DNA from: an uncultured Verrucomicrobia subdivision 3 bacterium
GTDB taxonomy: Bacteria; Verrucomicrobiota; Verrucomicrobiia; Limisphaerales; UBA11358
Length of the DNA: 50,718 nucleotides
NCBI GenBank assembly: GCA_903870815.1
Contig: CAIQEI010000047.1
Span: forward strand, 1-50,718
Direction of reading: 5' to 3'
Position numbers and translations under genes: made by a program. The notes under the pieces were generated by a model. The model had not been told where the DNA came from. It was given only the letters and a program-made list of their open reading frames with translations, and searched no databases. This document shows, one piece after another, positions 1 to 50,718 of the stretch; position 1 is the first letter of the stretch, and each line of letters starts with the position of its first letter.

Positions 1-70
1 AGAGTTGCCGGACTGAATAAAAACCGGGTGCAATTGGACGGGTGCTCAACTGTCCCGTCAGGGACAGAAC

Positions 71-203
71 TTGGATAGCCGTGGGCGTCAGCCCACGGTG
101 ACGCAGAAATACAGTGCGACCCCGCAGGGGTCGAACAATTCATCACCACACCGCCAACCGTGGGTTTCACCCGCGGCTATCCAAGTGAAACCGCTTAGCG
201 GTT
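71..203. repeat. Composite intergenic palindromic repeat (REP-like)
   Basis: Four consecutive hairpins fill this stretch: 79-98 (8-bp stem, loop GTCA), 118-132 (6-bp stem), 158-176 (8-bp stem with one mismatch) and 189-203 (6-bp stem). An outer inverted pair, GGATAGCC at 73-80 and GGCTATCC at 175-182, encloses most of it. Positions 1-299 hold no credible gene. The form matches REP/BIME-like elements common between genes in this kind of genome. The element lies just past the 3' end of the subtilase gene, so it could also help end that transcript, but no T-run follows. Confidence 0.6.
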
Positions 204-299
204 GGAATACCGGGGCAGTGTCCAGACGCGCCCAATAAAAACCGCTCCGCTCCCCCCTCCCGCTTCAGGTGGAAATAAGGAAAAGTTTTCAGCGGCTCT

Positions 300-3200
300 T
301 TATGGCGTTCGCACGAGCCGGTAGAAGCGCATCCGGCCCAGCGGCGCGGTCTGCGCCCCGGTGTCGGTGAAGGTGGCGATGCCGTTGGAGATGGTGGTGG
401 CGGGATCGGTGAGGGTGTTCCACGCGTTGGTGAGGCTGTTCTTCCATTGCACTTGATAAGTGGCCCCGCCGCTGACGGCCCAGGTGATCTGAACGTTTAC
501 GCCGCTGACTTTGACGCCTTGGATCAGCAACAACGGCTTGCCCGAGTTCGTCGCGTTCCCGTGGTCAAAATCCACCTCGACCGCGTTGGTCACGACGAAA
601 CTGTTCGTGTTCTGCACCCCGAGGTAATAAGTGCCGCCCGGAAAGATGTACGGCCAAGTCGAGGTGTTGGTGGTCATTAAATTGGTATTGTTGATGGAAT
701 TGGCCTGCAGCAAAACATCGCCTGCATTGGTGATGGTTTGCGGAGAATTGGTGCTGAACCAGAAATTCACCGGAGCGGTGGCGAAAATCAGTATATTGGT
801 GGCATAGGTGGCGTTGGTCGGCACGTTGACGGTATACCACTGGATGCTCGCGGCCGGAATCGTGTTGGAGTGTGGGATGCCGCCGGCCAGAACGTAGTTC
901 GTGGCCCCCGTTTGACCGGGATTGGCAAATGAGAAACCCAGCTGCCAGCTCAGGAGCGAGGGTGCTGGATTGGTCGCCCCGGCGCGGTTGTCGAGCACTT
1001 CCAACTGCCAGGTTCCGGCGGCGCTGGTGCCGATGAGCGGTTCCAGCGATTGCTCCGCCAGGTAATAAAGATTGGTGACCACCAGGTTGGTCATGACCAC
1101 AGTATTGGTACCGAAGGAATTGGTGACCACAGTGGATAACGAAGCCGTCACCAGGGGCGGCAGGGCATATTTGATCGGCGTGGTTGTAAAATTGGTGTCC
1201 TCGGTGAACGTCAGATATCCAAAACTGGTCGTCACATTGGTCGAGATCACGAGGTTGGTTAGGCCACCAGTGATGACGTTGGTGCTAACGAAGTTCGTGT
1301 TGACCACGGCGGTGCCGCAGCCGTTGGTGTCCTGGCCGCCCCGGTTTTCCATGAGCAGATATCGCGTGCCATCGGGGGTGATGAGGTGGAACACCAGATC
1401 GGAGATGCGCGGATGCGCCACACACAGGCCGACACTAAAGCCCTCAATCAAATCGGTGTTGGTCACGGTGATGAAACTGTTCGTCACCGCGTCATCCAGC
1501 AACGGTACCGGGCCGGTGGAGGCGTAGTCCACTGTGGTACCCGCTGAACCCGAGAAGGCCAGGTTCACCTGTAGATCGACACTGTGAGCATTAATCAAAT
1601 CCGGGTTAAAGAGGCCGACATAATAACGGCCCGGCGCCAGCGGCGGGCCATAGGAAATGAAATTGCCCTGAACTATGCCCGCGGGCGGGTTGGTCAGGTC
1701 GGCTTCGGCCAGATAATTCGAGGCGGACGGCTCGGTCAGGTAACCCAAATACAATTGCACCGGCGGCACAAAGGGCGCCGTCAGGTTGGTGGCGAATACC
1801 ATAATGTTGGTGAAGCCGGGCGTGACATCCACGTAATCATAAAACCAGCCGCCCGGCGGGACGGAGACATTGTGAACGCCTTGATTGCCGAGATTGACAT
1901 GCGGCCGGATGGACGCCGAATAAACGGTGAGGCTGCTGCCGAGCGACGGCGAATCATCCAGCTCCGTCAGGATCCAGGGGCCGAGAGCCGATTTGCCCCT
2001 GAAATCGCGCAGCGAGCCCGGCCCATCCGTGTGCACCGTCCCCGGCAGGGCGTCATCATTGTAGGTGTTCGTAAAGCCGTATTGCGGGCCGGTATGATTG
2101 TTCAGGACGGCGTAAGCGGAACTATGCGACAGGGTGCCGACGAGGTCGCCGCTGTTCTGGCAGGAAATGCCGTTGGTGACGGTGACCGCCCCGACCTGCA
2201 TTGGCGTGGTGGCCAGGGCATAGATGGAGATGGTGCTCGGGTGCGCGTTGTTGCCGTCGGGAATGATCGTCGGCAAGGGGAAGCCGTAGATGGCCTGGTT
2301 GCCGTTATTATCAAGCTGGCTGAACGGATTCTGGCTGAAGATGGGGATGAAGCCGAATTGGCCCGCCATCTGATCCTCGCATTGCACGCCGACGTAATAT
2401 GCCTGCCCTTGCACGGCATTGGAATAGACGATGAACTTCGTGCCGCCCCGGTCCAGCGAGGCCTGGTCGCCGTTCACGTTAAAAACACAATTTGAGATCA
2501 CCACCGGATCCAAATTGGTGAGGCTGGATTCGGACGCCACGAACAGATTCAAATCCGCCTCGGGCCGCGTGGAGTTGGCGTCCGAGCCGGCAAACACGCC
2601 CTCGCGCGGGATCGCCAGCGTCGCCGGATCAAAGATGATGAAGGCGGCGTTGGTGTAGCTGGTCGTGTTGGTCACCACAAAGAAATGCCACTGGTTGGTC
2701 TGGCCGATGAACAGGCTGGCGTTCGTGGCGTAGCCGTAGCCGGGGCCGAAGACGATGGCGTTGGTGCTCAGCCACGGCGCGTTCGCCCCGGCCACCTCGT
2801 TGAAATAAACCCCGTTCGTGGCGTTGTTCACCACCGTGACCAGCGGCACCGTGGCAGGAATATTCGCCGCCGAGGGCGTGACGGCGATGCCGTTGGAGTT
2901 CGACCCATCGCCGCAGGAAACGACGAGCGCATAATCCTGCACGATTTTCGTCTGCTCGGCGGTCACGGCGTTGACCGCGACGTTGCGGCCGATGACGGTC
3001 ACGGAATAATTCGTGCCGAGCGGGTACGGCAGCACCACACTCTCCACGTTGTTGACGTTGTCCGCCGCGGTGCCGGCATTCGCCACCGCACTGTAGGGGG
3101 TGGCGGCCGACACAAAATTATTTCCGAAATAGACTTGTCCATTGCCGAGGTTGGTCACCACCAGGTCCAGGTTGTTGACGAGCTTGATGCCGGCCACGGG

Positions 3201-5750
3201 GTTGCCCGGCGGATCCGTCCATGCCAGCGTGATGTGCAGCAGCTGCCCGCGCGCGGCCACCGTCGGCACATTGACGCCAAAGGTTCGGCTGTCGCCGGTG
3301 GCCAGCGCGTTGGTCGGGCTTTGATCGAGGTAATACATCGCCGTGGTGGCGCCGGCGGTGGAGGTGGGCAGCTTGCGCGGAACGGAGTTCGGCACGTTCA
3401 CCTCGCCCCAGCCTTCGTAATTGACGCTGTTGGTCACGCCGTAGAAATTATAGCCGGTGGTCAGGCGCGCGCCGTTGATGAGCATCGCCTTGAGCAGCGC
3501 CGGGCTGGGCGTTGCACTTAAAGTGTTGGTGAAGAAATCCTGGATCAAGGCCAGCGCGCCGGAGGCCGACGGCGTCGCGATGCTGGTGCCGGTCTCGTAA
3601 TAATAATAGTTCCCAAGCGTGCTGTTGAGGTTGCTCAGGACCGTGAGCTGGTTGCCCAGGCTGTTCGTCAGTGTGATCGAGATGATCAGGTCGAAGTTGA
3701 CGGGAATGTTCGTGCCGTCGGCCACGGCCACGGCAAATCCGTTATACAGGCTGGCCACACCGGAGAGCGTGCCGCCGCCGGGCGGGATCGAAATCACATT
3801 ATTGCTCGTCGAATAATCATAAGTTGCCGGATTGGCGGGATTCGGCACATGCGTGGTGGAGATGTAAACCGGCATATTCAACGGAAACGGATGGGGCGAC
3901 TTGCTGTTCGCCACCACCGAGATCTTCACTCCCACCGCGTTGCCCGGCACGCTGGTCGCGAAGCCGTAGGCCAGTATGTTCGTGGTCACCAGCAGGCCAT
4001 AGCTGGAATTGGAATTGTCCGTGTTCGTCGGGTTGTAATACGCCGCTTTGTCCCACATCGACGGCTGCGTGGAGACCACGAACGTTCCCGGCGCGACCAC
4101 GTCCGGCTTGAAACGCCCGAAGGTCCCTTCCGTCTGCACGCCCACGTTGCCGCGCGAGGAATACCACGCCACATCGGTGCTCGAACTGGTCTCACCCAGC
4201 CAGATGGCGTTCGTGGTTCCGTCCAGCGCCGTCACGACGTTGGTGATCAGGCGGTATTGCTCCAGCGCGCCGACCGTCACCACGTTCTTGGCCGTGCCGG
4301 GCGAGAGGATGGTGTCCGCATAGCCGCCGCCGCCGTTGTCTGAGCCGCCGCCGTCGTTGCCCGCCGCGAACACGAAGAGCACCGGCTGCGGTCCCGTCAC
4401 CCCCGGCAGCGCATCGCGCACGGCCGCGTCGTAGCTCGCCGCCTCAAGGTCGTATTCGCTCGCGCCGTTGTCCCAGCTGTTGTTCGAGATCAACGCGTTC
4501 GTCAACGCCGGCATCTCCTGCAGATACTGGTCGGAAATGTAGGGCAGGTTGGTGTCGTTCGCGCCGAGGAAGCCCACGGAAAACAAATTGGCCAGCGGCG
4601 CCTTGCCGCGAAAATCCGCGTTCGTCACCGAGCCGCGCGCAACCGAGCCAACGTTGACTGGTGACCGGCTCATGCTGCCATTGCCTGCGATCACGCCCGC
4701 GACGTGCGTGCCGTGACCGGACGTATCCGCCAGACTGGTGGCCGTATCGCCGGAAATGCGGCTGGGCGGCGCCGAGCCCGGGGCAGATGCGGTGCCGGTC
4801 AAACTGAAATCGTTATGATTCGGATCGATGCCCGTGTCGTTAACTTCCACCAAAACATTTTTGCCGGTCAAACCAAGCCAGTCCGTCGTGGCGGCCACCA
4901 CCGTGTTCGTCGAGATGGCCAGCGCCACGCGCGCCAGGTCATTTGCCACCACGCGCCGGGTGGCCGGCTCCACGCGCTCCACGCCGGGCAATTGCGCCAG
5001 GGCGGTCCAATCCGTCGGCGGCCGCACGCGCACCACCGGGCCGAACGGTGAACGGTCCATCGCCAGGATTGCGCCGCCCATTTTCACGATCTGCGCCACC
5101 GTTTTGTCCGCGCCAGCCGCGTACAAGCCCAGCGTCAACACCTGCGCCGGCGGCAGCGGCTTTGGCGTCACCGCGAGGTCGAGCAGCGAGGCTTGAATTT
5201 TGTAATAAGGCTCGAACGGCAGCACCGCCTGCACCAGCGTGTTGCCGGCTAGCGCCGCCGCGCCCGAGGCCGTGACCTGCACCAGATACGCGTTATTCGG
5301 GATATAGGAAACGATCTGCGCCCCCGCGCCTGCGAGCAAGGCGCGGAACGGCCCGTCCACCAGCCCGCGGGACTGCACGACGTACGCGCCCGGATCACCC
5401 TGCGCGCGCAGGTGGGCGGGAATTTTCAGGTCCAGGCGGGCGGTCGTGTCGATCAGCGCATTCTCCAGCAGAATCGCGTGCGGGGCGGTGGCCAGTTGGC
5501 CGACGGTTTTCGGGGTGTTGGCGAGCCGGTAAAATTCGCGGTTGGTGCTGGCGGCGGAACGGGCGCCGGCATCGGCGGCGGCGGGCGAAAGCGTGGGAAT
5601 GACTGGGGCGGCGGGGGTTACGGCGGCAGCCACCGGCGCGGACGCGGCGGTATTTTTCGCCGCCGGGGTCGGCGGCCGGCCGCCCGGCCAGAACAGCCAG
5701 GCTGCCAGCAAGAGCGGCAGGCACAATAAAATCCAAAAACTACGTTTCAT
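300..5750 (-). CDS. Giant secreted S8 (subtilisin-like) serine protease
   Basis: Length is 1816 aa. The N-terminus has a short basic end and a hydrophobic stretch (residues 4-22), read as a signal peptide or anchor. The S8 catalytic triad is visible: Asp305 in VNDTGID, His346 in SGHGTHVAG and Ser723 in GTSIATPSA, with the oxyanion Asn465 in AAGND. The gap between Asn and Ser holds an insertion of roughly 150 residues. Residues 840-945 (AWTDPPG, LVNNLDL, QDYALVVS) match the beta-barrel that follows the catalytic domain in KP-43-type subtilases. Further on, about 1160-1285 and 1410-1610 resemble proprotein-convertase P domains, and 1290-1400 and 1610-1735 resemble bacterial pre-peptidase C domains. 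The C-terminus has the YQVQWK...FYRL motif common in secreted verrucomicrobial proteins. The Asn/Thr-rich composition fits an exported protein. It lies 249 bp downstream of the pseudopilin block, so it may be cargo of that system; this is inference. Confidence 0.9.
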   Translation of the reverse strand: MKRSFWILLCLPLLLAAWLFWPGGRPPTPAAKNTAASAPVAAAVTPAAPVIPTLSPAAADAGARSAASTNREFYRLANTPKTVGQLATAPHAILLENALIDTTARLDLKIPAHLRAQGDPGAYVVQSRGLVDGPFRALLAGAGAQIVSYIPNNAYLVQVTASGAAALAGNTLVQAVLPFEPYYKIQASLLDLAVTPKPLPPAQVLTLGLYAAGADKTVAQIVKMGGAILAMDRSPFGPVVRVRPPTDWTALAQLPGVERVEPATRRVVANDLARVALAISTNTVVAATTDWLGLTGKNVLVEVNDTGIDPNHNDFSLTGTASAPGSAPPSRISGDTATSLADTSGHGTHVAGVIAGNGSMSRSPVNVGSVARGSVTNADFRGKAPLANLFSVGFLGANDTNLPYISDQYLQEMPALTNALISNNSWDNGASEYDLEAASYDAAVRDALPGVTGPQPVLFVFAAGNDGGGSDNGGGGYADTILSPGTAKNVVTVGALEQYRLITNVVTALDGTTNAIWLGETSSSTDVAWYSSRGNVGVQTEGTFGRFKPDVVAPGTFVVSTQPSMWDKAAYYNPTNTDNSNSSYGLLVTTNILAYGFATSVPGNAVGVKISVVANSKSPHPFPLNMPVYISTTHVPNPANPATYDYSTSNNVISIPPGGGTLSGVASLYNGFAVAVADGTNIPVNFDLIISITLTNSLGNQLTVLSNLNSTLGNYYYYETGTSIATPSASGALALIQDFFTNTLSATPSPALLKAMLINGARLTTGYNFYGVTNSVNYEGWGEVNVPNSVPRKLPTSTAGATTAMYYLDQSPTNALATGDSRTFGVNVPTVAARGQLLHITLAWTDPPGNPVAGIKLVNNLDLVVTNLGNGQVYFGNNFVSAATPYSAVANAGTAADNVNNVESVVLPYPLGTNYSVTVIGRNVAVNAVTAEQTKIVQDYALVVSCGDGSNSNGIAVTPSAANIPATVPLVTVVNNATNGVYFNEVAGANAPWLSTNAIVFGPGYGYATNASLFIGQTNQWHFFVVTNTTSYTNAAFIIFDPATLAIPREGVFAGSDANSTRPEADLNLFVASESSLTNLDPVVISNCVFNVNGDQASLDRGGTKFIVYSNAVQGQAYYVGVQCEDQMAGQFGFIPIFSQNPFSQLDNNGNQAIYGFPLPTIIPDGNNAHPSTISIYALATTPMQVGAVTVTNGISCQNSGDLVGTLSHSSAYAVLNNHTGPQYGFTNTYNDDALPGTVHTDGPGSLRDFRGKSALGPWILTELDDSPSLGSSLTVYSASIRPHVNLGNQGVHNVSVPPGGWFYDYVDVTPGFTNIMVFATNLTAPFVPPVQLYLGYLTEPSASNYLAEADLTNPPAGIVQGNFISYGPPLAPGRYYVGLFNPDLINAHSVDLQVNLAFSGSAGTTVDYASTGPVPLLDDAVTNSFITVTNTDLIEGFSVGLCVAHPRISDLVFHLITPDGTRYLLMENRGGQDTNGCGTAVVNTNFVSTNVITGGLTNLVISTNVTTSFGYLTFTEDTNFTTTPIKYALPPLVTASLSTVVTNSFGTNTVVMTNLVVTNLYYLAEQSLEPLIGTSAAGTWQLEVLDNRAGATNPAPSLLSWQLGFSFANPGQTGATNYVLAGGIPHSNTIPAASIQWYTVNVPTNATYATNILIFATAPVNFWFSTNSPQTITNAGDVLLQANSINNTNLMTTNTSTWPYIFPGGTYYLGVQNTNSFVVTNAVEVDFDHGNATNSGKPLLLIQGVKVSGVNVQITWAVSGGATYQVQWKNSLTNAWNTLTDPATTISNGIATFTDTGAQTAPLGRMRFYRLVRTP

Positions 5751-5858
5751 AACAAGGCTTCAGTTCATAACTATCACACACATTTGCGAAAAGGAGAAGG
5801 ACGCATGAATTCAAGGCAAAGGCGCAAAGATTTGTGGTTTTGTCCGCCCTCACCCCGG

Positions 5859-5879
5859 CCCTCTCCCCCCAGGAGAGGG
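5859..5879. repeat. Hairpin repeat between pseudopilin block and protease
   Basis: CCCTCTCC and GGAGAGGG form an 8-bp stem with a 5-base loop. It sits in the 249-bp gap between the giant pseudopilin and the protease. The flanking sequence (CCCTCACCCCGG) belongs to a hairpin type that recurs between genes in many high-GC genomes. No T-run follows on the minus strand, so a terminator role is not supported. The rest of 5751-5999 shows no gene. Confidence 0.45.
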
Positions 5880-5999
5880 AACGAGGACTGTACGCCACTG
5901 GATTCTGGGGCGCGCAGGGGCAAAGCCCTGATTTTTAAAACCAGTTTGAGCCTCGTTACCTCGGCTGCTACGGGGTTTTGAAATCGGCTCAGTTTCATG

Positions 6000-8900
6000 T
6001 CAGTTTGGCGGCAGCGGGGTGAAACTTTCGATCACGGACTGGTAATTCGTGCCGGTCGGCGTCACGTGCGGCACCAGCCGGAAGATCACGCGGGCGGCGG
6101 TCTCGGCCGTGATCTGGTAATTCGTGTACAGGCCGAACGCCGGCCCGTTCAACACCTCGCCGCCGACCGCCGGGCGAAGCGTCTGGCCGTAGCAATAGGC
6201 GACATAACGCGGCGAACTGCCGGCGCGCAACAGCCCGAGTGTCTGCTGCGGCAGCCATTCATAGACCTCGTCATTGAGATCATAGTTCTGGTTGGCAGTA
6301 TCCGTGTGCAGAAACGGCGACTGCTCCGCCAGCGCCGGCACGCGCAGGATGTCGCCGACGTGTTCAAACGCGCCGCCGACGCCGTCCGCATTGGTAAAAT
6401 ATGCGCGCGTGGCGTTGATGCCGTTCGGGCCGTTGACGATTTGGCCGAGGGCGGAATTATTCCCGGCCGGGCCGGCCGGCGAGATAATGAGATTGGTATA
6501 GACCGGCGCGTTGTAGCTCGCGGGATTGGCCGTGATGTTGGTCAGCGCCACGAGGCCGCTGAACACCGCGCTCCATGCCGCCAGGCCCGGCTGGTTGACG
6601 GACAAGGTGCCACGCGTGGCGTTGCCATTTAACGAGGTCGAGAACAGGTCGAACAGGTCTCCATCCTGCACCGGCGCGGAATTGACGGCATCAAAGTTTT
6701 CATAGAGTCCAGTTTGCGGGTTGTAGGCAAACTGCGTGTCGCCCGTCCATTGCGCCCAGGTGTTGGTGCCCACAAACTGTGGCAAACCCTGGTAGCCGCT
6801 GACCACGTCCTGCAATGTGTCGGTCGCCTTCAAATAAACCGTCTGCCACGGAGTGCCGCGATGCACGCGGCCCAGCCAGCCGACCGTCGGATATTTCCCG
6901 GCCGGAAAATCCCAGAAATCCGAGCCCCACAAGAGCGGATCGCGGTCGGCCAGGTTGAACGGGTTGGAATCCACCCCGTTGAGATAGGCCATCGCCGTGT
7001 TGCGGCCCCACGGCTGATAGTGGTCGGCCAGACTGTTTAGCGTGATCGTGGGTAATTTTTTCGTGATCAAATCATCACTATATCCTGGAACGGTATCGCG
7101 GGTGTAGGTGTTCAAATCACTCGCGAGGTAATGCACCAGCGGATCATTCGCCTGCCACAAGGTGAATTGCCAGATCGTTCGCGTGGGCGTGAATGGTGCC
7201 TGCACCGGCCACAATGCTCCATTGGTATTAACATAAGTTTTGCCTCCAAAAGTCCATGTTGGGGTAAAAAAGCCGTTAAAATATGCGGCTTCCGCCGCGG
7301 GTATCTGCGGCACACCTGCCGGCATTCCGCCCGGGTTCGACCATTTACCTGCTACCGTGGATATTCCCTTTCGCGAAACGCTAATCTGGTTTACCACGCC
7401 ATAAGTCGGTGTATTGTTGGGATTATTAAAGCCAAAAGCATTCGTGCTCCACTGGTAATAATGCAGGGCATTGATACCGTCATTGGGATCCTGGAGTTCT
7501 GCGTTCAGATTCGTCGTGCTGACCGGACCACGCAACTGCACATAGTCAATGATGTGGCTGCCATCAATGATGTACGCCTGCAGCCAGTTCGTGGTCGTCA
7601 GGCCGAACTGCGGAAAGACCGGCGGACCGGGTAGGTTGGGTTCCCATTGCGCAAACGCGCTGGGAATAAACTTCGTCTGAAAAAAACTATACTGCGACTC
7701 CGGCAGCACTGGAATATCGTAGGTGGCGGTGATGAAGGCGGCCGAGTTCGTGGGCGATTGAAACTCCGGTGCGGTTTGTCCGCTAAAGGTCCACGCCGAA
7801 CCGGGCCAAGCAGCTTGGGTGACGTTAAAGCCTATATTGGTATAGGCAACCCAGGTGTTCGCGCCATTGGTCAGTGTCATCAACAGGATGTCATTGAGGA
7901 AAACCGTTACCGGCCGGGGATAATTGTTGTTGTAGGAATTCCAAAATCCGAAACCCATCTGGTTGGTAATACTCATGATGAACATCTCGTTGGTGGCGTC
8001 AGCACCGGGTATATATGGGTTGTTGCGTGTCACCTCAAGCTTGCGCGTTACCTGCAAGGAATTGCGTGAATACGCCTCGTTAAAACTCGGCAACCCTTTC
8101 TTCGCGCCAACAATCCATGGTACGCCATAGAGGTTTCCGTTGGGGTCATCCACAGCCGCATCCGTTGCCAGCCCCGTGCCGGAAATGTCCAGCGGGAGAT
8201 CCAGCGGAGCTGTTCCAACAGTAAACGTAGGCAAGGCCGATACCTCCCGATAGCCGTCAATATAGATGTTTTGAAAACCGTTCGTTTTCACCACGGAGAA
8301 CATGGGGCGGAACACGGATGGATAGGGACTGTTCGTGGTGGCGTCATACAAGTTGGCCGTGAGCTGGAGCAGGCGGTTGACGGCGGGCGTATAGACAAAC
8401 TGGCCGTTGATATAAACCGGGATGTTCGTCACACCAAAAGGATGGACTGTAGTAACGCCAAAAGTGTTCGTGTAGAAGGGGAAATTAGCAGTGATCCAAT
8501 TGGTGGTGTAATGCTTCAACAACCGGTCGGCGGCAAAGGTAAAAAAACGGATGGGCGTCCAAGAAATGGCATTCGTCTCCGCTCCGGGAATGACGTTGCC
8601 GATGGCGTCCAGATTGTCGTAGTTCAGATTCATTCGGTTGTCGTCCGGCGCGGAATCAGTGCCCATTTCATTCAGCAATCGATAAAACGTGTAGCGGTCA
8701 TAGGTGGCTGGGGAATTGCCCGCAGTCAACAACCGGCCGGTAAAATAATTTCCGGATGCAACATTGGCCGGCGAAACCCCCACTGTGGTTTTGCTCAAAT
8801 CATAAGCATCGGATACAAGCGAGAAAAAGCGGTTGGGATTGTCCGAACCGGCCCAGTTTAGCGCGGCAGGAACTAATGCCACCGGCAGTAAGGTGCTGGT

Positions 8901-10025
8901 CATCAGATTACCGATGGTGTAGGCGTCAATCTGGCCGGAAACCGCAACGGCCTGAACATTCAATGGGGCAAAAGTGAGCGAAGGGTAATAGTTTGCGTAC
9001 CTCCAAGCCAAAAGGGATTGTGCATCTTCAAAGGCTGCGCCCATGTTGGCAATTGAGGGTTGCTGGTAAATGTAATAATTTACAAGCGGGTCCCACAGAT
9101 TGGTGTTCAAGTCCGTCAGGAATGCCGCCAAATTCAATTCCCATGATCCGACACCTTCATTGCGGAAATAGCCGTCAGCGGTGGGGGTAAACTGATTTGC
9201 GGTAGAAGCGCTCTGCGTCTGGTTGTGAATGGCATTCAAATCGAGCGTATTGCCGGCGGGCTGGGCGATGAAGGCGTAGCGGGCGATGAATTTGTTATTC
9301 GGACCATGCGGTTGGTCGGGATGTTCCAGGATGCCCACCCATTCAGGATCGCCCACCTCAAAGACGGTATTACCGGTCGGGGTCCCGGTGCTGTCGAACT
9401 CGGCCACCTGGCCATTTGTGTCGAACTGGCCGTTGCGGTTCAGGTCGAGGTAATAGCGAAAATCGTTCTGGCCGTTGTTGGGGTTATTGACGAACACGGG
9501 CGCACGCGGCAGATAATAGAGATTGGAAACGACCTGACTCAGAAAGTCGCCCGTCAATAAATTGCCGGACGGATCGTAATAACTGAGAGTGCCGATGGAC
9601 GCTGTGCCGGGAACGATGCCGCCCGGAGTGAGGTAATTCGTGGAGACCAGCAGGCCGTAATTGTAGGCGCCGGGGCCGCCAGACAATGCGTTCGCGGCGA
9701 TCTGCGCCTGGGCCGCCGCCAGGGCGGTGTCGGCGGCGAGACGCGCGGTGGTGGTGTCCGCGGCGGTATTGACGGCATTGCGCTCCCGCTGCGCGACGGA
9801 CAGGAACGCGATGGCCATGATGAGCGTCACGGACAGCAGGATGAGCGTGATGACGAGCGCAACGCCCTTGCTGGATTGACGATTGACGATTGACGATTGA
9901 CGATTGGAAGCGGCAGGGCACGTCACTCCGTGTGCGCCAGCGGTCGAAGGACTGACCGCCCCATCCGATTTTTTTCGAAACGTAAATCGTAAATCGTGAA
10001 TCGTAAATGGAATTGGCAGTTTCAT
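6000..10025 (-). CDS. Giant GspK/PilX-like pseudopilin (Verru_Chthon cassette A type)
   Basis: Length is 1341 aa. After an unusually long leader of about 53 residues comes a class III-like N-terminus: Gly54 followed by VALVITLILLSVTLIMAIAFL, then an Ala-rich amphipathic helix ending near residue 115. This is the layout of GspK/PilX minor pseudopilins. Normal GspK is about 300-350 aa; here more than 1200 residues of Asn/Tyr-rich, predicted extracellular sequence follow. The C-terminus (VGDILRVPALAEQSPFL, ARVIFRLVPHV) recalls the large 'cassette protein A' found in Chthoniobacter-like Verrucomicrobia; I name it from memory of the family. Its start codon overlaps the stop of the upstream gene by 4 bp (ATGA), so the two are translationally coupled. 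The leader is almost wholly encoded by a heptamer-repeat element (9874-10008). Inferred role: tip or minor pseudopilin of a secretion or pilus-like fibre. Confidence 0.75.
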   Translation of the reverse strand: MKLPIPFTIHDLRFTFRKKSDGAVSPSTAGAHGVTCPAASNRQSSIVNRQSSKGVALVITLILLSVTLIMAIAFLSVAQRERNAVNTAADTTTARLAADTALAAAQAQIAANALSGGPGAYNYGLLVSTNYLTPGGIVPGTASIGTLSYYDPSGNLLTGDFLSQVVSNLYYLPRAPVFVNNPNNGQNDFRYYLDLNRNGQFDTNGQVAEFDSTGTPTGNTVFEVGDPEWVGILEHPDQPHGPNNKFIARYAFIAQPAGNTLDLNAIHNQTQSASTANQFTPTADGYFRNEGVGSWELNLAAFLTDLNTNLWDPLVNYYIYQQPSIANMGAAFEDAQSLLAWRYANYYPSLTFAPLNVQAVAVSGQIDAYTIGNLMTSTLLPVALVPAALNWAGSDNPNRFFSLVSDAYDLSKTTVGVSPANVASGNYFTGRLLTAGNSPATYDRYTFYRLLNEMGTDSAPDDNRMNLNYDNLDAIGNVIPGAETNAISWTPIRFFTFAADRLLKHYTTNWITANFPFYTNTFGVTTVHPFGVTNIPVYINGQFVYTPAVNRLLQLTANLYDATTNSPYPSVFRPMFSVVKTNGFQNIYIDGYREVSALPTFTVGTAPLDLPLDISGTGLATDAAVDDPNGNLYGVPWIVGAKKGLPSFNEAYSRNSLQVTRKLEVTRNNPYIPGADATNEMFIMSITNQMGFGFWNSYNNNYPRPVTVFLNDILLMTLTNGANTWVAYTNIGFNVTQAAWPGSAWTFSGQTAPEFQSPTNSAAFITATYDIPVLPESQYSFFQTKFIPSAFAQWEPNLPGPPVFPQFGLTTTNWLQAYIIDGSHIIDYVQLRGPVSTTNLNAELQDPNDGINALHYYQWSTNAFGFNNPNNTPTYGVVNQISVSRKGISTVAGKWSNPGGMPAGVPQIPAAEAAYFNGFFTPTWTFGGKTYVNTNGALWPVQAPFTPTRTIWQFTLWQANDPLVHYLASDLNTYTRDTVPGYSDDLITKKLPTITLNSLADHYQPWGRNTAMAYLNGVDSNPFNLADRDPLLWGSDFWDFPAGKYPTVGWLGRVHRGTPWQTVYLKATDTLQDVVSGYQGLPQFVGTNTWAQWTGDTQFAYNPQTGLYENFDAVNSAPVQDGDLFDLFSTSLNGNATRGTLSVNQPGLAAWSAVFSGLVALTNITANPASYNAPVYTNLIISPAGPAGNNSALGQIVNGPNGINATRAYFTNADGVGGAFEHVGDILRVPALAEQSPFLHTDTANQNYDLNDEVYEWLPQQTLGLLRAGSSPRYVAYCYGQTLRPAVGGEVLNGPAFGLYTNYQITAETAARVIFRLVPHVTPTGTNYQSVIESFTPLPPN
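9874..10008. repeat. Heptamer inverted-array element in pseudopilin leader
   Basis: On the plus strand GATTGAC is repeated four times exactly, plus a variant, at 9874-9908. At 9981-10008 lie CGTAAAT x2, CGTGAAT, CGTAAAT. The second array read on the minus strand is GATTTAC-type, so the two arrays face each other around a core of about 72 bp. Both are translated: the first gives the NRQSSIV repeat and the second IHDLRFT-like sequence in the leader of the 1341-aa pseudopilin. The right arm ends 17 bp from the start codon and the left arm abuts the cleavage-site codons. Confidence 0.85.
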
Positions 10026-11035
10026 TGGTAGGCCGTGGGGTCAACGTTCGGGATGGTCACGCGCTGGCGGAACAGATGGACGGAGCCGGATTTGTCGGAC
10101 AAATATTGGGCTTGCAGTGCCGGCGGGCGCGATTCGGCGCGCTGCAGGATGCGGTCCTCCACCACGCCCAACTCCACTTCCACCGCGGCGGGAACCATGT
10201 TGCCGACCATGTAAAACTGCGTCTCGCCATACGACGGCGGGAAGAAAAAGGTGTTATTGGCATTTGTATAGGGCCACGCATAGCCGTTTATCCACACACC
10301 ATTGGGGTCATAGGCGCGCACGTTGAGATGCACCACGCCGTCAATGAGGTGGCTCATGTTGGCAGCGGGCGAGCTCATGGCGGCCTGAAATTGCTGGAAT
10401 AGGGTTTGCGGCGGGAACAGCACATTGGTTTCCGCATAAAACCGGTAGAGCCCATAAAGCGGACTGGCATGAGCCGTATCCACCAGGTAACCGGTGCCCG
10501 TCCACGTGGTGTTGTTGCGGCCCAGGACGAAGAAATAATTCAGCTGATTCGTGCGCTGGATGGGATTGCCCGAACCATCGACAGCCCCCGGCAGTGTCTG
10601 CGGCAGCGGCAGATAGGTGCTGTCGTAAACGGAATTACCCAAGACGAGAAAATTCGTCGCCCCACCGTTGTCGGACGGCGTCGCCCCGCGCAGGTCGGCG
10701 GCCATCAGCTCCATGGTGGCGCGACTGCCTTCCATGACGTCGGTCTGGGTGACCGCGGCGCGGAAAGCGCGTTGCGTGCTGCTGAACACCGCCATCAGCG
10801 CCAGGACGATGAAGGCGAGCAGCGACACCACTACGAGCACCTCGATGAGGGAGAAGGCGCGGTGAGGGGCAAGTGGCGAGGGGCGAGGGGCGGGCGGGGG
10901 AACATTCAACATCGAACATTGAACGCCGAACATCGAATCTAACATTGAACATTCAACGCCCAACTTCGAATCGAAACGTCGCTCCGTTCTTTGGAGGCGG
11001 GAGGTTCGAGGTTGGAGGTTGGACGAAAAGTTCAT
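10022..11035 (-). CDS. GspJ/PilW-like pseudopilin (cassette C type)
   Basis: Length is 337 aa. The prepilin signature is HRAFSLIEVLVVVSLLAFIV, with Ala60 at the -1 position and Phe61 at +1 of the predicted cleavage site, followed by an amphipathic helix (MEGSRATMELMAADLRGA) typical of GspJ/PilW. The leader of 60 residues is far longer than the usual 5-25 and is encoded by heptamer repeats. The C-terminus (RVTIPNVDPTAY) resembles cassette protein C of verrucomicrobial pseudopilin blocks. It begins 10 bp after the upstream pseudopilin gene and overlaps the downstream giant by 4 bp, so it is in one operon. Later in-frame ATGs exist inside the leader (residues 31, 35, 42), so the real start is uncertain. 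Confidence 0.78.
   Translation of the reverse strand: MNFSSNLQPRTSRLQRTERRFDSKLGVECSMLDSMFGVQCSMLNVPPPAPRPSPLAPHRAFSLIEVLVVVSLLAFIVLALMAVFSSTQRAFRAAVTQTDVMEGSRATMELMAADLRGATPSDNGGATNFLVLGNSVYDSTYLPLPQTLPGAVDGSGNPIQRTNQLNYFFVLGRNNTTWTGTGYLVDTAHASPLYGLYRFYAETNVLFPPQTLFQQFQAAMSSPAANMSHLIDGVVHLNVRAYDPNGVWINGYAWPYTNANNTFFFPPSYGETQFYMVGNMVPAAVEVELGVVEDRILQRAESRPPALQAQYLSDKSGSVHLFRQRVTIPNVDPTAYQ
10865..11022. repeat. Three-array heptamer element in GspJ-like leader
   Basis: Three 7-bp arrays with different words follow one another: AGGGGCG-type at 10865-10899, AACATTC/AACATCG/AACATTG/AACGCCG-type at 10901-10968 (one 5-bp interruption), and TTGGAGG/CGGGAGG/TTCGAGG at 10991-11022. The last reads CCAACCT-type on the minus strand, so it faces the middle array. 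Together they encode nearly all of the 60-residue leader. The outer end is 13 bp from the start codon. Confidence 0.85.
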
Positions 11036-11045
11036 GTTCGGAAGG

Positions 11046-11906
11046 TCAGCGGAAAGACTGCGGTTGATAAAAATACAGGTTGGTATTAACCGGGTCCGCC
11101 GCCAACTGGCCGGCGATGGAGGCGCGGAAGGTCTGGCGCCGGGGATTGGCCGGCAGTTTGCCGTTGGGCAGTTGCGGCCAGAGGAAGGTCAGCCGCAGTT
11201 CGTGCATATTATTGTTGGCGAACCCGGGCGACGAGTTGGCCGTGGCCGCGTTCACACAATACATCTGGTAGGCAAAGGTGCCACCGACCATGATGCCATT
11301 ATCCTGCGGCGGTTTCTCGACCGCCAGCCCGCTGATGGAACGGACGTAGGCGATGATGTGGTTGCTGTAGCCGCCGTTGGCGAGGTTTGCCAGCGCGCGG
11401 CCGTTGGCATCCATGAATTCCGGCACGCTCAGCAGGCCGATGATGTTAGCCCCGTTGAAAAGCGGCAATGAAGATTGGTTCAACGGCCAATTGCTGTTGT
11501 AGAAAGTGGAGCCGGCGAAATTAAAAACGTTCGAACCGGAATCAATCTTGGTTCCGCTGGCATCGTATTGTCCCCAGAAATTCGCAATCTGATAAACATA
11601 GTTGGTCAGGTAGTCCGCCCCGCGGGCGCCCGAGCGGATGGCTTCGAGCAGCACGGTGGCATCCTGGTTAATGATGGTCTCCTCCCGGACCTCGCGCTGG
11701 GTGTTCATGCCCAGGGGCAGCACGCCGATGATGGCCACGAGCGCAACCCCGATGATGGCCAGGCAGAGGGCGATCTCGATCATGGTAAAACCGCCAGAAG
11801 TGCGGAGTGCGGAATGCGGAGTGCGGAGTTTAACCGCAGCGCGCACAGCGGTTTTTTCATTTCGCGCTCCGCACTCCGCATTCCGCATTGGGCAGGCTGA
11901 TTTCAT
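11046..11906 (-). CDS. GspI/PilV-like pseudopilin (cassette B type)
   Basis: Length is 286 aa. The prepilin motif is SGGFTMIEIALCLAIIGVAL, with Gly at -1 and Glu at +5, followed by a region with conserved TQREVREE and DATVLLEAIRSG as in PilV/GspI-type minor pilins. The leader (about 38 residues) is coded by a heptamer element. The stop is 10 bp before the next gene, and the start overlaps the upstream gene's stop by 4 bp. Expected to be processed by a prepilin peptidase and inserted in the inner membrane before assembly. The family assignment to cassette protein B is from the block's gene content and C-terminal sequence (FYQPQSFR), not from a search. Confidence 0.75.
   Translation of the reverse strand: MKSACPMRNAECGARNEKTAVRAAVKLRTPHSALRTSGGFTMIEIALCLAIIGVALVAIIGVLPLGMNTQREVREETIINQDATVLLEAIRSGARGADYLTNYVYQIANFWGQYDASGTKIDSGSNVFNFAGSTFYNSNWPLNQSSLPLFNGANIIGLLSVPEFMDANGRALANLANGGYSNHIIAYVRSISGLAVEKPPQDNGIMVGGTFAYQMYCVNAATANSSPGFANNNMHELRLTFLWPQLPNGKLPANPRRQTFRASIAGQLAADPVNTNLYFYQPQSFR
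11797..11891. repeat. Heptamer inverted-array element in GspI-like leader
   Basis: Left arm at 11797-11831 has GGAGTGC/GGAATGC words; right arm at 11864-11891 has GCACTCC/GCATTCC words, their reverse complement. The arms can pair over about 28 bp around a 32-bp core. The left arm starts next to the GGF cleavage-site codons and the right arm ends 15 bp from the start codon. Confidence 0.88.
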
Positions 11907-12793
11907 GGGAGTTTCTGCTGCAACTGGTTGGCGCGACCGGTGACTTTGTCGATGTGGATGATGTCAAACATCGAATTGGTACTGTTGCCGGGTGGATTTT
12001 CCGTGGCGTTGGGCGGCTGGAAGATCAGCATCTTGTTGGCATCGGTGGCATAGGCGACGGTGCCCTGCGCGAGCGGAATGTATTCATCCTGCGGCGCAAG
12101 GTTCAAACCATCCACCGTGAGCTGACCGAGATAATTGAAGGCGATGTAGGGCAAAGACAGCACCGGAGCAGCGATGTTTTCAGACGGAAATGGAAAGCCA
12201 TTGGTGAAATTAAATTGGTTGATGGGATAAGTGGCAGTTGGAATTGAAGAGCCGCCAGAATAATCATTGACGGAATATGACGTGTAAAATTTCTGCGTAG
12301 CGATGAACGCCCCGTCGGGCAGCGACTTCCACTCGGCCAGATAGCGCGGCGTGTACTGTCCCGGCTGGTCGCCCACGGAACGCAGCGAAATGAAATTGTA
12401 GCCGGTGAATTGTTTGTCCAGCAGGTTGGTGGTGGCAGGCAGCGCCTGCACAACCGGCGACAGGGCCGTCCAAAAAACTGCCGGCACGAAAACCATGTAG
12501 ACGGTGGTGTGCTGGCTGATAGCGAGCGCCCGGGCGTGGCCGATGTCATCGAGTAACTGGCGGCCGGCGCTGACCTGGATGTTGGATTTGCCGAGATTCT
12601 TGAGCGCCGGCACGGTCAACGCGGCCAGGATGCCCAGGATGGCGATGACAACCAGCAGTTCGAGCAAAGTGAAACCATTTACGATTTGCGATTTACGATT
12701 TACGATGGCAGCAGGAATCTCCACCGGGCGCCGGTTCCGATGGGGAACCGAAAACCTGAAACCTGAAACCTGAAACCTGATCTTCATGTTCAT
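11903..12793 (-). CDS. GspH-like pseudopilin (cassette D type)
   Basis: Length is 296 aa. The prepilin motif NGFTLLELLVVIAILGIL is followed by a GspH-like segment: ARALAISQHTTVYMVF, where the first helix ends and the first beta strand begins. The leader of 40 residues contains two heptamer arrays. The start ATG is one base after the stop of the upstream GspG-like gene. A second ATG six bases further in is possible. The C-terminal part has a long Pro/Asn-rich insert compared with GspH of about 170 aa. Role inferred: minor pseudopilin in the same fibre as its three downstream neighbours. Confidence 0.77.
   Translation of the reverse strand: MNMKIRFQVSGFRFSVPHRNRRPVEIPAAIVNRKSQIVNGFTLLELLVVIAILGILAALTVPALKNLGKSNIQVSAGRQLLDDIGHARALAISQHTTVYMVFVPAVFWTALSPVVQALPATTNLLDKQFTGYNFISLRSVGDQPGQYTPRYLAEWKSLPDGAFIATQKFYTSYSVNDYSGGSSIPTATYPINQFNFTNGFPFPSENIAAPVLSLPYIAFNYLGQLTVDGLNLAPQDEYIPLAQGTVAYATDANKMLIFQPPNATENPPGNSTNSMFDIIHIDKVTGRANQLQQKLP
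12677..12779. repeat. Heptamer element with two different words
   Basis: ATTTACG-type words (one ATTTGCG) occupy 12677-12704, and AAACCTG is repeated exactly four times at 12752-12779. On the minus strand the second array encodes the FQVSGFRF segment of the leader. The two arms do not share a word, unlike most other elements here. The right arm ends 14 bp from the start codon, the left arm lies directly beside the cleavage-site codons. Confidence 0.85.
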
Positions 12794-12794
12794 T

Positions 12795-13595
12795 TTACTG
12801 CCAGCTCAGGACGTTGTCTTTGTTGACATCGGCGTTGGCTTTGGCCGCCGAATTAATGTTCTTGTCCGGTCCGGCTGACCAGGCCATGGCTTTGCCGTGA
12901 TGGAGAAAATTGTTCCCGTTGCCACCGGCGTCCACCGGGTTAAAGAGGCCGTTGAAGCCACTGGCACCATTTTGTTGCGAAACCGCCGCTTGAGAATAAA
13001 ACAGATCGCTCGTCCCCTTCTCGTTGTAGCTCGCATTCATGGTGATGACGTAGGGGTTGCCCCACGGATCGCGATAGACGCCGGTGTTGTCCACGCCCGG
13101 CAGCGGCTGCCCGCCTGATGTCGGGTCGTAGCCTGAGAGCTTGGCATTGAGATATTTCACCTGCTTGGGATTATAGACGTGGTTAACGTTCAGCGTCGGG
13201 TTGCCATTGGGAAACACCGTCAAATCCATGAGCGTGGCGACGACATTGCTATTGTTGTCGTAGGAAAATTTTCCGCCCGATCCCGCAGACCAGGTAATAT
13301 TTGCCTGGGGAGATTGGACCAAGCCACAGGTGAAATCATTTCCATTCGCGGCCGCCTGTTCCGGTTGCGTCATGGGAAACCGGCTGTAATCCTGGTCGTA
13401 CGATTGGATGGCGTTCACGAGATCGGTCGCCTCCAACTTGGCCTTGGCCTTTTGCGCGGCAATCCTGGCGTAGTTCAGCGCCGGCAGCAGCATCGCCGCG
13501 AGGATGCCGATGATGGCGATGACGACGAGCAGTTCCACGAGAGTGAAGGCCCGGGAATTTAAGATTTGCGATTTACGATTTACCATATTTTTCAT
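12795..13595 (-). CDS. GspG-like pseudopilin
   Basis: Length is 266 aa. SRAFTLVELLVVIAIIGIL is a strong prepilin motif with Ala at -1. A YRDPWGNPYV motif near residue 180 and a C-terminal GPDKNINS...NKDNVLSW segment match the calcium-site loop of GspG major pseudopilins, but the protein is about 120 residues longer than GspG. A one-arm heptamer array lies in the leader (17 residues), the shortest leader of the block. It is separated from the previous gene by a 252-bp gap, so it may start a transcript of its own. Confidence 0.78.
   Translation of the reverse strand: MKNMVNRKSQILNSRAFTLVELLVVIAIIGILAAMLLPALNYARIAAQKAKAKLEATDLVNAIQSYDQDYSRFPMTQPEQAAANGNDFTCGLVQSPQANITWSAGSGGKFSYDNNSNVVATLMDLTVFPNGNPTLNVNHVYNPKQVKYLNAKLSGYDPTSGGQPLPGVDNTGVYRDPWGNPYVITMNASYNEKGTSDLFYSQAAVSQQNGASGFNGLFNPVDAGGNGNNFLHHGKAMAWSAGPDKNINSAAKANADVNKDNVLSWQ
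13563..13583. repeat. Single-arm heptamer array
   Basis: GATTTGC, GATTTAC, GATTTAC in tandem, lying 12 bp inside the start codon of the GspG-like gene. It uses the same word as part of the element at 12677-12704. No facing arm is visible, so it may be a remnant. Confidence 0.7.
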
Positions 13596-13847
13596 AAGTC
13601 AGGTTAGGTGTTGGCAGCGGGCAGTGAAAGGGCGGCTGCGCGGGCCGACCGGGCCGGGAGTCATGGGCGATCCTGCGCCCGGCCGGTTACAAATCGGCGA
13701 TACGGCAGATTTCAAATCTGAGCTTCCAAGGCGGACCGCCACAAACCGGCCGGGGCCGATGATCGGGATCCAGGAGCAGTCATGCCATTCGACGGGCACG
13801 GAGGCTGGCCGGGGAGCTGGGTGGTTGGCGGAAGGCAATAACACAGG
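13596..13847. repeat. Gene-free gap with palindrome
   Basis: No gene is seen between the two GspG-like genes. A perfect palindrome, CAGATTT-C-AAATCTG, lies at 13706-13720, embedded in a GC-rich stretch with further short inverted pairs (GCCCGGCCGG near 13677). This resembles the other intergenic repeats of the window. No T-run marks a terminator. Confidence 0.45.
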
Positions 13848-14627
13848 TCAGGGTAGCGGGCTGTTGATCTGCACCTGCCGGCTCCAGTTGCAGATCAGGT
13901 TGGTCTGGCCGTTGATGACAAGCTGCACCCACAAGTCGTAGGACCCGGGGTTGTTGACGCCGGGATAGAGATAGCGGAAGGGGTTCAGGCCAGATGCGTT
14001 TAGTGGCTGGTAGTTGCTGTCCGGCCCGCCAACTGATGTGAGAATAATGGTAGTGGGAACGCCGTTGTTTGTGAAAGAACCCACAAGTTGTCTGGTACTT
14101 AAACCGGACAGGAAATTCTGGGCCGTGGAACCATCCTCGCCACCGCCTTGGGTGCAATTGATGAATCCGCCCACTCCGTAGGCCGCTTGCACATCATGGC
14201 CTGGGTTATTGACGGGAATCTGCGCGCTGCCGTCCAGCGTGACAAAATTTCCACCGCTGACCTTGACGCCGGAAAGTTCATAGTAAAGCTGGTTGAACTG
14301 CGAACGATCCAATGGCGCAGCATAAGCGCCAACGGGGTTGGCGTTGCCCGGGGGATAGGCGTTGTATTTGGCGTGGTAATTTTCCAGGGCGGTTTTGAGG
14401 AACTCCATTTCCCCGCGGGCCACGTTTTTGTATTGCCAGGCCCTGGCCGATCTCACCACGACCAGAGTGAAGCCCGCCAGCACGCCCATGATGGCCATGA
14501 CGACGAGCAGTTCAATCAGAGTAAAAGCGCGACGAGGGGCGAGGGGCGAGGGGCGGGGAGACTGCGCGTCAATTGTCTGATGCGTTTCGTTTTTCAGCCG
14601 GCACTTGTCACTTTTTGTTTTCATCAT
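13848..14627 (-). CDS. GspG-like pseudopilin coupled to antitoxin gene
   Basis: Length is 259 aa from the ATG at 14627, which overlaps the antitoxin stop as ATGATGA; the next ATG at 14624 is equally possible. A longer frame back to 14666 exists but would run 43 bp into the antitoxin gene. RRAFTLIELLVVMAIMGVLAG is the prepilin motif, with Ala at -1, followed by a helix ending in ALENYHAKYNAYPPG, the GspG-type YHxxxNxYP segment. The C-terminal part (FRYLYPGVNNPGSYDLW) resembles the GspG loop. The leader of about 33 residues carries a GGGGCGA-type array. Translational coupling to a toxin-antitoxin operon is unusual for a pseudopilin. Confidence 0.78.
   Translation of the reverse strand: MMKTKSDKCRLKNETHQTIDAQSPRPSPLAPRRAFTLIELLVVMAIMGVLAGFTLVVVRSARAWQYKNVARGEMEFLKTALENYHAKYNAYPPGNANPVGAYAAPLDRSQFNQLYYELSGVKVSGGNFVTLDGSAQIPVNNPGHDVQAAYGVGGFINCTQGGGEDGSTAQNFLSGLSTRQLVGSFTNNGVPTTIILTSVGGPDSNYQPLNASGLNPFRYLYPGVNNPGSYDLWVQLVINGQTNLICNWSRQVQINSPLP
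14534..14554. repeat. Single-arm heptamer array
   Basis: GAGGGGC repeated exactly three times, beginning about 7 bp from the cleavage-site codons of the GspG-like pseudopilin, and coding for the SPRPSPLAP part of its leader. The same word is used in the GspJ-like leader at 10865-10899. No matching facing arm was found. Confidence 0.75.
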
Positions 14628-14899
14628 CGTTCTTTCAGTTCCTGTTCCATCCGCTCGCTCAACCATTGCTTGACCATGCTCTGGTAGTTCAGATACCGCA
14701 TCCGGGCCAGCCGCTTGATGCGCGCAAGCATCCGCGGATCAAACCGCAGCGTGACTGTCACCGATTCCGACGCCTCGGCGCCGCCCGCGACGGCCGTCTC
14801 CATCAGCCGCAAGTCGGGACGGTTCTCCGTCCAAAACGTCGCCTCGGCCGTCTCGCTGTCGAACAGCGGCACTTCTTCCCAGTTGGCAAATGTTTGCAT
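14624..14899 (-). CDS. BrnA-like ribbon-helix-helix antitoxin
   Basis: Length is 91 aa from the ATG at 14899; a longer frame to 15121 runs back into the toxin gene and through repeats, so it is not used. The sequence has an acidic N-terminal part with SETAEATFW, the BrnA-type EAEFW motif, then VTVTLRFDPRMLARIKRLARMR and YQSMVKQWLSER, a ribbon-helix-helix layout. BrnA-type antitoxins bind their BrnT toxin and repress their own promoter. The partner gene lies 97 bp upstream, with a heptamer element in the gap; in typical brnTA pairs the two genes touch or overlap. Its stop overlaps the start of a GspG-like gene. Confidence 0.75.
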   Translation of the reverse strand: MQTFANWEEVPLFDSETAEATFWTENRPDLRLMETAVAGGAEASESVTVTLRFDPRMLARIKRLARMRYLNYQSMVKQWLSERMEQELKER

Positions 14900-14907
14900 G
14901 TTTATTT

Positions 14908-14999
14908 CGGGTCTTGGCTCTCGGGTCTCGCGTCTGGGATTTGGGGAAGGCAAATGCCAATCCTCCCAGATCCAAGATGCCAGACCCCAAACCCCATCA
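14908..14999. repeat. Heptamer inverted-array element between toxin and antitoxin genes
   Basis: Left arm 14908-14942 (CGGGTCT, TGGCTCT, CGGGTCT, CGCGTCT) and right arm 14965-14999 (CCCAGAT, CCAAGAT, GCCAGAC, CCCAAAC). The right arm read on the minus strand is GTCTGG/ATCTTGG-type, so the arms face each other around a 22-bp core. Here the element is not translated: it fills the gap between brnT-like and brnA-like genes, ending 9 bp before the antitoxin start. Confidence 0.78.
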
Positions 15000-15278
15000 T
15001 GAGAGCGTCTGATCCATTTTACGCTGGTAGAAAAATCGTTCCTCCGGAGCGAAAGGCCGCGCCAGCAGCACGCGCACCTGGCGTCCATTCGTCCGGTAGA
15101 CGCTGTAAATCCCGACGCCACCCGCGGAGAGGCCGAGGTTGAAAAACCTGGCCTGGACTCCGAAACGCGGCGTGTCCGGCATCAGCCGCACCGCAAACGG
15201 ATCCTCAAACGACTCTTCTATTTCCCGTTGGGTCAAAGAACCAAGCTCAAAAGGCGGGTTATTCCAATCGAACTCCAT
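14997..15278 (-). CDS. BrnT-like toxin (DUF497 type)
   Basis: Length is 93 aa, the usual size for BrnT ribonuclease toxins. It opens with MEFDWN, includes FEDPFAVRL, and closes with GIYSVYRTNGRQVRVLLARP and EERFFY, matching the BrnT beta-sheet order (YxxxxGRxxRVxxARxxxxxE). The usual RKHGVSFEEA helix is diverged (LTQREIEESF). BrnT toxins cleave mRNA and are held inactive by BrnA. It is the first gene of the unit, directly after a promoter-like region with a palindrome. Confidence 0.68.
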   Translation of the reverse strand: MEFDWNNPPFELGSLTQREIEESFEDPFAVRLMPDTPRFGVQARFFNLGLSAGGVGIYSVYRTNGRQVRVLLARPFAPEERFFYQRKMDQTLS

Positions 15279-15311
15279 AACGGGTCATTTGTAAATAATT
15301 CGCCCACGGCA

Positions 15312-15353
15312 TGTGAATACAATGTATTTACACAACGAGGCGGGTTTTGTCAA
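15312..15353 (-). promoter_or_regulatory. Promoter and candidate autorepression operator for brnT-brnA
   Basis: On the minus strand TTGACA (15348-15353) and TAAATA (15325-15330) are separated by exactly 17 bp. The -10 hexamer lies inside an imperfect palindrome at 15312-15334, with half-sites TGTGAATAC and GTATTTACACA. A further TGTAAATA half-site lies at 15290-15297, between promoter and toxin start. An operator over the -10 box fits the known autoregulation of brnTA by BrnA; binding here is inferred. Confidence 0.6.
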
Positions 15354-15594
15354 GTTTTTGGGTGATTTTGATGCCAAAGACGGTTTTCCCGTGATTTTTA
15401 CCCGGCTTGGTTGGCGAGGGTAAAATCGGTCCATTTTGTGGCCGTTCGTCCAGCCAAAAGGAAAAGGGGCGGAGTGGCGCTCCTTTCCAAGGCGCCGGCG
15501 CGTCGTTCGGCTGCTGGTGCCGGCCGAAAACTGAGGGTGCCAAGGGCAACGTTAGCGAGTAAATCACAAAAGCATTGGCGCATCTGGTGGTAGG

Positions 15595-15639
15595 GGGCGC
15601 GCGATGGCGCGCCCGGGTTGGCTGACCCGCAGGTCAGCC
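15595..15639. repeat. Paired hairpin repeat (REP-like)
   Basis: Two hairpins in tandem: GGGCGCGC-GATG-GCGCGCCC (15595-15614) and GGCTGACC-CGCA-GGTCAGCC (15620-15639), both with 8-bp stems. They lie in the gene-free stretch 15354-15775, between the PilC gene and the toxin promoter. No credible gene is seen in the rest of that stretch. Confidence 0.6.
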
Positions 15640-15775
15640 CTGCCATTTTGACGTCTGTGCCAGTGATGTTTAAAACTGCTCTCGAAACCACCTGGGGATA
15701 AAACCAATAAATGAAGACCTCGGCAAACCCGATTTTCGCTGTAGCGGAGGTTTCAAATGGTGAAAGGCCATCCGG

Positions 15776-17101
15776 TCAAGGCTTGGCCGCGCCAGACCCG
15801 CCCGCATCATCACCGCTCAAGTTGGTGATCATCTGGATCAGCGGCAGGAACATGGCGATGACAATACTGCCGACAATGACCGCCAGGAACACAATCATGA
15901 TCGGCTCGAGCAGCGAGGTCATGGCGGCGACGGCATTATCGACTTCCTCGTCGTAGCCGTCGGCGATCTTGAGGAGCATTTCCGGCAGGGCGCCGGTTTG
16001 CTCGCCCACGTCGACCATGCTCACGACCATGGGCGGAAAGGCGCCCGAGGCCTCGAGCGGCGCGGTGATGGTTTCGCCCTCCTTCACGCTTTCGTGAACC
16101 AGGGCGACGGCGTTGGAGATGATGACATTGCCGGCGGTTTCCTTGACGATGTTGAGCGCCTGCAAAATCGGCACGCCGCTGCTCACGAGCGTGCCGAGCG
16201 TGCGGGCGAAGCGCGAGATGGAAACCTTGGTGACCACCGGACCGGTGGGCGGCATTTTGAGTTTGAACTTATCCCAGGAATGCCGGCCGAATTTCGTCTT
16301 GATGAACATCAAAAACAATATCACCAGCACGACCAGGGCCCCCAGCGAGGCCAGGATGTTGTTCTTGATGAGATCGCTGATCCCCATGACAAAGGTGGTG
16401 AACCAAGGCAACTTAAAGCCCATGCCGGCGAACACATCCTTGAATTTTGGCACCACAAAACACATCAGCAAGATCATGATGCCGATGGCCACGATCAAGA
16501 CGGCCACGGGATAAAACATCGCGGCTTTGACCTTGCCTTTGATCTTCTGGGCCTTCTCGGAAAATTCCGCGAGCCGCTTCAGGACGACTTCCAGCACGCC
16601 GCCGAGTTCGCCGGCCTTGACCATGTTGACGAACAGGCGGTTGAAAACCTTCGGATGCTGCGCGAGCGCCTCGGAGAAGGTGCTGCCGCCCTCGATGGAG
16701 GTGGCGAGTTCGGCGAGAACGCCTTTCAGGGTGGCGTTGCGCTCCTGTTTTTCCAGCACGCGCAGGCCGCGCAGCAGCGGCAGCCCGGCGTCCACCAGCG
16801 TGGCGAGCTGGCGCGTGAACGTGGTCAGCACCTTCGGCTTCACCCCGCCGCCGAGCCCGGGAATCTTGATGTTGAGATTAAATCCGCCCTTTTTTTTGCC
16901 CCCGGAGCCGGGCCGGGCGGCGGGCTTGGCCTTGGTTTTTTTACCGGCGGCTTTATCCTCCTTGTCCGCCTCGGTGATTTTCGTCGGGAACAGCCCCATT
17001 TCCTTCACGCGCCCGATGGCCTCATTCTGGCTGCCCACTTCGATGCTGCCCTTGGATTCATTGCCGCGGGCGTCGAGGGCCACATAATTATACTTTGGCA
17101 T
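15776..17101 (-). CDS. pilC: PilC/GspF-type inner-membrane platform protein
   Basis: Length is 441 aa. The N-terminus (YNYVALDARGNESKGSIE) and two repeats of the T2SSF domain, each starting with TRQLATLVDAGLPLLRGL and SRFARTLGTLVSSGVPILQAL, are typical of PilC. Membrane segments lie near 210-235, 255-285 and 400-430. A Lys/Gly/Pro-rich linker at about residues 48-75 is longer than usual. PilC is the platform on which PilB and PilT act. It follows PilB after a 6-bp gap, in the order pilT-pilB-pilC, so it belongs to the pilus motor rather than to the T2SS operon further right, which has its own GspF. Confidence 0.92.
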   Translation of the reverse strand: MPKYNYVALDARGNESKGSIEVGSQNEAIGRVKEMGLFPTKITEADKEDKAAGKKTKAKPAARPGSGGKKKGGFNLNIKIPGLGGGVKPKVLTTFTRQLATLVDAGLPLLRGLRVLEKQERNATLKGVLAELATSIEGGSTFSEALAQHPKVFNRLFVNMVKAGELGGVLEVVLKRLAEFSEKAQKIKGKVKAAMFYPVAVLIVAIGIMILLMCFVVPKFKDVFAGMGFKLPWFTTFVMGISDLIKNNILASLGALVVLVILFLMFIKTKFGRHSWDKFKLKMPPTGPVVTKVSISRFARTLGTLVSSGVPILQALNIVKETAGNVIISNAVALVHESVKEGETITAPLEASGAFPPMVVSMVDVGEQTGALPEMLLKIADGYDEEVDNAVAAMTSLLEPIMIVFLAVIVGSIVIAMFLPLIQMITNLSGDDAGGSGAAKP

Positions 17102-17107
17102 GGCGCA

Positions 17108-18808
17108 TCAAGTGTATTTGACTACTTCGTCAATGGTTGTATCACCGTCAAAAATGCCACGCAAGCCGTCTTCGCGCAAGGTGACCATGCCCAGCTCCAC
17201 CGCCTTCTGGCGCATCACCACCGTCGGGGCGCGCTCATTGATGAGGTTGCGGATGGCGTCGCTCACCACCAGCAGCTCGAAAATACCCTTGCGCCCCTTG
17301 TAGCCGGTGTCGTTGCAGGTCGAACAGCCCCGGCCATAATGAAAAATCTTGTCGCCCAGGTCGTGCGGCGAAAGCCCGAGCAGCGACAGTTGCTGCTCCG
17401 TCGGTTCGAACGGCGTCCGGCAATTTTTGCAGATGGTCCGCACCAGCCGCTGGCCGAGCACCGCCATGAGCGTCGAGGAAATCAGGAACGGCTCCACGCC
17501 CATGTCCACCAGCCGGGTGACCGCGCCGGGCGAATCGTTGGTGTGCAGGGTACTCAAGACCAGGTGGCCGGTGAGCGACGCCTGGATGGAAATCTGCGCC
17601 GTCTCCAGATCGCGCATTTCCCCGACCATGATGATGTCCGGATCCTGGCGCAAGAACGATTTCAGCGCCTTGGCAAAGGTCATGCCCTGCGCCTCGTTGA
17701 TGGCGACCTGCATGATGCCTTCGATGTCGAATTCCACCGGGTCCTCCGCCGTCAGCAATTTGGAGTCGATCGTGTTGACCCGGCGCAGGCAGGAATACAG
17801 CGTCGTCGTCTTGCCGCAGCCGGTCGGGCCGGTGACCACGAAGATGCCGTTCGGCCGCTGGATGACTTCCGTCACGAAGTCATAGACGTATTTGGGAAAA
17901 CCGAGCGACTCGACCTCGAGGTTCACCGACGAGCGGTCGAGGACGCGGAGCACGATGGATTCGCCGAACGCCGTCGGGAGCGTGCTCACGCGCAGGTCCA
18001 CCTGCTTGCCGTTGAGGTTTAAATTGATGCGGCCGTCCTGCGGCAGGCGCAATTCGGAAATGTCCAGATTGGCCATGATCTTGATGCGCGAGGCGACCGG
18101 CAGCGCGAGGTGCTTCGGCGGCGGCGCCATTTCATAGAGCGCGCCGTCCACGCGGTAGCGGATGTGGAACTCCGTTTCGAACGGCTCAAAGTGGATGTCG
18201 CTCGCCCGGTCGAGCACCGCCTGCTGGAGCACCAGGTTGACAAACTTGACGATGGGCACCTGGTTCGCCAATTCCTCGGCGGCCCGGACGTCATCGCCCA
18301 CCGCGACCGCCTCGCGCACGAGTTTTTCATCCCCCAGCTCCTTCAGGATTTCCGCGAAGCTCTCGTTTTCCTCCTGCCCGTAAAAGCGTTCAATGGCCCG
18401 CTTGATTTCCGCGGGGTCGGCCACCACGACCAGCAGGTCGCGCTTGGCGACGAAATGGATTTCGTCCGTCCTGGCCGGATCCAGCGGGTCGGCCATCGCC
18501 ACCAGCAGCAGCCCGTTTTCGATGCCCACCGGCAGGCAATGGTACATCTGCGCCACCTTCGTGGGGATCAGCTTCAGCACTTCCGCCGGAATTTCGCGGC
18601 CTTTCAACTCGATCACTTCCGTGCCGAGCGCCGTCGCCATCACGTGCAGGATGTCGGCCAGCTTCATGATGCCGAAGTCCTGCAGCACCTGGATCGCGGG
18701 CGACGCATTGCGCTTGATCTCGCCCGCGACCTCCTCGTATTGCAGGTCGTCGAGCATGCCCTGGCTGCGGAGCAGGGCGAGCAGGGGGTTGTTGATTTCT
18801 TCGGTCAT
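17108..18808 (-). CDS. pilB: PilB/GspE-family assembly ATPase (first copy)
   Basis: Length is 566 aa. The N-terminal T2SSE_N domain (about 30-145) precedes the catalytic domain: RASDIHFEP near 201, Walker [10 protein letters not shown] at 327-335, Asp box AEDPVEF, Walker [11 protein letters not shown] near 391-400, and a His box [12 protein letters not shown]. Four cysteines of the zinc site are present (CKNC near 460 and CSTC near 495). The enzyme hydrolyses ATP to drive pilin assembly. It lies 9 bp downstream of pilT and 6 bp upstream of pilC. The family does not separate PilB from GspE reliably; the PilT and PilC neighbours favour PilB. Confidence 0.92.
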
Positions 18809-18817
18809 GCGGCGGAC

Positions 18818-19918
18818 TTATTTTTTGCCCTTGTCCACGGCCTGCGCCAGGTCGAGTTCCTGCAGCTTCGCCATGATGGTCGTCGGGTCCTGGGATTTGT
18901 TGATCACCTCCTCGCGGGCGATCAGGCCCTGCAGATATTTATCAATCAAAAATGAATCTAGCGTCACCATGCCGTATTTCATGCCGGTCTGGATGTCCGA
19001 CTGGATGCGGAAGGTCTTGTTATCGCGGATGAGCGCGGCGATGGACGGCGTGTTGATCATGACCTCGAACGCCGCCACGCGGCCCGGCTTGTCAATGCGC
19101 GGAATCAGCAACTGCGAGATCACCGCCTGCAGCACCGTGGAAAGCTGGATGCGCACCATTTCCTGCTGGTTCGTGGGGAACGCGTTCGTCAACCGGTCGA
19201 TGGTCTTCGCCGCCCCGGTGGTGTGCAGCGTGCCGAAAACCAAGTGGCCCGTTTCCGCCGCGGTGATCGCGGCTTCAATCGTTTCCAGGTCGCGCATTTC
19301 GCCGACCAGGATCATGTCCGGGTCCTGCCGCAGCGCGCGGCGGAGTGCCTCGGCAAAGTTGGGCACGTCCACGCCCACCTCGCGCTGCGTGATGAGCGCC
19401 TTCTTCTGCTTGTGATAATACTCGATCGGATCCTCGATGGTGATGAGGTGCACCTCCTCGCGCGTCTCGTTGACGATGTTCAGCAGCGACGCGAGCGTGG
19501 TGGTTTTGCCCGAGCCCGTCGGCCCGGTCACCAGCACCAGGCCGCGCGGTTTGAACAGCAACTCCTTGATGGATTCCGGCATGCCGATCTGCTCGAAGGT
19601 GAGCAGCTTGCTGGGGATCTGCCGCAGCACCATGCCGAAATTCCCCTTTTCCTTGAACACGCTCACGCGGAACCGCGCCGCCTCGCCGAACGCAAAGGCA
19701 AAGTCCGCGCCGCCGCGCTCGCGCGTCTGCTGGATGTGCTCGTCGGACGTGATGCTGCGCATCAGCTCTTCCGACGATTCCGGCACCAGCGCCGGACCCT
19801 CCACGCGATGCAAGGTGCCGTGCACGCGGATGGTCGGCGCGCAGCCCACCCGGATGTGCAAATCGGAAGCGCCTTCCGACACCACCAACTGCAGCAAATC
19901 GGACATGGAGTAGGACAT
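18818..19918 (-). CDS. pilT: PilT-type retraction ATPase
   Basis: Length is 366 aa, the normal PilT size. There is no T2SSE_N domain. The PAS-like N-terminal part has ASDLHIRVG and a Walker A GPTGSGKTT at 132-140, then IEDPIEYYH, Walker B MILVGEMRD near 202-210, a His box GTLHTTGAAKTIDR, and the C-terminal AFEVMINTPSIAALIRDNK block typical of PilT. It depolymerises the pilus, so its presence argues for a retractile pilus-like fibre and not only a secretion system. It begins the tight unit pilT-pilB-pilC and is separated from the second PilB by a 102-bp gap that holds a heptamer element. Confidence 0.94.
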   Translation of the reverse strand: MSYSMSDLLQLVVSEGASDLHIRVGCAPTIRVHGTLHRVEGPALVPESSEELMRSITSDEHIQQTRERGGADFAFAFGEAARFRVSVFKEKGNFGMVLRQIPSKLLTFEQIGMPESIKELLFKPRGLVLVTGPTGSGKTTTLASLLNIVNETREEVHLITIEDPIEYYHKQKKALITQREVGVDVPNFAEALRRALRQDPDMILVGEMRDLETIEAAITAAETGHLVFGTLHTTGAAKTIDRLTNAFPTNQQEMVRIQLSTVLQAVISQLLIPRIDKPGRVAAFEVMINTPSIAALIRDNKTFRIQSDIQTGMKYGMVTLDSFLIDKYLQGLIAREEVINKSQDPTTIMAKLQELDLAQAVDKGKK

Positions 19919-19932
19919 AATAATTTAAATGT

Positions 19933-20017
19933 AGAAGGCAGAAGGAAGAAGGCAGAAACCAGATGTTTCGGCCTGCTTTAGTTTTTTTTCTTCATTCTTC
20001 ATTCTTACTTCTGCCTT
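19933..20017. repeat. Heptamer inverted-array element between second pilB and pilT
   Basis: Left arm 19933-19960 has AGAAGGC words (AGAAGGC, AGAAGGA, AGAAGGC, AGAAACC); right arm 19990-20017 has CTTCATT x2, CTTACTT, CTGCCTT, facing the left arm. The core is 29 bp. The element occupies almost all of the gap after the second PilB's stop codon. It is not in a leader, so not all copies depend on pilin genes. Confidence 0.85.
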
Positions 20018-20020
20018 GCT

Positions 20021-21730
20021 TCAGGATTCGTCGCCGACGGTCGCGCGGATGACCTCCTCGGGCGTCGTGAGGCCGGCCAGCACCTTGCGGATGCCGTCTT
20101 CGCGCAGCGTCCGCATGCCCATTTCGCGGGCGCGCTGGCGCAGCACCGTCGTGGGCACGCGGTCATAGATTAATTTCCGCGCCTCGTCTTCGACCACGAA
20201 AATCTCGAAGATGCCGAAGCGCCCGCGGTTGCCGGTATTGTTGCAATTCGCGCAGCCGCGGCCCTTCTGGATGTTGGCGTTCTTCACGTCGTCCAGCGTC
20301 AGCCCCAGGGAACGCATCTCCGGCTCGGTGGGCGCATACGGCCCCACGCATTTCTTGCAGATTTTGCGGACGAGCCGCTGGGCCATGAGGCAGCGCGTGG
20401 AGGAGGCGACCAGAAACGGTTTCACGCCGATGTCCACCAGGCGGGTGACCGCGCCGGGGGCGTCATTGGTGTGCAGCGTGGAGAAGACCAGGTGGCCGGT
20501 GAGCGAGGCGTTGATGGCGATGGAGCCGGTTTCCAGGTCGCGGATTTCCCCGATCATCACGATATTCGGCGCCTGGCGCAGGATGGCGCGCAGCGCGGTG
20601 GCGAACGTGAAGCCCACCTGGTCGTTCACCTGCACCTGGTTGATGCCGGACAGGACATATTCCACCGGGTCTTCCACCGTGATGATCTTGCGGTCCGGCC
20701 GGTTGATGAAATTCAGGCAGGAATATAGCGTGGTCGTCTTGCCGGAACCCGTCGGGCCGGTCACCAGCAAAATTCCGTCCGGCAAACCGATGATGCGTTC
20801 AAACGTCGCCTGATCGTCGCTCAGGAACCCCAGTTCCGGCAGGCCCAGCCGCAGGCCTTCCTTGTCCAGGATGCGCATCACGATGCTTTCGCCGTGATTG
20901 GTGGGCAGGCAGGAGACGCGCAGATCAATCAGCTTGGTGCCGATCTTCGACTGAATGCGGCCGTCCTGCGGTATGCGATGTTCCGAGATGACCATCCCCG
21001 CCTGGATTTTGAGCCGCGCGATGATGGGGGCCTGCAAACGTTTCGGCGGCGCCTTCATCTCCTGCATCATGCCGTCGATGCGGTAACGCAGGCGAAACCG
21101 CTTCTCCAGCGGCTCGAGGTGGATGTCCGACGCGCGCAGCTTGAACGCCTCCACGATGATCTGATTGACCAGCCGGATGAGCGGCGCATCGGCCTCGACC
21201 TCCCCGCCTTCGTCCAGCTTGGCCACGTGGACATTTTCCTCCGTGAGCTCCTGCATGACATCCTTGAAGATGCCCGCATCCATCGTCATTTTTTCGCCGC
21301 TGCCGTAATATTTGGAAAGTGCCGCCTCGATGTCCGGCTCCGAGGCCACGCGCAGTTCGATCTCCGCGTTCAGGAGATGCGTCAGCGAATCAATCGTGTT
21401 CAGGTCGGACGGGTCGGCGATGGCCACCGCCACCTTGCCTTCGTTCTTGAATACGGGGATGACGCGATATTTCCGGGCGATGTCGCGCGGGACGATGGCG
21501 ATGACCTCGTCCTCAATCTTCATATTGGCGAGATGGACGACTTCGGCGCCGAACTGCGCGGCTTTGGCTTGCGTCACATCGCCGGGACGGATGGCCTGGT
21601 TGGCGACCAGGAAATCCACCACGCCCACGCCGGCGGCGTTGGCCTCCTCGCGGGACCGGGCAACCACTTCGGCGGAGGTGAAGCCGAGGTCAACCATCAG
21701 GTCCAGCAAATAATCGTCTTTTTCTGCCAC
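20021..21730 (-). CDS. PilB/GspE-family assembly ATPase (second copy)
   Basis: Length is 569 aa, from a GTG start at 21730. It has the full PilB layout: T2SSE_N (about 30-145), LRASDIHLEP at 198, Walker A GPTGSGKTT at 325-333, VEDPVEY, Walker B NIVMIGEIRD near 389, TLHTNDAPGAVTRL, and four zinc-site cysteines (CKKC and CANC). It differs from the first copy throughout, so it is an old paralogue and not a recent duplicate. It is the first gene of the cluster running into pilT, pilB and pilC. Which of the two ATPases powers the fibre cannot be told from sequence. Confidence 0.9.
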   Translation of the reverse strand: MAEKDDYLLDLMVDLGFTSAEVVARSREEANAAGVGVVDFLVANQAIRPGDVTQAKAAQFGAEVVHLANMKIEDEVIAIVPRDIARKYRVIPVFKNEGKVAVAIADPSDLNTIDSLTHLLNAEIELRVASEPDIEAALSKYYGSGEKMTMDAGIFKDVMQELTEENVHVAKLDEGGEVEADAPLIRLVNQIIVEAFKLRASDIHLEPLEKRFRLRYRIDGMMQEMKAPPKRLQAPIIARLKIQAGMVISEHRIPQDGRIQSKIGTKLIDLRVSCLPTNHGESIVMRILDKEGLRLGLPELGFLSDDQATFERIIGLPDGILLVTGPTGSGKTTTLYSCLNFINRPDRKIITVEDPVEYVLSGINQVQVNDQVGFTFATALRAILRQAPNIVMIGEIRDLETGSIAINASLTGHLVFSTLHTNDAPGAVTRLVDIGVKPFLVASSTRCLMAQRLVRKICKKCVGPYAPTEPEMRSLGLTLDDVKNANIQKGRGCANCNNTGNRGRFGIFEIFVVEDEARKLIYDRVPTTVLRQRAREMGMRTLREDGIRKVLAGLTTPEEVIRATVGDES

Positions 21731-21911
21731 GAGTTTTTCCCGCCGCCCTACTATTTAATTCGGGAACTGCGGAACAGAAAGCTTTCATTTGCAGCCACAA
21801 AAGTCAATGCCGACACGAAAACTTTTCCAGCGGAATTCAAAGTCCAGACGCTAAGACGCGTGGCTGCGCCCGGCGCCGGTCGCATGCCGAAGGGTCTCGG
21901 CCCGGCGCGGT

Positions 21912-22574
21912 TCAGAGCCTGCCCTTGGTGCTCGGCAGCTGGCCGGCGATGCGCGGGTCGTGCCGGCGCGCGGCATCCACCGCCCGCGCAAACGCCTTGA
22001 ACAGTGCCTCCACGATGTGGTGCGGCTCATCGCCGTAAAGCAGCTCCAGATGCAGGTTGCACCGCGATTCGTTGGCAAAGCCCTGGAAAAATTCGCGGGC
22101 CAGTCCGAACCGGAACGCGCTCGAGGCGTCCTGGTTTTTTTCGGCGCGGGAAATTTTCCGCGGCGCAAACCGGTTCAGCCCGCGCCACACCAGAAACGGC
22201 CGGCCGCTGAAATCCACGACGCAGCGGGCGAGGCATTCATCCATCGGCACATAGGCCTCGCCGGTGAACGGGTTTTTTGGATGAAAGCCATGGCCGTAGC
22301 GCCGGATGCCGCGCTTGTCGCCGAGCGCGGCGGCGACGGCCTGGCCCAGCGCGAGGCCGCAGTCCTCGACCGTATGGTGCGCGTCCACGGCCAGATCGCC
22401 GTCGCAGCGCAACGCGAGATCCACGGTCGCATGCTTGGCAAACAGTGTGAGCATGTGGTCGAAAAAAGGGATGCCGGTGTGGATTTTGGACCGGCCCTGG
22501 CCGTCGAGGTTCAGGCGGAGGGCAATCCGGGTTTCCAGCGTGTGGCGTTTGAGGTTGGCCGCGCGAGCTTTCAT
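21912..22574 (-). CDS. hisB: Imidazoleglycerol-phosphate dehydratase
   Basis: Length is 220 aa. The family motifs are all present: FFDHMLTLFAKHA, HHTVEDCGLALGQA, a second HHIVEALFKAFARA, and the C-terminal DPRIAGQLPSTKG. These histidines bind the two manganese ions of the active site, which removes water from imidazole glycerol phosphate in histidine synthesis. The central region carries an insertion of about 20 residues (NRFAPRKISRAEKNQDASS) relative to the usual 195-200 aa enzyme. It is monofunctional, without the phosphatase domain of the enterobacterial form. No other his gene lies nearby; it follows a TPR gene by 51 bp. Confidence 0.95.
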   Translation of the reverse strand: MKARAANLKRHTLETRIALRLNLDGQGRSKIHTGIPFFDHMLTLFAKHATVDLALRCDGDLAVDAHHTVEDCGLALGQAVAAALGDKRGIRRYGHGFHPKNPFTGEAYVPMDECLARCVVDFSGRPFLVWRGLNRFAPRKISRAEKNQDASSAFRFGLAREFFQGFANESRCNLHLELLYGDEPHHIVEALFKAFARAVDAARRHDPRIAGQLPSTKGRL

Positions 22575-22625
22575 GGCGGAAATTAAACCAGAGCGGCGGC
22601 GGAAAGACCAAGCGGAATTGCGCGG

Positions 22626-23492
22626 TCAATAAAGTTTCGACGGCGTGAGGGGGACGGCGGCATTCAATTTTTTCCGGAGGGTATCGATCTGGTCCTGCAG
22701 CGCATACGGCGTGGGCGAAACCTTCTGCGCCCTTTCAAACCAGTCAATGGCCGGGCCGTAATTCCCGGCTTCATCCTCCAGGCGGCCAAGATTCACGGTC
22801 AGTTCCTCCAAGACCAGTTTATCCTCCCGCTGCTGGTCGGTCGGCCGGGCGAGAAATTTTTTAATGCCGAGCTGCCAGACATTCCGGGCGCGGTCCAGGT
22901 CGTGGTAGCTTTCGCGGTAGACACGGCCGATTTCAAATAAAATTTCCGCGCTGTCGGGATTGTTGCGGAGCCCCTCGCGAAGGAACGCCTCAGCCTGGTC
23001 CGGACGGTCGAGGTGTTCGCGCAGGAAGAACGCGCCGACGGTGTAGGTCTCGATCTTCTGCGGATCGAGATCGGCGGCGAGCCGGAGCCACGGCAGGATT
23101 TCCCGCTCATTGTGGCCCTCCAGATGGGTGTGCCTCGTGATGCGGAAGTTGCGGCCAAAGGCGTCGATCCAGTCTTTCGCCCGGCCGAGGAAGTCCTCGT
23201 TTTTTTCGTCCTCCTCGGACTCCTTTTTGCCGTGGCTGGTGGAGATGATCTCCTTTTCCGCCACCGCGTTTTGGTCGAAAACGGACGGGTAATAGCCGCT
23301 GTGGAAATAAACGTCGGCCATCGTGAAGAAGTGGTTGGCGAACAATTTCCGGCCGTCGCCGAACAGCATGCCGAATAGGTTGTCAGATTTCGCCCGCCCG
23401 CTCCAGTTTTCCGCCGGCAGCGCCAGGCTGGTCGCCAGCGTGAACGCCACCGCCAGCAGCACGGCCAACGTGGACAGCGGGGAGACTTTCAT
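22626..23492 (-). CDS. Secreted or membrane-anchored TPR protein
   Basis: Length is 288 aa from the ATG at 23492, which shares one base with the stop of the upstream permease (TGATG); a longer frame to 23555 would lie inside the permease gene. The N-terminus is a signal-like stretch (VSPLSTLAVLLAVAFTLATSLA). Residues 100-280 contain several TPR-like helix pairs, such as AEAFLREGLRNNPDSAEILFEIG and AGNYGPAIDWFERAQKV. TPRs mediate protein contacts. It closes a three-gene unit with an ABC ATPase and permease, so it may be a partner of that exporter. Confidence 0.75.
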   Translation of the reverse strand: MKVSPLSTLAVLLAVAFTLATSLALPAENWSGRAKSDNLFGMLFGDGRKLFANHFFTMADVYFHSGYYPSVFDQNAVAEKEIISTSHGKKESEEDEKNEDFLGRAKDWIDAFGRNFRITRHTHLEGHNEREILPWLRLAADLDPQKIETYTVGAFFLREHLDRPDQAEAFLREGLRNNPDSAEILFEIGRVYRESYHDLDRARNVWQLGIKKFLARPTDQQREDKLVLEELTVNLGRLEDEAGNYGPAIDWFERAQKVSPTPYALQDQIDTLRKKLNAAVPLTPSKLY

Positions 23493-24271
23493 CAGGTGGT
23501 CAGGTTTTTCCGCCGGAAGCCGAGCCATGCGAGCAGGAGGAAAATCCACGTCCACACCGCCGCGTAGACCGTCGCCAGCGCCACGGCGCGGACCGGCACC
23601 CGGCCCATGTCATAGACCACGAAGTCGCGCAGGTCATACCATTCCAGGTGCGGCATGAAGAAATAGGCGGCGGTTAGGATGGATTGCAACGGCTCCGGCT
23701 GCTGGAGAGCGATGACCTTGAGGTGGGTGCCGAGCAGGAGGATGCCGACGACGACGATGAGGGAAATGGTGGAGGTGGAGGACGGCGCGGCAAAATAGAT
23801 GGAGCCGAGGAGCACCATGGCGATGACAATGGCCAGCATGGCCCATTGCATCCAGCCAGCCTCCAGATAAACGGCCCACGGCCAGAGATGCTCTTTGGAA
23901 CCGGTGATGACCGCGAAGAAAAAATAAAAAACCACCAGCGCCACGCCGCTGGCCAGCCAGCAGCCGAGGAATTTTCCGGCGATGACCTGCGCGCGGGAAA
24001 CCGGCTTGGCCAGCAGCGGAAAAATCGTGCGCGCCTCGCGCTCGGCGGGGATCTGCCGCGCGGTGGTGACGATGGCGATGACGAGCGCGGAAACCCAGAT
24101 GAGCAGCAGGCAGATGTCTTTGACGTACCGGACGATTTTGTCGTCGTGAAAAAAGTTCACCGCGCCGGCCGCCAGCGTGAGCAGGGCGGTGAGGACGAAG
24201 AGGACGTAAAAATCCTTGCGCCGGTAAAGTTCCCGGATAACCACGCCGGCGAGGGCGAAAATTTTGCTCAT
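23492..24271 (-). CDS. ABC-2 type transporter permease
   Basis: Length is 259 aa from the ATG at 24271, which overlaps the ATPase stop by 4 bp; the longer frame to 24403 is rejected because it lies within the ATPase gene. Six hydrophobic segments can be seen (near residues 20-40, 50-75, 100-125, 140-165, 175-195 and 230-255). The EREARTIFPLLAKPVSRAQVIAGKFLG segment is the typical first-loop sequence of ABC-2 permeases. Together with its ATPase it should export an unknown substrate; families of this kind handle lipids, polysaccharides, antibiotics or copper chaperones. Confidence 0.88.
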   Translation of the reverse strand: MSKIFALAGVVIRELYRRKDFYVLFVLTALLTLAAGAVNFFHDDKIVRYVKDICLLLIWVSALVIAIVTTARQIPAEREARTIFPLLAKPVSRAQVIAGKFLGCWLASGVALVVFYFFFAVITGSKEHLWPWAVYLEAGWMQWAMLAIVIAMVLLGSIYFAAPSSTSTISLIVVVGILLLGTHLKVIALQQPEPLQSILTAAYFFMPHLEWYDLRDFVVYDMGRVPVRAVALATVYAAVWTWIFLLLAWLGFRRKNLTT

Positions 24272-25020
24272 GATGCGGGGTTGGGTTGGAAGCCGACCAA
24301 TTTCAAGAACGCCTGCTCCAGATTGGCGTGGCCGGCGGAAATCCCAGCGACGGTGCCGACGGCCTTGAGTTCCCCCTGATGCACGATGGCCACACGGTCG
24401 CAAATCGTCTCGACTTCGCCGAGTTCGTGCGAGGAGAAGAAGACCGTTTTGCCCTGCTCCTTGAGGCGCTGGATGATTTCGCGGACCTTCATCCGGCCCA
24501 GCGGATCGAGGCCGCTCGTGGGCTCGTCGAGGATGAGCAGGTCGGGATTGTTGATGAGCGACTGCGCCAGGCCGACGCGCTGCTGCATGCCCTTGGAATA
24601 GGATCGGATCGGGCGCTTCGCCGCCGATTCGAGTTCGACGAGCTTGAGCAGGCTGGCGATGCGCCGGTCGGTTTCCGCGCGGGCCAGCCCGAAAATCTTC
24701 GCGTAGAAACGGAGCAGTTCCTCGGCGGTGAGGAATTTGTAGTAATAAGTCAGCTCCGGCAGGTAGCCGATGCGCTGGCGGGCGATGGGCTGGCGGACAT
24801 CAATGCCGAACAGGCTGGCTGCGCCGCTGGTCGGCGGCACGAAACCCAGCAGGACGTTCATCGTAGTGGTCTTGCCGGCACCGTTCGGACCGAGAAAGCC
24901 GAAGACTTCGCCGGCGTGGACTTCCAGATCCAAGCCGCGCAAGGCCACTTTGCCGGCCTGGCGCAATTCGCGGCTGCGGTACTCGACCCGCAGCTTTTGC
25001 GTTTGTAAAATTGCAGTCAT
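24268..25020 (-). CDS. ABC transporter ATP-binding protein
   Basis: Length is 250 aa. Walker [10 protein letters not shown] (about 45-53), signature [13 protein letters not shown], Walker [14 protein letters not shown] and the switch His in [11 protein letters not shown] are all intact. This is the ABCA/CcmA-type group that works with ABC-2 permeases. It is the first gene of the unit ATPase-permease-TPR, each overlapping the next, and is followed on its 5' side by a 123-bp gap holding a pilin terminator. Confidence 0.95.
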
Positions 25021-25093
25021 GGGAGGCGGCCGTCAGCTTGCATCGCCTTGTTTCGTAATGGAAATTGGCCACGACGTCAATCCCGGCTTGCAC

Positions 25094-25123
25094 AAAAAAA
25101 TCCCGGAGCCGAGGCTCCGGGAT
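25094..25123 (-). terminator. Rho-independent terminator of short pilin gene
   Basis: Read on the minus strand: a 10-bp stem ATCCCGGAGC / GCTCCGGGAT with loop CTCG, followed by a run of seven T (25094-25100, one shared with the stem). It lies 21 bp after the stop of the frameshifted pilin gene. Confidence 0.85.
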
Positions 25124-25143
25124 GAAATAACAACCGGCGACGG

Positions 25144-25514
25144 TTACTGAATCTGATGCGGCGGGGTGGCCGTGCTCAGGGTGCAGGTGGCGTTCGAGCC
25201 GACGAAGCTGCAGTCGTAGGACCCGTTGGCGGGGCAAACCGGCAGGCTGCCGCCGGAGTTCATCTTAATGTAAGGCGTGAGGTCATCCGGGAAGGTGATG
25301 GCGTCGCCGGTGGACTTGTGATGCTCCACTGCAAACTGGCTGGCCGCTGAGTCGATCTGGCGGAGGTTGTTAATGCAGCCGTTGGCCTGCGACGTGGCGC
25401 GGGCCTTGACGAAGTTCGGAATCGCAATCGCCGCCAACAGGCCGATGATGGCCACGACGATCATGATTTCCACCAGCGTGAAACCCGCCTTGCGGGTCTG
25501 AGTGTTTTTTTCAT
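25144..25514 (-). CDS. Short type IV pilin-like protein with a -1 shift in an A7 tract
   Basis: The pilin frame from GFTLVEIMIVVAIIGLLAAI to the stop is intact and closely matches the paralogue at 26421-26792 (both have PNFVKARATSQAN, CINNLRQID, LTPYIK, TPPHQ). No start codon exists in that frame: upstream it runs back to a TAA. An ATG at 25514 is followed by seven A, and reading from it goes out of frame. If the tract had eight A the protein would begin MKKNTQTRKAGF, which aligns with the paralogue's MKQTKNIRKAGF; it would be 123 aa. So this is a homopolymer frameshift, a sequencing or assembly slip, or a gene rescued by transcriptional slippage. Terminator and reading frame beyond are intact, which argues against long decay. 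Confidence 0.75.
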
Positions 25515-25828
25515 ATGTTTTTTTGTTTTGTTATGATTTATGTTATTAAACCGCTACCGACAGTCTGATTGCTATCAGACAATGCCCCTTTGAAGCAAGG
25601 AATAACCCCCTGGTTGTCCCACCCTACCGCCGCTTCGGCCAAGAATAAGTCAGCAAACAAAGTGCCAACCAAATTGATACTGAGCGTATTTTCAATTCTC
25701 CGTTCACGGTGGCTTGAATCAGCCAAGCCCCATCCCTGCGAATGCGACCAGCGCCGGTCCCCATCGCATCCGACTCCGAATAATTACGTTCAATCCGCCC
25801 GGAAAATCATCGCGAAAACCGATTCCGT
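25515..25828. other. Gene-free gap upstream of frameshifted pilin
   Basis: No credible gene is present; short frames here lack support. Next to the pilin start the minus strand is A-rich (ACAAAAAAACAT) with no Shine-Dalgarno motif. A small inverted pair GTCTGAT / ATCAGAC lies near 25560-25580, and GGCTTG / CAAGCC-type pairs near 25712-25730. I see no strong promoter like those of the two neighbouring pilins. Confidence 0.4.
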
Positions 25829-26212
25829 TCAGGGTAAAATGTGCGGCGGTTTGACGGTGTTGCCCAAAGAACATTGGGATTGCGGATTTTGACCGACGGT
25901 CAGGAGACTATAAGTACCGCCAGCGGGGCAAGGTGGAATGGAACTGACCGCGTTGAGTTTGATGTAGGGCGTCACGTCAGCCGGGTAAGCGATGGTCGCT
26001 CCATTGCCCAGATTATTGGCGATGGCAACCTGCTGGCAGGCGGCTTCGATCTGGCGAAGGTTGTTAATGCAGGTGGTGGACTGCGCTTTGGAGCGGGCGT
26101 TCACAAAGTTTGGAATCGCAATCGCGGCCAGCAAGCCAATGATGGCCACCACGATCATGATTTCAACGAGCGTAAACCCGCGAAAACCATTATTATTATC
26201 GATTGTTCTCAT
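25829..26212 (-). CDS. Short type IV pilin-like protein
   Basis: Length is 127 aa. RGFTLVEIMIVVAIIGLLAAIAIPNFV is a textbook prepilin N-terminus with Gly at -1 and Glu at +5. The leader is 12 residues (MRTIDNNNGFRG), with no heptamer repeat. The mature part is about 115 aa with three conserved cysteines (TTCINNL, PPCPAG, QCSLG) and ends KPPHILP. It is a paralogue of the genes on both sides. The small size and single helix-plus-short-sheet form fit a major pilin or GspG-like subunit. With PilT encoded nearby, these three are the best candidates for the structural subunit of the pilus. Confidence 0.88.
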   Translation of the reverse strand: MRTIDNNNGFRGFTLVEIMIVVAIIGLLAAIAIPNFVNARSKAQSTTCINNLRQIEAACQQVAIANNLGNGATIAYPADVTPYIKLNAVSSIPPCPAGGTYSLLTVGQNPQSQCSLGNTVKPPHILP

Positions 26213-26301
26213 ACTTTATAGGCACCGTGAACCACCGGCAGGCGGGTGATATTTATAATATAACCAAGCGTTCACAGATTGCCCGCCGGCAACGCCTCAC
26301 C

Positions 26302-26330
26302 TTAATAGCACAGGCGATGCCATAATTCAA
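26302..26330 (-). promoter_or_regulatory. Promoter of middle short pilin
   Basis: On the minus strand TTGAAT (26325-26330), 17 bp, TATTAA (26302-26307). The surrounding sequence (TGGCATC near the -35, GTGCTAT at the -10, then a GCAATC further on) is shared with the promoter of the next pilin, so the two are probably duplicates. The predicted leader is about 90 nt. Confidence 0.5.
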
Positions 26331-26376
26331 TTTCTTATATTTTCCGGGCCAGGAATACCCGATTCCGGAAACGAAA

Positions 26377-26402
26377 AACCCCTAAGCCGAAGCTTAGGGG
26401 TT
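26377..26402 (-). terminator. Rho-independent terminator of first short pilin
   Basis: Read on the minus strand: AACCCCTAAGC, loop TTCG, GCTTAGGGGTT, an 11-bp perfect stem with a stable tetraloop, followed by TTTCG to give a T-tract. It begins 19 bp after the stop codon of the pilin at 26421-26792. Confidence 0.88.
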
Positions 26403-26420
26403 GAGGATGAAACGCCAGGT

Positions 26421-26792
26421 TTACTGGAGTTGGTGGGGCGGCGTGGCCGTGCTGTAAGTGCACAGCGGATTGCTGCCGACCTTGGTGAGCGAATAGGTGC
26501 CGCTGGCCGGACAAGCCGGGAGGCTGCCCGCCGAGTTCAGCTTGATGTAGGGGGTCAGGTCGCTGGTCAAGGTAATGGCAGCACCGGTTACCTGGCCCTT
26601 TTCCAACGCCCATTGGTTCGCCGCCGCGTCAATCTGGCGGAGGTTGTTGATGCAGGCATTGGCCTGCGAGGTGGCGCGAGCCTTCACGAAGTTCGGAATC
26701 GCGATGGCCGCCAATAGGCCGATGATGGCCACGACGATCATGATTTCCACCAGGGTGAAGCCCGCCTTACGGATGTTTTTGGTCTGTTTCAT
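26421..26792 (-). CDS. Short type IV pilin-like protein
   Basis: Length is 123 aa from the ATG at 26792; a longer frame to 26828 adds an unlikely leader. The start gives MKQTKNIRKAGFTLVEIM, a normal 11-residue leader with Gly at -1. The rest (PNFVKARATSQANACINNLRQIDAAANQW split over a helix, then TLTSDLTPYIKLN, PACPASGTYSL, CTYSTATPPHQLQ) matches its two neighbours. It has its own promoter and terminator, so it can be made in bulk separately from the motor genes. Confidence 0.9.
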   Translation of the reverse strand: MKQTKNIRKAGFTLVEIMIVVAIIGLLAAIAIPNFVKARATSQANACINNLRQIDAAANQWALEKGQVTGAAITLTSDLTPYIKLNSAGSLPACPASGTYSLTKVGSNPLCTYSTATPPHQLQ

Positions 26793-26890
26793 TTTGTTTG
26801 TCTTTCTAAGTACGCGGCGGAACTGCACGGCAGACGGGTTATATGATTACGACTTTGTTCCCTTGATTGTCTGACGCAACCGCGTGAGCT

Positions 26891-26918
26891 ACTATAGCAC
26901 TACGGATGCCAATGTCAA
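26891..26918 (-). promoter_or_regulatory. Strong sigma70-like promoter of first short pilin
   Basis: On the minus strand TTGACA (26913-26918), 16 bp, TATAGT (26891-26896): a perfect -35 and a 5-of-6 -10. The start of transcription should fall near 26884, leaving an untranslated leader of about 90 nt. This is the best promoter match near the pilin genes. Confidence 0.7.
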
Positions 26919-27145
26919 GTGACAATAATGAAGTGCCAATAGTCATTGAAACAGGCTGAATATGGCCTTTTTCCCCTAAAAAAATGGGTGGAATGACGGG
27001 TAAAAGCCTCAATAAGTCTACTCGTGTCTATATATGCGACACTTGGCGTCCTGCTATTGGACAATGGATTGACGCTATATTGGAATGTCAGCAATGGAAT
27101 ACAAGGTGGCCGATGCAAATATCATATAATGAGTGATGATCAAAA
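26919..27145. other. AT-richer gene-free stretch
   Basis: No credible gene. Base composition is visibly lower in GC than the surroundings (for example near 27020-27045 and 27105-27140). It separates the pilin group from a decayed nuclease gene and may be old foreign or decayed sequence, but nothing in it can be recognised. Confidence 0.35.
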
Positions 27146-28540
27146 TTAAATCACCTCGTTCAATTCGGGCAACAGCGGCTTCAACCCAAATCGTTCCTCA
27201 ATCAGATTGTCAGATTGCCGAGAATCCCGCGCGGCCCGTTTTCCCCGTGCGTCAGCACCACGCGCGGCCGGCTCGGCGCAATGACATTAAACCAAGCCAG
27301 CAAATCGGTCTGGCCGGCGTGGGCGCTGAAACCGCCGAGCGTATGGATTTTCGCCTTTACCGCGATTTTTTCGCCGAAGATCCTGACGAACTGGTCGCCC
27401 TCGACCAGCCGCCGGCCCAGTGTGCCGGCGCCCTGACAGCCGACGATGACGACGTGCGTCGCCGGCTTCCAGAGGTTCGCCTTGAGGTGATGCAGGATGT
27501 GCGTCCGCCGCTCGACATCCCCGCGCTGGCCATGACCAGGCAGGGCCCCGGCTGGTCGTTGATTTTTTTTGAGTCCTCCGCCGTCACGCACGATTTCAGC
27601 GATGGAAAATCCTCGTGCGCCGGCTTCTGAGCGATATATATCAGCGTCTCGTTTTCGAACAGCTCGTGGTGATGCCGATAAATTTCTGTGGCGGCGATTG
27701 CCATCGGGCTGTCGAAAAAAATCGGGAACGGCTGCACCAGCCGGCCGCGAAACATCTGGCTCAGCAGCAGCACCAGCAACTGCGCCGGGCCGACCGCAAC
27801 CGTCGTCACGAGAATTTTTCCGCCGGCGCTGACCGCGTCTATCACGATGCTGGTGAATTTCGCCACGGTTTTGTCCAGCGGCTGGTGTTCGCGGTCGCCG
27901 TAGGTGGATTCCAACACCGCCAGGTCCGTCTGCCGTAACGGTTCATAGTCTCGCAGGATTGGCGCGTTTTTCGGGCCGAGGTCGCCGGAGAAAACCAGCC
28001 GCTTGGGTTTTTCCCCGTCGTCCACCACTAACTGGATGCTGGCCGAACCAAAGCAGGTGACCCGCCTCGGTCCGGATGGCCTGGATGCCTGGCGCCACTT
28101 TCACCGCCTGCTGATATGGTACCGGCTGAAAACGTTCGATGATCGCCTCGGCGTAGGGGGCGTGTAAAGCGCTGCCTGCGGCGTTTCGCCGGCGCGCTCG
28201 CGCTTGCGGTTCACGCGCTCGATGTCCTGGGCCTGGATGTGCGCGGAGTCGCGCAGTATCAAGGCGGACATTTCAATGGTCGCCGGCGTGGCGAACACCG
28301 GACCGCTGTACCCCGCCTTGGCCAGCAACGGCAAACGGCCGGTGTGGTCAAGATGCCCGTGCGTGATCATGACGGTATCGAGCTGTGGGTTGGCGGGCAG
28401 CGGTGCCCGATTTATCTCGTCGGAGCGATGATTGCCGGAAACCTCCCGCAGTCCACCAACCCGCGGGCGGATTGGGTTTGAACGAGAAAAGCCGAGACGG
28501 TGACTTCGCTGCCGGCCGCACCGAAAAGGGGGATTTTCAT
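27146..28540 (-). pseudogene. Decayed MBL-fold/beta-CASP RNA-processing nuclease
   Basis: Fragments in three frames form one metallo-beta-lactamase/beta-CASP protein (COG1236 type): KIPLFGAAGSEVTVSAFLV at the start, THGHLDHTGRLPLL, ESTYGDREH, an ASAGM...GGR motif, HTLGGFSAHAGQTDLL and LTHGEN. Five indels break it: loss of one C near 28430, loss of one C in a C5 tract near 28158, gain of one T near 28050, gain of two bases near 27510, and an exact 8-bp tandem duplication (CAATCTGA) near 27205. Repairing all five gives about 461 aa, the normal size, ending at TAA 27146-27148. The start ATG overlaps the stop of the permease gene by 4 bp, so it was the last gene of the PPK2-permease operon. The varied indels point to true decay. 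Confidence 0.85.
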
Positions 28541-29610
28541 TTGGAGTTACCAGCGGCCGGATTCGTTTCCATGAGCCGGCTGGAAACCGCCCATTCCACC
28601 ACCAAGCGGTAGCCGACCGCCAGCAAAGTCGGCCCTAGAAAAACGCCGATGAAACCGAAGGTCAATGCGCCGCCGAGCACGCCGAAAAAAATCAGCAGGA
28701 ACGGCATGTTACTGCCCTGGCTGATGAGCCACGGCTTGACGACGTTATCCACATTGGCAACGCCGCAGCCCCAGACCAGCATGAAAATGCCCCAGCCGTT
28801 GGCGCCCTGGTGAAACAGCCAGATGGCCGCCGGTCCCCAGGTCAGCGCCGTGCCGAATATGGGCACGATGGACGAAAAAAACGTCAGCAGCGCCAGCAGC
28901 ATCGCGCCCGGCACGCCGGCGATGAGGAAGCCGACGCCCGCCAGCACCGCCTGCGTGAGGGCGGTGCCGAGGATGCCATAGACGACACCGCGCACGGTGT
29001 TGCCGGCGACGGTGAGCAGGTGTTCGCCGCGGTCACCGGCAATGTGCCGCACCAGCGCCGTGACCCACGCGCCCACTGTGGCACCGCTGCGGAATAAAAA
29101 AAACGCGATCAATATGCTCAACGCCAGCTTGATCAAACCGCTGACGAGGAACAGTCCGCCCGTAAGCAGCAACGCGCTAGCCGGCTCCACCAGTTTCTGC
29201 GCGTGAACCCACAACTGGCCGGTGTCCGCCGCCAGGCTCTGCCAGTAATCCGCCCCGCGCTGGCCCACGAGCGGCACCTTCGCCAGCCATGCCGGCGGCG
29301 CGGGCGGCCCCTGGTCAATGAACTGCCGCGTGGCGGCGGTGAGAGCCTTGACATTGTCCGCCAGCGTGGTGCCGACGATGACAAACGGCAGCAGCAGGAT
29401 CAAAATCATCCCCAGCGTCATCAACAGCGCCGCCAGCGAATGCCGGCGGCCGACCATTTTCAGGAGCCGGAAATAAACCGGCCAGCTCGAACAAACCAGC
29501 ACCACCGCCCAGAGCAGCGACGACAGAAACGGCAGCAACACGATCAGGCAGCCGCACAACAACGCCAGCACGACCACGGCGAGCAATCCTTCCTTAAAGC
29601 CGAATTTCAT
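28537..29610 (-). CDS. AI-2E family transporter
   Basis: Length is 357 aa from the ATG at 29610, which has a GGAG Shine-Dalgarno 9 bp upstream; the long frame to 29847 runs back into the kinase gene. About eight membrane segments are visible, with the PF01594 pattern: two helices at 10-55, one at 65-90, a soluble part, then a C-terminal set with FFSSIVPIFGTALTWGPAAIWL and VANVDNVVKPWLI (the NxDNxxKP motif). Members export autoinducer-2 in some bacteria or act as Na+/H+ antiporters in others; which applies here is unknown. It lies 14 bp after the PPK2 gene. Confidence 0.88.
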   Translation of the reverse strand: MKFGFKEGLLAVVVLALLCGCLIVLLPFLSSLLWAVVLVCSSWPVYFRLLKMVGRRHSLAALLMTLGMILILLLPFVIVGTTLADNVKALTAATRQFIDQGPPAPPAWLAKVPLVGQRGADYWQSLAADTGQLWVHAQKLVEPASALLLTGGLFLVSGLIKLALSILIAFFLFRSGATVGAWVTALVRHIAGDRGEHLLTVAGNTVRGVVYGILGTALTQAVLAGVGFLIAGVPGAMLLALLTFFSSIVPIFGTALTWGPAAIWLFHQGANGWGIFMLVWGCGVANVDNVVKPWLISQGSNMPFLLIFFGVLGGALTFGFIGVFLGPTLLAVGYRLVVEWAVSSRLMETNPAAGNSK

Positions 29611-29624
29611 CAGTTTTCTCCGGA

Positions 29625-30527
29625 TTATTTTTTCAACAACGCTGCCTTGGCCGCCGCGAGTTCCTTGAGCTTGTCCGGGCCGACTTCGGGATATTCCAAA
29701 CCGAGCGAGGCCAGCGTTTCGATGACCGCCGCCGCCACGATGATGCGGGTGAACCATTTGTTGTCCGCCGGCACGACATACCACGGCGAAGCTTCCGTGG
29801 CCGTCTGGCGGATCATGTCCTCGTAGGCGGCCATGTATTCGTCCCAATGTTCCCGCTCGGCGGCGTCGCTGGCGGAAAACTTCCAGTTCTTTTCCGGAGT
29901 CTCAATGCGCTCAAGGAACCGGCGTTTCTGTTCTTTCTTCGATAGGTGTAGGAAAAATTTCCGCACCACCACGCCGTTGCGGGATAGGTATTGCTCGAGG
30001 TTGCGGATGTCCTCGAAGCGGTGTTCCCAGATTTTTTTGGTGACCAGTTCCGTCGGCAGTTTTTGCCGCGCGAGTAATTCCGGATGCACGCGCACCACGA
30101 GCGTCTCCTCGTAATAGCTGCGGTTGAAGATGCCGATGTGACCGCGGTTCGGCAGCGCCTTCTGGCAGCGCCAGAGATAGTCGTGGTCCAAATCCTCCGC
30201 CGACGGCGACTTGAACGAATGGACGTCGCAGCCCTGGGGGTTGACGCCGGACATGACGTGCTTGATGACGCCGTCCTTGCCGGCGGCGTCCATCGCCTGA
30301 AAAATCAGCAGCACCGCCCACTTGTCCTGCGCGTAAAGCTTGTCCTGGAAATCGGCCATCGCCTGGACGCCGACGGCCAGCGCCTCCTGGGCGCGCGGTT
30401 TATTTTGGGACTTGATTCCCAGCGTGTCCGCCGGATCAAAATTCTTGAGCCGGAATTTTTTTCCATTCGTGACCCGGAAAGTATCCGCGAACTTCCGGGC
30501 TTTTTTGATGATCTCCTTGGGTTTCAT
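29625..30527 (-). CDS. Polyphosphate kinase 2 family protein (PPK2)
   Basis: Length is 300 aa from the ATG at 30527. Walker A FQAMDAAGKDG (about 75-85), Walker B HIGIFNRSYYEE near 130, and the lid-region Arg/Lys cluster (KKEQKRRFLERI) are present, as is the closing WYVVPADNKWFTR. PPK2 enzymes move phosphate from polyphosphate to nucleotides. The single-domain size and GIKSQNKP N-terminus resemble the group that phosphorylates AMP and ADP, but substrate cannot be fixed from sequence alone. It is the first gene of the unit with the AI-2E permease and the decayed nuclease. Confidence 0.92.
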   Translation of the reverse strand: MKPKEIIKKARKFADTFRVTNGKKFRLKNFDPADTLGIKSQNKPRAQEALAVGVQAMADFQDKLYAQDKWAVLLIFQAMDAAGKDGVIKHVMSGVNPQGCDVHSFKSPSAEDLDHDYLWRCQKALPNRGHIGIFNRSYYEETLVVRVHPELLARQKLPTELVTKKIWEHRFEDIRNLEQYLSRNGVVVRKFFLHLSKKEQKRRFLERIETPEKNWKFSASDAAEREHWDEYMAAYEDMIRQTATEASPWYVVPADNKWFTRIIVAAAVIETLASLGLEYPEVGPDKLKELAAAKAALLKK

Positions 30528-30889
30528 GGGGCGTGTTTTTAGATCTTTGGCCGTCTCAACGCGATTCCACCGGCGGCTGTATTTCCTCCCACCCTGATTC
30601 ACGGTTGCGTTTGAACAACACCTCGAGCGAGATGGCATAGAGTGGCGGGGTGAGCGGTGCGTTCATAGCCTCAGCCGGGCGCGCGAGCCGCCGGTTTTCG
30701 GGCAGGAAATGAAACAGCCATGGATGGATCCGGTAAAATTTTCCGGAGTCATTCTACAACGCCTCCGCCGGCGGGGAAGAAAATTGTCGCGCCGAAAAAA
30801 CGCCGGCGGAAATGGGGGTGAATCCGTTCCATTGGGTAGGAACGTCCGCGCGGGAGTCAGGCGTTCATAGGCTCACCGGCAGGACGATC
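30528..30889. other. Gap upstream of PPK2, possible tiny gene
   Basis: No confident gene. A 36-codon frame runs on the minus strand from ATG 30666 to TGA 30556 and ends in WEEIQPPVESR, but it has no recognisable domain and could be chance. A short GC-rich repeat (CGCCGGCGG) occurs twice, near 30768 and 30801. No clear promoter or terminator could be assigned. Confidence 0.3.
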
Positions 30890-31255
30890 CTAAACACCGA
30901 GGGCGTTCGCCGCCTCGGTCAGGTTTTGACAGGTGATCACGCGGAGGCCGGGCGGATAATGAAAAATCGTCAGGATGTTCATGCCGATATCCTTGCTCGG
31001 ATCCGGAATGACGCGCACCACCAAACCCACGCCTGCCGCCGCGATCATTTCCATGACCCGGCCAATTTCGACGGTGCAATCCAGCTCCATGGATTCCAAA
31101 TGGGTGAAATCGGCAAGGTAATGAAAACCGGGTGACATCCCGGCCAACTGGACGGCCAAATCCGCCCGCCCGGCCGCGAACTCCTCCGCCCGCACCGGCC
31201 CGATGAAATGGGCGTACAACAACTGTCTCGACTTGTTTGAGGTGACGAGCAGCAT
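30890..31255 (-). CDS. SpoIIAA/STAS-like small protein
   Basis: Length is 121 aa from the ATG at 31255 (a GTG at 31264 is also possible). The sequence has alternating beta strands and helices: LLVTSNKSRQLLYAHFIG, GFHYLADFTHLESMELD, GVGLVVRVIPDP, and a final RVITCQNLTEAANALG. That order resembles the STAS-like SpoIIAA fold often found as stand-alone proteins in environmental bacteria. No phosphorylatable Ser in the classical DxSG motif is visible. It follows a fatty acid hydroxylase gene by 54 bp and may share its transcript. Function unknown. Confidence 0.55.
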   Translation of the reverse strand: MLLVTSNKSRQLLYAHFIGPVRAEEFAAGRADLAVQLAGMSPGFHYLADFTHLESMELDCTVEIGRVMEMIAAAGVGLVVRVIPDPSKDIGMNILTIFHYPPGLRVITCQNLTEAANALGV

Positions 31256-31309
31256 GGCCAGCACCCTAAACGGCGGCGAACGGGAACACGAGCGAATAAC
31301 CGGCCGGCA

Positions 31310-31951
31310 TCAACGGGAAAAGGCCAGCACCAATTTGTTCCGGGTGGGCTGCACATCCGGAACGGACGGCCCCTGCGCCTGGGCGAACGCGACCCGCGAC
31401 CGCAGCAGCAAGGTACGGCAGCACCAGTCCGCCAGCGGCAGCACGACGTTGTAGTTCTTGCCCAGATAGCGGTGATGCAGCAGGTGATGGCCATTCAGGC
31501 GGAAGAAAATCCCCGAGCGTTCCACGTGCCGTCTCTTCGGCAGGTGCATGCACCAATGCATGTATTCATAGGCGGTGAAATACAAGGTGCAGGCCAGCGC
31601 CGCACCGCACAAAATTCCCCATTTGTGCGAGAACAGTGCCCCGATCAAAAACGGCAGCTGGCACGCCGCCACTATCGCCGGCCCGCTCCACCACGCCATG
31701 GGAATGGTCTTCTTGTCCGGCTCATGCACGAGGTGATAGGTATGGTCCGCCTTGAAGATCCGGTGATGCACCAGCGCGTGCCGTTCAAACGGAAACCGGA
31801 ATCCCCGGACCGGCTTATGCATTACGTAGCGGTGCAGCGTCCATTCAAAGAAGGAGCCGAATACGATGCCGGCCAGCGCCCCAATGGCGCACCAAAAAAA
31901 GAACATAATCATAATAAAATTTGTCGGTTTGAAGACTGAAGGAGAACTCAT
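31310..31951 (-). CDS. Fatty acid hydroxylase/sterol desaturase family protein
   Basis: Length is 213 aa from the ATG at 31951, preceded by a G-rich stretch; an ATG at 31966 is an alternative. The family's histidine clusters are in order: EWTLHRYVMH, ERHALVHHRIF, HWCMHLP and NGHHLLHHRYLGKNYNVVLPLADW. They bind the di-iron centre that hydroxylates or desaturates lipid chains. Hydrophobic segments at 10-35 and 80-120 place it in the membrane. It lies divergent from the plus-strand glycosyltransferase gene, with about 256 bp between. Confidence 0.87.
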   Translation of the reverse strand: MSSPSVFKPTNFIMIMFFFWCAIGALAGIVFGSFFEWTLHRYVMHKPVRGFRFPFERHALVHHRIFKADHTYHLVHEPDKKTIPMAWWSGPAIVAACQLPFLIGALFSHKWGILCGAALACTLYFTAYEYMHWCMHLPKRRHVERSGIFFRLNGHHLLHHRYLGKNYNVVLPLADWCCRTLLLRSRVAFAQAQGPSVPDVQPTRNKLVLAFSR

Positions 31952-32207
31952 CGCCTGCCCCCCCATGCCGGAACTCTAATCGGTCTTGATTGCTTGGGTT
32001 AAGCTCGCCCTGATTCAGGCCCGGTGCAAGTATTATCTGCAGCTTTGTCGGCACATACCGGGTTGTGTGCGTCAAGTTCACAAATCGATTTTGGTCAAGG
32101 CGTGGCCACGAGGTAAATCCTGGCGGCGCAGGGCTGCGAGCCTCAGTTTGCTGCGCCACCTTCCGAAAAAAGTTTCCCCGGCGGTTCCATCCATTATCGT
32201 ATTTGAA

Positions 32208-33902
32208 ATGGCCGACTCGCAAACGCGCCCGGACCGGAATTGCCGGCAAGTGATTACGGATTGGATCTTCCGCCATCCGTATTGGGCGCTCACCCTGCTG
32301 ACGGTCGCCGCGCTGGCTCCCTTTCTGGCCAAGCCGTTCAACCTCGACGACCCGCTGTTCATCTGGGCGGCGCAACAAATCCAGGTGCATCCGGGAAATC
32401 CCTACGGTTTCGAGGTCAACTGGTTTGGCATCGCCGAGCCGATGTGGTCGGCGACCCAAAATCCGCCGCTGATGTCTTATTATCTTGCGCTGGCGGCCGG
32501 AATTTTTGGGTGGAGCGAAATTGGGTTGCACCTGGCCGGTTTGCTGCCGGCGGTGGCGGTGGTGCTGGGAACTTACCGGCTGGCGGGTCATTTTTGCCGG
32601 CGGCCGCAGTTGGCCGCCCTGGCCATCCTGGTTTCACCCGGCTTTTTGGTCTCCAGCACGACGGTCATGTGCGATGTGGCGATGCTGGCCGGCTGGGTTT
32701 GGGCGGTGGTATTTTGGACGGAAGGATTGAGGCAAAACCGCCCGGTGAAATTATTTTGGGCCGGGATGCTGGCGGCGCTGGCCCTGCTGACGAAATACAA
32801 CGGCATCTGCCTCCTCCCGCTCCTGGCGGCTTATGGCTTGATGGAAAAGCGGGGTGTTGGACGTTGGCTGGCCTTTCTGCTGATTCCGGCCCTGGCCTTG
32901 GGCGCCAGCGAATGGTGGACCTTTCACCTCTACGGGCACCCGCATTTCCTGGCGTCCAATCAATACGCCACCGCCAACCAGACCGCCCACGGATTTTCAA
33001 GGCTGTTCAAGGTCCTGAATGTTTTGACCTTCACCGGCGGCGGTTTTGCCGTCGTGCTCTTTTGCGCGCCTTGCCTGTGGGGCAAACGGAGGCTGCTGCT
33101 ATTGACCGCCGGTGCGGCTTTGGGCGTGGCCCTCGCGCTGGCCGGCGGAATGATGACCAAGGATTATTCCTGGCTCACCGGAAACCTGCGGGTGGGAGCC
33201 GAAATCCAGATTTTTATCTGGACGGCGGGTGGGGTATTGGTGCTGGTGCTGGCCTTGGCGGACATCGGCCGGAACGGGGATTCAACCAAGTGGCTGCTGG
33301 CCTTTTGGGTGCTGGGAACCTTTGCTTTCGCGGCCTTGGTCTATTGGATGGTCAATATTCGCGCCATCCTGCCGATGGCTCCCGCGGTGGCCATTCTGCT
33401 GGCGCGGCGATTGGAGCAGAATCAACCGGCATTAACTGCGGGGATGAAATGTTCGCTCCTGGCCGGCGCGGTTTTGAGCCTGCTACTGGCGACCGCGGAT
33501 TTTCAACTGGCCAGCGCCGCCGCCAACAGCATCAAACAAATCCAGGTTCCATCGTCTGCCCGGTCCGGCCGGCTCTGGTTTTCCGGTCACTGGGGATTTC
33601 AATATTACCTGCAGTTGGCCGGGGCCAGGCCGTTGGGTTTTGTCCGTTCGGAATTGAAGCCGGGCGACTTCGTGATCATGCCCGTCCAAAATTCCAGCGG
33701 CCGGCCCGCCCGCCCCAAAGACAGCCGCTTGCTGGAAGTCGTCACCACGCCGGTTTGTCCCTGGCTGTCCACGTGGAACCCCAGAGTCGGCGCCGGGTTT
33801 TATTCGACGGTTGGGGGACCGATGCCGTTCGTCTTTGGCGACATTCCGCCGGAAGTGGCGTATGTCTATGTCCTGACCGGAACGGCGGATAAACCACGCT
33901 GA
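32208..33902 (+). CDS. GT39/ArnT-like membrane glycosyltransferase
   Basis: Length is 564 aa from the ATG at 32208; an upstream in-frame ATG at 31986 would add 74 residues of unlikely sequence. The first periplasmic loop has FNLDDPLFIWAAQQI, the acidic DDP motif of the PMT/ArnT (GT-C) fold, followed by some ten membrane segments and a soluble C-terminal part (from about 470). Such enzymes move a sugar from a polyprenyl carrier to a protein or lipid outside the membrane. It is one of only two plus-strand genes in the window and stands alone. Acceptor and donor are unknown. Confidence 0.8.
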   Translation: MADSQTRPDRNCRQVITDWIFRHPYWALTLLTVAALAPFLAKPFNLDDPLFIWAAQQIQVHPGNPYGFEVNWFGIAEPMWSATQNPPLMSYYLALAAGIFGWSEIGLHLAGLLPAVAVVLGTYRLAGHFCRRPQLAALAILVSPGFLVSSTTVMCDVAMLAGWVWAVVFWTEGLRQNRPVKLFWAGMLAALALLTKYNGICLLPLLAAYGLMEKRGVGRWLAFLLIPALALGASEWWTFHLYGHPHFLASNQYATANQTAHGFSRLFKVLNVLTFTGGGFAVVLFCAPCLWGKRRLLLLTAGAALGVALALAGGMMTKDYSWLTGNLRVGAEIQIFIWTAGGVLVLVLALADIGRNGDSTKWLLAFWVLGTFAFAALVYWMVNIRAILPMAPAVAILLARRLEQNQPALTAGMKCSLLAGAVLSLLLATADFQLASAAANSIKQIQVPSSARSGRLWFSGHWGFQYYLQLAGARPLGFVRSELKPGDFVIMPVQNSSGRPARPKDSRLLEVVTTPVCPWLSTWNPRVGAGFYSTVGGPMPFVFGDIPPEVAYVYVLTGTADKPR

Positions 33903-34010
33903 AAACCGGTCGGCTTGCAGGATTATTTATTTCCTAAACGCGGGGCCAGTCGCCAACCGCAAAGATTTCCCTTTCTTTGGTGAAAATATCTATCTGTCGT
34001 CCCCGCGCGC

Positions 34011-34208
34011 CTAGGTCATCAAACAGATCAAAAAAGCGCCAAGCAAGGCCATCCCTCCCAGCCAGTTCACGGAAAGGGGACCCAAACTGCTGTCGCCAGT
34101 CTGGTACAATACTGGTCGCCGGATGTCCCGTTCGCCGGCCACGGTGGCCGCCAGAAGCAGGCCCGACAACAAGGCCATTACGACAAATGCCATGATGCTC
34201 ATGCTCAT
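34011..34208 (-). CDS. Possible small two-helix membrane protein
   Basis: Length is 65 aa. Two hydrophobic segments, MAFVVMALLSGLLLAATV and WLGGMALLGAFLICL, flank a short polar loop (GERDIRRPVLYQTGDSS). The start could be any of three ATGs at 34208, 34202 or 34193. No homologue is recognised. It lies between two unrelated genes, 110 bp downstream of a cyclic nucleotide-binding protein gene. The hairpin form is plausible for a real small membrane protein, but chance cannot be excluded. The rest of 33903-34318 shows no gene. Confidence 0.45.
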   Translation of the reverse strand: MSMSIMAFVVMALLSGLLLAATVAGERDIRRPVLYQTGDSSLGPLSVNWLGGMALLGAFLICLMT

Positions 34209-34318
34209 ACTCCATTATAAGCATACCACATGCCGCCGGCTTTGCGAATCCGGCCTTTGGAAAGCAACGACTTCGGAAGTGCCGGAGCCTTTGAAGAGAT
34301 GCCGATAACCGACAACGA

Positions 34319-34693
34319 TCAGGGATTCTTTGATTGCGCAAGCAATCGGTCCAGGTGACGGATGCGGTCGGCGAGAACCTTCATCACATGCGTGGCGAAG
34401 AAAGGATTTTGCTGGATGAGCCGCTGAAAACGAGGTCCGTCCAGCCTGGCGAGGCTGGAAGGTTCACGGGCGACAACGGTGGCGCCGCGGGGCGACTGGT
34501 CGATGAGGGCCATTTCCCCGATGATGGCTCCGCGTACGGAATTCTCCACCACCTTGCCTTCCACAATCACGTCCAGCGCGCCTTCCAATAGAATGAACAT
34601 CCCGTCGGGGGCGTCGCCCGCCTGGAAAAGGGTTTCGCCGGGAGCAAGCCTCACCGGGTTGGTTTCGTGGGAGAATAAGTCCGCCGGATTCAT
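34319..34693 (-). CDS. Cyclic nucleotide-binding domain protein
   Basis: Length is 124 aa, a single cNMP-binding domain. It shows the beta-roll with GETLFQAGDAPDGMFILLEGALDV, the phosphate-binding cassette equivalent GAIIGEMALIDQSPRGATVVA (FGE/RxA pattern), and the closing helix NPFFATHVMKVLADRI. There is no DNA-binding domain, so it is not a full CRP-type regulator; such single-domain proteins bind cAMP or cGMP or act as structural sensors. It has no obvious partner nearby. Confidence 0.85.
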   Translation of the reverse strand: MNPADLFSHETNPVRLAPGETLFQAGDAPDGMFILLEGALDVIVEGKVVENSVRGAIIGEMALIDQSPRGATVVAREPSSLARLDGPRFQRLIQQNPFFATHVMKVLADRIRHLDRLLAQSKNP

Positions 34694-35073
34694 CGTGTGA
34701 AGATTAGATAACGATTGGATGGCGGCAAGTTACAATTGTGTGACAGCACGAGCGGGCGACACTCGGGAGGCGGGCGAGGGAAGGCAATGACATTTATGTC
34801 CTTTGATTGATTTCACTGAACCTGCTGGAAAAAGAAGGGCAGACTGGAATCAGTCTGCCCATTTTACAACTTGCGGGCATTGCGCCGGCATCTTGTATTA
34901 CCCACGGCTGTCGGAAGGCCCGTCAGCCTCATACCCACCTCTTGGTGATTCAGCGGGTGTGATTCGAGGTTACTAAACTGGCTTTGTATATTCAAGGAAA
35001 AAAACGGAAAAATGAACCAACGGGCCGGGGGATACTGTAAAATCAGCCCATTCCATTTCAAAACCCGGCGGCC
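34694..35073. other. Gene-free region between kinase and cNMP protein
   Basis: No credible gene in these 380 bp. The only marked feature is the terminator-like hairpin at 34837-34860. The 150 bp next to the cNMP gene may hold its promoter, but no good -35/-10 pair could be fixed. Confidence 0.45.
34837..34860 (-). terminator. Terminator-like hairpin downstream of kinase gene
   Basis: A perfect 9-bp stem GGGCAGACT / AGTCTGCCC with a 6-base loop. On the minus strand it is followed by TTCTTTTTCC. It lies 213 bp after the stop of the histidine kinase gene and probably ends the long secretion operon. Confidence 0.7.
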
Positions 35074-36633
35074 TCACGCGGCCAGCTTCAGATGCGTGAG
35101 GCGAAAGACGGCACCGTGCGGTGTGTTGGGCAGGCACGCAATTTCCCAGCCGTGCGCGAGGACTATCTGCGAGACGATGGCCAGGCCGAGGCCGGTGCCT
35201 TTTTGATGGGTGGTGAAATACGGCTTGAAGATCTCCCGCCGGTTCTCCGGCTGCACACCGGGGCCGTCGTCGCGGATTTCCAGTATTGCCTCCGAAGGAT
35301 TCGCCCGGCGGACTTCAACCCGAATTTGGCCGCCCTCACTCACGGCTTGCGTGGCGTTGATGAGCAGATTGAACAACACCTGCCGCAGCAGTTGCTCGTC
35401 GGCTTCAACCGCCAGCGGATCGCCGGCGACCTCGATGCGGAGTTTCTTTTCCTCGATGTCGTAGCCGAGTGTGCGGACGATTTCCGAGCAGGCGGCGGTC
35501 AGCGGGACCTTCGTGCGCCGGACTTCGCGCGGCCGGGAATAATTGATGAACTCGGTGAGTTGCGCGGTGACCTTGTCGGTTTCGGCTACGATGTTCTTGG
35601 ATTTCTCCCGGACTTCGGGCGAGGCGTCAGGCAGGCGTGCAATCATCTGCGCCTGGCCGCGGATGAGGTTCAGCGGATTGCGCGTCTCATGTGCCAGACC
35701 GGCGGCGGCGAGGTTCATTTCCCGGAGATGCGAATTCAGCTCGCTGGCGCGGACGAGGCGGATCTGCAGTTCGGCGTTCCGGCGCAGGTTGCGCCACGCC
35801 AGGCCGGCGCCGAGCGCCGAGATACCGGCGAAAAAGGCGATCACGCCCCGCAGCCAGAGGTCGCGCGTGCACAGGGCGCGGTAACTGTCGGTGGAGAGGA
35901 CCAGGACGAGGCCGTGCAGTTCGCGTTTGGCCGCCAGCGCCTTGAATTCATTCTCGTTCATCCACCGCATCCACGGCGGGCGGCGGCTGCCGCCGCGCGG
36001 GCGCTCGCCGGCATCGGGCGGCGGCGCAGGTGCTTCGATTTCACCGGCGGCGTTCGTGGGCGGCGGCGGAAAATTCGTGGCCGAAAAGTCCAGGGCATTG
36101 GTGCCGCCCGGGAACGGTTCACGCCCGGGAAAATCGCGGCCGCGGGTCAGGGCATTGGTAAAATTACGGAAGTTCGGCAGGACGACGGTGGCGTTGTTGG
36201 TCGCGCCTTCGGGGCTGACGCTCGCGCCGGCCACGGGCAGGACAAACGTGACGCACCCGCCGGACCAGCGTTCACGATCGGCGAGCTGTTCGCGGGAAAT
36301 CAGATTCGTGTCGCCGGCGACGACCACCGGGTCGCCCTCGGTGTTGAGCAGGCCGATGGCGAGCAGGCCGCTGGTATTGACGAAGCTGTTGGTGTGATTG
36401 CTGACCAGTTCGTTGAGAACGGGTTCCAGCCGTTCCTGAAATACCGCGCCGCGAAATCGGAGCGCCCGTGTGACGGCGCTCAGAGTGCTGGCGATTTCGC
36501 GTGAGCGGTTGCGGAGGTCGGACTTGGCGGCCTCGACCACGCGGAGGTGTTCCTGCACCTGCCAGCCGACGATCAGCAGCCACGCCGCCGCCAGCAGGCC
36601 GGCGGCGAGTTGGTGGCTGCGTTTCAATTTCAT
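35074..36633 (-). CDS. Membrane sensor histidine kinase
   Basis: Length is 519 aa. Two membrane segments (8-24 and about 260-275) enclose an extracytoplasmic sensor of some 235 residues with a Pro/Gly/Arg-rich stretch (about 190-225). The kinase core has the H-box GLAHETRNPLNLIRG, N-box LLINATQAV, G1 DDGPGV and G2 GTGLGLAI. The sensor has no domain I can name. No response regulator gene is in the window, so it is an orphan here. It follows the secretin channel gene by 41 bp in the same direction, so it may be co-transcribed with the secretion genes and report on envelope or export state; this is inference. Confidence 0.9.
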   Translation of the reverse strand: MKLKRSHQLAAGLLAAAWLLIVGWQVQEHLRVVEAAKSDLRNRSREIASTLSAVTRALRFRGAVFQERLEPVLNELVSNHTNSFVNTSGLLAIGLLNTEGDPVVVAGDTNLISREQLADRERWSGGCVTFVLPVAGASVSPEGATNNATVVLPNFRNFTNALTRGRDFPGREPFPGGTNALDFSATNFPPPPTNAAGEIEAPAPPPDAGERPRGGSRRPPWMRWMNENEFKALAAKRELHGLVLVLSTDSYRALCTRDLWLRGVIAFFAGISALGAGLAWRNLRRNAELQIRLVRASELNSHLREMNLAAAGLAHETRNPLNLIRGQAQMIARLPDASPEVREKSKNIVAETDKVTAQLTEFINYSRPREVRRTKVPLTAACSEIVRTLGYDIEEKKLRIEVAGDPLAVEADEQLLRQVLFNLLINATQAVSEGGQIRVEVRRANPSEAILEIRDDGPGVQPENRREIFKPYFTTHQKGTGLGLAIVSQIVLAHGWEIACLPNTPHGAVFRLTHLKLAA

Positions 36634-36674
36634 CCGGGTTTTAGTCTGGCGCGACGGCGGGAAAAGACAATCGG

Positions 36675-37964
36675 CTAATTGCGTTTCACCGGCAGGCGGT
36701 CGAGGAAACGATCCAGTTCCTGTTCGGGAACGGAATTGGTGATGAGCTGCGACTGCCGGGTTTCGTGGCCGGCCATGGCGACGAGCTGATCCGGCGCGCG
36801 GACGATATGCGGCGTGAGAAAAATCAGAAGTTCGTTCTTGGTGCTCGACTTGGCGGTAAACCGGAACAATTGGCCGAGCAGGGGGATGTCGCCCAACAGT
36901 GGGATCTTACTTTCATTGGAAGCCTTGTTGCTGCCGATGAGTCCGCCAATGACGACGGGCTGGCCGTCGGGCGTAATGACCACGGTGTTGGCGGAACGCT
37001 TGTTGAGATTGGGCGCATACACCGCGGACGAAATCAGGCTGCCGCCCTGGATCACCTGGCCGGGCGTCGAGGTATCAATGGACGTGATCTGCGGCTGGAG
37101 AATCATTTGCACGAGGCTGTTCGCGCCGATGAAGGGCGTGACATCCAGTTGGATGCCGACGTTCTGGTAGGTTCCATTGATGGTCGGAACCGTGGCTGAG
37201 GTGCCCGTGCCGCCGATGGTGGTCAGGCTTACGCTGCTGGGCAGGTAGATGCTCTGGCCGACGACGATCTCTGCCTGCTGGCCGTCCCGCGCCAGAATGG
37301 ACGGACGCGATAATACCTGCGCCTTGCCGGCGGTGGCGAGGGCTTGAATCGTCGCCGTGAAATCGTTGCCCATGATCTGGTAAATTCCGCCGTTCCCGGT
37401 CGCACCCGACAACGACTGCGGCAGCCCGAAGTTGTTGCCCGCGTTTACGCTCGAATAAACCGGGGTGATGCTGGTGGGGACAATCGTGTTGGCCGCATTG
37501 TTTCCGCCGGGAACCACCGCGTAGTTCGTCACATAGCTGGTGAGCTGGGAGAAGTTATTGTTGAAGCCGGTGTAGTTGCCCTGCACGCCGATGGCGGACG
37601 CCTTGTTGTCGTCCACCTCGACAAAGACGACCTTGATGAGCACTTGGGGCGAGGGCGCGTCGAGGCTGGCGATGACGTTGCTGATCTGCTGGCTCGTCTC
37701 CTCGTCGGCAATGACCACGATGTCGTGCGTGTCCGGATTCACCGTGATGGTTGCGCTCCCGACGGTGCCGTTGTTGTTGTACTGGCCGGCCGTGGAACTG
37801 CTGCTGCTGCGGCCGGCGTTGCCCATCCCGCCGAAACCGCCGAAGCCGCCAAAGCCGCCAAAGCCGCCGCCACCGCCCCGTTGCTGCGCGGACAGTTCGA
37901 GCGCCGTGCCGAGCCACAAGGCAACCGCGAGGCCGAGATAGTTTTTAAAAATTTGCGTTTTCAT
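36675..37964 (-). CDS. Secretin channel half: N3-like plus C-terminal beta-barrel domain
   Basis: Length is 429 aa. A signal peptide is followed by a Gly/Phe-rich stretch (GGFGGFGGFGG) and a Ser-rich linker. Residues 70-125 (ITVNPDTHDIVVIADEETSQQISNVIASLD) look like an N3/NolW domain, and the rest is the secretin domain: QVLIKVVFVEVDDN, AQVLSRPSILARDGQQAEI, TVVITPDGQPVVIGGLI and IPLLGDIPLLGQLFR. These form the outer-membrane pore. Typical GspD is about 650 aa with all N domains in one chain; here they are in the preceding gene, 35 bp away. A good Shine-Dalgarno (AAGGAAAT) precedes the start, so it is a gene in its own right and not a frameshift product. Confidence 0.88.
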   Translation of the reverse strand: MKTQIFKNYLGLAVALWLGTALELSAQQRGGGGGFGGFGGFGGFGGMGNAGRSSSSSTAGQYNNNGTVGSATITVNPDTHDIVVIADEETSQQISNVIASLDAPSPQVLIKVVFVEVDDNKASAIGVQGNYTGFNNNFSQLTSYVTNYAVVPGGNNAANTIVPTSITPVYSSVNAGNNFGLPQSLSGATGNGGIYQIMGNDFTATIQALATAGKAQVLSRPSILARDGQQAEIVVGQSIYLPSSVSLTTIGGTGTSATVPTINGTYQNVGIQLDVTPFIGANSLVQMILQPQITSIDTSTPGQVIQGGSLISSAVYAPNLNKRSANTVVITPDGQPVVIGGLIGSNKASNESKIPLLGDIPLLGQLFRFTAKSSTKNELLIFLTPHIVRAPDQLVAMAGHETRQSQLITNSVPEQELDRFLDRLPVKRN

Positions 37965-37999
37965 GTAATTTCCTTTTATTCAACAGTTGCATAGGTGGA

Positions 38000-39439
38000 T
38001 TAAAATTGCGGTCGTCCACTGCTGCCGCCCCCGCCCAGGGTAGAGCCGCCGATACCGGAGCCGCTGGTGCCGGAGGAACTCGTGGTCGTGTTGTTTTGCG
38101 CCCGCTGCATCAACGCGCTGTTCTGCGATGAACTGCTGCCGGAGCGCGACGCGCCGCCGGTCTGGAACATGTTTTGCAGCACCTGTACCGCCTGCTGCGG
38201 GTCGCCGTTGCTCATGTGAAAGACAAACACCTTCTGGTCGCGCGTCGAGGGCACGTCGAGGTCGTTCATCATGCCCGAGATCTGCTCCATCAAATCCTTC
38301 GGTGCCGTCACGATGACCGCCTGGATTCGCGAATCGGCCACGGCAGTGACCTGCGTTGCCTTTTTGACCCGGTCACTGGAACCGCCACCGGCGGTTTGCC
38401 CGCCGCCGCCCGCGCCCCGGCCCATCATCTGCGCAAAAAACGCGCCCGGCCCGCCTCCGGCGCCGGCAAAACGGGTTGGGGCCTGGGTGCTGTTGCCGGA
38501 GCCGCCATTCGGAAAAATACTGGCCAGCTCCGACGCCACGTCCGCCGGGCTGGCGTATTTCAGGCGGAACACGCGGATCTCCGTCTCCGCCTCCGCACTA
38601 TTGTCAATCGCCTTGATGATCTCCGCCAAGTGCCGGATGTTCGACTGCGTGTCGGTGATGACGATGGAATTGCCCTCCTCGTTGGCCACGACCGTGGCCT
38701 GCGGCGACACAAACGACGTCAAATCCGAGACGAGTTGTCGCGCCTCGACAAACCGGATCGGGATGATCTGCGTGACAATCTCCGCGTTCTTTGGGATCAG
38801 GTCCGGGTTGTTGCCGGTCTTCACGGGAATATCGCGCGTCTTGGCGTCGTTCTTGTCCACGATGGTCAGCGTGCGCCCTTCCCGGATGGCGGCATAGCCG
38901 TTCTTGTTCAGCTCGAAATTCAGCAGGTCCACCGCCTCGTCGCGCGTCATCGGATGGCTGCTGATGACGCTGACGTTGCCGTTGACCCGGGTGTCCAGCA
39001 CGATGATAAAGCCGGCCGCGTCGCTCAAATAATTCAGCACCATCTCCAGCGGCGCGTTGCGGAAATTCATCCGCAGCGCATCCACGTTCGTGCCGGTCGC
39101 AGGCGGCATGAAGATGGCCTCGATGTTTTCGGCCGGCGCGACGCCGTTCGTCGCCGGCAAAATCACCTCCGGCGCGGCATTCGTGGCTGCCGAAGTCATT
39201 TCCTCACCCGGCGCGGCATTGTTCGCGGCCGGTTCGACGGCCGTCATGGCTTCCGGCGGTGGCGTCGGCAGGTTGCCCGCATCGGGGGTCGGGTTTGCGC
39301 TGCCACGCGGCACCGCCGGCTCGACCGCCGCGGACGCCGGATTATTGGTGTTGCCCGCGTCGGTCGCGGGCTGGGCGCCCGCCGAAACCAGCCAACCCGC
39401 CGCGCCGGCGACCAGGAGGTTCAAGAAGAATTTTTTCAT
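38000..39439 (-). CDS. Secretin N-domain half (GspD N-terminal domains)
   Basis: Length is 479 aa. After a signal peptide and a Pro/Ala/Asn-rich stretch to about 110, residues 115-200 (LRMNFRNAPLEMVLNYLSDAAGFIIVLD, then DEAVDLLNFELNKNGYAAI) match the N0 domain. Residues 220-350 (IIPIRFVEARQLVSDLTSFV, IRVFRLKYASPADVASELASIFP) are two NolW-type N domains. A third, KVFVFHMSNGDPQQAVQVLQNMF, lies near 400, before a Gly/Ser/Gln-rich tail. The pore-forming domain is absent. The start has AAGGAAAA upstream, and overlaps the GspC-like gene's stop by 4 bp. It should form the periplasmic part of the channel and must meet the separate pore protein. Confidence 0.86.
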   Translation of the reverse strand: MKKFFLNLLVAGAAGWLVSAGAQPATDAGNTNNPASAAVEPAVPRGSANPTPDAGNLPTPPPEAMTAVEPAANNAAPGEEMTSAATNAAPEVILPATNGVAPAENIEAIFMPPATGTNVDALRMNFRNAPLEMVLNYLSDAAGFIIVLDTRVNGNVSVISSHPMTRDEAVDLLNFELNKNGYAAIREGRTLTIVDKNDAKTRDIPVKTGNNPDLIPKNAEIVTQIIPIRFVEARQLVSDLTSFVSPQATVVANEEGNSIVITDTQSNIRHLAEIIKAIDNSAEAETEIRVFRLKYASPADVASELASIFPNGGSGNSTQAPTRFAGAGGGPGAFFAQMMGRGAGGGGQTAGGGSSDRVKKATQVTAVADSRIQAVIVTAPKDLMEQISGMMNDLDVPSTRDQKVFVFHMSNGDPQQAVQVLQNMFQTGGASRSGSSSSQNSALMQRAQNNTTTSSSGTSGSGIGGSTLGGGGSSGRPQF

Positions 39440-40047
39440 TGGTTTTCCTTTTCACGTTGCTGCATCAGCTTTTTCAAAATTTCATTCTGTCCCAGGGCGG
39501 GCGAAGGTACCGGCGTTGAACTCGAGCCATCCGGCGAAGCGCCCGGATCCGCGGCCGCGCCACTGGTTCCGGCGGGCAGATCGCCTGCGCCGGACAGCTC
39601 CCACCGGCCGTTTTCCTGGCGCATCACATCGCCGACCTGCAAATCAAGTTTCCCCGGCTGGTTCGTGGATTCCAGGGTCACGCGACCCTGGCCGATCACC
39701 GTCACCGTGTAGCCGGCAATTTTTTCGGAAACCGGCAGCGCCTTTTTCAGGTCGTCGTTGTTCCCGTTGAAAAAGGCGAACCGCCCCTTGCCATAGCTCA
39801 TCGTGCCGACCAGCGTGAACTCCGGAGCCGACGACGAAACCCGCGTGCGGGTCGTCTGGATCCGCGGCCGGGTGGAAACGTAATGCGGCTGGCGGTTCGG
39901 GTCGAAAATGTTCCGCTCCGTGACGAACTGGGTGAACGCCGCGTAGTCCGTCGCGCCCGACACAGCGTTCGATTGCGCGTCGGCAAAGCCCCCGCCGGCC
40001 AGCGCGAACGCCGTCAGCCAGATTATTTTATTTCGGGTCGGTTTCAT
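39436..40047 (-). CDS. GspC/PilP-like periplasmic clamp protein
   Basis: Length is 203 aa. A signal or anchor segment is followed by FVTERNIFDPNRQP, the RNIF(D)P motif that opens the HR region of GspC and PilP-type proteins, then FTLVGTMSYGKGRFAFF and VTLESTNQPGKLDLQVGD, the small beta domain that contacts the secretin N0. The tail is Pro/Ser-rich and ends in a charged LKKLMQQREKENQ helix. There is no PDZ domain. It lies between the GspM-like and secretin genes with 4-bp overlaps on both sides. GspC normally comes first in the operon; here it sits beside the secretin, the place PilP takes in pilus operons. Confidence 0.72.
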   Translation of the reverse strand: MKPTRNKIIWLTAFALAGGGFADAQSNAVSGATDYAAFTQFVTERNIFDPNRQPHYVSTRPRIQTTRTRVSSSAPEFTLVGTMSYGKGRFAFFNGNNDDLKKALPVSEKIAGYTVTVIGQGRVTLESTNQPGKLDLQVGDVMRQENGRWELSGAGDLPAGTSGAAADPGASPDGSSSTPVPSPALGQNEILKKLMQQREKENQ

Positions 40048-40580
40048 TTTTTATCCGGCGGGATCAGGGCCAGCCCGTTGATTTCCGCGCTCATAGTAAA
40101 TTGCTGGCCCTCCTTGTCATGCGCGTTGACCTCCAGCGAATCCAGCCGTAACGCCAGCGGCCCGCCCTCCAGGTCATATAGAAATTTGCTCAATGCGCCG
40201 AGGTCGCCGGAAGTCTCCACGCGACAGGTGAGCGTCAGATAATTCGTCGAATCATTCTTCCATTGCGGCATCAGGCTCGTCACCTCCGCGCCGCTGCTGC
40301 GCGACCAGCCGTCCACCGCCGTGAACAACTGCTGCTCGGCGAGCGACGTGTTGGCCGGCAGCGCGTTTGCCCGCATGTCCGCCCAGCGGCGGCGGACGAC
40401 CGCCTCGCGCCGGACCAGCTCATTGCCATCGTTGACCTTCAACCGCAACTCCCGGATCTGGGTCTGCCGGTCCGACCACCAGCCCGCCAGCGGCGTGAGG
40501 ATGAAGTTAACCGCCACCAACAATCCCGCCGCCGCGATGGTCAACAGCATGAGAAACTGCTGGCGATTTTCAATTTTCAC
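40044..40580 (-). CDS. GspM/PilO-like protein
   Basis: Length is 178 aa from a GTG at 40580 with GGAGG 8 bp upstream; a longer frame to 40616 lacks a ribosome site. One membrane helix (FLMLLTIAAAGLLVAVNFILTPL) is followed by a coiled coil (about 35-75: RQTQIRELRLKVNDGNELVR) and a ferredoxin-like fold (about 90-175: EVTSLMPQWKN, LTLTCRVETSGDLGALSKFLYDLE, LRLDSLEVNA). That is the PilO/GspM plan. The start overlaps the GspL gene's stop by 11 bp. It should bind GspL in the inner-membrane platform. Confidence 0.8.
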   Translation of the reverse strand: MKIENRQQFLMLLTIAAAGLLVAVNFILTPLAGWWSDRQTQIRELRLKVNDGNELVRREAVVRRRWADMRANALPANTSLAEQQLFTAVDGWSRSSGAEVTSLMPQWKNDSTNYLTLTCRVETSGDLGALSKFLYDLEGGPLALRLDSLEVNAHDKEGQQFTMSAEINGLALIPPDKK

Positions 40581-42027
40581 GGCCGCCTCCGTGGTTGAAT
40601 TTGAATTCGAATACAAATTGCATCGGCGCCTTGCCGCGGATCTGTTCCAGCTTCACGTCGTTCACGCCGTCCGCCGCACGCAACCGGGACTGCATCGCCA
40701 GCAGCGCCGCGTAATCAAGCGCCGTGCCGGAGCAGGTCACCGTGCGTCCGTCGCGCACCTCGATGGTTTTCGCCGTTACTGAGCCATCCTCCGGAAACGA
40801 CAGCGACAACTGCCGCAATATCGCGAGATTGGGAAACGAGCCGTCGTACCATGAGCGATACTGCCGGACGTTGTCCTGGATCGCCTGCAACTCGCCGGCC
40901 TTCGCCGCCAGGCGCGACCACTGCGACCGGTAATGCCACAGTTGAATCTGTTGCACCAAAAAAATTCCGAGTACAACCGCCGCCATCCCCGCCGCCACCG
41001 CGCCGGTCGTGCGCAACCGGCCGGATGAATACTTCATTGCGAACTGCCCGATGAAGGACGGCTTAGGCGGCAGAAATTCGAACGCCGGCGGCTGCCCCGC
41101 CAAAAATCTCGCCGCGAGGCAGAACGCCGGCGACAACAGGGCTTCCCCCGGCAGGGTCACCCCGAATTCATCCGGCGCACAGGCCGAAACCCATTCCACT
41201 TTCAAGCCCGCCGGGTCAAAGCGCAGTTCCAGCTCATCCGCGAGCGGTTGCGCCAGCTCGCGCGGGCCGAAAATTCGGATCCGCTTCACTGCGTCGCGCA
41301 GCCCGCCCGGCAACTGGCCGAGCGTGACCCGGGTCTCGCGCGCCACCAAATCCACGTGCAGCGTGCGCCGCCCGGCTTCGTCTTCCACTGCACCATCGAG
41401 GGAGCGTAACGCCACCACGCCGCCGCCGGCTGTGACTTGCAATGAAACATTCCGCTCGCCGATCGCCAGGGCGAGCACGCCGCCGGATTTTTCGTCGCCG
41501 GGAAATTGTAGCGCGGAAATCCCGGGCGCAAAACTGACCGGCTTCAACTTCGCCGCCGCGAGAACTTTTTCCAAGGCGGCCAGGTGCGTGGCTGGAATGC
41601 CCGCGAGTAGAACATTTTCCTTGCCGTCCGCCAGCGGGCTGCGCGAATCAGAAATCTGCAGCGTCGCCACGTCGGAATGAAAGCCGCGCTCGGCTTCCAG
41701 CAGCAGCAGGCTTTTCGCGTCGGCCGCCGGCAACGGCGGCAGTTCCGTCGCCGCCGTCAACACCCATTTCAGCGGTACGCCGACAACACAATGGCGTTCG
41801 CGCACGCCGGCGGCGTCAAGCTGATTGCGGAGTTCGCGGCCGGCCAGTTCCGGCGCTGCCGTCAGCGGATCGAGCGCCAGCTGCGCGGAGAATTTTTGCC
41901 ACACGGCCAGCGAGCCGTTCGTGCGCTTGAGCACCACGCCGTCCAGACGGCTGCCGTCCAGCGCGAGGCCGAGCAGCGTCGTCAGCTTTTTCCGCCGGCG
42001 GAAGTTGATTTTGAAATCAGGTTTCAT
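40570..42027 (-). CDS. GspL-like protein (PilM actin-fold plus PilN part)
   Basis: Length is 485 aa. Residues 1-325 have the actin-like PilM/GspL cytoplasmic fold (LLGLALDGSRLDGVVLKR, VVGVPLKWVLTAATELPPL, LALAIGERNVSLQV). A membrane helix lies near 340-360 (GAVAAGMAAVVLGIFLVQQI), followed by a coiled coil and a PilN-like ferredoxin domain (about 400-470, SLSFPEDGSVTAKTIEVRDGRTVTCSGT). The two parts are separate genes in pilus operons and fused in GspL. In its family the cytoplasmic part docks GspE. The neighbours on both sides overlap by 4-11 bp. Confidence 0.85.
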   Translation of the reverse strand: MKPDFKINFRRRKKLTTLLGLALDGSRLDGVVLKRTNGSLAVWQKFSAQLALDPLTAAPELAGRELRNQLDAAGVRERHCVVGVPLKWVLTAATELPPLPAADAKSLLLLEAERGFHSDVATLQISDSRSPLADGKENVLLAGIPATHLAALEKVLAAAKLKPVSFAPGISALQFPGDEKSGGVLALAIGERNVSLQVTAGGGVVALRSLDGAVEDEAGRRTLHVDLVARETRVTLGQLPGGLRDAVKRIRIFGPRELAQPLADELELRFDPAGLKVEWVSACAPDEFGVTLPGEALLSPAFCLAARFLAGQPPAFEFLPPKPSFIGQFAMKYSSGRLRTTGAVAAGMAAVVLGIFLVQQIQLWHYRSQWSRLAAKAGELQAIQDNVRQYRSWYDGSFPNLAILRQLSLSFPEDGSVTAKTIEVRDGRTVTCSGTALDYAALLAMQSRLRAADGVNDVKLEQIRGKAPMQFVFEFKFNHGGGREN

Positions 42028-43475
42028 GGCGTGTCTTTCGCGACCAGATTTTCCCGGGCTTTCTCGCCCAGCGCCCAGCCGAGCCGGCTCAGGTCCTGCC
42101 GGTAGAGGATTTTCGGCCTGCCGTCGCTCACGTCAAAAATGAATTTCACGCGCCGGTAGCCGCGCCCGAACGCCCCGACCGCCGCGATGTCGGCGGTGAA
42201 CTGGTAGCTGTGTGTGGTCACGAAGTTTCCGCGCGTCAGCGCCGTGACGACCGGGCTGTTGTTGCCGAGCGCGTCAATGATCCACGCGATGGAGCCGAGA
42301 TTGTTCGGGTTCTGCTGACGATAGCTGATGAGCGTCTGCGCTGCGCCGGACGCCGTCTGCTCGTCCACGTTCGCGCCCATGAATACCGCCGTCAGCACGT
42401 CGGCGGTGGCGGTGTTGACGTTCACGCGGCCGCGGAAATAGGCGTTGGTGCTGGTCGTCACACTGTCGGAGATGTTCGCAAAATCGCCCGAGCTCAGGCC
42501 GGTATTTTTGCAGCGCAGGCAGAAATCCAGCAGGCCGTTGCAGTTATTGACGATGAGTCGGTTATTCGGATTCGGATGAATGGTGCGGTAGATGGACTGC
42601 GCCATGCGGGTGGCGCTGCTGGTTCCGGCGTTTTGGAAGATTGATTGAAACTGCGCCTGCGTCGCCGTGTTCACGTTCGTCAGGGTCGTGCCGTCGGCGT
42701 GGAAATTCGGCTCGCGGGTGTAGACGGTGACATATTCCAACAGGCCGGGGTCAAGTTCGCCGGTGCGGTGCAAATCCTTTTCGTTCGCGTCGAGCACGCC
42801 GTTGCGGTTCAAATCCCCGCCGACAAGCAAATCCTCCGACGCGCCATAGACGAGCCGCAGTTCGTCCACCGTCTCGAACGGCGCATTTTTCGGCGCGTAA
42901 CCGAGCGACATGTAGTCCAGCGAGACGGCGCCGTTCGTGCCGCGCCAGTCCATGATCGCGTCCGCAAAATCGGACGTCATGTTCGGCAGATATTGAAAGA
43001 CATTTGTGCTGACACTGTTCAAATTCAGCTTGCCGCCCTCGTCCACCAGGCCGAAATACGGGGTGGTGGGGTTGTCCGCATTCAGGTCGCGCCCGATGAG
43101 CCAGAACTTCGCATCGCCCACCGGCACCGCCTCGCATTTGAACTGCGTGTTGTCTGGCACCGCGCCGTTGGTTGCAAAATTCTGGAGCGCATAGGCGACA
43201 TAGCGCGCCGCGCCTTCGATGGCCTGCTCCGCCGCCAGGCCGTTGACGCGGTTGTCCGCCGCGCGCAGCTCGTAGTTCATGGAGTTTGCGAAATACAGCG
43301 CGATGCTGACGAGGCCGATGGCGACCCAGAGCACGATGATGAGGACGGAGCCGTGTTCGGTTCTGCGGAAACGTCCAACCTTCAACGCCGAACCTTCAGC
43401 CTCCAATGAACTGGCGCACCGAACGCCGTTGGGCGTTGGGCGTTGGGCGTTGAAGGTTGAAGGTTGAAGGTTCAT
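42024..43475 (-). CDS. GspK-like minor pseudopilin
   Basis: Length is 483 aa from the ATG at 43475, two bases after the GspJ stop; a TTG at 43481 is the alternative. The leader (about 40 residues) is coded by heptamer arrays. HGSVLIIVLWVAIGLVSIALYF gives the GspK-type N-terminus: Gly at -1 and no Glu at +5, as in the tip pseudopilin. The body has GspK-type segments: LVDEGGKLNLNSVS, DAIMDWRGTNG, APFETVDELRLVYG and VNVNTATADVLTAVF (helix-hairpin-helix-like). A DLNRNGVLDANE segment near 222 looks like an EF-hand-type loop. It is longer than the usual 320 aa. Confidence 0.88.
   Translation of the reverse strand: MNLQPSTFNAQRPTPNGVRCASSLEAEGSALKVGRFRRTEHGSVLIIVLWVAIGLVSIALYFANSMNYELRAADNRVNGLAAEQAIEGAARYVAYALQNFATNGAVPDNTQFKCEAVPVGDAKFWLIGRDLNADNPTTPYFGLVDEGGKLNLNSVSTNVFQYLPNMTSDFADAIMDWRGTNGAVSLDYMSLGYAPKNAPFETVDELRLVYGASEDLLVGGDLNRNGVLDANEKDLHRTGELDPGLLEYVTVYTREPNFHADGTTLTNVNTATQAQFQSIFQNAGTSSATRMAQSIYRTIHPNPNNRLIVNNCNGLLDFCLRCKNTGLSSGDFANISDSVTTSTNAYFRGRVNVNTATADVLTAVFMGANVDEQTASGAAQTLISYRQQNPNNLGSIAWIIDALGNNSPVVTALTRGNFVTTHSYQFTADIAAVGAFGRGYRRVKFIFDVSDGRPKILYRQDLSRLGWALGEKARENLVAKDTP
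43377..43473. repeat. Heptamer inverted-array element in GspK leader
   Basis: Left arm 43377-43411: AACCTTC, AACGCCG, AACCTTC, AGCCTCC, AATGAAC. Right arm 43427-43473: CGTTGGG x3, CGTTGAA, GGTTGAA x2. The right arm on the minus strand is AACCTTC x2 then AACGCCC x3, so the arms match in word and face each other around a 15-bp core. The right arm ends at the start codon. This is the clearest example. Confidence 0.92.
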
Positions 43476-43477
43476 TT

Positions 43478-44278
43478 TCAATTTCCCGTGCTGCTGGAAC
43501 TAGCCAGCACCGCATTGGTACGGGTGACCGAATCAATCGGCACGACGATTACCACCGGCTGCGCATTGGGATTGCCGGCCAGCTGGATTTCGACGCGCAC
43601 GGCCATGGGCAGGTTGGTGTTCACCGCCATCGCGGCGGTCGTGTCCCAGGCAGACTGCCATTGCGCGCCGTCGTAACCGGAAAATTTCACGCTCGCGACG
43701 CCGCTCAGCATCAGTTGGTCGTCCACGGCGGGGGTCGAGACCGGCAGCAGATTTCGCACGACGCTGCGGTACAAATCTTTTCCGGGCGCGGACGGCGTGG
43801 CGGAATTTTTTAATTCGTACGTCACGCGCTGGATGTCGCCCCACGGCTGGCGGTCGCTCAAAGCGCCGGTTGCGGTGAACATTTCAATCGCCACCGGATC
43901 ACTGATGCCGGCGCTGGTGATATTGTCGCCGACCCGGAAACCGCCGGACAAAATCTTGCTCGTGCCGTTGGTGGGCGTGACGCAGCATTGCAGGTCGCGT
44001 TTCAGAAAGGTCACCGCTGAATCGACCGGGGTCGCCGCATCCACCAGGTCCGAAGTGGCGTCGCGCAGGTGCAGCGAGGTGAAAAACACCGCGTTCACGG
44101 CGATCAGCACAATCGCCGCGAGGCCGATGGCGAGAATCATCTCGATCAGCGTGAAGGCGCGGCGGCGGGATGACGGGTTGAACGCTTGAATGGTTGAATC
44201 GCAAAGCTGGTCCGCCCGCGGCAACGATTCAACGGTGCCACGATTCAACCATTCAACTTTTTTTGTTTCAATTTTCAA
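43478..44278 (-). CDS. GspJ-like minor pseudopilin
   Basis: Length is 266 aa if started at the TTG at 44278; no ATG or GTG in frame lies upstream of the pilin motif, so this start is uncertain. RRAFTLIEMILAIGLAAIVL is the prepilin motif, with Ala at -1. A helix (SLHLRDATSDLVDAATPVDSAVTFLKRDLQ) follows, then the GspJ-type strand region (RVTYELKNSATP, LYRSVVRNLLPV, VKFSGYDG). GspJ is a minor pseudopilin of the tip with GspI and GspK. The leader carries an octamer-repeat element. The gene follows gspI after 10 bp. Confidence 0.83.
   Translation of the reverse strand: MKIETKKVEWLNRGTVESLPRADQLCDSTIQAFNPSSRRRAFTLIEMILAIGLAAIVLIAVNAVFFTSLHLRDATSDLVDAATPVDSAVTFLKRDLQCCVTPTNGTSKILSGGFRVGDNITSAGISDPVAIEMFTATGALSDRQPWGDIQRVTYELKNSATPSAPGKDLYRSVVRNLLPVSTPAVDDQLMLSGVASVKFSGYDGAQWQSAWDTTAAMAVNTNLPMAVRVEIQLAGNPNAQPVVIVVPIDSVTRTNAVLASSSSTGN
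44177..44257. repeat. Octamer inverted-array element in GspJ leader
   Basis: Like the heptamer elements but with a period of eight: GTTGAACG, CTTGAATG, GTTGAATC (44177-44200) facing GATTCAAC, GGTGCCAC, GATTCAAC, CATTCAAC (44226-44257). The core is 25 bp. The right arm ends 21 bp from the start codon. It shows that period 7 is not absolute. Confidence 0.78.
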
Positions 44279-44288
44279 AAAATATTAA

Positions 44289-44699
44289 CTATGGATTCAG
44301 GGTTGTCACCGGCTGCGTCTGCGTATTTGCCAGCGTGCTCAACGTCACCGAATAATCTTTGCCCTGCGCGGAAAATGTCACTGCCGCCGTCAGCCACTGC
44401 ATCGATTCTTCCGGCCAGTTCCGGCTCGTCAGCTGCCACTTAAAATCCAGGATGCCTTCCGTGGCCGTGCCGCTCTGCGTGCCGCCGGCCCAGTTCGTCG
44501 TCACCAGGCTCTCGTTCAATATCCGGTCCGCCACGCGCGCCGCCGCGCTTTTTCTCACCGCGACCTCGCCGGCGAGGCTGGCGACGTGCAGCGCCTCCAC
44601 GGCCGTCGGAATGACGATGGCCAGAAATAGCAGCGCCGCCAGAACTTCCGCGAGCGTGAACGCGGCGCACTTAGGGTTGGCCGGTATCGTTAATTTCAT
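44289..44699 (-). CDS. GspI-like minor pseudopilin
   Basis: Length is 136 aa from the ATG at 44699, inside the last 29 bp of gspH. The leader is short (MKLTIPANPKCA), and the motif AFTLAEVLAALLFLAIVIP has Ala at -1 and Glu at +5. Normal GspI size and the SLAGEVAVRKSAAARVADRI and NWPEESMQWLTAAVTF segments agree. Of the T2SS pseudopilins it is the only one with no heptamer element in the leader, and its leader is of normal length, which supports the view that the elements account for the long leaders of the others. Confidence 0.85.
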   Translation of the reverse strand: MKLTIPANPKCAAFTLAEVLAALLFLAIVIPTAVEALHVASLAGEVAVRKSAAARVADRILNESLVTTNWAGGTQSGTATEGILDFKWQLTSRNWPEESMQWLTAAVTFSAQGKDYSVTLSTLANTQTQPVTTLNP

Positions 44700-45255
44700 A
44701 ACCAGTCCGCGACCGTGTTTCCGCCAGCCAGCGCGAGAACCCTGCACTATCCGTTAATTTCAAAGTTTGCGGGCTGCTCTCGTCCACCGTGCCATCCGCC
44801 AAAAACCGGATCGCCGGCAATTTTTTAAACGTCGTCGCAACGGTGCCGATATTCAAAACCGCAATCTGCAACGTCGAATCCACGGTCAAATCTTCCGCTT
44901 TCGCGTCCCCGTTCAGCCCGCTCATTTCCGCCGCGAGCCCGTAGCTGCCGGCTTGCTCATCCACCCACAACATCATCGGCGCGCCCTCGGAAACCGCGCG
45001 GCTCTGCGCCGCGTGCATCAGCGCCGACAACCGCCGCGCCTCGGCATCCAGCGCGCGGCCCCGGATAAACCGCGACATCGCCGGCGCCGCGATGGACGTG
45101 ATAATCACCAGCAGCGCGAGCACGAGCACCAGTTCGATCAACGTGAAGGCGTCCGCGTGACGCGCGACGCGTGGCCGGTGACTGGAAACTGCCCTTTGCG
45201 CGGGGCATGCTTTCGTGTCACTTGCAATTTGCCACTGGTCACTGGTCACATTCAC
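44671..45255 (-). CDS. GspH-like minor pseudopilin
   Basis: Length is 194 aa from the GTG at 45255, which overlaps the gspG stop as GTGA; a TTG three codons further up is less likely. After a 36-residue leader made by a heptamer element, DAFTLIELVLVLALLVIITSIAAPAM is the prepilin helix, with Ala at -1. GspH-type sequence follows: EARRLSALMHAAQSRAVSEGAPMMLWVDE, and the strand VAVLNIGTVATTFKKLPAIRF. A Trp-rich C-terminal end is normal for the family. Confidence 0.85.
   Translation of the reverse strand: MNVTSDQWQIASDTKACPAQRAVSSHRPRVARHADAFTLIELVLVLALLVIITSIAAPAMSRFIRGRALDAEARRLSALMHAAQSRAVSEGAPMMLWVDEQAGSYGLAAEMSGLNGDAKAEDLTVDSTLQIAVLNIGTVATTFKKLPAIRFLADGTVDESSPQTLKLTDSAGFSRWLAETRSRTGYEINDTGQP
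45157..45251. repeat. Heptamer inverted-array element in GspH leader
   Basis: Left arm 45157-45191: GTGACGC, GCGACGC, GTGGCCG, GTGACTG, GAAACTG. Right arm 45217-45251: GTCACTT, GCAATTT, GCCACTG, GTCACTG, GTCACAT. The right arm ends four bases from the start codon at 45255, and the left arm begins about 7 bp from the cleavage-site codons. The core is 25 bp. Confidence 0.88.
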
Positions 45256-45755
45256 TTTGTCCAACTGACAATGTCATCGTCGGTTCCTTCCTTGCCGTCC
45301 GGTCCGACGGAAAGCAGGTCGTAGGAATTCGCGCTGTGCTTGCCCGGATAATAATAAATGTAAGGGTTGCCCCACGGGTCAACCGGGAGCTTGTCGAGAT
45401 ATGGCCCGTGCCAGTTTTTTGCGTTGCCCGGCTGCACAATCAAATCCTGGAGGCTCTTGGGATAAAAACCATTGTCCACCTCATAAGCGCCGAGCGCGGA
45501 TTTAATGCCGCCGTTGATGTCCGCATAGGCAGCCGTCGTGCGCGCTTGTTCGCTTCTTCCCACAATTTTCGGAATGACCAGCGCTGCGAGGATGCCGATG
45601 ATCATCACGACCAGCAGCATTTCCACGAGCGTGAAAGCGCGGCGCAAAAGCCGGCCGGAGGGACGAGTTCCACGAGTCCCCAAAATGTCGCCTGGTTGGT
45701 TATATAGGGACTCGCAGCGCTCGTCCCTCCGAAGGTCTGTGTATTTTATTTTCAT
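45252..45755 (-). CDS. gspG: GspG major pseudopilin
   Basis: Length is 167 aa. RRAFTLVEMLLVVMIIGILAALV is the prepilin motif (Ala at -1, Glu at +5), followed by the helix to DNGFYPKSLQDL and the GspG hallmark block DPWGNPYIYYYPGKHSANSYDLLSVGP with DGKEGTDDDIV, the calcium-binding loop. This is the structural subunit of the T2SS fibre. The leader (39 residues) carries a 25-bp inverted repeat rather than a heptamer array. It lies 11 bp downstream of gspF. Confidence 0.94.
   Translation of the reverse strand: MKIKYTDLRRDERCESLYNQPGDILGTRGTRPSGRLLRRAFTLVEMLLVVMIIGILAALVIPKIVGRSEQARTTAAYADINGGIKSALGAYEVDNGFYPKSLQDLIVQPGNAKNWHGPYLDKLPVDPWGNPYIYYYPGKHSANSYDLLSVGPDGKEGTDDDIVSWTK
45656..45731. repeat. 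Inverted repeat in GspG leader
   Basis: Two 25-bp arms, 45656-45680 and 45707-45731, are inverted copies with few mismatches (CGGAGGGACGAG...GAGTCCC against GGGACTCG...CTCGTCCCTCCG) around a 26-bp core. They can form a strong stem in DNA or mRNA close to the gspG start. The word differs from the heptamer elements, but the size and the position in the leader are the same. Confidence 0.85.
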
Positions 45756-45766
45756 AAACGTTGTTT

Positions 45767-47023
45767 TTATTTGATGTATTCACCCATGGACAGCACCGGC
45801 AGCAACATGCCGATGAAAATGACGCCGATGAAGCCCGCGATTAAAAACAGCATCAGCGGCTCCGCAAACGCCACGGCGGTTTTCAGATTGCGATCGAGGT
45901 CCGTCTCGGTTTCGGCGGCGATGCGGACGAGTTCGGCGTCGAGCCGTCCGCTTTCTTCCGCCACGGAAATCATCTCCAGTACTGAGCCGGGGAATAGCGA
46001 CCGGCAGTCCGCGAGGCTTTGGCCGAGTCGGCCGCCCTGTTGCACGCGCTCGATGGATTGTGCCACGGCGTCCACGAGAATCTGGTTGCCGATCGAGCGG
46101 CGCGCAACGTTCAGGCCGTGCACCAGCGGCACGCCCGCGCCGATCAGCGTGCCGAGCATCCGGCAGAACCGCGCCATGGCAAATTGCGCGATGAGCGGTC
46201 CGACCAACGGCGCTTTTAAAACCGAGCCTTCCCAGATGCGCTTGCCTTTCGCGGAAGCGAACCAGGTGCGCACCAGAAAAAACAATCCAACCAGCCCGAC
46301 GCCTGCAAGCAGTCCGTAGGCGCGCATCAAATGGCTCGCGCCGATGATCATTTGCGTGATGAGCGGCAGTGAGCCGTGGATGCTCGCAAAGACGCGCTGG
46401 AACTTTGGGATGAAAAACACGAGCAACACCGTCAACACCACCAGCGCTAGCACCAGCAAAATGCACGGATACAGCATCGCCGTCATCACCTTGGATTTGA
46501 GCTCCTTTTCGCGCGATTGAAATTCCGCGATCTGCGCCAGCACCACGTCGAGAAACCCGCCCGCCTCGCCCGCCTCGACCATCGCGATATACACTCGCGG
46601 AAACGTTTCCGGTGATTTTGCCATCGCGTCCGCCAGTGACAAGCCATCCACGACGTAATCGTGGATTTGCTTCCACTGGGCTTTTGAAGCGGGCGACGAC
46701 GCTTCCTTCTGCAAAATGACCAGCGCGCGGCTCAACGGCACGCCCGCCGCCAGTAGACTGGAAAGCAGCCGGGTGAAATTCTCCAGCTCCTTTGCAGAGA
46801 CTTTCTTGGCCCCGATCTTGAAGGAAAAATTCCCCAGCCCGGCGGACGAACCCGCCTGCACCGAACCATTCTTCGCCGCCTTGAAAATTATTTCCGCCAC
46901 CTTCACCGGTCGCAGACCGAGCGTCTCGATCTGCCGCAGCGCGTCCGGGCGGCTGCCGGCGTCCAGCACGCCCTCGGCAATTTTGCCGTCGGCTTGCAAC
47001 GCTCTATAGGAAAATGAAGGCAT
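45767..47023 (-). CDS. gspF: GspF inner-membrane platform protein
   Basis: Length is 418 aa from the ATG at 47023 (MPSFSYRALQADGK, the usual GspF beginning); the ATG at 47053 lies in the repeat element upstream. Two T2SSF domains start with TRLLSSLLAAGVPLSRALVIL and CRMLGTLIGAGVPLVHGLNVA, and membrane segments lie near 190-215, 240-265 and 390-415. It is the platform contacted by GspE. It lacks the Lys-rich linker of the PilC at 15776-17101, so the two platform proteins are distinct. Confidence 0.93.
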   Translation of the reverse strand: MPSFSYRALQADGKIAEGVLDAGSRPDALRQIETLGLRPVKVAEIIFKAAKNGSVQAGSSAGLGNFSFKIGAKKVSAKELENFTRLLSSLLAAGVPLSRALVILQKEASSPASKAQWKQIHDYVVDGLSLADAMAKSPETFPRVYIAMVEAGEAGGFLDVVLAQIAEFQSREKELKSKVMTAMLYPCILLVLALVVLTVLLVFFIPKFQRVFASIHGSLPLITQMIIGASHLMRAYGLLAGVGLVGLFFLVRTWFASAKGKRIWEGSVLKAPLVGPLIAQFAMARFCRMLGTLIGAGVPLVHGLNVARRSIGNQILVDAVAQSIERVQQGGRLGQSLADCRSLFPGSVLEMISVAEESGRLDAELVRIAAETETDLDRNLKTAVAFAEPLMLFLIAGFIGVIFIGMLLPVLSMGEYIK

Positions 47024-47037
47024 TTGAAAATCAGGAA

Positions 47038-47127
47038 AACATTCAACGTTCAATAATCACCGCCGAATACCCAAGGGCCGGCGCAATGCAGTCGATTAGC
47101 GTAGGACGTTGAATGTTGGTGGTTGAA
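47038..47127. repeat. Heptamer inverted-array element between gspE and gspF
   Basis: Left arm 47038-47058: AACATTC, AACGTTC, AATAATC. Right arm 47107-47127: CGTTGAA, TGTTGGT, GGTTGAA, which on the minus strand is AACATTC/AACCACC-type. The core is 48 bp. It fills the 116-bp gap between gspE and gspF, the only sizeable gap inside the early operon, and ends 14 bp before the gspF start. Confidence 0.85.
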
Positions 47128-47139
47128 TGTTTCTTCATC

Positions 47140-48867
47140 TTAACGAGCCACCGCGATACTCGCGGCGGATCCGCCGGTTTGGTTTTGGGTCGCGCTCTCG
47201 ACTTCCTTCGCCGTCGTCACGCTTAAAACTTCCTCAACCGTCGTGACTCCGGCGGCGACCAGCCGCCAGCCGTCCTCGGCGAGCGTGCGCATGCCGCCTT
47301 TGCGCGCGGCGGCGCGAATCAGGTCGGTCGAGGCGGATTTCAAAATCAACTGCCGGATTTCCTCGTCCGTGTCCATCCACTCGAAAATCGCGTGGCGTCC
47401 AAAAAATCCGGTGTTGCGGCATTCGCGGCAGCCGACGGATTTATAGATGATTTTGTCCGCCGGAATGCCGAGCTTGTGCTTGAAGGTCTGCGCCCGCTCG
47501 GAAGTGTCCGGCTGCTTGCAATGCGGACACAGCACGCGGACGAGGCGTTGCGCGAGCACGGCTTCGAGCGACGACGCGACGAGGTATGGCTCGACGCCCA
47601 TGTCCACGAGCCGCGTGAGCGCGCCGGGCGCGTCATTGGTGTGCAGCGTGGAAAAAACCAGGTGGCCGGTGAGCGACGCCTGCACCGCGATTTGCGCGGT
47701 TTCAGCGTCGCGGATTTCGCCGATGAGAATCACATCCGGGTCGTGGCGCAAAATCGAGCGCAGTCCGCGGGCGAACGTCAGGCCGGACTTTTCATTGACC
47801 TGAATCTGGTTGACGCCCTTGAGCTGATATTCCACCGGGTCTTCCACGGTGATGATTTTGCGGACGGCGTCGTTGATTTCATTGAGCGCGGTGTAAAGCG
47901 TGGAGGTTTTGCCGGAACCGGTCGGGCCGGTGACCAGAATGATTCCGTGCGGCAGCCGGAGGACATTCTGGAAATGTTCCAGCTCGCGCGTGTTCATGCC
48001 GATTTCGGCCAGGCCGTGCAACGTGGAATTCTGCCGCAGCAGGCGCATCACCACCGCCTCGCCGTGCAGCATGGGGATAACGGAAACGCGGATGTCCACC
48101 TCGGCCTGGTCGATGCGGACCTTGATGCGGCCGTCCTGCGGCAGGCGTTTTTCCGCGATATTGAGATGACTCAAAATCTTGACGCGCGAAACGATGGCCG
48201 GCTGGAATTGTTTCAACTGCGGCGGAACCGGAACTTCCTGCAGCTCGCCGTCGATGCGGTAGCGGATCTTGAATTCGTCCTCGAACGGTTCGAGGTGGAT
48301 GTCCGATGCGCGCAATTCAATCGCGTCCTTCAAGACCTGGTTGACGAAACGGATGATCGAAGCCTCGTCCTCCGCGCCTTCGTCGAGATTGTTGCCCTCG
48401 GCATTGTCATCGACCACCTGGATGCCCTTTTCCTCCTCCAGCGTGCCGATGGTGTCAGCGCCGACGCCGAGACGCTTTTTGATTTCGCGCTGGATGGCTT
48501 CGCTCGAGGCGAGCACTGGCTTGAGGTTCAGGCCGGTCAGGGTTTTCAGCGCGTCGAAACCCTGGGTGGCAAAGAGGCGGCTGGTCGCGACTTCGACCAA
48601 GCCGTTCACGCGCTGGAGCGGAAGCAGTTCCTCTTTCAGCAAAATGCGCGCGGGAAAAAGCGAAAGCAGCTGACGATCCGGCTCCGCGTCTTCGAGCGTC
48701 GTATAACCGAGGCCGTATTCGGTGGCGAGCCAGCGTAGAATGGCCTCCTCGCCTTGCACGGGCAGTTTCGCCAGCACGGCGGCGTCCAGCGAAGACAGTT
48801 GCCGGGACGCGACCATGCGTTCCAGCAACTGCTTCGTAGTAGAATCCTGAACCGGGGTGGCGGCCAT
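47140..48867 (-). CDS. gspE: GspE secretion ATPase
   Basis: Length is 575 aa. T2SSE_N (about 25-135), RASDIHLEP near 186, Walker A GPTGSGKTS at 314-322, VEDPVEY, Walker B VILIGEIRD, STLHTNDAPGALTRL and the zinc-site cysteines (CPHC and CREC) are present. The acidic stretch near 145-170 is longer than in PilB. It powers the T2SS. The order E-F-G-H-I-J-K-L-M is that of a canonical gsp operon. It follows the Spy-like gene by 26 bp. Confidence 0.94.
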   Translation of the reverse strand: MAATPVQDSTTKQLLERMVASRQLSSLDAAVLAKLPVQGEEAILRWLATEYGLGYTTLEDAEPDRQLLSLFPARILLKEELLPLQRVNGLVEVATSRLFATQGFDALKTLTGLNLKPVLASSEAIQREIKKRLGVGADTIGTLEEEKGIQVVDDNAEGNNLDEGAEDEASIIRFVNQVLKDAIELRASDIHLEPFEDEFKIRYRIDGELQEVPVPPQLKQFQPAIVSRVKILSHLNIAEKRLPQDGRIKVRIDQAEVDIRVSVIPMLHGEAVVMRLLRQNSTLHGLAEIGMNTRELEHFQNVLRLPHGIILVTGPTGSGKTSTLYTALNEINDAVRKIITVEDPVEYQLKGVNQIQVNEKSGLTFARGLRSILRHDPDVILIGEIRDAETAQIAVQASLTGHLVFSTLHTNDAPGALTRLVDMGVEPYLVASSLEAVLAQRLVRVLCPHCKQPDTSERAQTFKHKLGIPADKIIYKSVGCRECRNTGFFGRHAIFEWMDTDEEIRQLILKSASTDLIRAAARKGGMRTLAEDGWRLVAAGVTTVEEVLSVTTAKEVESATQNQTGGSAASIAVAR

Positions 48868-48893
48868 GGATCGTCAGCCTTGGTTTTGGACCA

Positions 48894-49442
48894 TTAATTC
48901 ACCAAGCCGAGCAGGTAAGCTTGCGCTTCCTGCTTGGAGTTGAGAACGGCCTTGAGGTCAGCCTGCGCGGCTTCGAGATTGGCTTGTTTGGTCTTTTGCA
49001 ATGCCTTGTATTTGGCCAGCAAACTCTTGATCTGCGCGGTCGGCGCGTTGTCGTCAATCGCCTTTTGCAGCGCTTCCTGTTCGGGGCTGGTCTGGCCCAT
49101 CATCCCGCCGCCGGGTCCGCCTTGACCGCCGCCACGATTGCGACCGCCGCCGAACATCCCGCGCATTTGTCCGCTAAACACGTCGCGGCGGGCGTCCATG
49201 ACTTTTTGGACGAGCGGTTTCACGGCATCCCAATCCGTGTCGTTGGTGAAGCCGAGCTGTTCTTGGACGCGGTCCAGCATTCGCTGCTGCATCTGTGCCG
49301 GATCCCAGTTGCCCCGCTGGCGACCCTGGCCGCCGCCCGGACCTCCGTTATTGTTGCCGTTGTCCTGCGCCAGCAGGCTCGTGGCACCGATGGCAAGCGA
49401 GGCTGCCATCGCGCCCAGGGTAATGATGCGATTTAGTTTCAT
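48894..49442 (-). CDS. Spy/CpxP-like periplasmic protein
   Basis: Length is 182 aa from the ATG at 49442. A signal peptide (MKLNRIITLGAMAASLAIGA) is followed by a Gly/Asn/Gln-rich stretch, then helices: MQQRMLDRVQEQLGF, WDAVKPLVQKVMDARRD, a second Gly-rich part and a final long helix (EQEALQKAIDDNAPTAQIKSLLAKYKALQKTKQANLEAAQADLKAVL, shown here in part by its ends only) ending QEAQAYLLGLVN. Helix content and length resemble Spy/CpxP-type periplasmic chaperones, but the LTxxQ motif is not clear. It heads the secretion operon and could help cargo or pseudopilins in the periplasm. Confidence 0.6.
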   Translation of the reverse strand: MKLNRIITLGAMAASLAIGATSLLAQDNGNNNGGPGGGQGRQRGNWDPAQMQQRMLDRVQEQLGFTNDTDWDAVKPLVQKVMDARRDVFSGQMRGMFGGGRNRGGGQGGPGGGMMGQTSPEQEALQKAIDDNAPTAQIKSLLAKYKALQKTKQANLEAAQADLKAVLNSKQEAQAYLLGLVN

Positions 49443-49666
49443 ATTTTTTGTTGTTCGTGTTGGTTGATTCCATGACGCCACAAAAGCGTGGCATCACTGG
49501 ATACCACTGCTTACGCAAGGAACGTGCCATCGGGTAAAATGAAGTTTTCCCAATGAATTACCATTGCCCACCGTGCAAACTCTGCGCGCGCCAGTTGCTC
49601 TGCGCAGGAATTGCGCGGCCAGAGCTTGAGGCTGGATTCCGCGCGGATTTTCGTTAAACTGCCGGG

Positions 49667-50125
49667 ATGAAATTGGACGAAGCCCAGAGACTCACCGTCG
49701 CCAAGTGGATTGCCGATGGCGCAAAACTTTCGGAAATCCAGAGCCGCCTCGCGGCTGAATTCGGCGTCAAGCTGACTTATATGGAGGCGCGCTTTCTGGT
49801 GGATGATTTGAAACTCACGCCCAAAGACCCGGAGCCGCCCAAAGTTGTCGAGCCGCCAGCCACTGCGTCGCCAGTGGAAGCCAAACCGATTCCGCCCGCG
49901 CCGGGCGCCGGGAAAGTGGCCGTGAGCGTGGACCAAATCACCAAGCCGGGTTCCATCGTCAGCGGCAAGGTCGCGTTCAGTGACGGTCAAACCGCCGATT
50001 GGTATCTGGATCAGACCGGCCGCCTCGGCGTCGTGCCGAAACAGCCCGGCTACAAACCGTCCGCGGCCGACGTGGCGGATTTCCAACTCGCGTTACAGCA
50101 GGAAGTCGCCAAGCTCGGTTTTTGA
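49667..50125 (+). CDS. Unknown protein with HTH-like N-terminus and small C-terminal domain
   Basis: Length is 152 aa. Residues 1-50 form helices with an HTH-like rhythm (EAQRLTVAKWIADGAKLSEIQ, then AAEFGVKLTYMEARFLVDDL). A Pro-rich linker (PEPPKVVEPPATASP) separates them from a C-terminal part with VAVSVDQITKPGSIVSGKVAF, DWYLDQTGRLGVV and a final helix. I do not recognise the family. It is divergent from the Spy-like gene and the secretion operon, with about 220 bp between, so a regulatory link is possible but unproven. Confidence 0.65.
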   Translation: MKLDEAQRLTVAKWIADGAKLSEIQSRLAAEFGVKLTYMEARFLVDDLKLTPKDPEPPKVVEPPATASPVEAKPIPPAPGAGKVAVSVDQITKPGSIVSGKVAFSDGQTADWYLDQTGRLGVVPKQPGYKPSAADVADFQLALQQEVAKLGF

Positions 50126-50188
50126 TGTCTGTAAAAAACCTCGCTGCTGTCATCCGCTGGCGCCGGCTGACCTTGCCAAAAAAGTCAG

Positions 50189-50718
50189 CTATTGCTGCAC
50201 CCGGAAAAACTCGTAGGCGCCGGTCATCGGCGCGGTGAAAATGAGCCAGCCTGAATTATTGGTCGTCGTGGTCACGGTGGCCGGTGTCCAGGCGGTGAGA
50301 TTGGTGGAAATAAGTAATTGCGACTGCCCTGTGGTGTTCGCTGCAGCAACCACCACGCTGTGGTTGGTGACGCTAATTGATTCAATGACCGGCGGTGCCA
50401 CCGTGATCAAATTGGTGGCCACAATTTGTCCCATCAGATCCAACGTGGAGTCATTGGTGGAAATGAGCGTAAAGACAAATTGCGCGTTGATGGGTATGAA
50501 CAACGTCTGCGTGTTCCCATTGGTGGTCAAAGTCGATCCGACGGCTATGGTATTGGTGGCATAACCGCCCAATGCCACCGATCCTTCTTTAATGCTGGAA
50601 TAATAGTCCAAGGCTCCGGCCGGCGGGGCGAAGGAAAATACCAAATTCGTGCCGTTAAAGTTGGTGCCGGTGAGCGGCAGCACCGGGCTCGTGACATCGA
50701 ACGAAATATTCCGCATCG
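50189..50718 (-). CDS. C-terminal part of a secreted Asn/Thr-rich protein (cut by window end)
   Basis: The frame is open to the window edge; the in-frame ATG at 50716 need not be the start. The visible 176 residues are Asn/Thr-rich, with beta-type segments (NTQTLFIPINAQFVFTLI) and the ending LLISTNLTAWTPAT...YEFFRVQQ, the same tail type as the giant subtilase (YQVQWKNSLTNAW...FYRL). Such tails are common in exported verrucomicrobial proteins. Function unknown. Confidence 0.7.
   Translation of the reverse strand, partial: MRNISFDVTSPVLPLTGTNFNGTNLVFSFAPPAGALDYYSSIKEGSVALGGYATNTIAVGSTLTTNGNTQTLFIPINAQFVFTLISTNDSTLDLMGQIVATNLITVAPPVIESISVTNHSVVVAAANTTGQSQLLISTNLTAWTPATVTTTTNNSGWLIFTAPMTGAYEFFRVQQ

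Follow-up and report, generated by a model that had tools for sequence, protein, structure and literature searches.

Repeat Elements in the Prepilin Leaders of Pseudopilin Genes of an Uncultured Limisphaerales Bacterium

Pilin-Type Genes and Their Leaders

The window analyzed here, i.e., the whole stretch of 50,718 nucleotides of contig CAIQEI010000047.1 from an uncultured Verrucomicrobia subdivision 3 bacterium, contains 11 operonic pilin-type genes, six in a cassette and five in a T2SS. Their identity is indicated by PF07963, which is over its cut-off in seven of the 11, and by the T2SS profiles, for which GspG is over the equivalog cut-off and GspH, GspJ, and GspK are matched below theirs; GspI is named from its place in the operon. 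In ten of these genes a repeat element lies between the start codon and the prepilin cleavage site, which confirms what a sequence-only reading of this DNA had observed. Seven of these elements are arrays of 7-bp units over a fixed threshold, that of GspH is a weaker array, and GspJ and GspG instead have an inverted repeat and a REP-like palindrome, respectively. An Rfam search of the window at gathering thresholds gave no matches.

The leaders and elements listed below are on the reverse strand. Regarding the cassette, the giant GspK-like gene (A-like) has a leader of 54 residues (9864–10025) with arrays at 9874–9906 (GATTGAC) and 9981–10008 (CGTAAAT), and its start forms an in-frame ATGA overlap with the upstream gene (junction CA). 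The GspJ-like (C-like) leader, of 60 residues (10856–11035), holds arrays at 10868–10892, 10900–10957, and 11001–11023 (folding z score −0.4), while the GspI-like (B-like) leader, of 39 residues (11790–11906) and with an ATGA overlap, has two inverted heptamer arms, 11801–11828 and 11867–11894, that are 89% complementary (z −8.2). The GspH-like (D-like) leader, of 40 residues (12674–12793), has arrays at 12677–12706 (ATTTACG) and 12752–12780 (AAACCTG; z 0.5). In addition to the genes named in the sequence-only reading, two cassette pilins each have a single leader array: that of gene 12795–13595 is a three-copy array at 13563–13583 in a leader of 16 residues (13548–13595), and that of the first cassette pilin, gene 13848–14627, is a CGAGGGG array at 14533–14555 in a leader of about 34 residues (14526–14627).

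In the T2SS, the GspK leader (44 residues, 43350–43481, TTGA overlap) has arms at 43370–43406 and 43429–43465 together with an array at 43427–43472 (z −3.2), and the GspJ leader (41 residues, 44156–44278, TTG start) has arms at 44171–44201 and 44225–44255 (z −2.8), made of TTGAATC-type units that fall under the array threshold. The GspH leader (36 residues, 45148–45255, GTGA overlap) carries the weak 7-bp array, at about 45233–45249 (CACTGGT; z −1.6), and the GspG leader (40 residues, 45636–45755) the REP-like palindrome, with arms at 45656–45680 and 45707–45731 (z −6.6). GspI was correctly said to lack an element, although its leader (44661–44699) has 13 residues and not 11–12; of the three short pilins to which leaders of 11–12 residues had also been assigned, two have them and the third (25144–25473) has no in-frame start codon. 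Two inverted heptamer elements serve as a non-coding comparison, one between two T2SSE-family ATPase genes, in a same-strand gap (19933–20017), the other in the gspE-gspF gap (47037–47132), where it is closed in the gspF frame.

The geometry reported for the eight genes originally named is largely borne out. The near arm, placed within about 20 bp of the cleavage site, lies 4–21 bp from it in seven of the eight; measured from the first base of the mature part to the nearest arm or array, the pairs are 9863 to 9874 (A-like), 10855 to 10868 (J-like), 11789 to 11801 (I-like), 12673 to 12677 (H-like), 43349 to 43370 (GspK), 44155 to 44171 (GspJ), and 45635 to 45656 (GspG). GspH is the exception, as no cleavage-proximal arm can be called there. 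The far arm or array, expected within about 25 bp of the start codon, is found 6–24 bp from it in all eight, and the leaders, put at 33–60 residues, measure 36–60. The start codon overlaps the upstream stop (ATGA, GTGA, or TTGA) in A-like, I-like, GspH, and GspK, and follows it by 1–12 bases in the remaining four. Only some of the elements are hairpins: I-like, GspK, GspJ, and GspG have inverted arms of at least 12 bp, which are missing from A-like, J-like, H-like, and GspH. Moreover, the GspG element, originally grouped with the rest, is no heptamer array but a REP-like palindrome.

Filled and Empty Leaders in Relatives

Orthologous operons were collected from relatives, giving 40 T2SS and 33 cassette loci, and the junctions proved to be of two sizes in the 28–40 orthologues available per site, so that the comparison of leaders with and without the element, proposed at the outset, could be made with both states found at leader sites. 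Junctions were called filled by size, with thresholds set by eye, after dropping five with a gap of zero or less, or over 420 bp; some of those filled by size hold no repeat at all (e.g., L118, L119, and L123 at GspH). The median leader has 17 residues when empty and 38.5 when filled, and the size step is mostly about 60–100 bp and not a continuum. Related genomes are not independent, hence the counts below overstate the number of events.

From the upstream stop to the cleavage site, the pilin frame is free of stops in 161 of 175 filled junctions, against 59 and 47 for the other two frames, and in 102/102 and 115/116 frame-discordant cases it is the pilin frame that is open. The residue at −1 is Ala or Gly at every site, filled (175/175) or empty (139/139), and a net positive charge is found in 158 of the 161 open pilin-frame leaders versus 94 of 106 in other open frames. 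An in-frame start overlaps the upstream stop or lies at most 15 bases past it in 153/175 filled junctions. GspF has no leader to be cleaved; the junction preceding it is long in 11 of 35 loci and open in the gspF frame in none of these 11, and no array was found at the gspK-gspL junction (0/36). Together these results make translation of the elements most likely, with the leader as a frame-constrained harbor. These data strongly support the earlier proposal that an insertion into a leader that is removed need only keep the frame.

Heptamer Arrays in This Genome

Arrays of period 7 (score of at least 11) number 40 in 337 kb of this genome, a sample that consists of the window and 20 stretches picked around pilin genes and is hence not random, with the background genes called by a simple codon-usage caller. 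For the remaining periods in the range 4–15 the same sample has 0–7 arrays each, except for the multiple 14, with 24, and a Markov simulation gives none for periods 5, 7, 8, and 10. An array is present in 7 of 11 operonic leaders versus 8 of 114 same-strand gaps, and this excess means that plain tolerance fails to explain the fill rate; the elements are commoner at leaders than elsewhere, as had been supposed, but in certain operons only.

Regarding their vocabulary, we found 31 distinct heptamer words in this sample and 89 in relatives, many of them not G-rich. Of the 13 arrays of the window, one has a word that recurs in the rest of the sample, about a tenth of the genome. Array words are shared with other members of the genus, which holds for 19/34 of the arrays that this genome has outside the window (random words, 7.8%). 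Exact three-copy patterns of two words each matched 3 of 194 genomes of the phylum, this one included, a search too strict for mapping their distribution.

In-frame arrays also occur within other genes, such as those for MnmE, GlyRS, and MiaA. The MnmE array was considered as a clean insertion, which a solved relative does not confirm: an alignment to 3geh passes through the site ungapped, and the segment varies in length among relatives. With GlyRS there is a break at the array in the alignment to 8u2q (query 215–247, chain 240–244); as a segment of much the same length is present in most relatives, the array would have taken the place of part of a variable segment already there or grown within it.

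The GspG Element

The 24-mer core of the GspG element has 45 copies in the genome within three mismatches, this one included, and its reversed control has none; BLAST gives 41 matches. About eight opposite-strand pairs, 36–52 bp apart, are among the copies. The one in the gspG leader sits in the open leader frame, i.e., it is not extragenic. A link to Y1_Tnp transposases, of which the genome has seven matches, was sought and not found: no copy within six mismatches lies near Y1_Tnp at six loci of 2.0–3.3 kb each, and no mobilizing enzyme could be tied to the elements.

Turnover and Distribution among Operons

On a tree of 36 rows, built quickly and containing some long branches, the filled or empty state has changed at least 6–11 times per T2SS leader site. 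The nearest relative (L091) has none of its five T2SS leaders filled versus four of five in the window, and all four of its cassette sites are filled despite this; overall, the correlation between filling in the T2SS and in the cassette is only weak (rho 0.30, p = 0.14). The repeat words at one site, as well as the array lengths, differ from relative to relative. Filling is also uneven among genomes, none of 10,000 shuffles being equally uneven, and it is higher where the gspE-gspF junction is long (0.69 vs 0.29, p = 0.002). Leader arrays are confined to certain operons, since there are none in 26 pilin genes of this genome outside the window, in the operonic pilins of its third operon, in 26 further pilin loci of relatives (hand-picked among the matches listed), or in 25 leaders of a second T2SS-like operon of relatives (eight loci), where about three leaders have palindromes.

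Origin and Role of the Elements

Could the starts be misassigned, with translation beginning inside or after the element, which would then be plain intergenic DNA? Such starts had been named beforehand as a refutation, and some cases fit: 14 of the 175 filled junctions are closed somewhere in the pilin frame, with a start possibly within the insert or beyond it; an overlapping start is not open in 10 cases, and the first in-frame start is further on in 7; and TTG, GTG, and some ATG codons do occur inside elements. At most sites the idea fails, given the openness of 161 junctions in the pilin frame as opposed to 59 and 47 in the others, the 89 junctions where an overlapping stop and start is open and in frame, and the long gspE-gspF junctions devoid of such openness, and we regard it as very improbable. 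Replication slippage of leader codons, with arrays growing in place and no outside element, is improbable to nearly the same degree. Slippage commonly yields tandem units, and the variable array lengths and the near absence of the window words from the rest of the sample (1/13) agree with it, while the discrete size step, the paired arms with a spacer, the words shared across the genus, and the dispersed palindrome in GspG all argue against it.

A regulatory role, in which a stem just past the start codon reduces or adjusts how strongly minor pseudopilins are translated and thereby sets the subunit ratios, was part of the sequence-only reading. It draws on the excess of filling over ordinary gaps, on the major pseudopilin GspG being filled least (7/39 vs 70/157 for the minor pseudopilins GspH-K, p = 0.003), and on folding: heptamer inserts have a median z of −2.0 relative to shuffles, with 49/98 below −2 against 8/147 gene-body controls, in a set that left out 10 of the 175 inserts. 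However, the fold of half of the heptamer inserts is not unusual and four of the eight named leaders lack complementary arms, for which reasons hairpins were given up as a rule covering every leader; presence and repeat family shift between relatives, down to the empty T2SS leaders of the nearest one; leaders are filled more often where a non-coding junction, gspE-gspF, is long; and a lower rate at GspG would also follow from a smaller tolerance of inserts in a highly expressed gene. We consider this role unlikely. Somewhat less doubtful, though still unlikely, is a directed or selected relation that goes beyond tolerance, in which a templated process would build arrays from a shared vocabulary, the leader sites would be favored by it or retained by selection, and rapidly changing leaders would tune minor-pseudopilin translation lineage by lineage.

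The best reading, and one we hold to be probable, is that dispersed repeats are tolerated in cleaved pilin leaders, which offer them a frame-constrained harbor. The elements would be dispersed genomic repeats, namely arrays of 7-bp units, either paired or single, along with REP-like palindromes in some cases, made or moved by a process whose action we infer, and they would have entered the pseudopilin leaders of these operons repeatedly and independently. Each would be translated within the leader and then removed by prepilin peptidase, surviving if the frame is kept, no stop arises, the leader stays basic, and (A/G)^F is intact; the cargo carried would presumably be neutral. As the overlap or near-overlap of stop and start leaves almost no intergenic DNA, the cleaved leader would serve as the spacer for insertions. 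The filled and empty states of orthologous sites, the conservation of frame and cleavage site, the turnover of state and repeat family, and the dispersal of the GspG family are shown by the data, and the in-frame arrays in other genes and the higher filling that goes with a long gspE-gspF junction agree with this reading. Against it speak the excess of filling over ordinary gaps, the operons whose leaders lack arrays, the weak correlation of T2SS and cassette filling, and the rarity of the window words in the rest of the sample.

These findings suggest that repetitive DNA can safely settle in a part of a protein that is cut off before use, and they point to a rule for the entry of such DNA into coding sequence, by which the segment that receives it is one that is translated but not kept. 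With leaders of both states at nine sites across dozens of relatives, the material also forms a natural experiment on the limits of prepilin leader length and variety, and start-codon annotation is affected, because leaders of 35–60 residues look real and not miscalled. Finally, the data point to the heptamer arrays of Limisphaerales as a class of elements that has received little description, with some members in frame within tRNA-modifying or tRNA-charging enzymes.

Comparison with Known Systems

A literature search covering mostly freely available papers turned up no account of repeat elements within prepilin leaders. With respect to the proteins, the class III leader, the G/A at −1, and the hydrophobic N-methylation segment of type II pseudopilins and type IV pilin-like proteins are all present here, and leader cleavage by prepilin peptidase is predicted.

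Regarding the repeats, REP/REPIN sequences are dispersed inverted doublets with a spacer, which the GspG leader element resembles; in the genomes treated in PMC3116915 they are primarily extragenic, with 14 of 1,067 16-mers overlapping genes, whereas the GspG copy lies in an open frame and has no RAYT link at the six Y1_Tnp loci. Heptanucleotide tandem repeats are described from Xanthomonas (GGGAATC), Nostoc, and Calothrix, and those of Xanthomonas often form inverted pairs (70 and 75 cases), a likeness to the present arrays; the families described there are G-rich (PMC4692102), unlike many of the words found here, which in addition lie in frame in leaders. The Rickettsia palindromic elements (RPE; Ogata et al. 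2000, 2002), as presented in the review PMC10969869, are palindromes of about 150 bp, in ten families, that are found in metabolic genes. RPEs are short repeats in frame in unrelated protein-coding genes and are translated along with them (PMC10969869), and the elements described here, with 161/175 filled junctions open in frame, are like them in their in-frame insertion and most likely in their translation. Inverted arms are found in four of the eight named leaders here, and the size step is mostly 60–100 bp. The present elements differ from RPEs in being arrays of 7-bp units or REP-like palindromes and in being dense in cleaved leaders, in another phylum.

Leader elements in the window

The window (contig C47) is part of a 3.17-Mb draft genome, and among the named loci that encode a related GspK, 16 of 19 are titled as metagenome bins of Limisphaerales or Verrucomicrobia subdivision 3. 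Its T2SS operon comprises gspE-F-G-H-I-J-K and further genes; GspG is the sole T2SS protein here above its curated cut-off, and GspI is named from its place in the operon. The pilin-like proteins of the cassette, the operon of GspK-, GspJ-, GspI- and GspH-like proteins, match Verru_Chthon cassette proteins C and D weakly and under the cut-offs. Among the 11 operonic pilin-type genes (six in the cassette, five in the T2SS), 10 have a repeat element between the start codon and the cleavage site. The sequence-only reading had described this for eight of them; it had also named GspI and three short pilins as lacking one, and indeed the GspI leader is without an element and the short pilins are without an array. 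The third short pilin (25144-25542, reverse strand) has no in-frame start codon: its ATG directly precedes an A run and is in another frame than the mature pilin, which may reflect either a sequencing error or slippage.

Arrays, i.e., tandem 7-bp units with a score of at least 11, occupy 7 of these 11 leaders, and the remaining elements are a weaker array (GspH), an inverted repeat (GspJ), and a palindrome (GspG). Period 7 stands out among short tandem periods, with 40 arrays in 337 kb against 0-7 for each of the other periods from 4 to 15, save the multiple 14 with 24; simulated background sequence gave no period-7 arrays. The GspG palindrome differs from the arrays: near copies of its 24-base core number 45 across the genome when the core itself is counted, and about eight pairs of them lie on opposite strands, 36-52 bp apart; the reversed control of the core has no near copies there.

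In 286 kb of the same genome outside the window, predicted genes contain 0.44 arrays per 10 kb and gaps 3.4-4.7. Of the same-strand gaps that are 10 bp or longer, 8 of 114 have an array, against the 7 of 11 leaders (Fisher p = 2e-5), so that leaders are filled well above ordinary gaps and the expected enrichment at leaders holds.

Filled and empty junctions among relatives

Junction length, taken as the distance between the upstream stop codon and the first mature pilin residue, was determined in 40 T2SS loci (38 relatives) and 33 cassette loci, with the window counted once per set and two genomes each spread over two T2SS loci. T2SS junction lengths fall mostly into two groups, empty and filled: 7-25 versus 77-130 bp for GspH, 10-43 versus 61-100 bp for GspI, 26-38 versus 69-155 bp for GspJ, 38-65 versus 104-136 bp for GspK, and 59-99 versus 121-147 bp for GspG. 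By size, 7/39 FG, 22/39 GH, 13/40 HI, 22/40 IJ, and 13/38 JK junctions are filled, as are 27/34, 25/32, 21/28, and 25/29 at the four cassette sites, where long and short groups are less sharply separated. The median leader length is 38.5 residues for filled sites (n = 162 measured) and 17 for empty ones (n = 128 measured). Of the 175 filled junctions, 102 contain an array, and the others REP-like palindromes, weaker arrays, or no recognised repeat; different relatives can have different 7-bp words at one site. GC-rich palindromes of other families were seen in the gspH-gspI junctions of L102, L113, and L114.

Reading frame and translation

The earlier proposal that an insertion at this place need only keep the frame is borne out by the filled junctions: between the stop codon of the upstream gene and the cleavage site, 161 of 175 are stop-free in the pilin frame, compared with 59 and 47 in the other two frames. 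When only one of the pilin frame and a given alternative frame is open, it is the pilin frame in 102/102 and 115/116 cases. Counts of stop-free junctions are skewed likewise within the genus (148/160 versus 50/160 and 41/160) and for heptamer-bearing inserts alone (96/102 versus 32/102 and 27/102). In 89 of the 175, an open, in-frame start codon overlaps the upstream stop, and a further 64 have an in-frame start within 15 bases past that stop; another 10 have an overlapping start that is not open, 7 have their start further on, and 5 have none within the junction. All 175 filled and all 139 empty sites have A or G directly ahead of the cut, and the net charge of the inserted segment is positive in 158/161 cases in the pilin frame (median +5) against 94/106 in other open frames. 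On these sequence criteria, the elements are read as translated as part of the leader.

The gspE-gspF junction served as a control, since GspF has no cleaved leader. It is long in 11 of 35 loci, 7 of them with an array above threshold, and the gspF frame is open in none of the 11. No array was found in 36 gspK-gspL junctions, one of which, from another family, is long.

Arrays in other operons and genes

Outside the window, none of 26 pilin-type genes of the same genome has an array in its leader; for one gene, an array lies 155-202 bp ahead of the start of the mature protein. Another 32 pilin loci of relatives were hand-picked among the matches listed. In 26 of them, assumed to be lone genes, no array lies within 160 bp of the start of the mature pilin. 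The remaining six represent the first pilin of a third operon, three of them with an array, and the gene ahead of this pilin presumably encodes GspF/PilC, judging from its end; the third operon of the window's own genome (L015) has no array. A second T2SS-like operon of relatives has no arrays in 25 leaders at 8 loci; three of its leaders have GC-rich palindromic inserts of other families (reverse-strand offsets L219:1764 and 2896, and L220:3114), so that leaders host several unrelated repeat types. The elements thus go with certain operons and not with others. A leader closely behind a stop codon would in effect be an operon spacer, and the corresponding region of a lone pilin gene would have to permit free initiation; this does not explain the second T2SS-like operon.

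Ten arrays lie within eight predicted genes, including in-frame arrays in MnmE (L014:10160-11602), GlyRS (L020:3513-5147), MiaA (L027:14552-15466), and an acyl-ACP ligase (L013:3234-6758). Another in-frame array (L291, around 184-213) is in what we take to be an IleRS fragment, and in the gene for an 803-residue protein (L017:5113-7524) an array encodes part of a putative N-terminal Sec signal peptide. The MnmE and GlyRS arrays fall in a segment variable in length and sequence among relatives, some of which have repetitive-looking peptides there. The alignment to solved GlyRS breaks at the array; that to solved MnmE runs through without a gap, so a clean insertion is unsupported there. In the GlyRS of relatives (L259-L287), the region between the RADQ motif and the next conserved block is highly variable, with a length of about 30 to 165 residues. 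As to words, 19 of 34 arrays of this genome outside the window use one from the relatives' list of 89 (7.8% for random words), and only 1 of 13 window arrays has a word seen elsewhere in the own-genome sample.

Turnover or regulation

The presence of repeat elements in pilin leaders is a real and strong finding, and they are probably dispersed repeats that are tolerated in frame within the cleaved prepilin leader. Alternatively, the elements could set pseudopilin ratios, and in line with this the major pseudopilin is less often filled (7/39 versus 70/157, p = 0.003) and about half of the heptamer inserts fold (49/98 below z = -2), against 27/67 other inserts and 8/147 gene-body controls. The filling pattern favours repeats that are gained and lost over a conserved device. 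A tree of the T2SS loci (n = 36), made by a quick method and with some long branches, requires at least 6 changes between the filled and empty states for GspG, 10 for GspH, 9 for GspI, 11 for GspJ, 10 for GspK, and 7 for gspE-gspF. The nearest relative (L091) has 0/5 T2SS leaders filled versus 4/5 in the window, and all four cassette sites filled. With kinship ignored, T2SS filling is uneven among genomes (0/10,000 shuffles equally uneven), is 0.69 with a long gspE-gspF junction versus 0.29 otherwise (p = 0.002), and correlates weakly with cassette filling (rho 0.30, p = 0.14, n = 26). Our confidence in tolerated dispersed repeats is slightly lowered by the lack of arrays in the second T2SS-like operon and by the MnmE alignment that has no gap.

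Relation to known systems

Among the papers searched, we found no description of repeat elements in prepilin leaders. They represent a new form of palindromic or tandem repeats that lie in frame, harboured here by the cleaved leader. We do not assign them to any of three described kinds of repeat that they resemble in single features: the in-frame location inside genes recalls the Rickettsia palindromic elements (review PMC10969869), the build of the GspG element recalls REP doublets (PMC3116915), and the heptamer arms recall the Xanthomonas GGGAATC pairs (PMC4692102).
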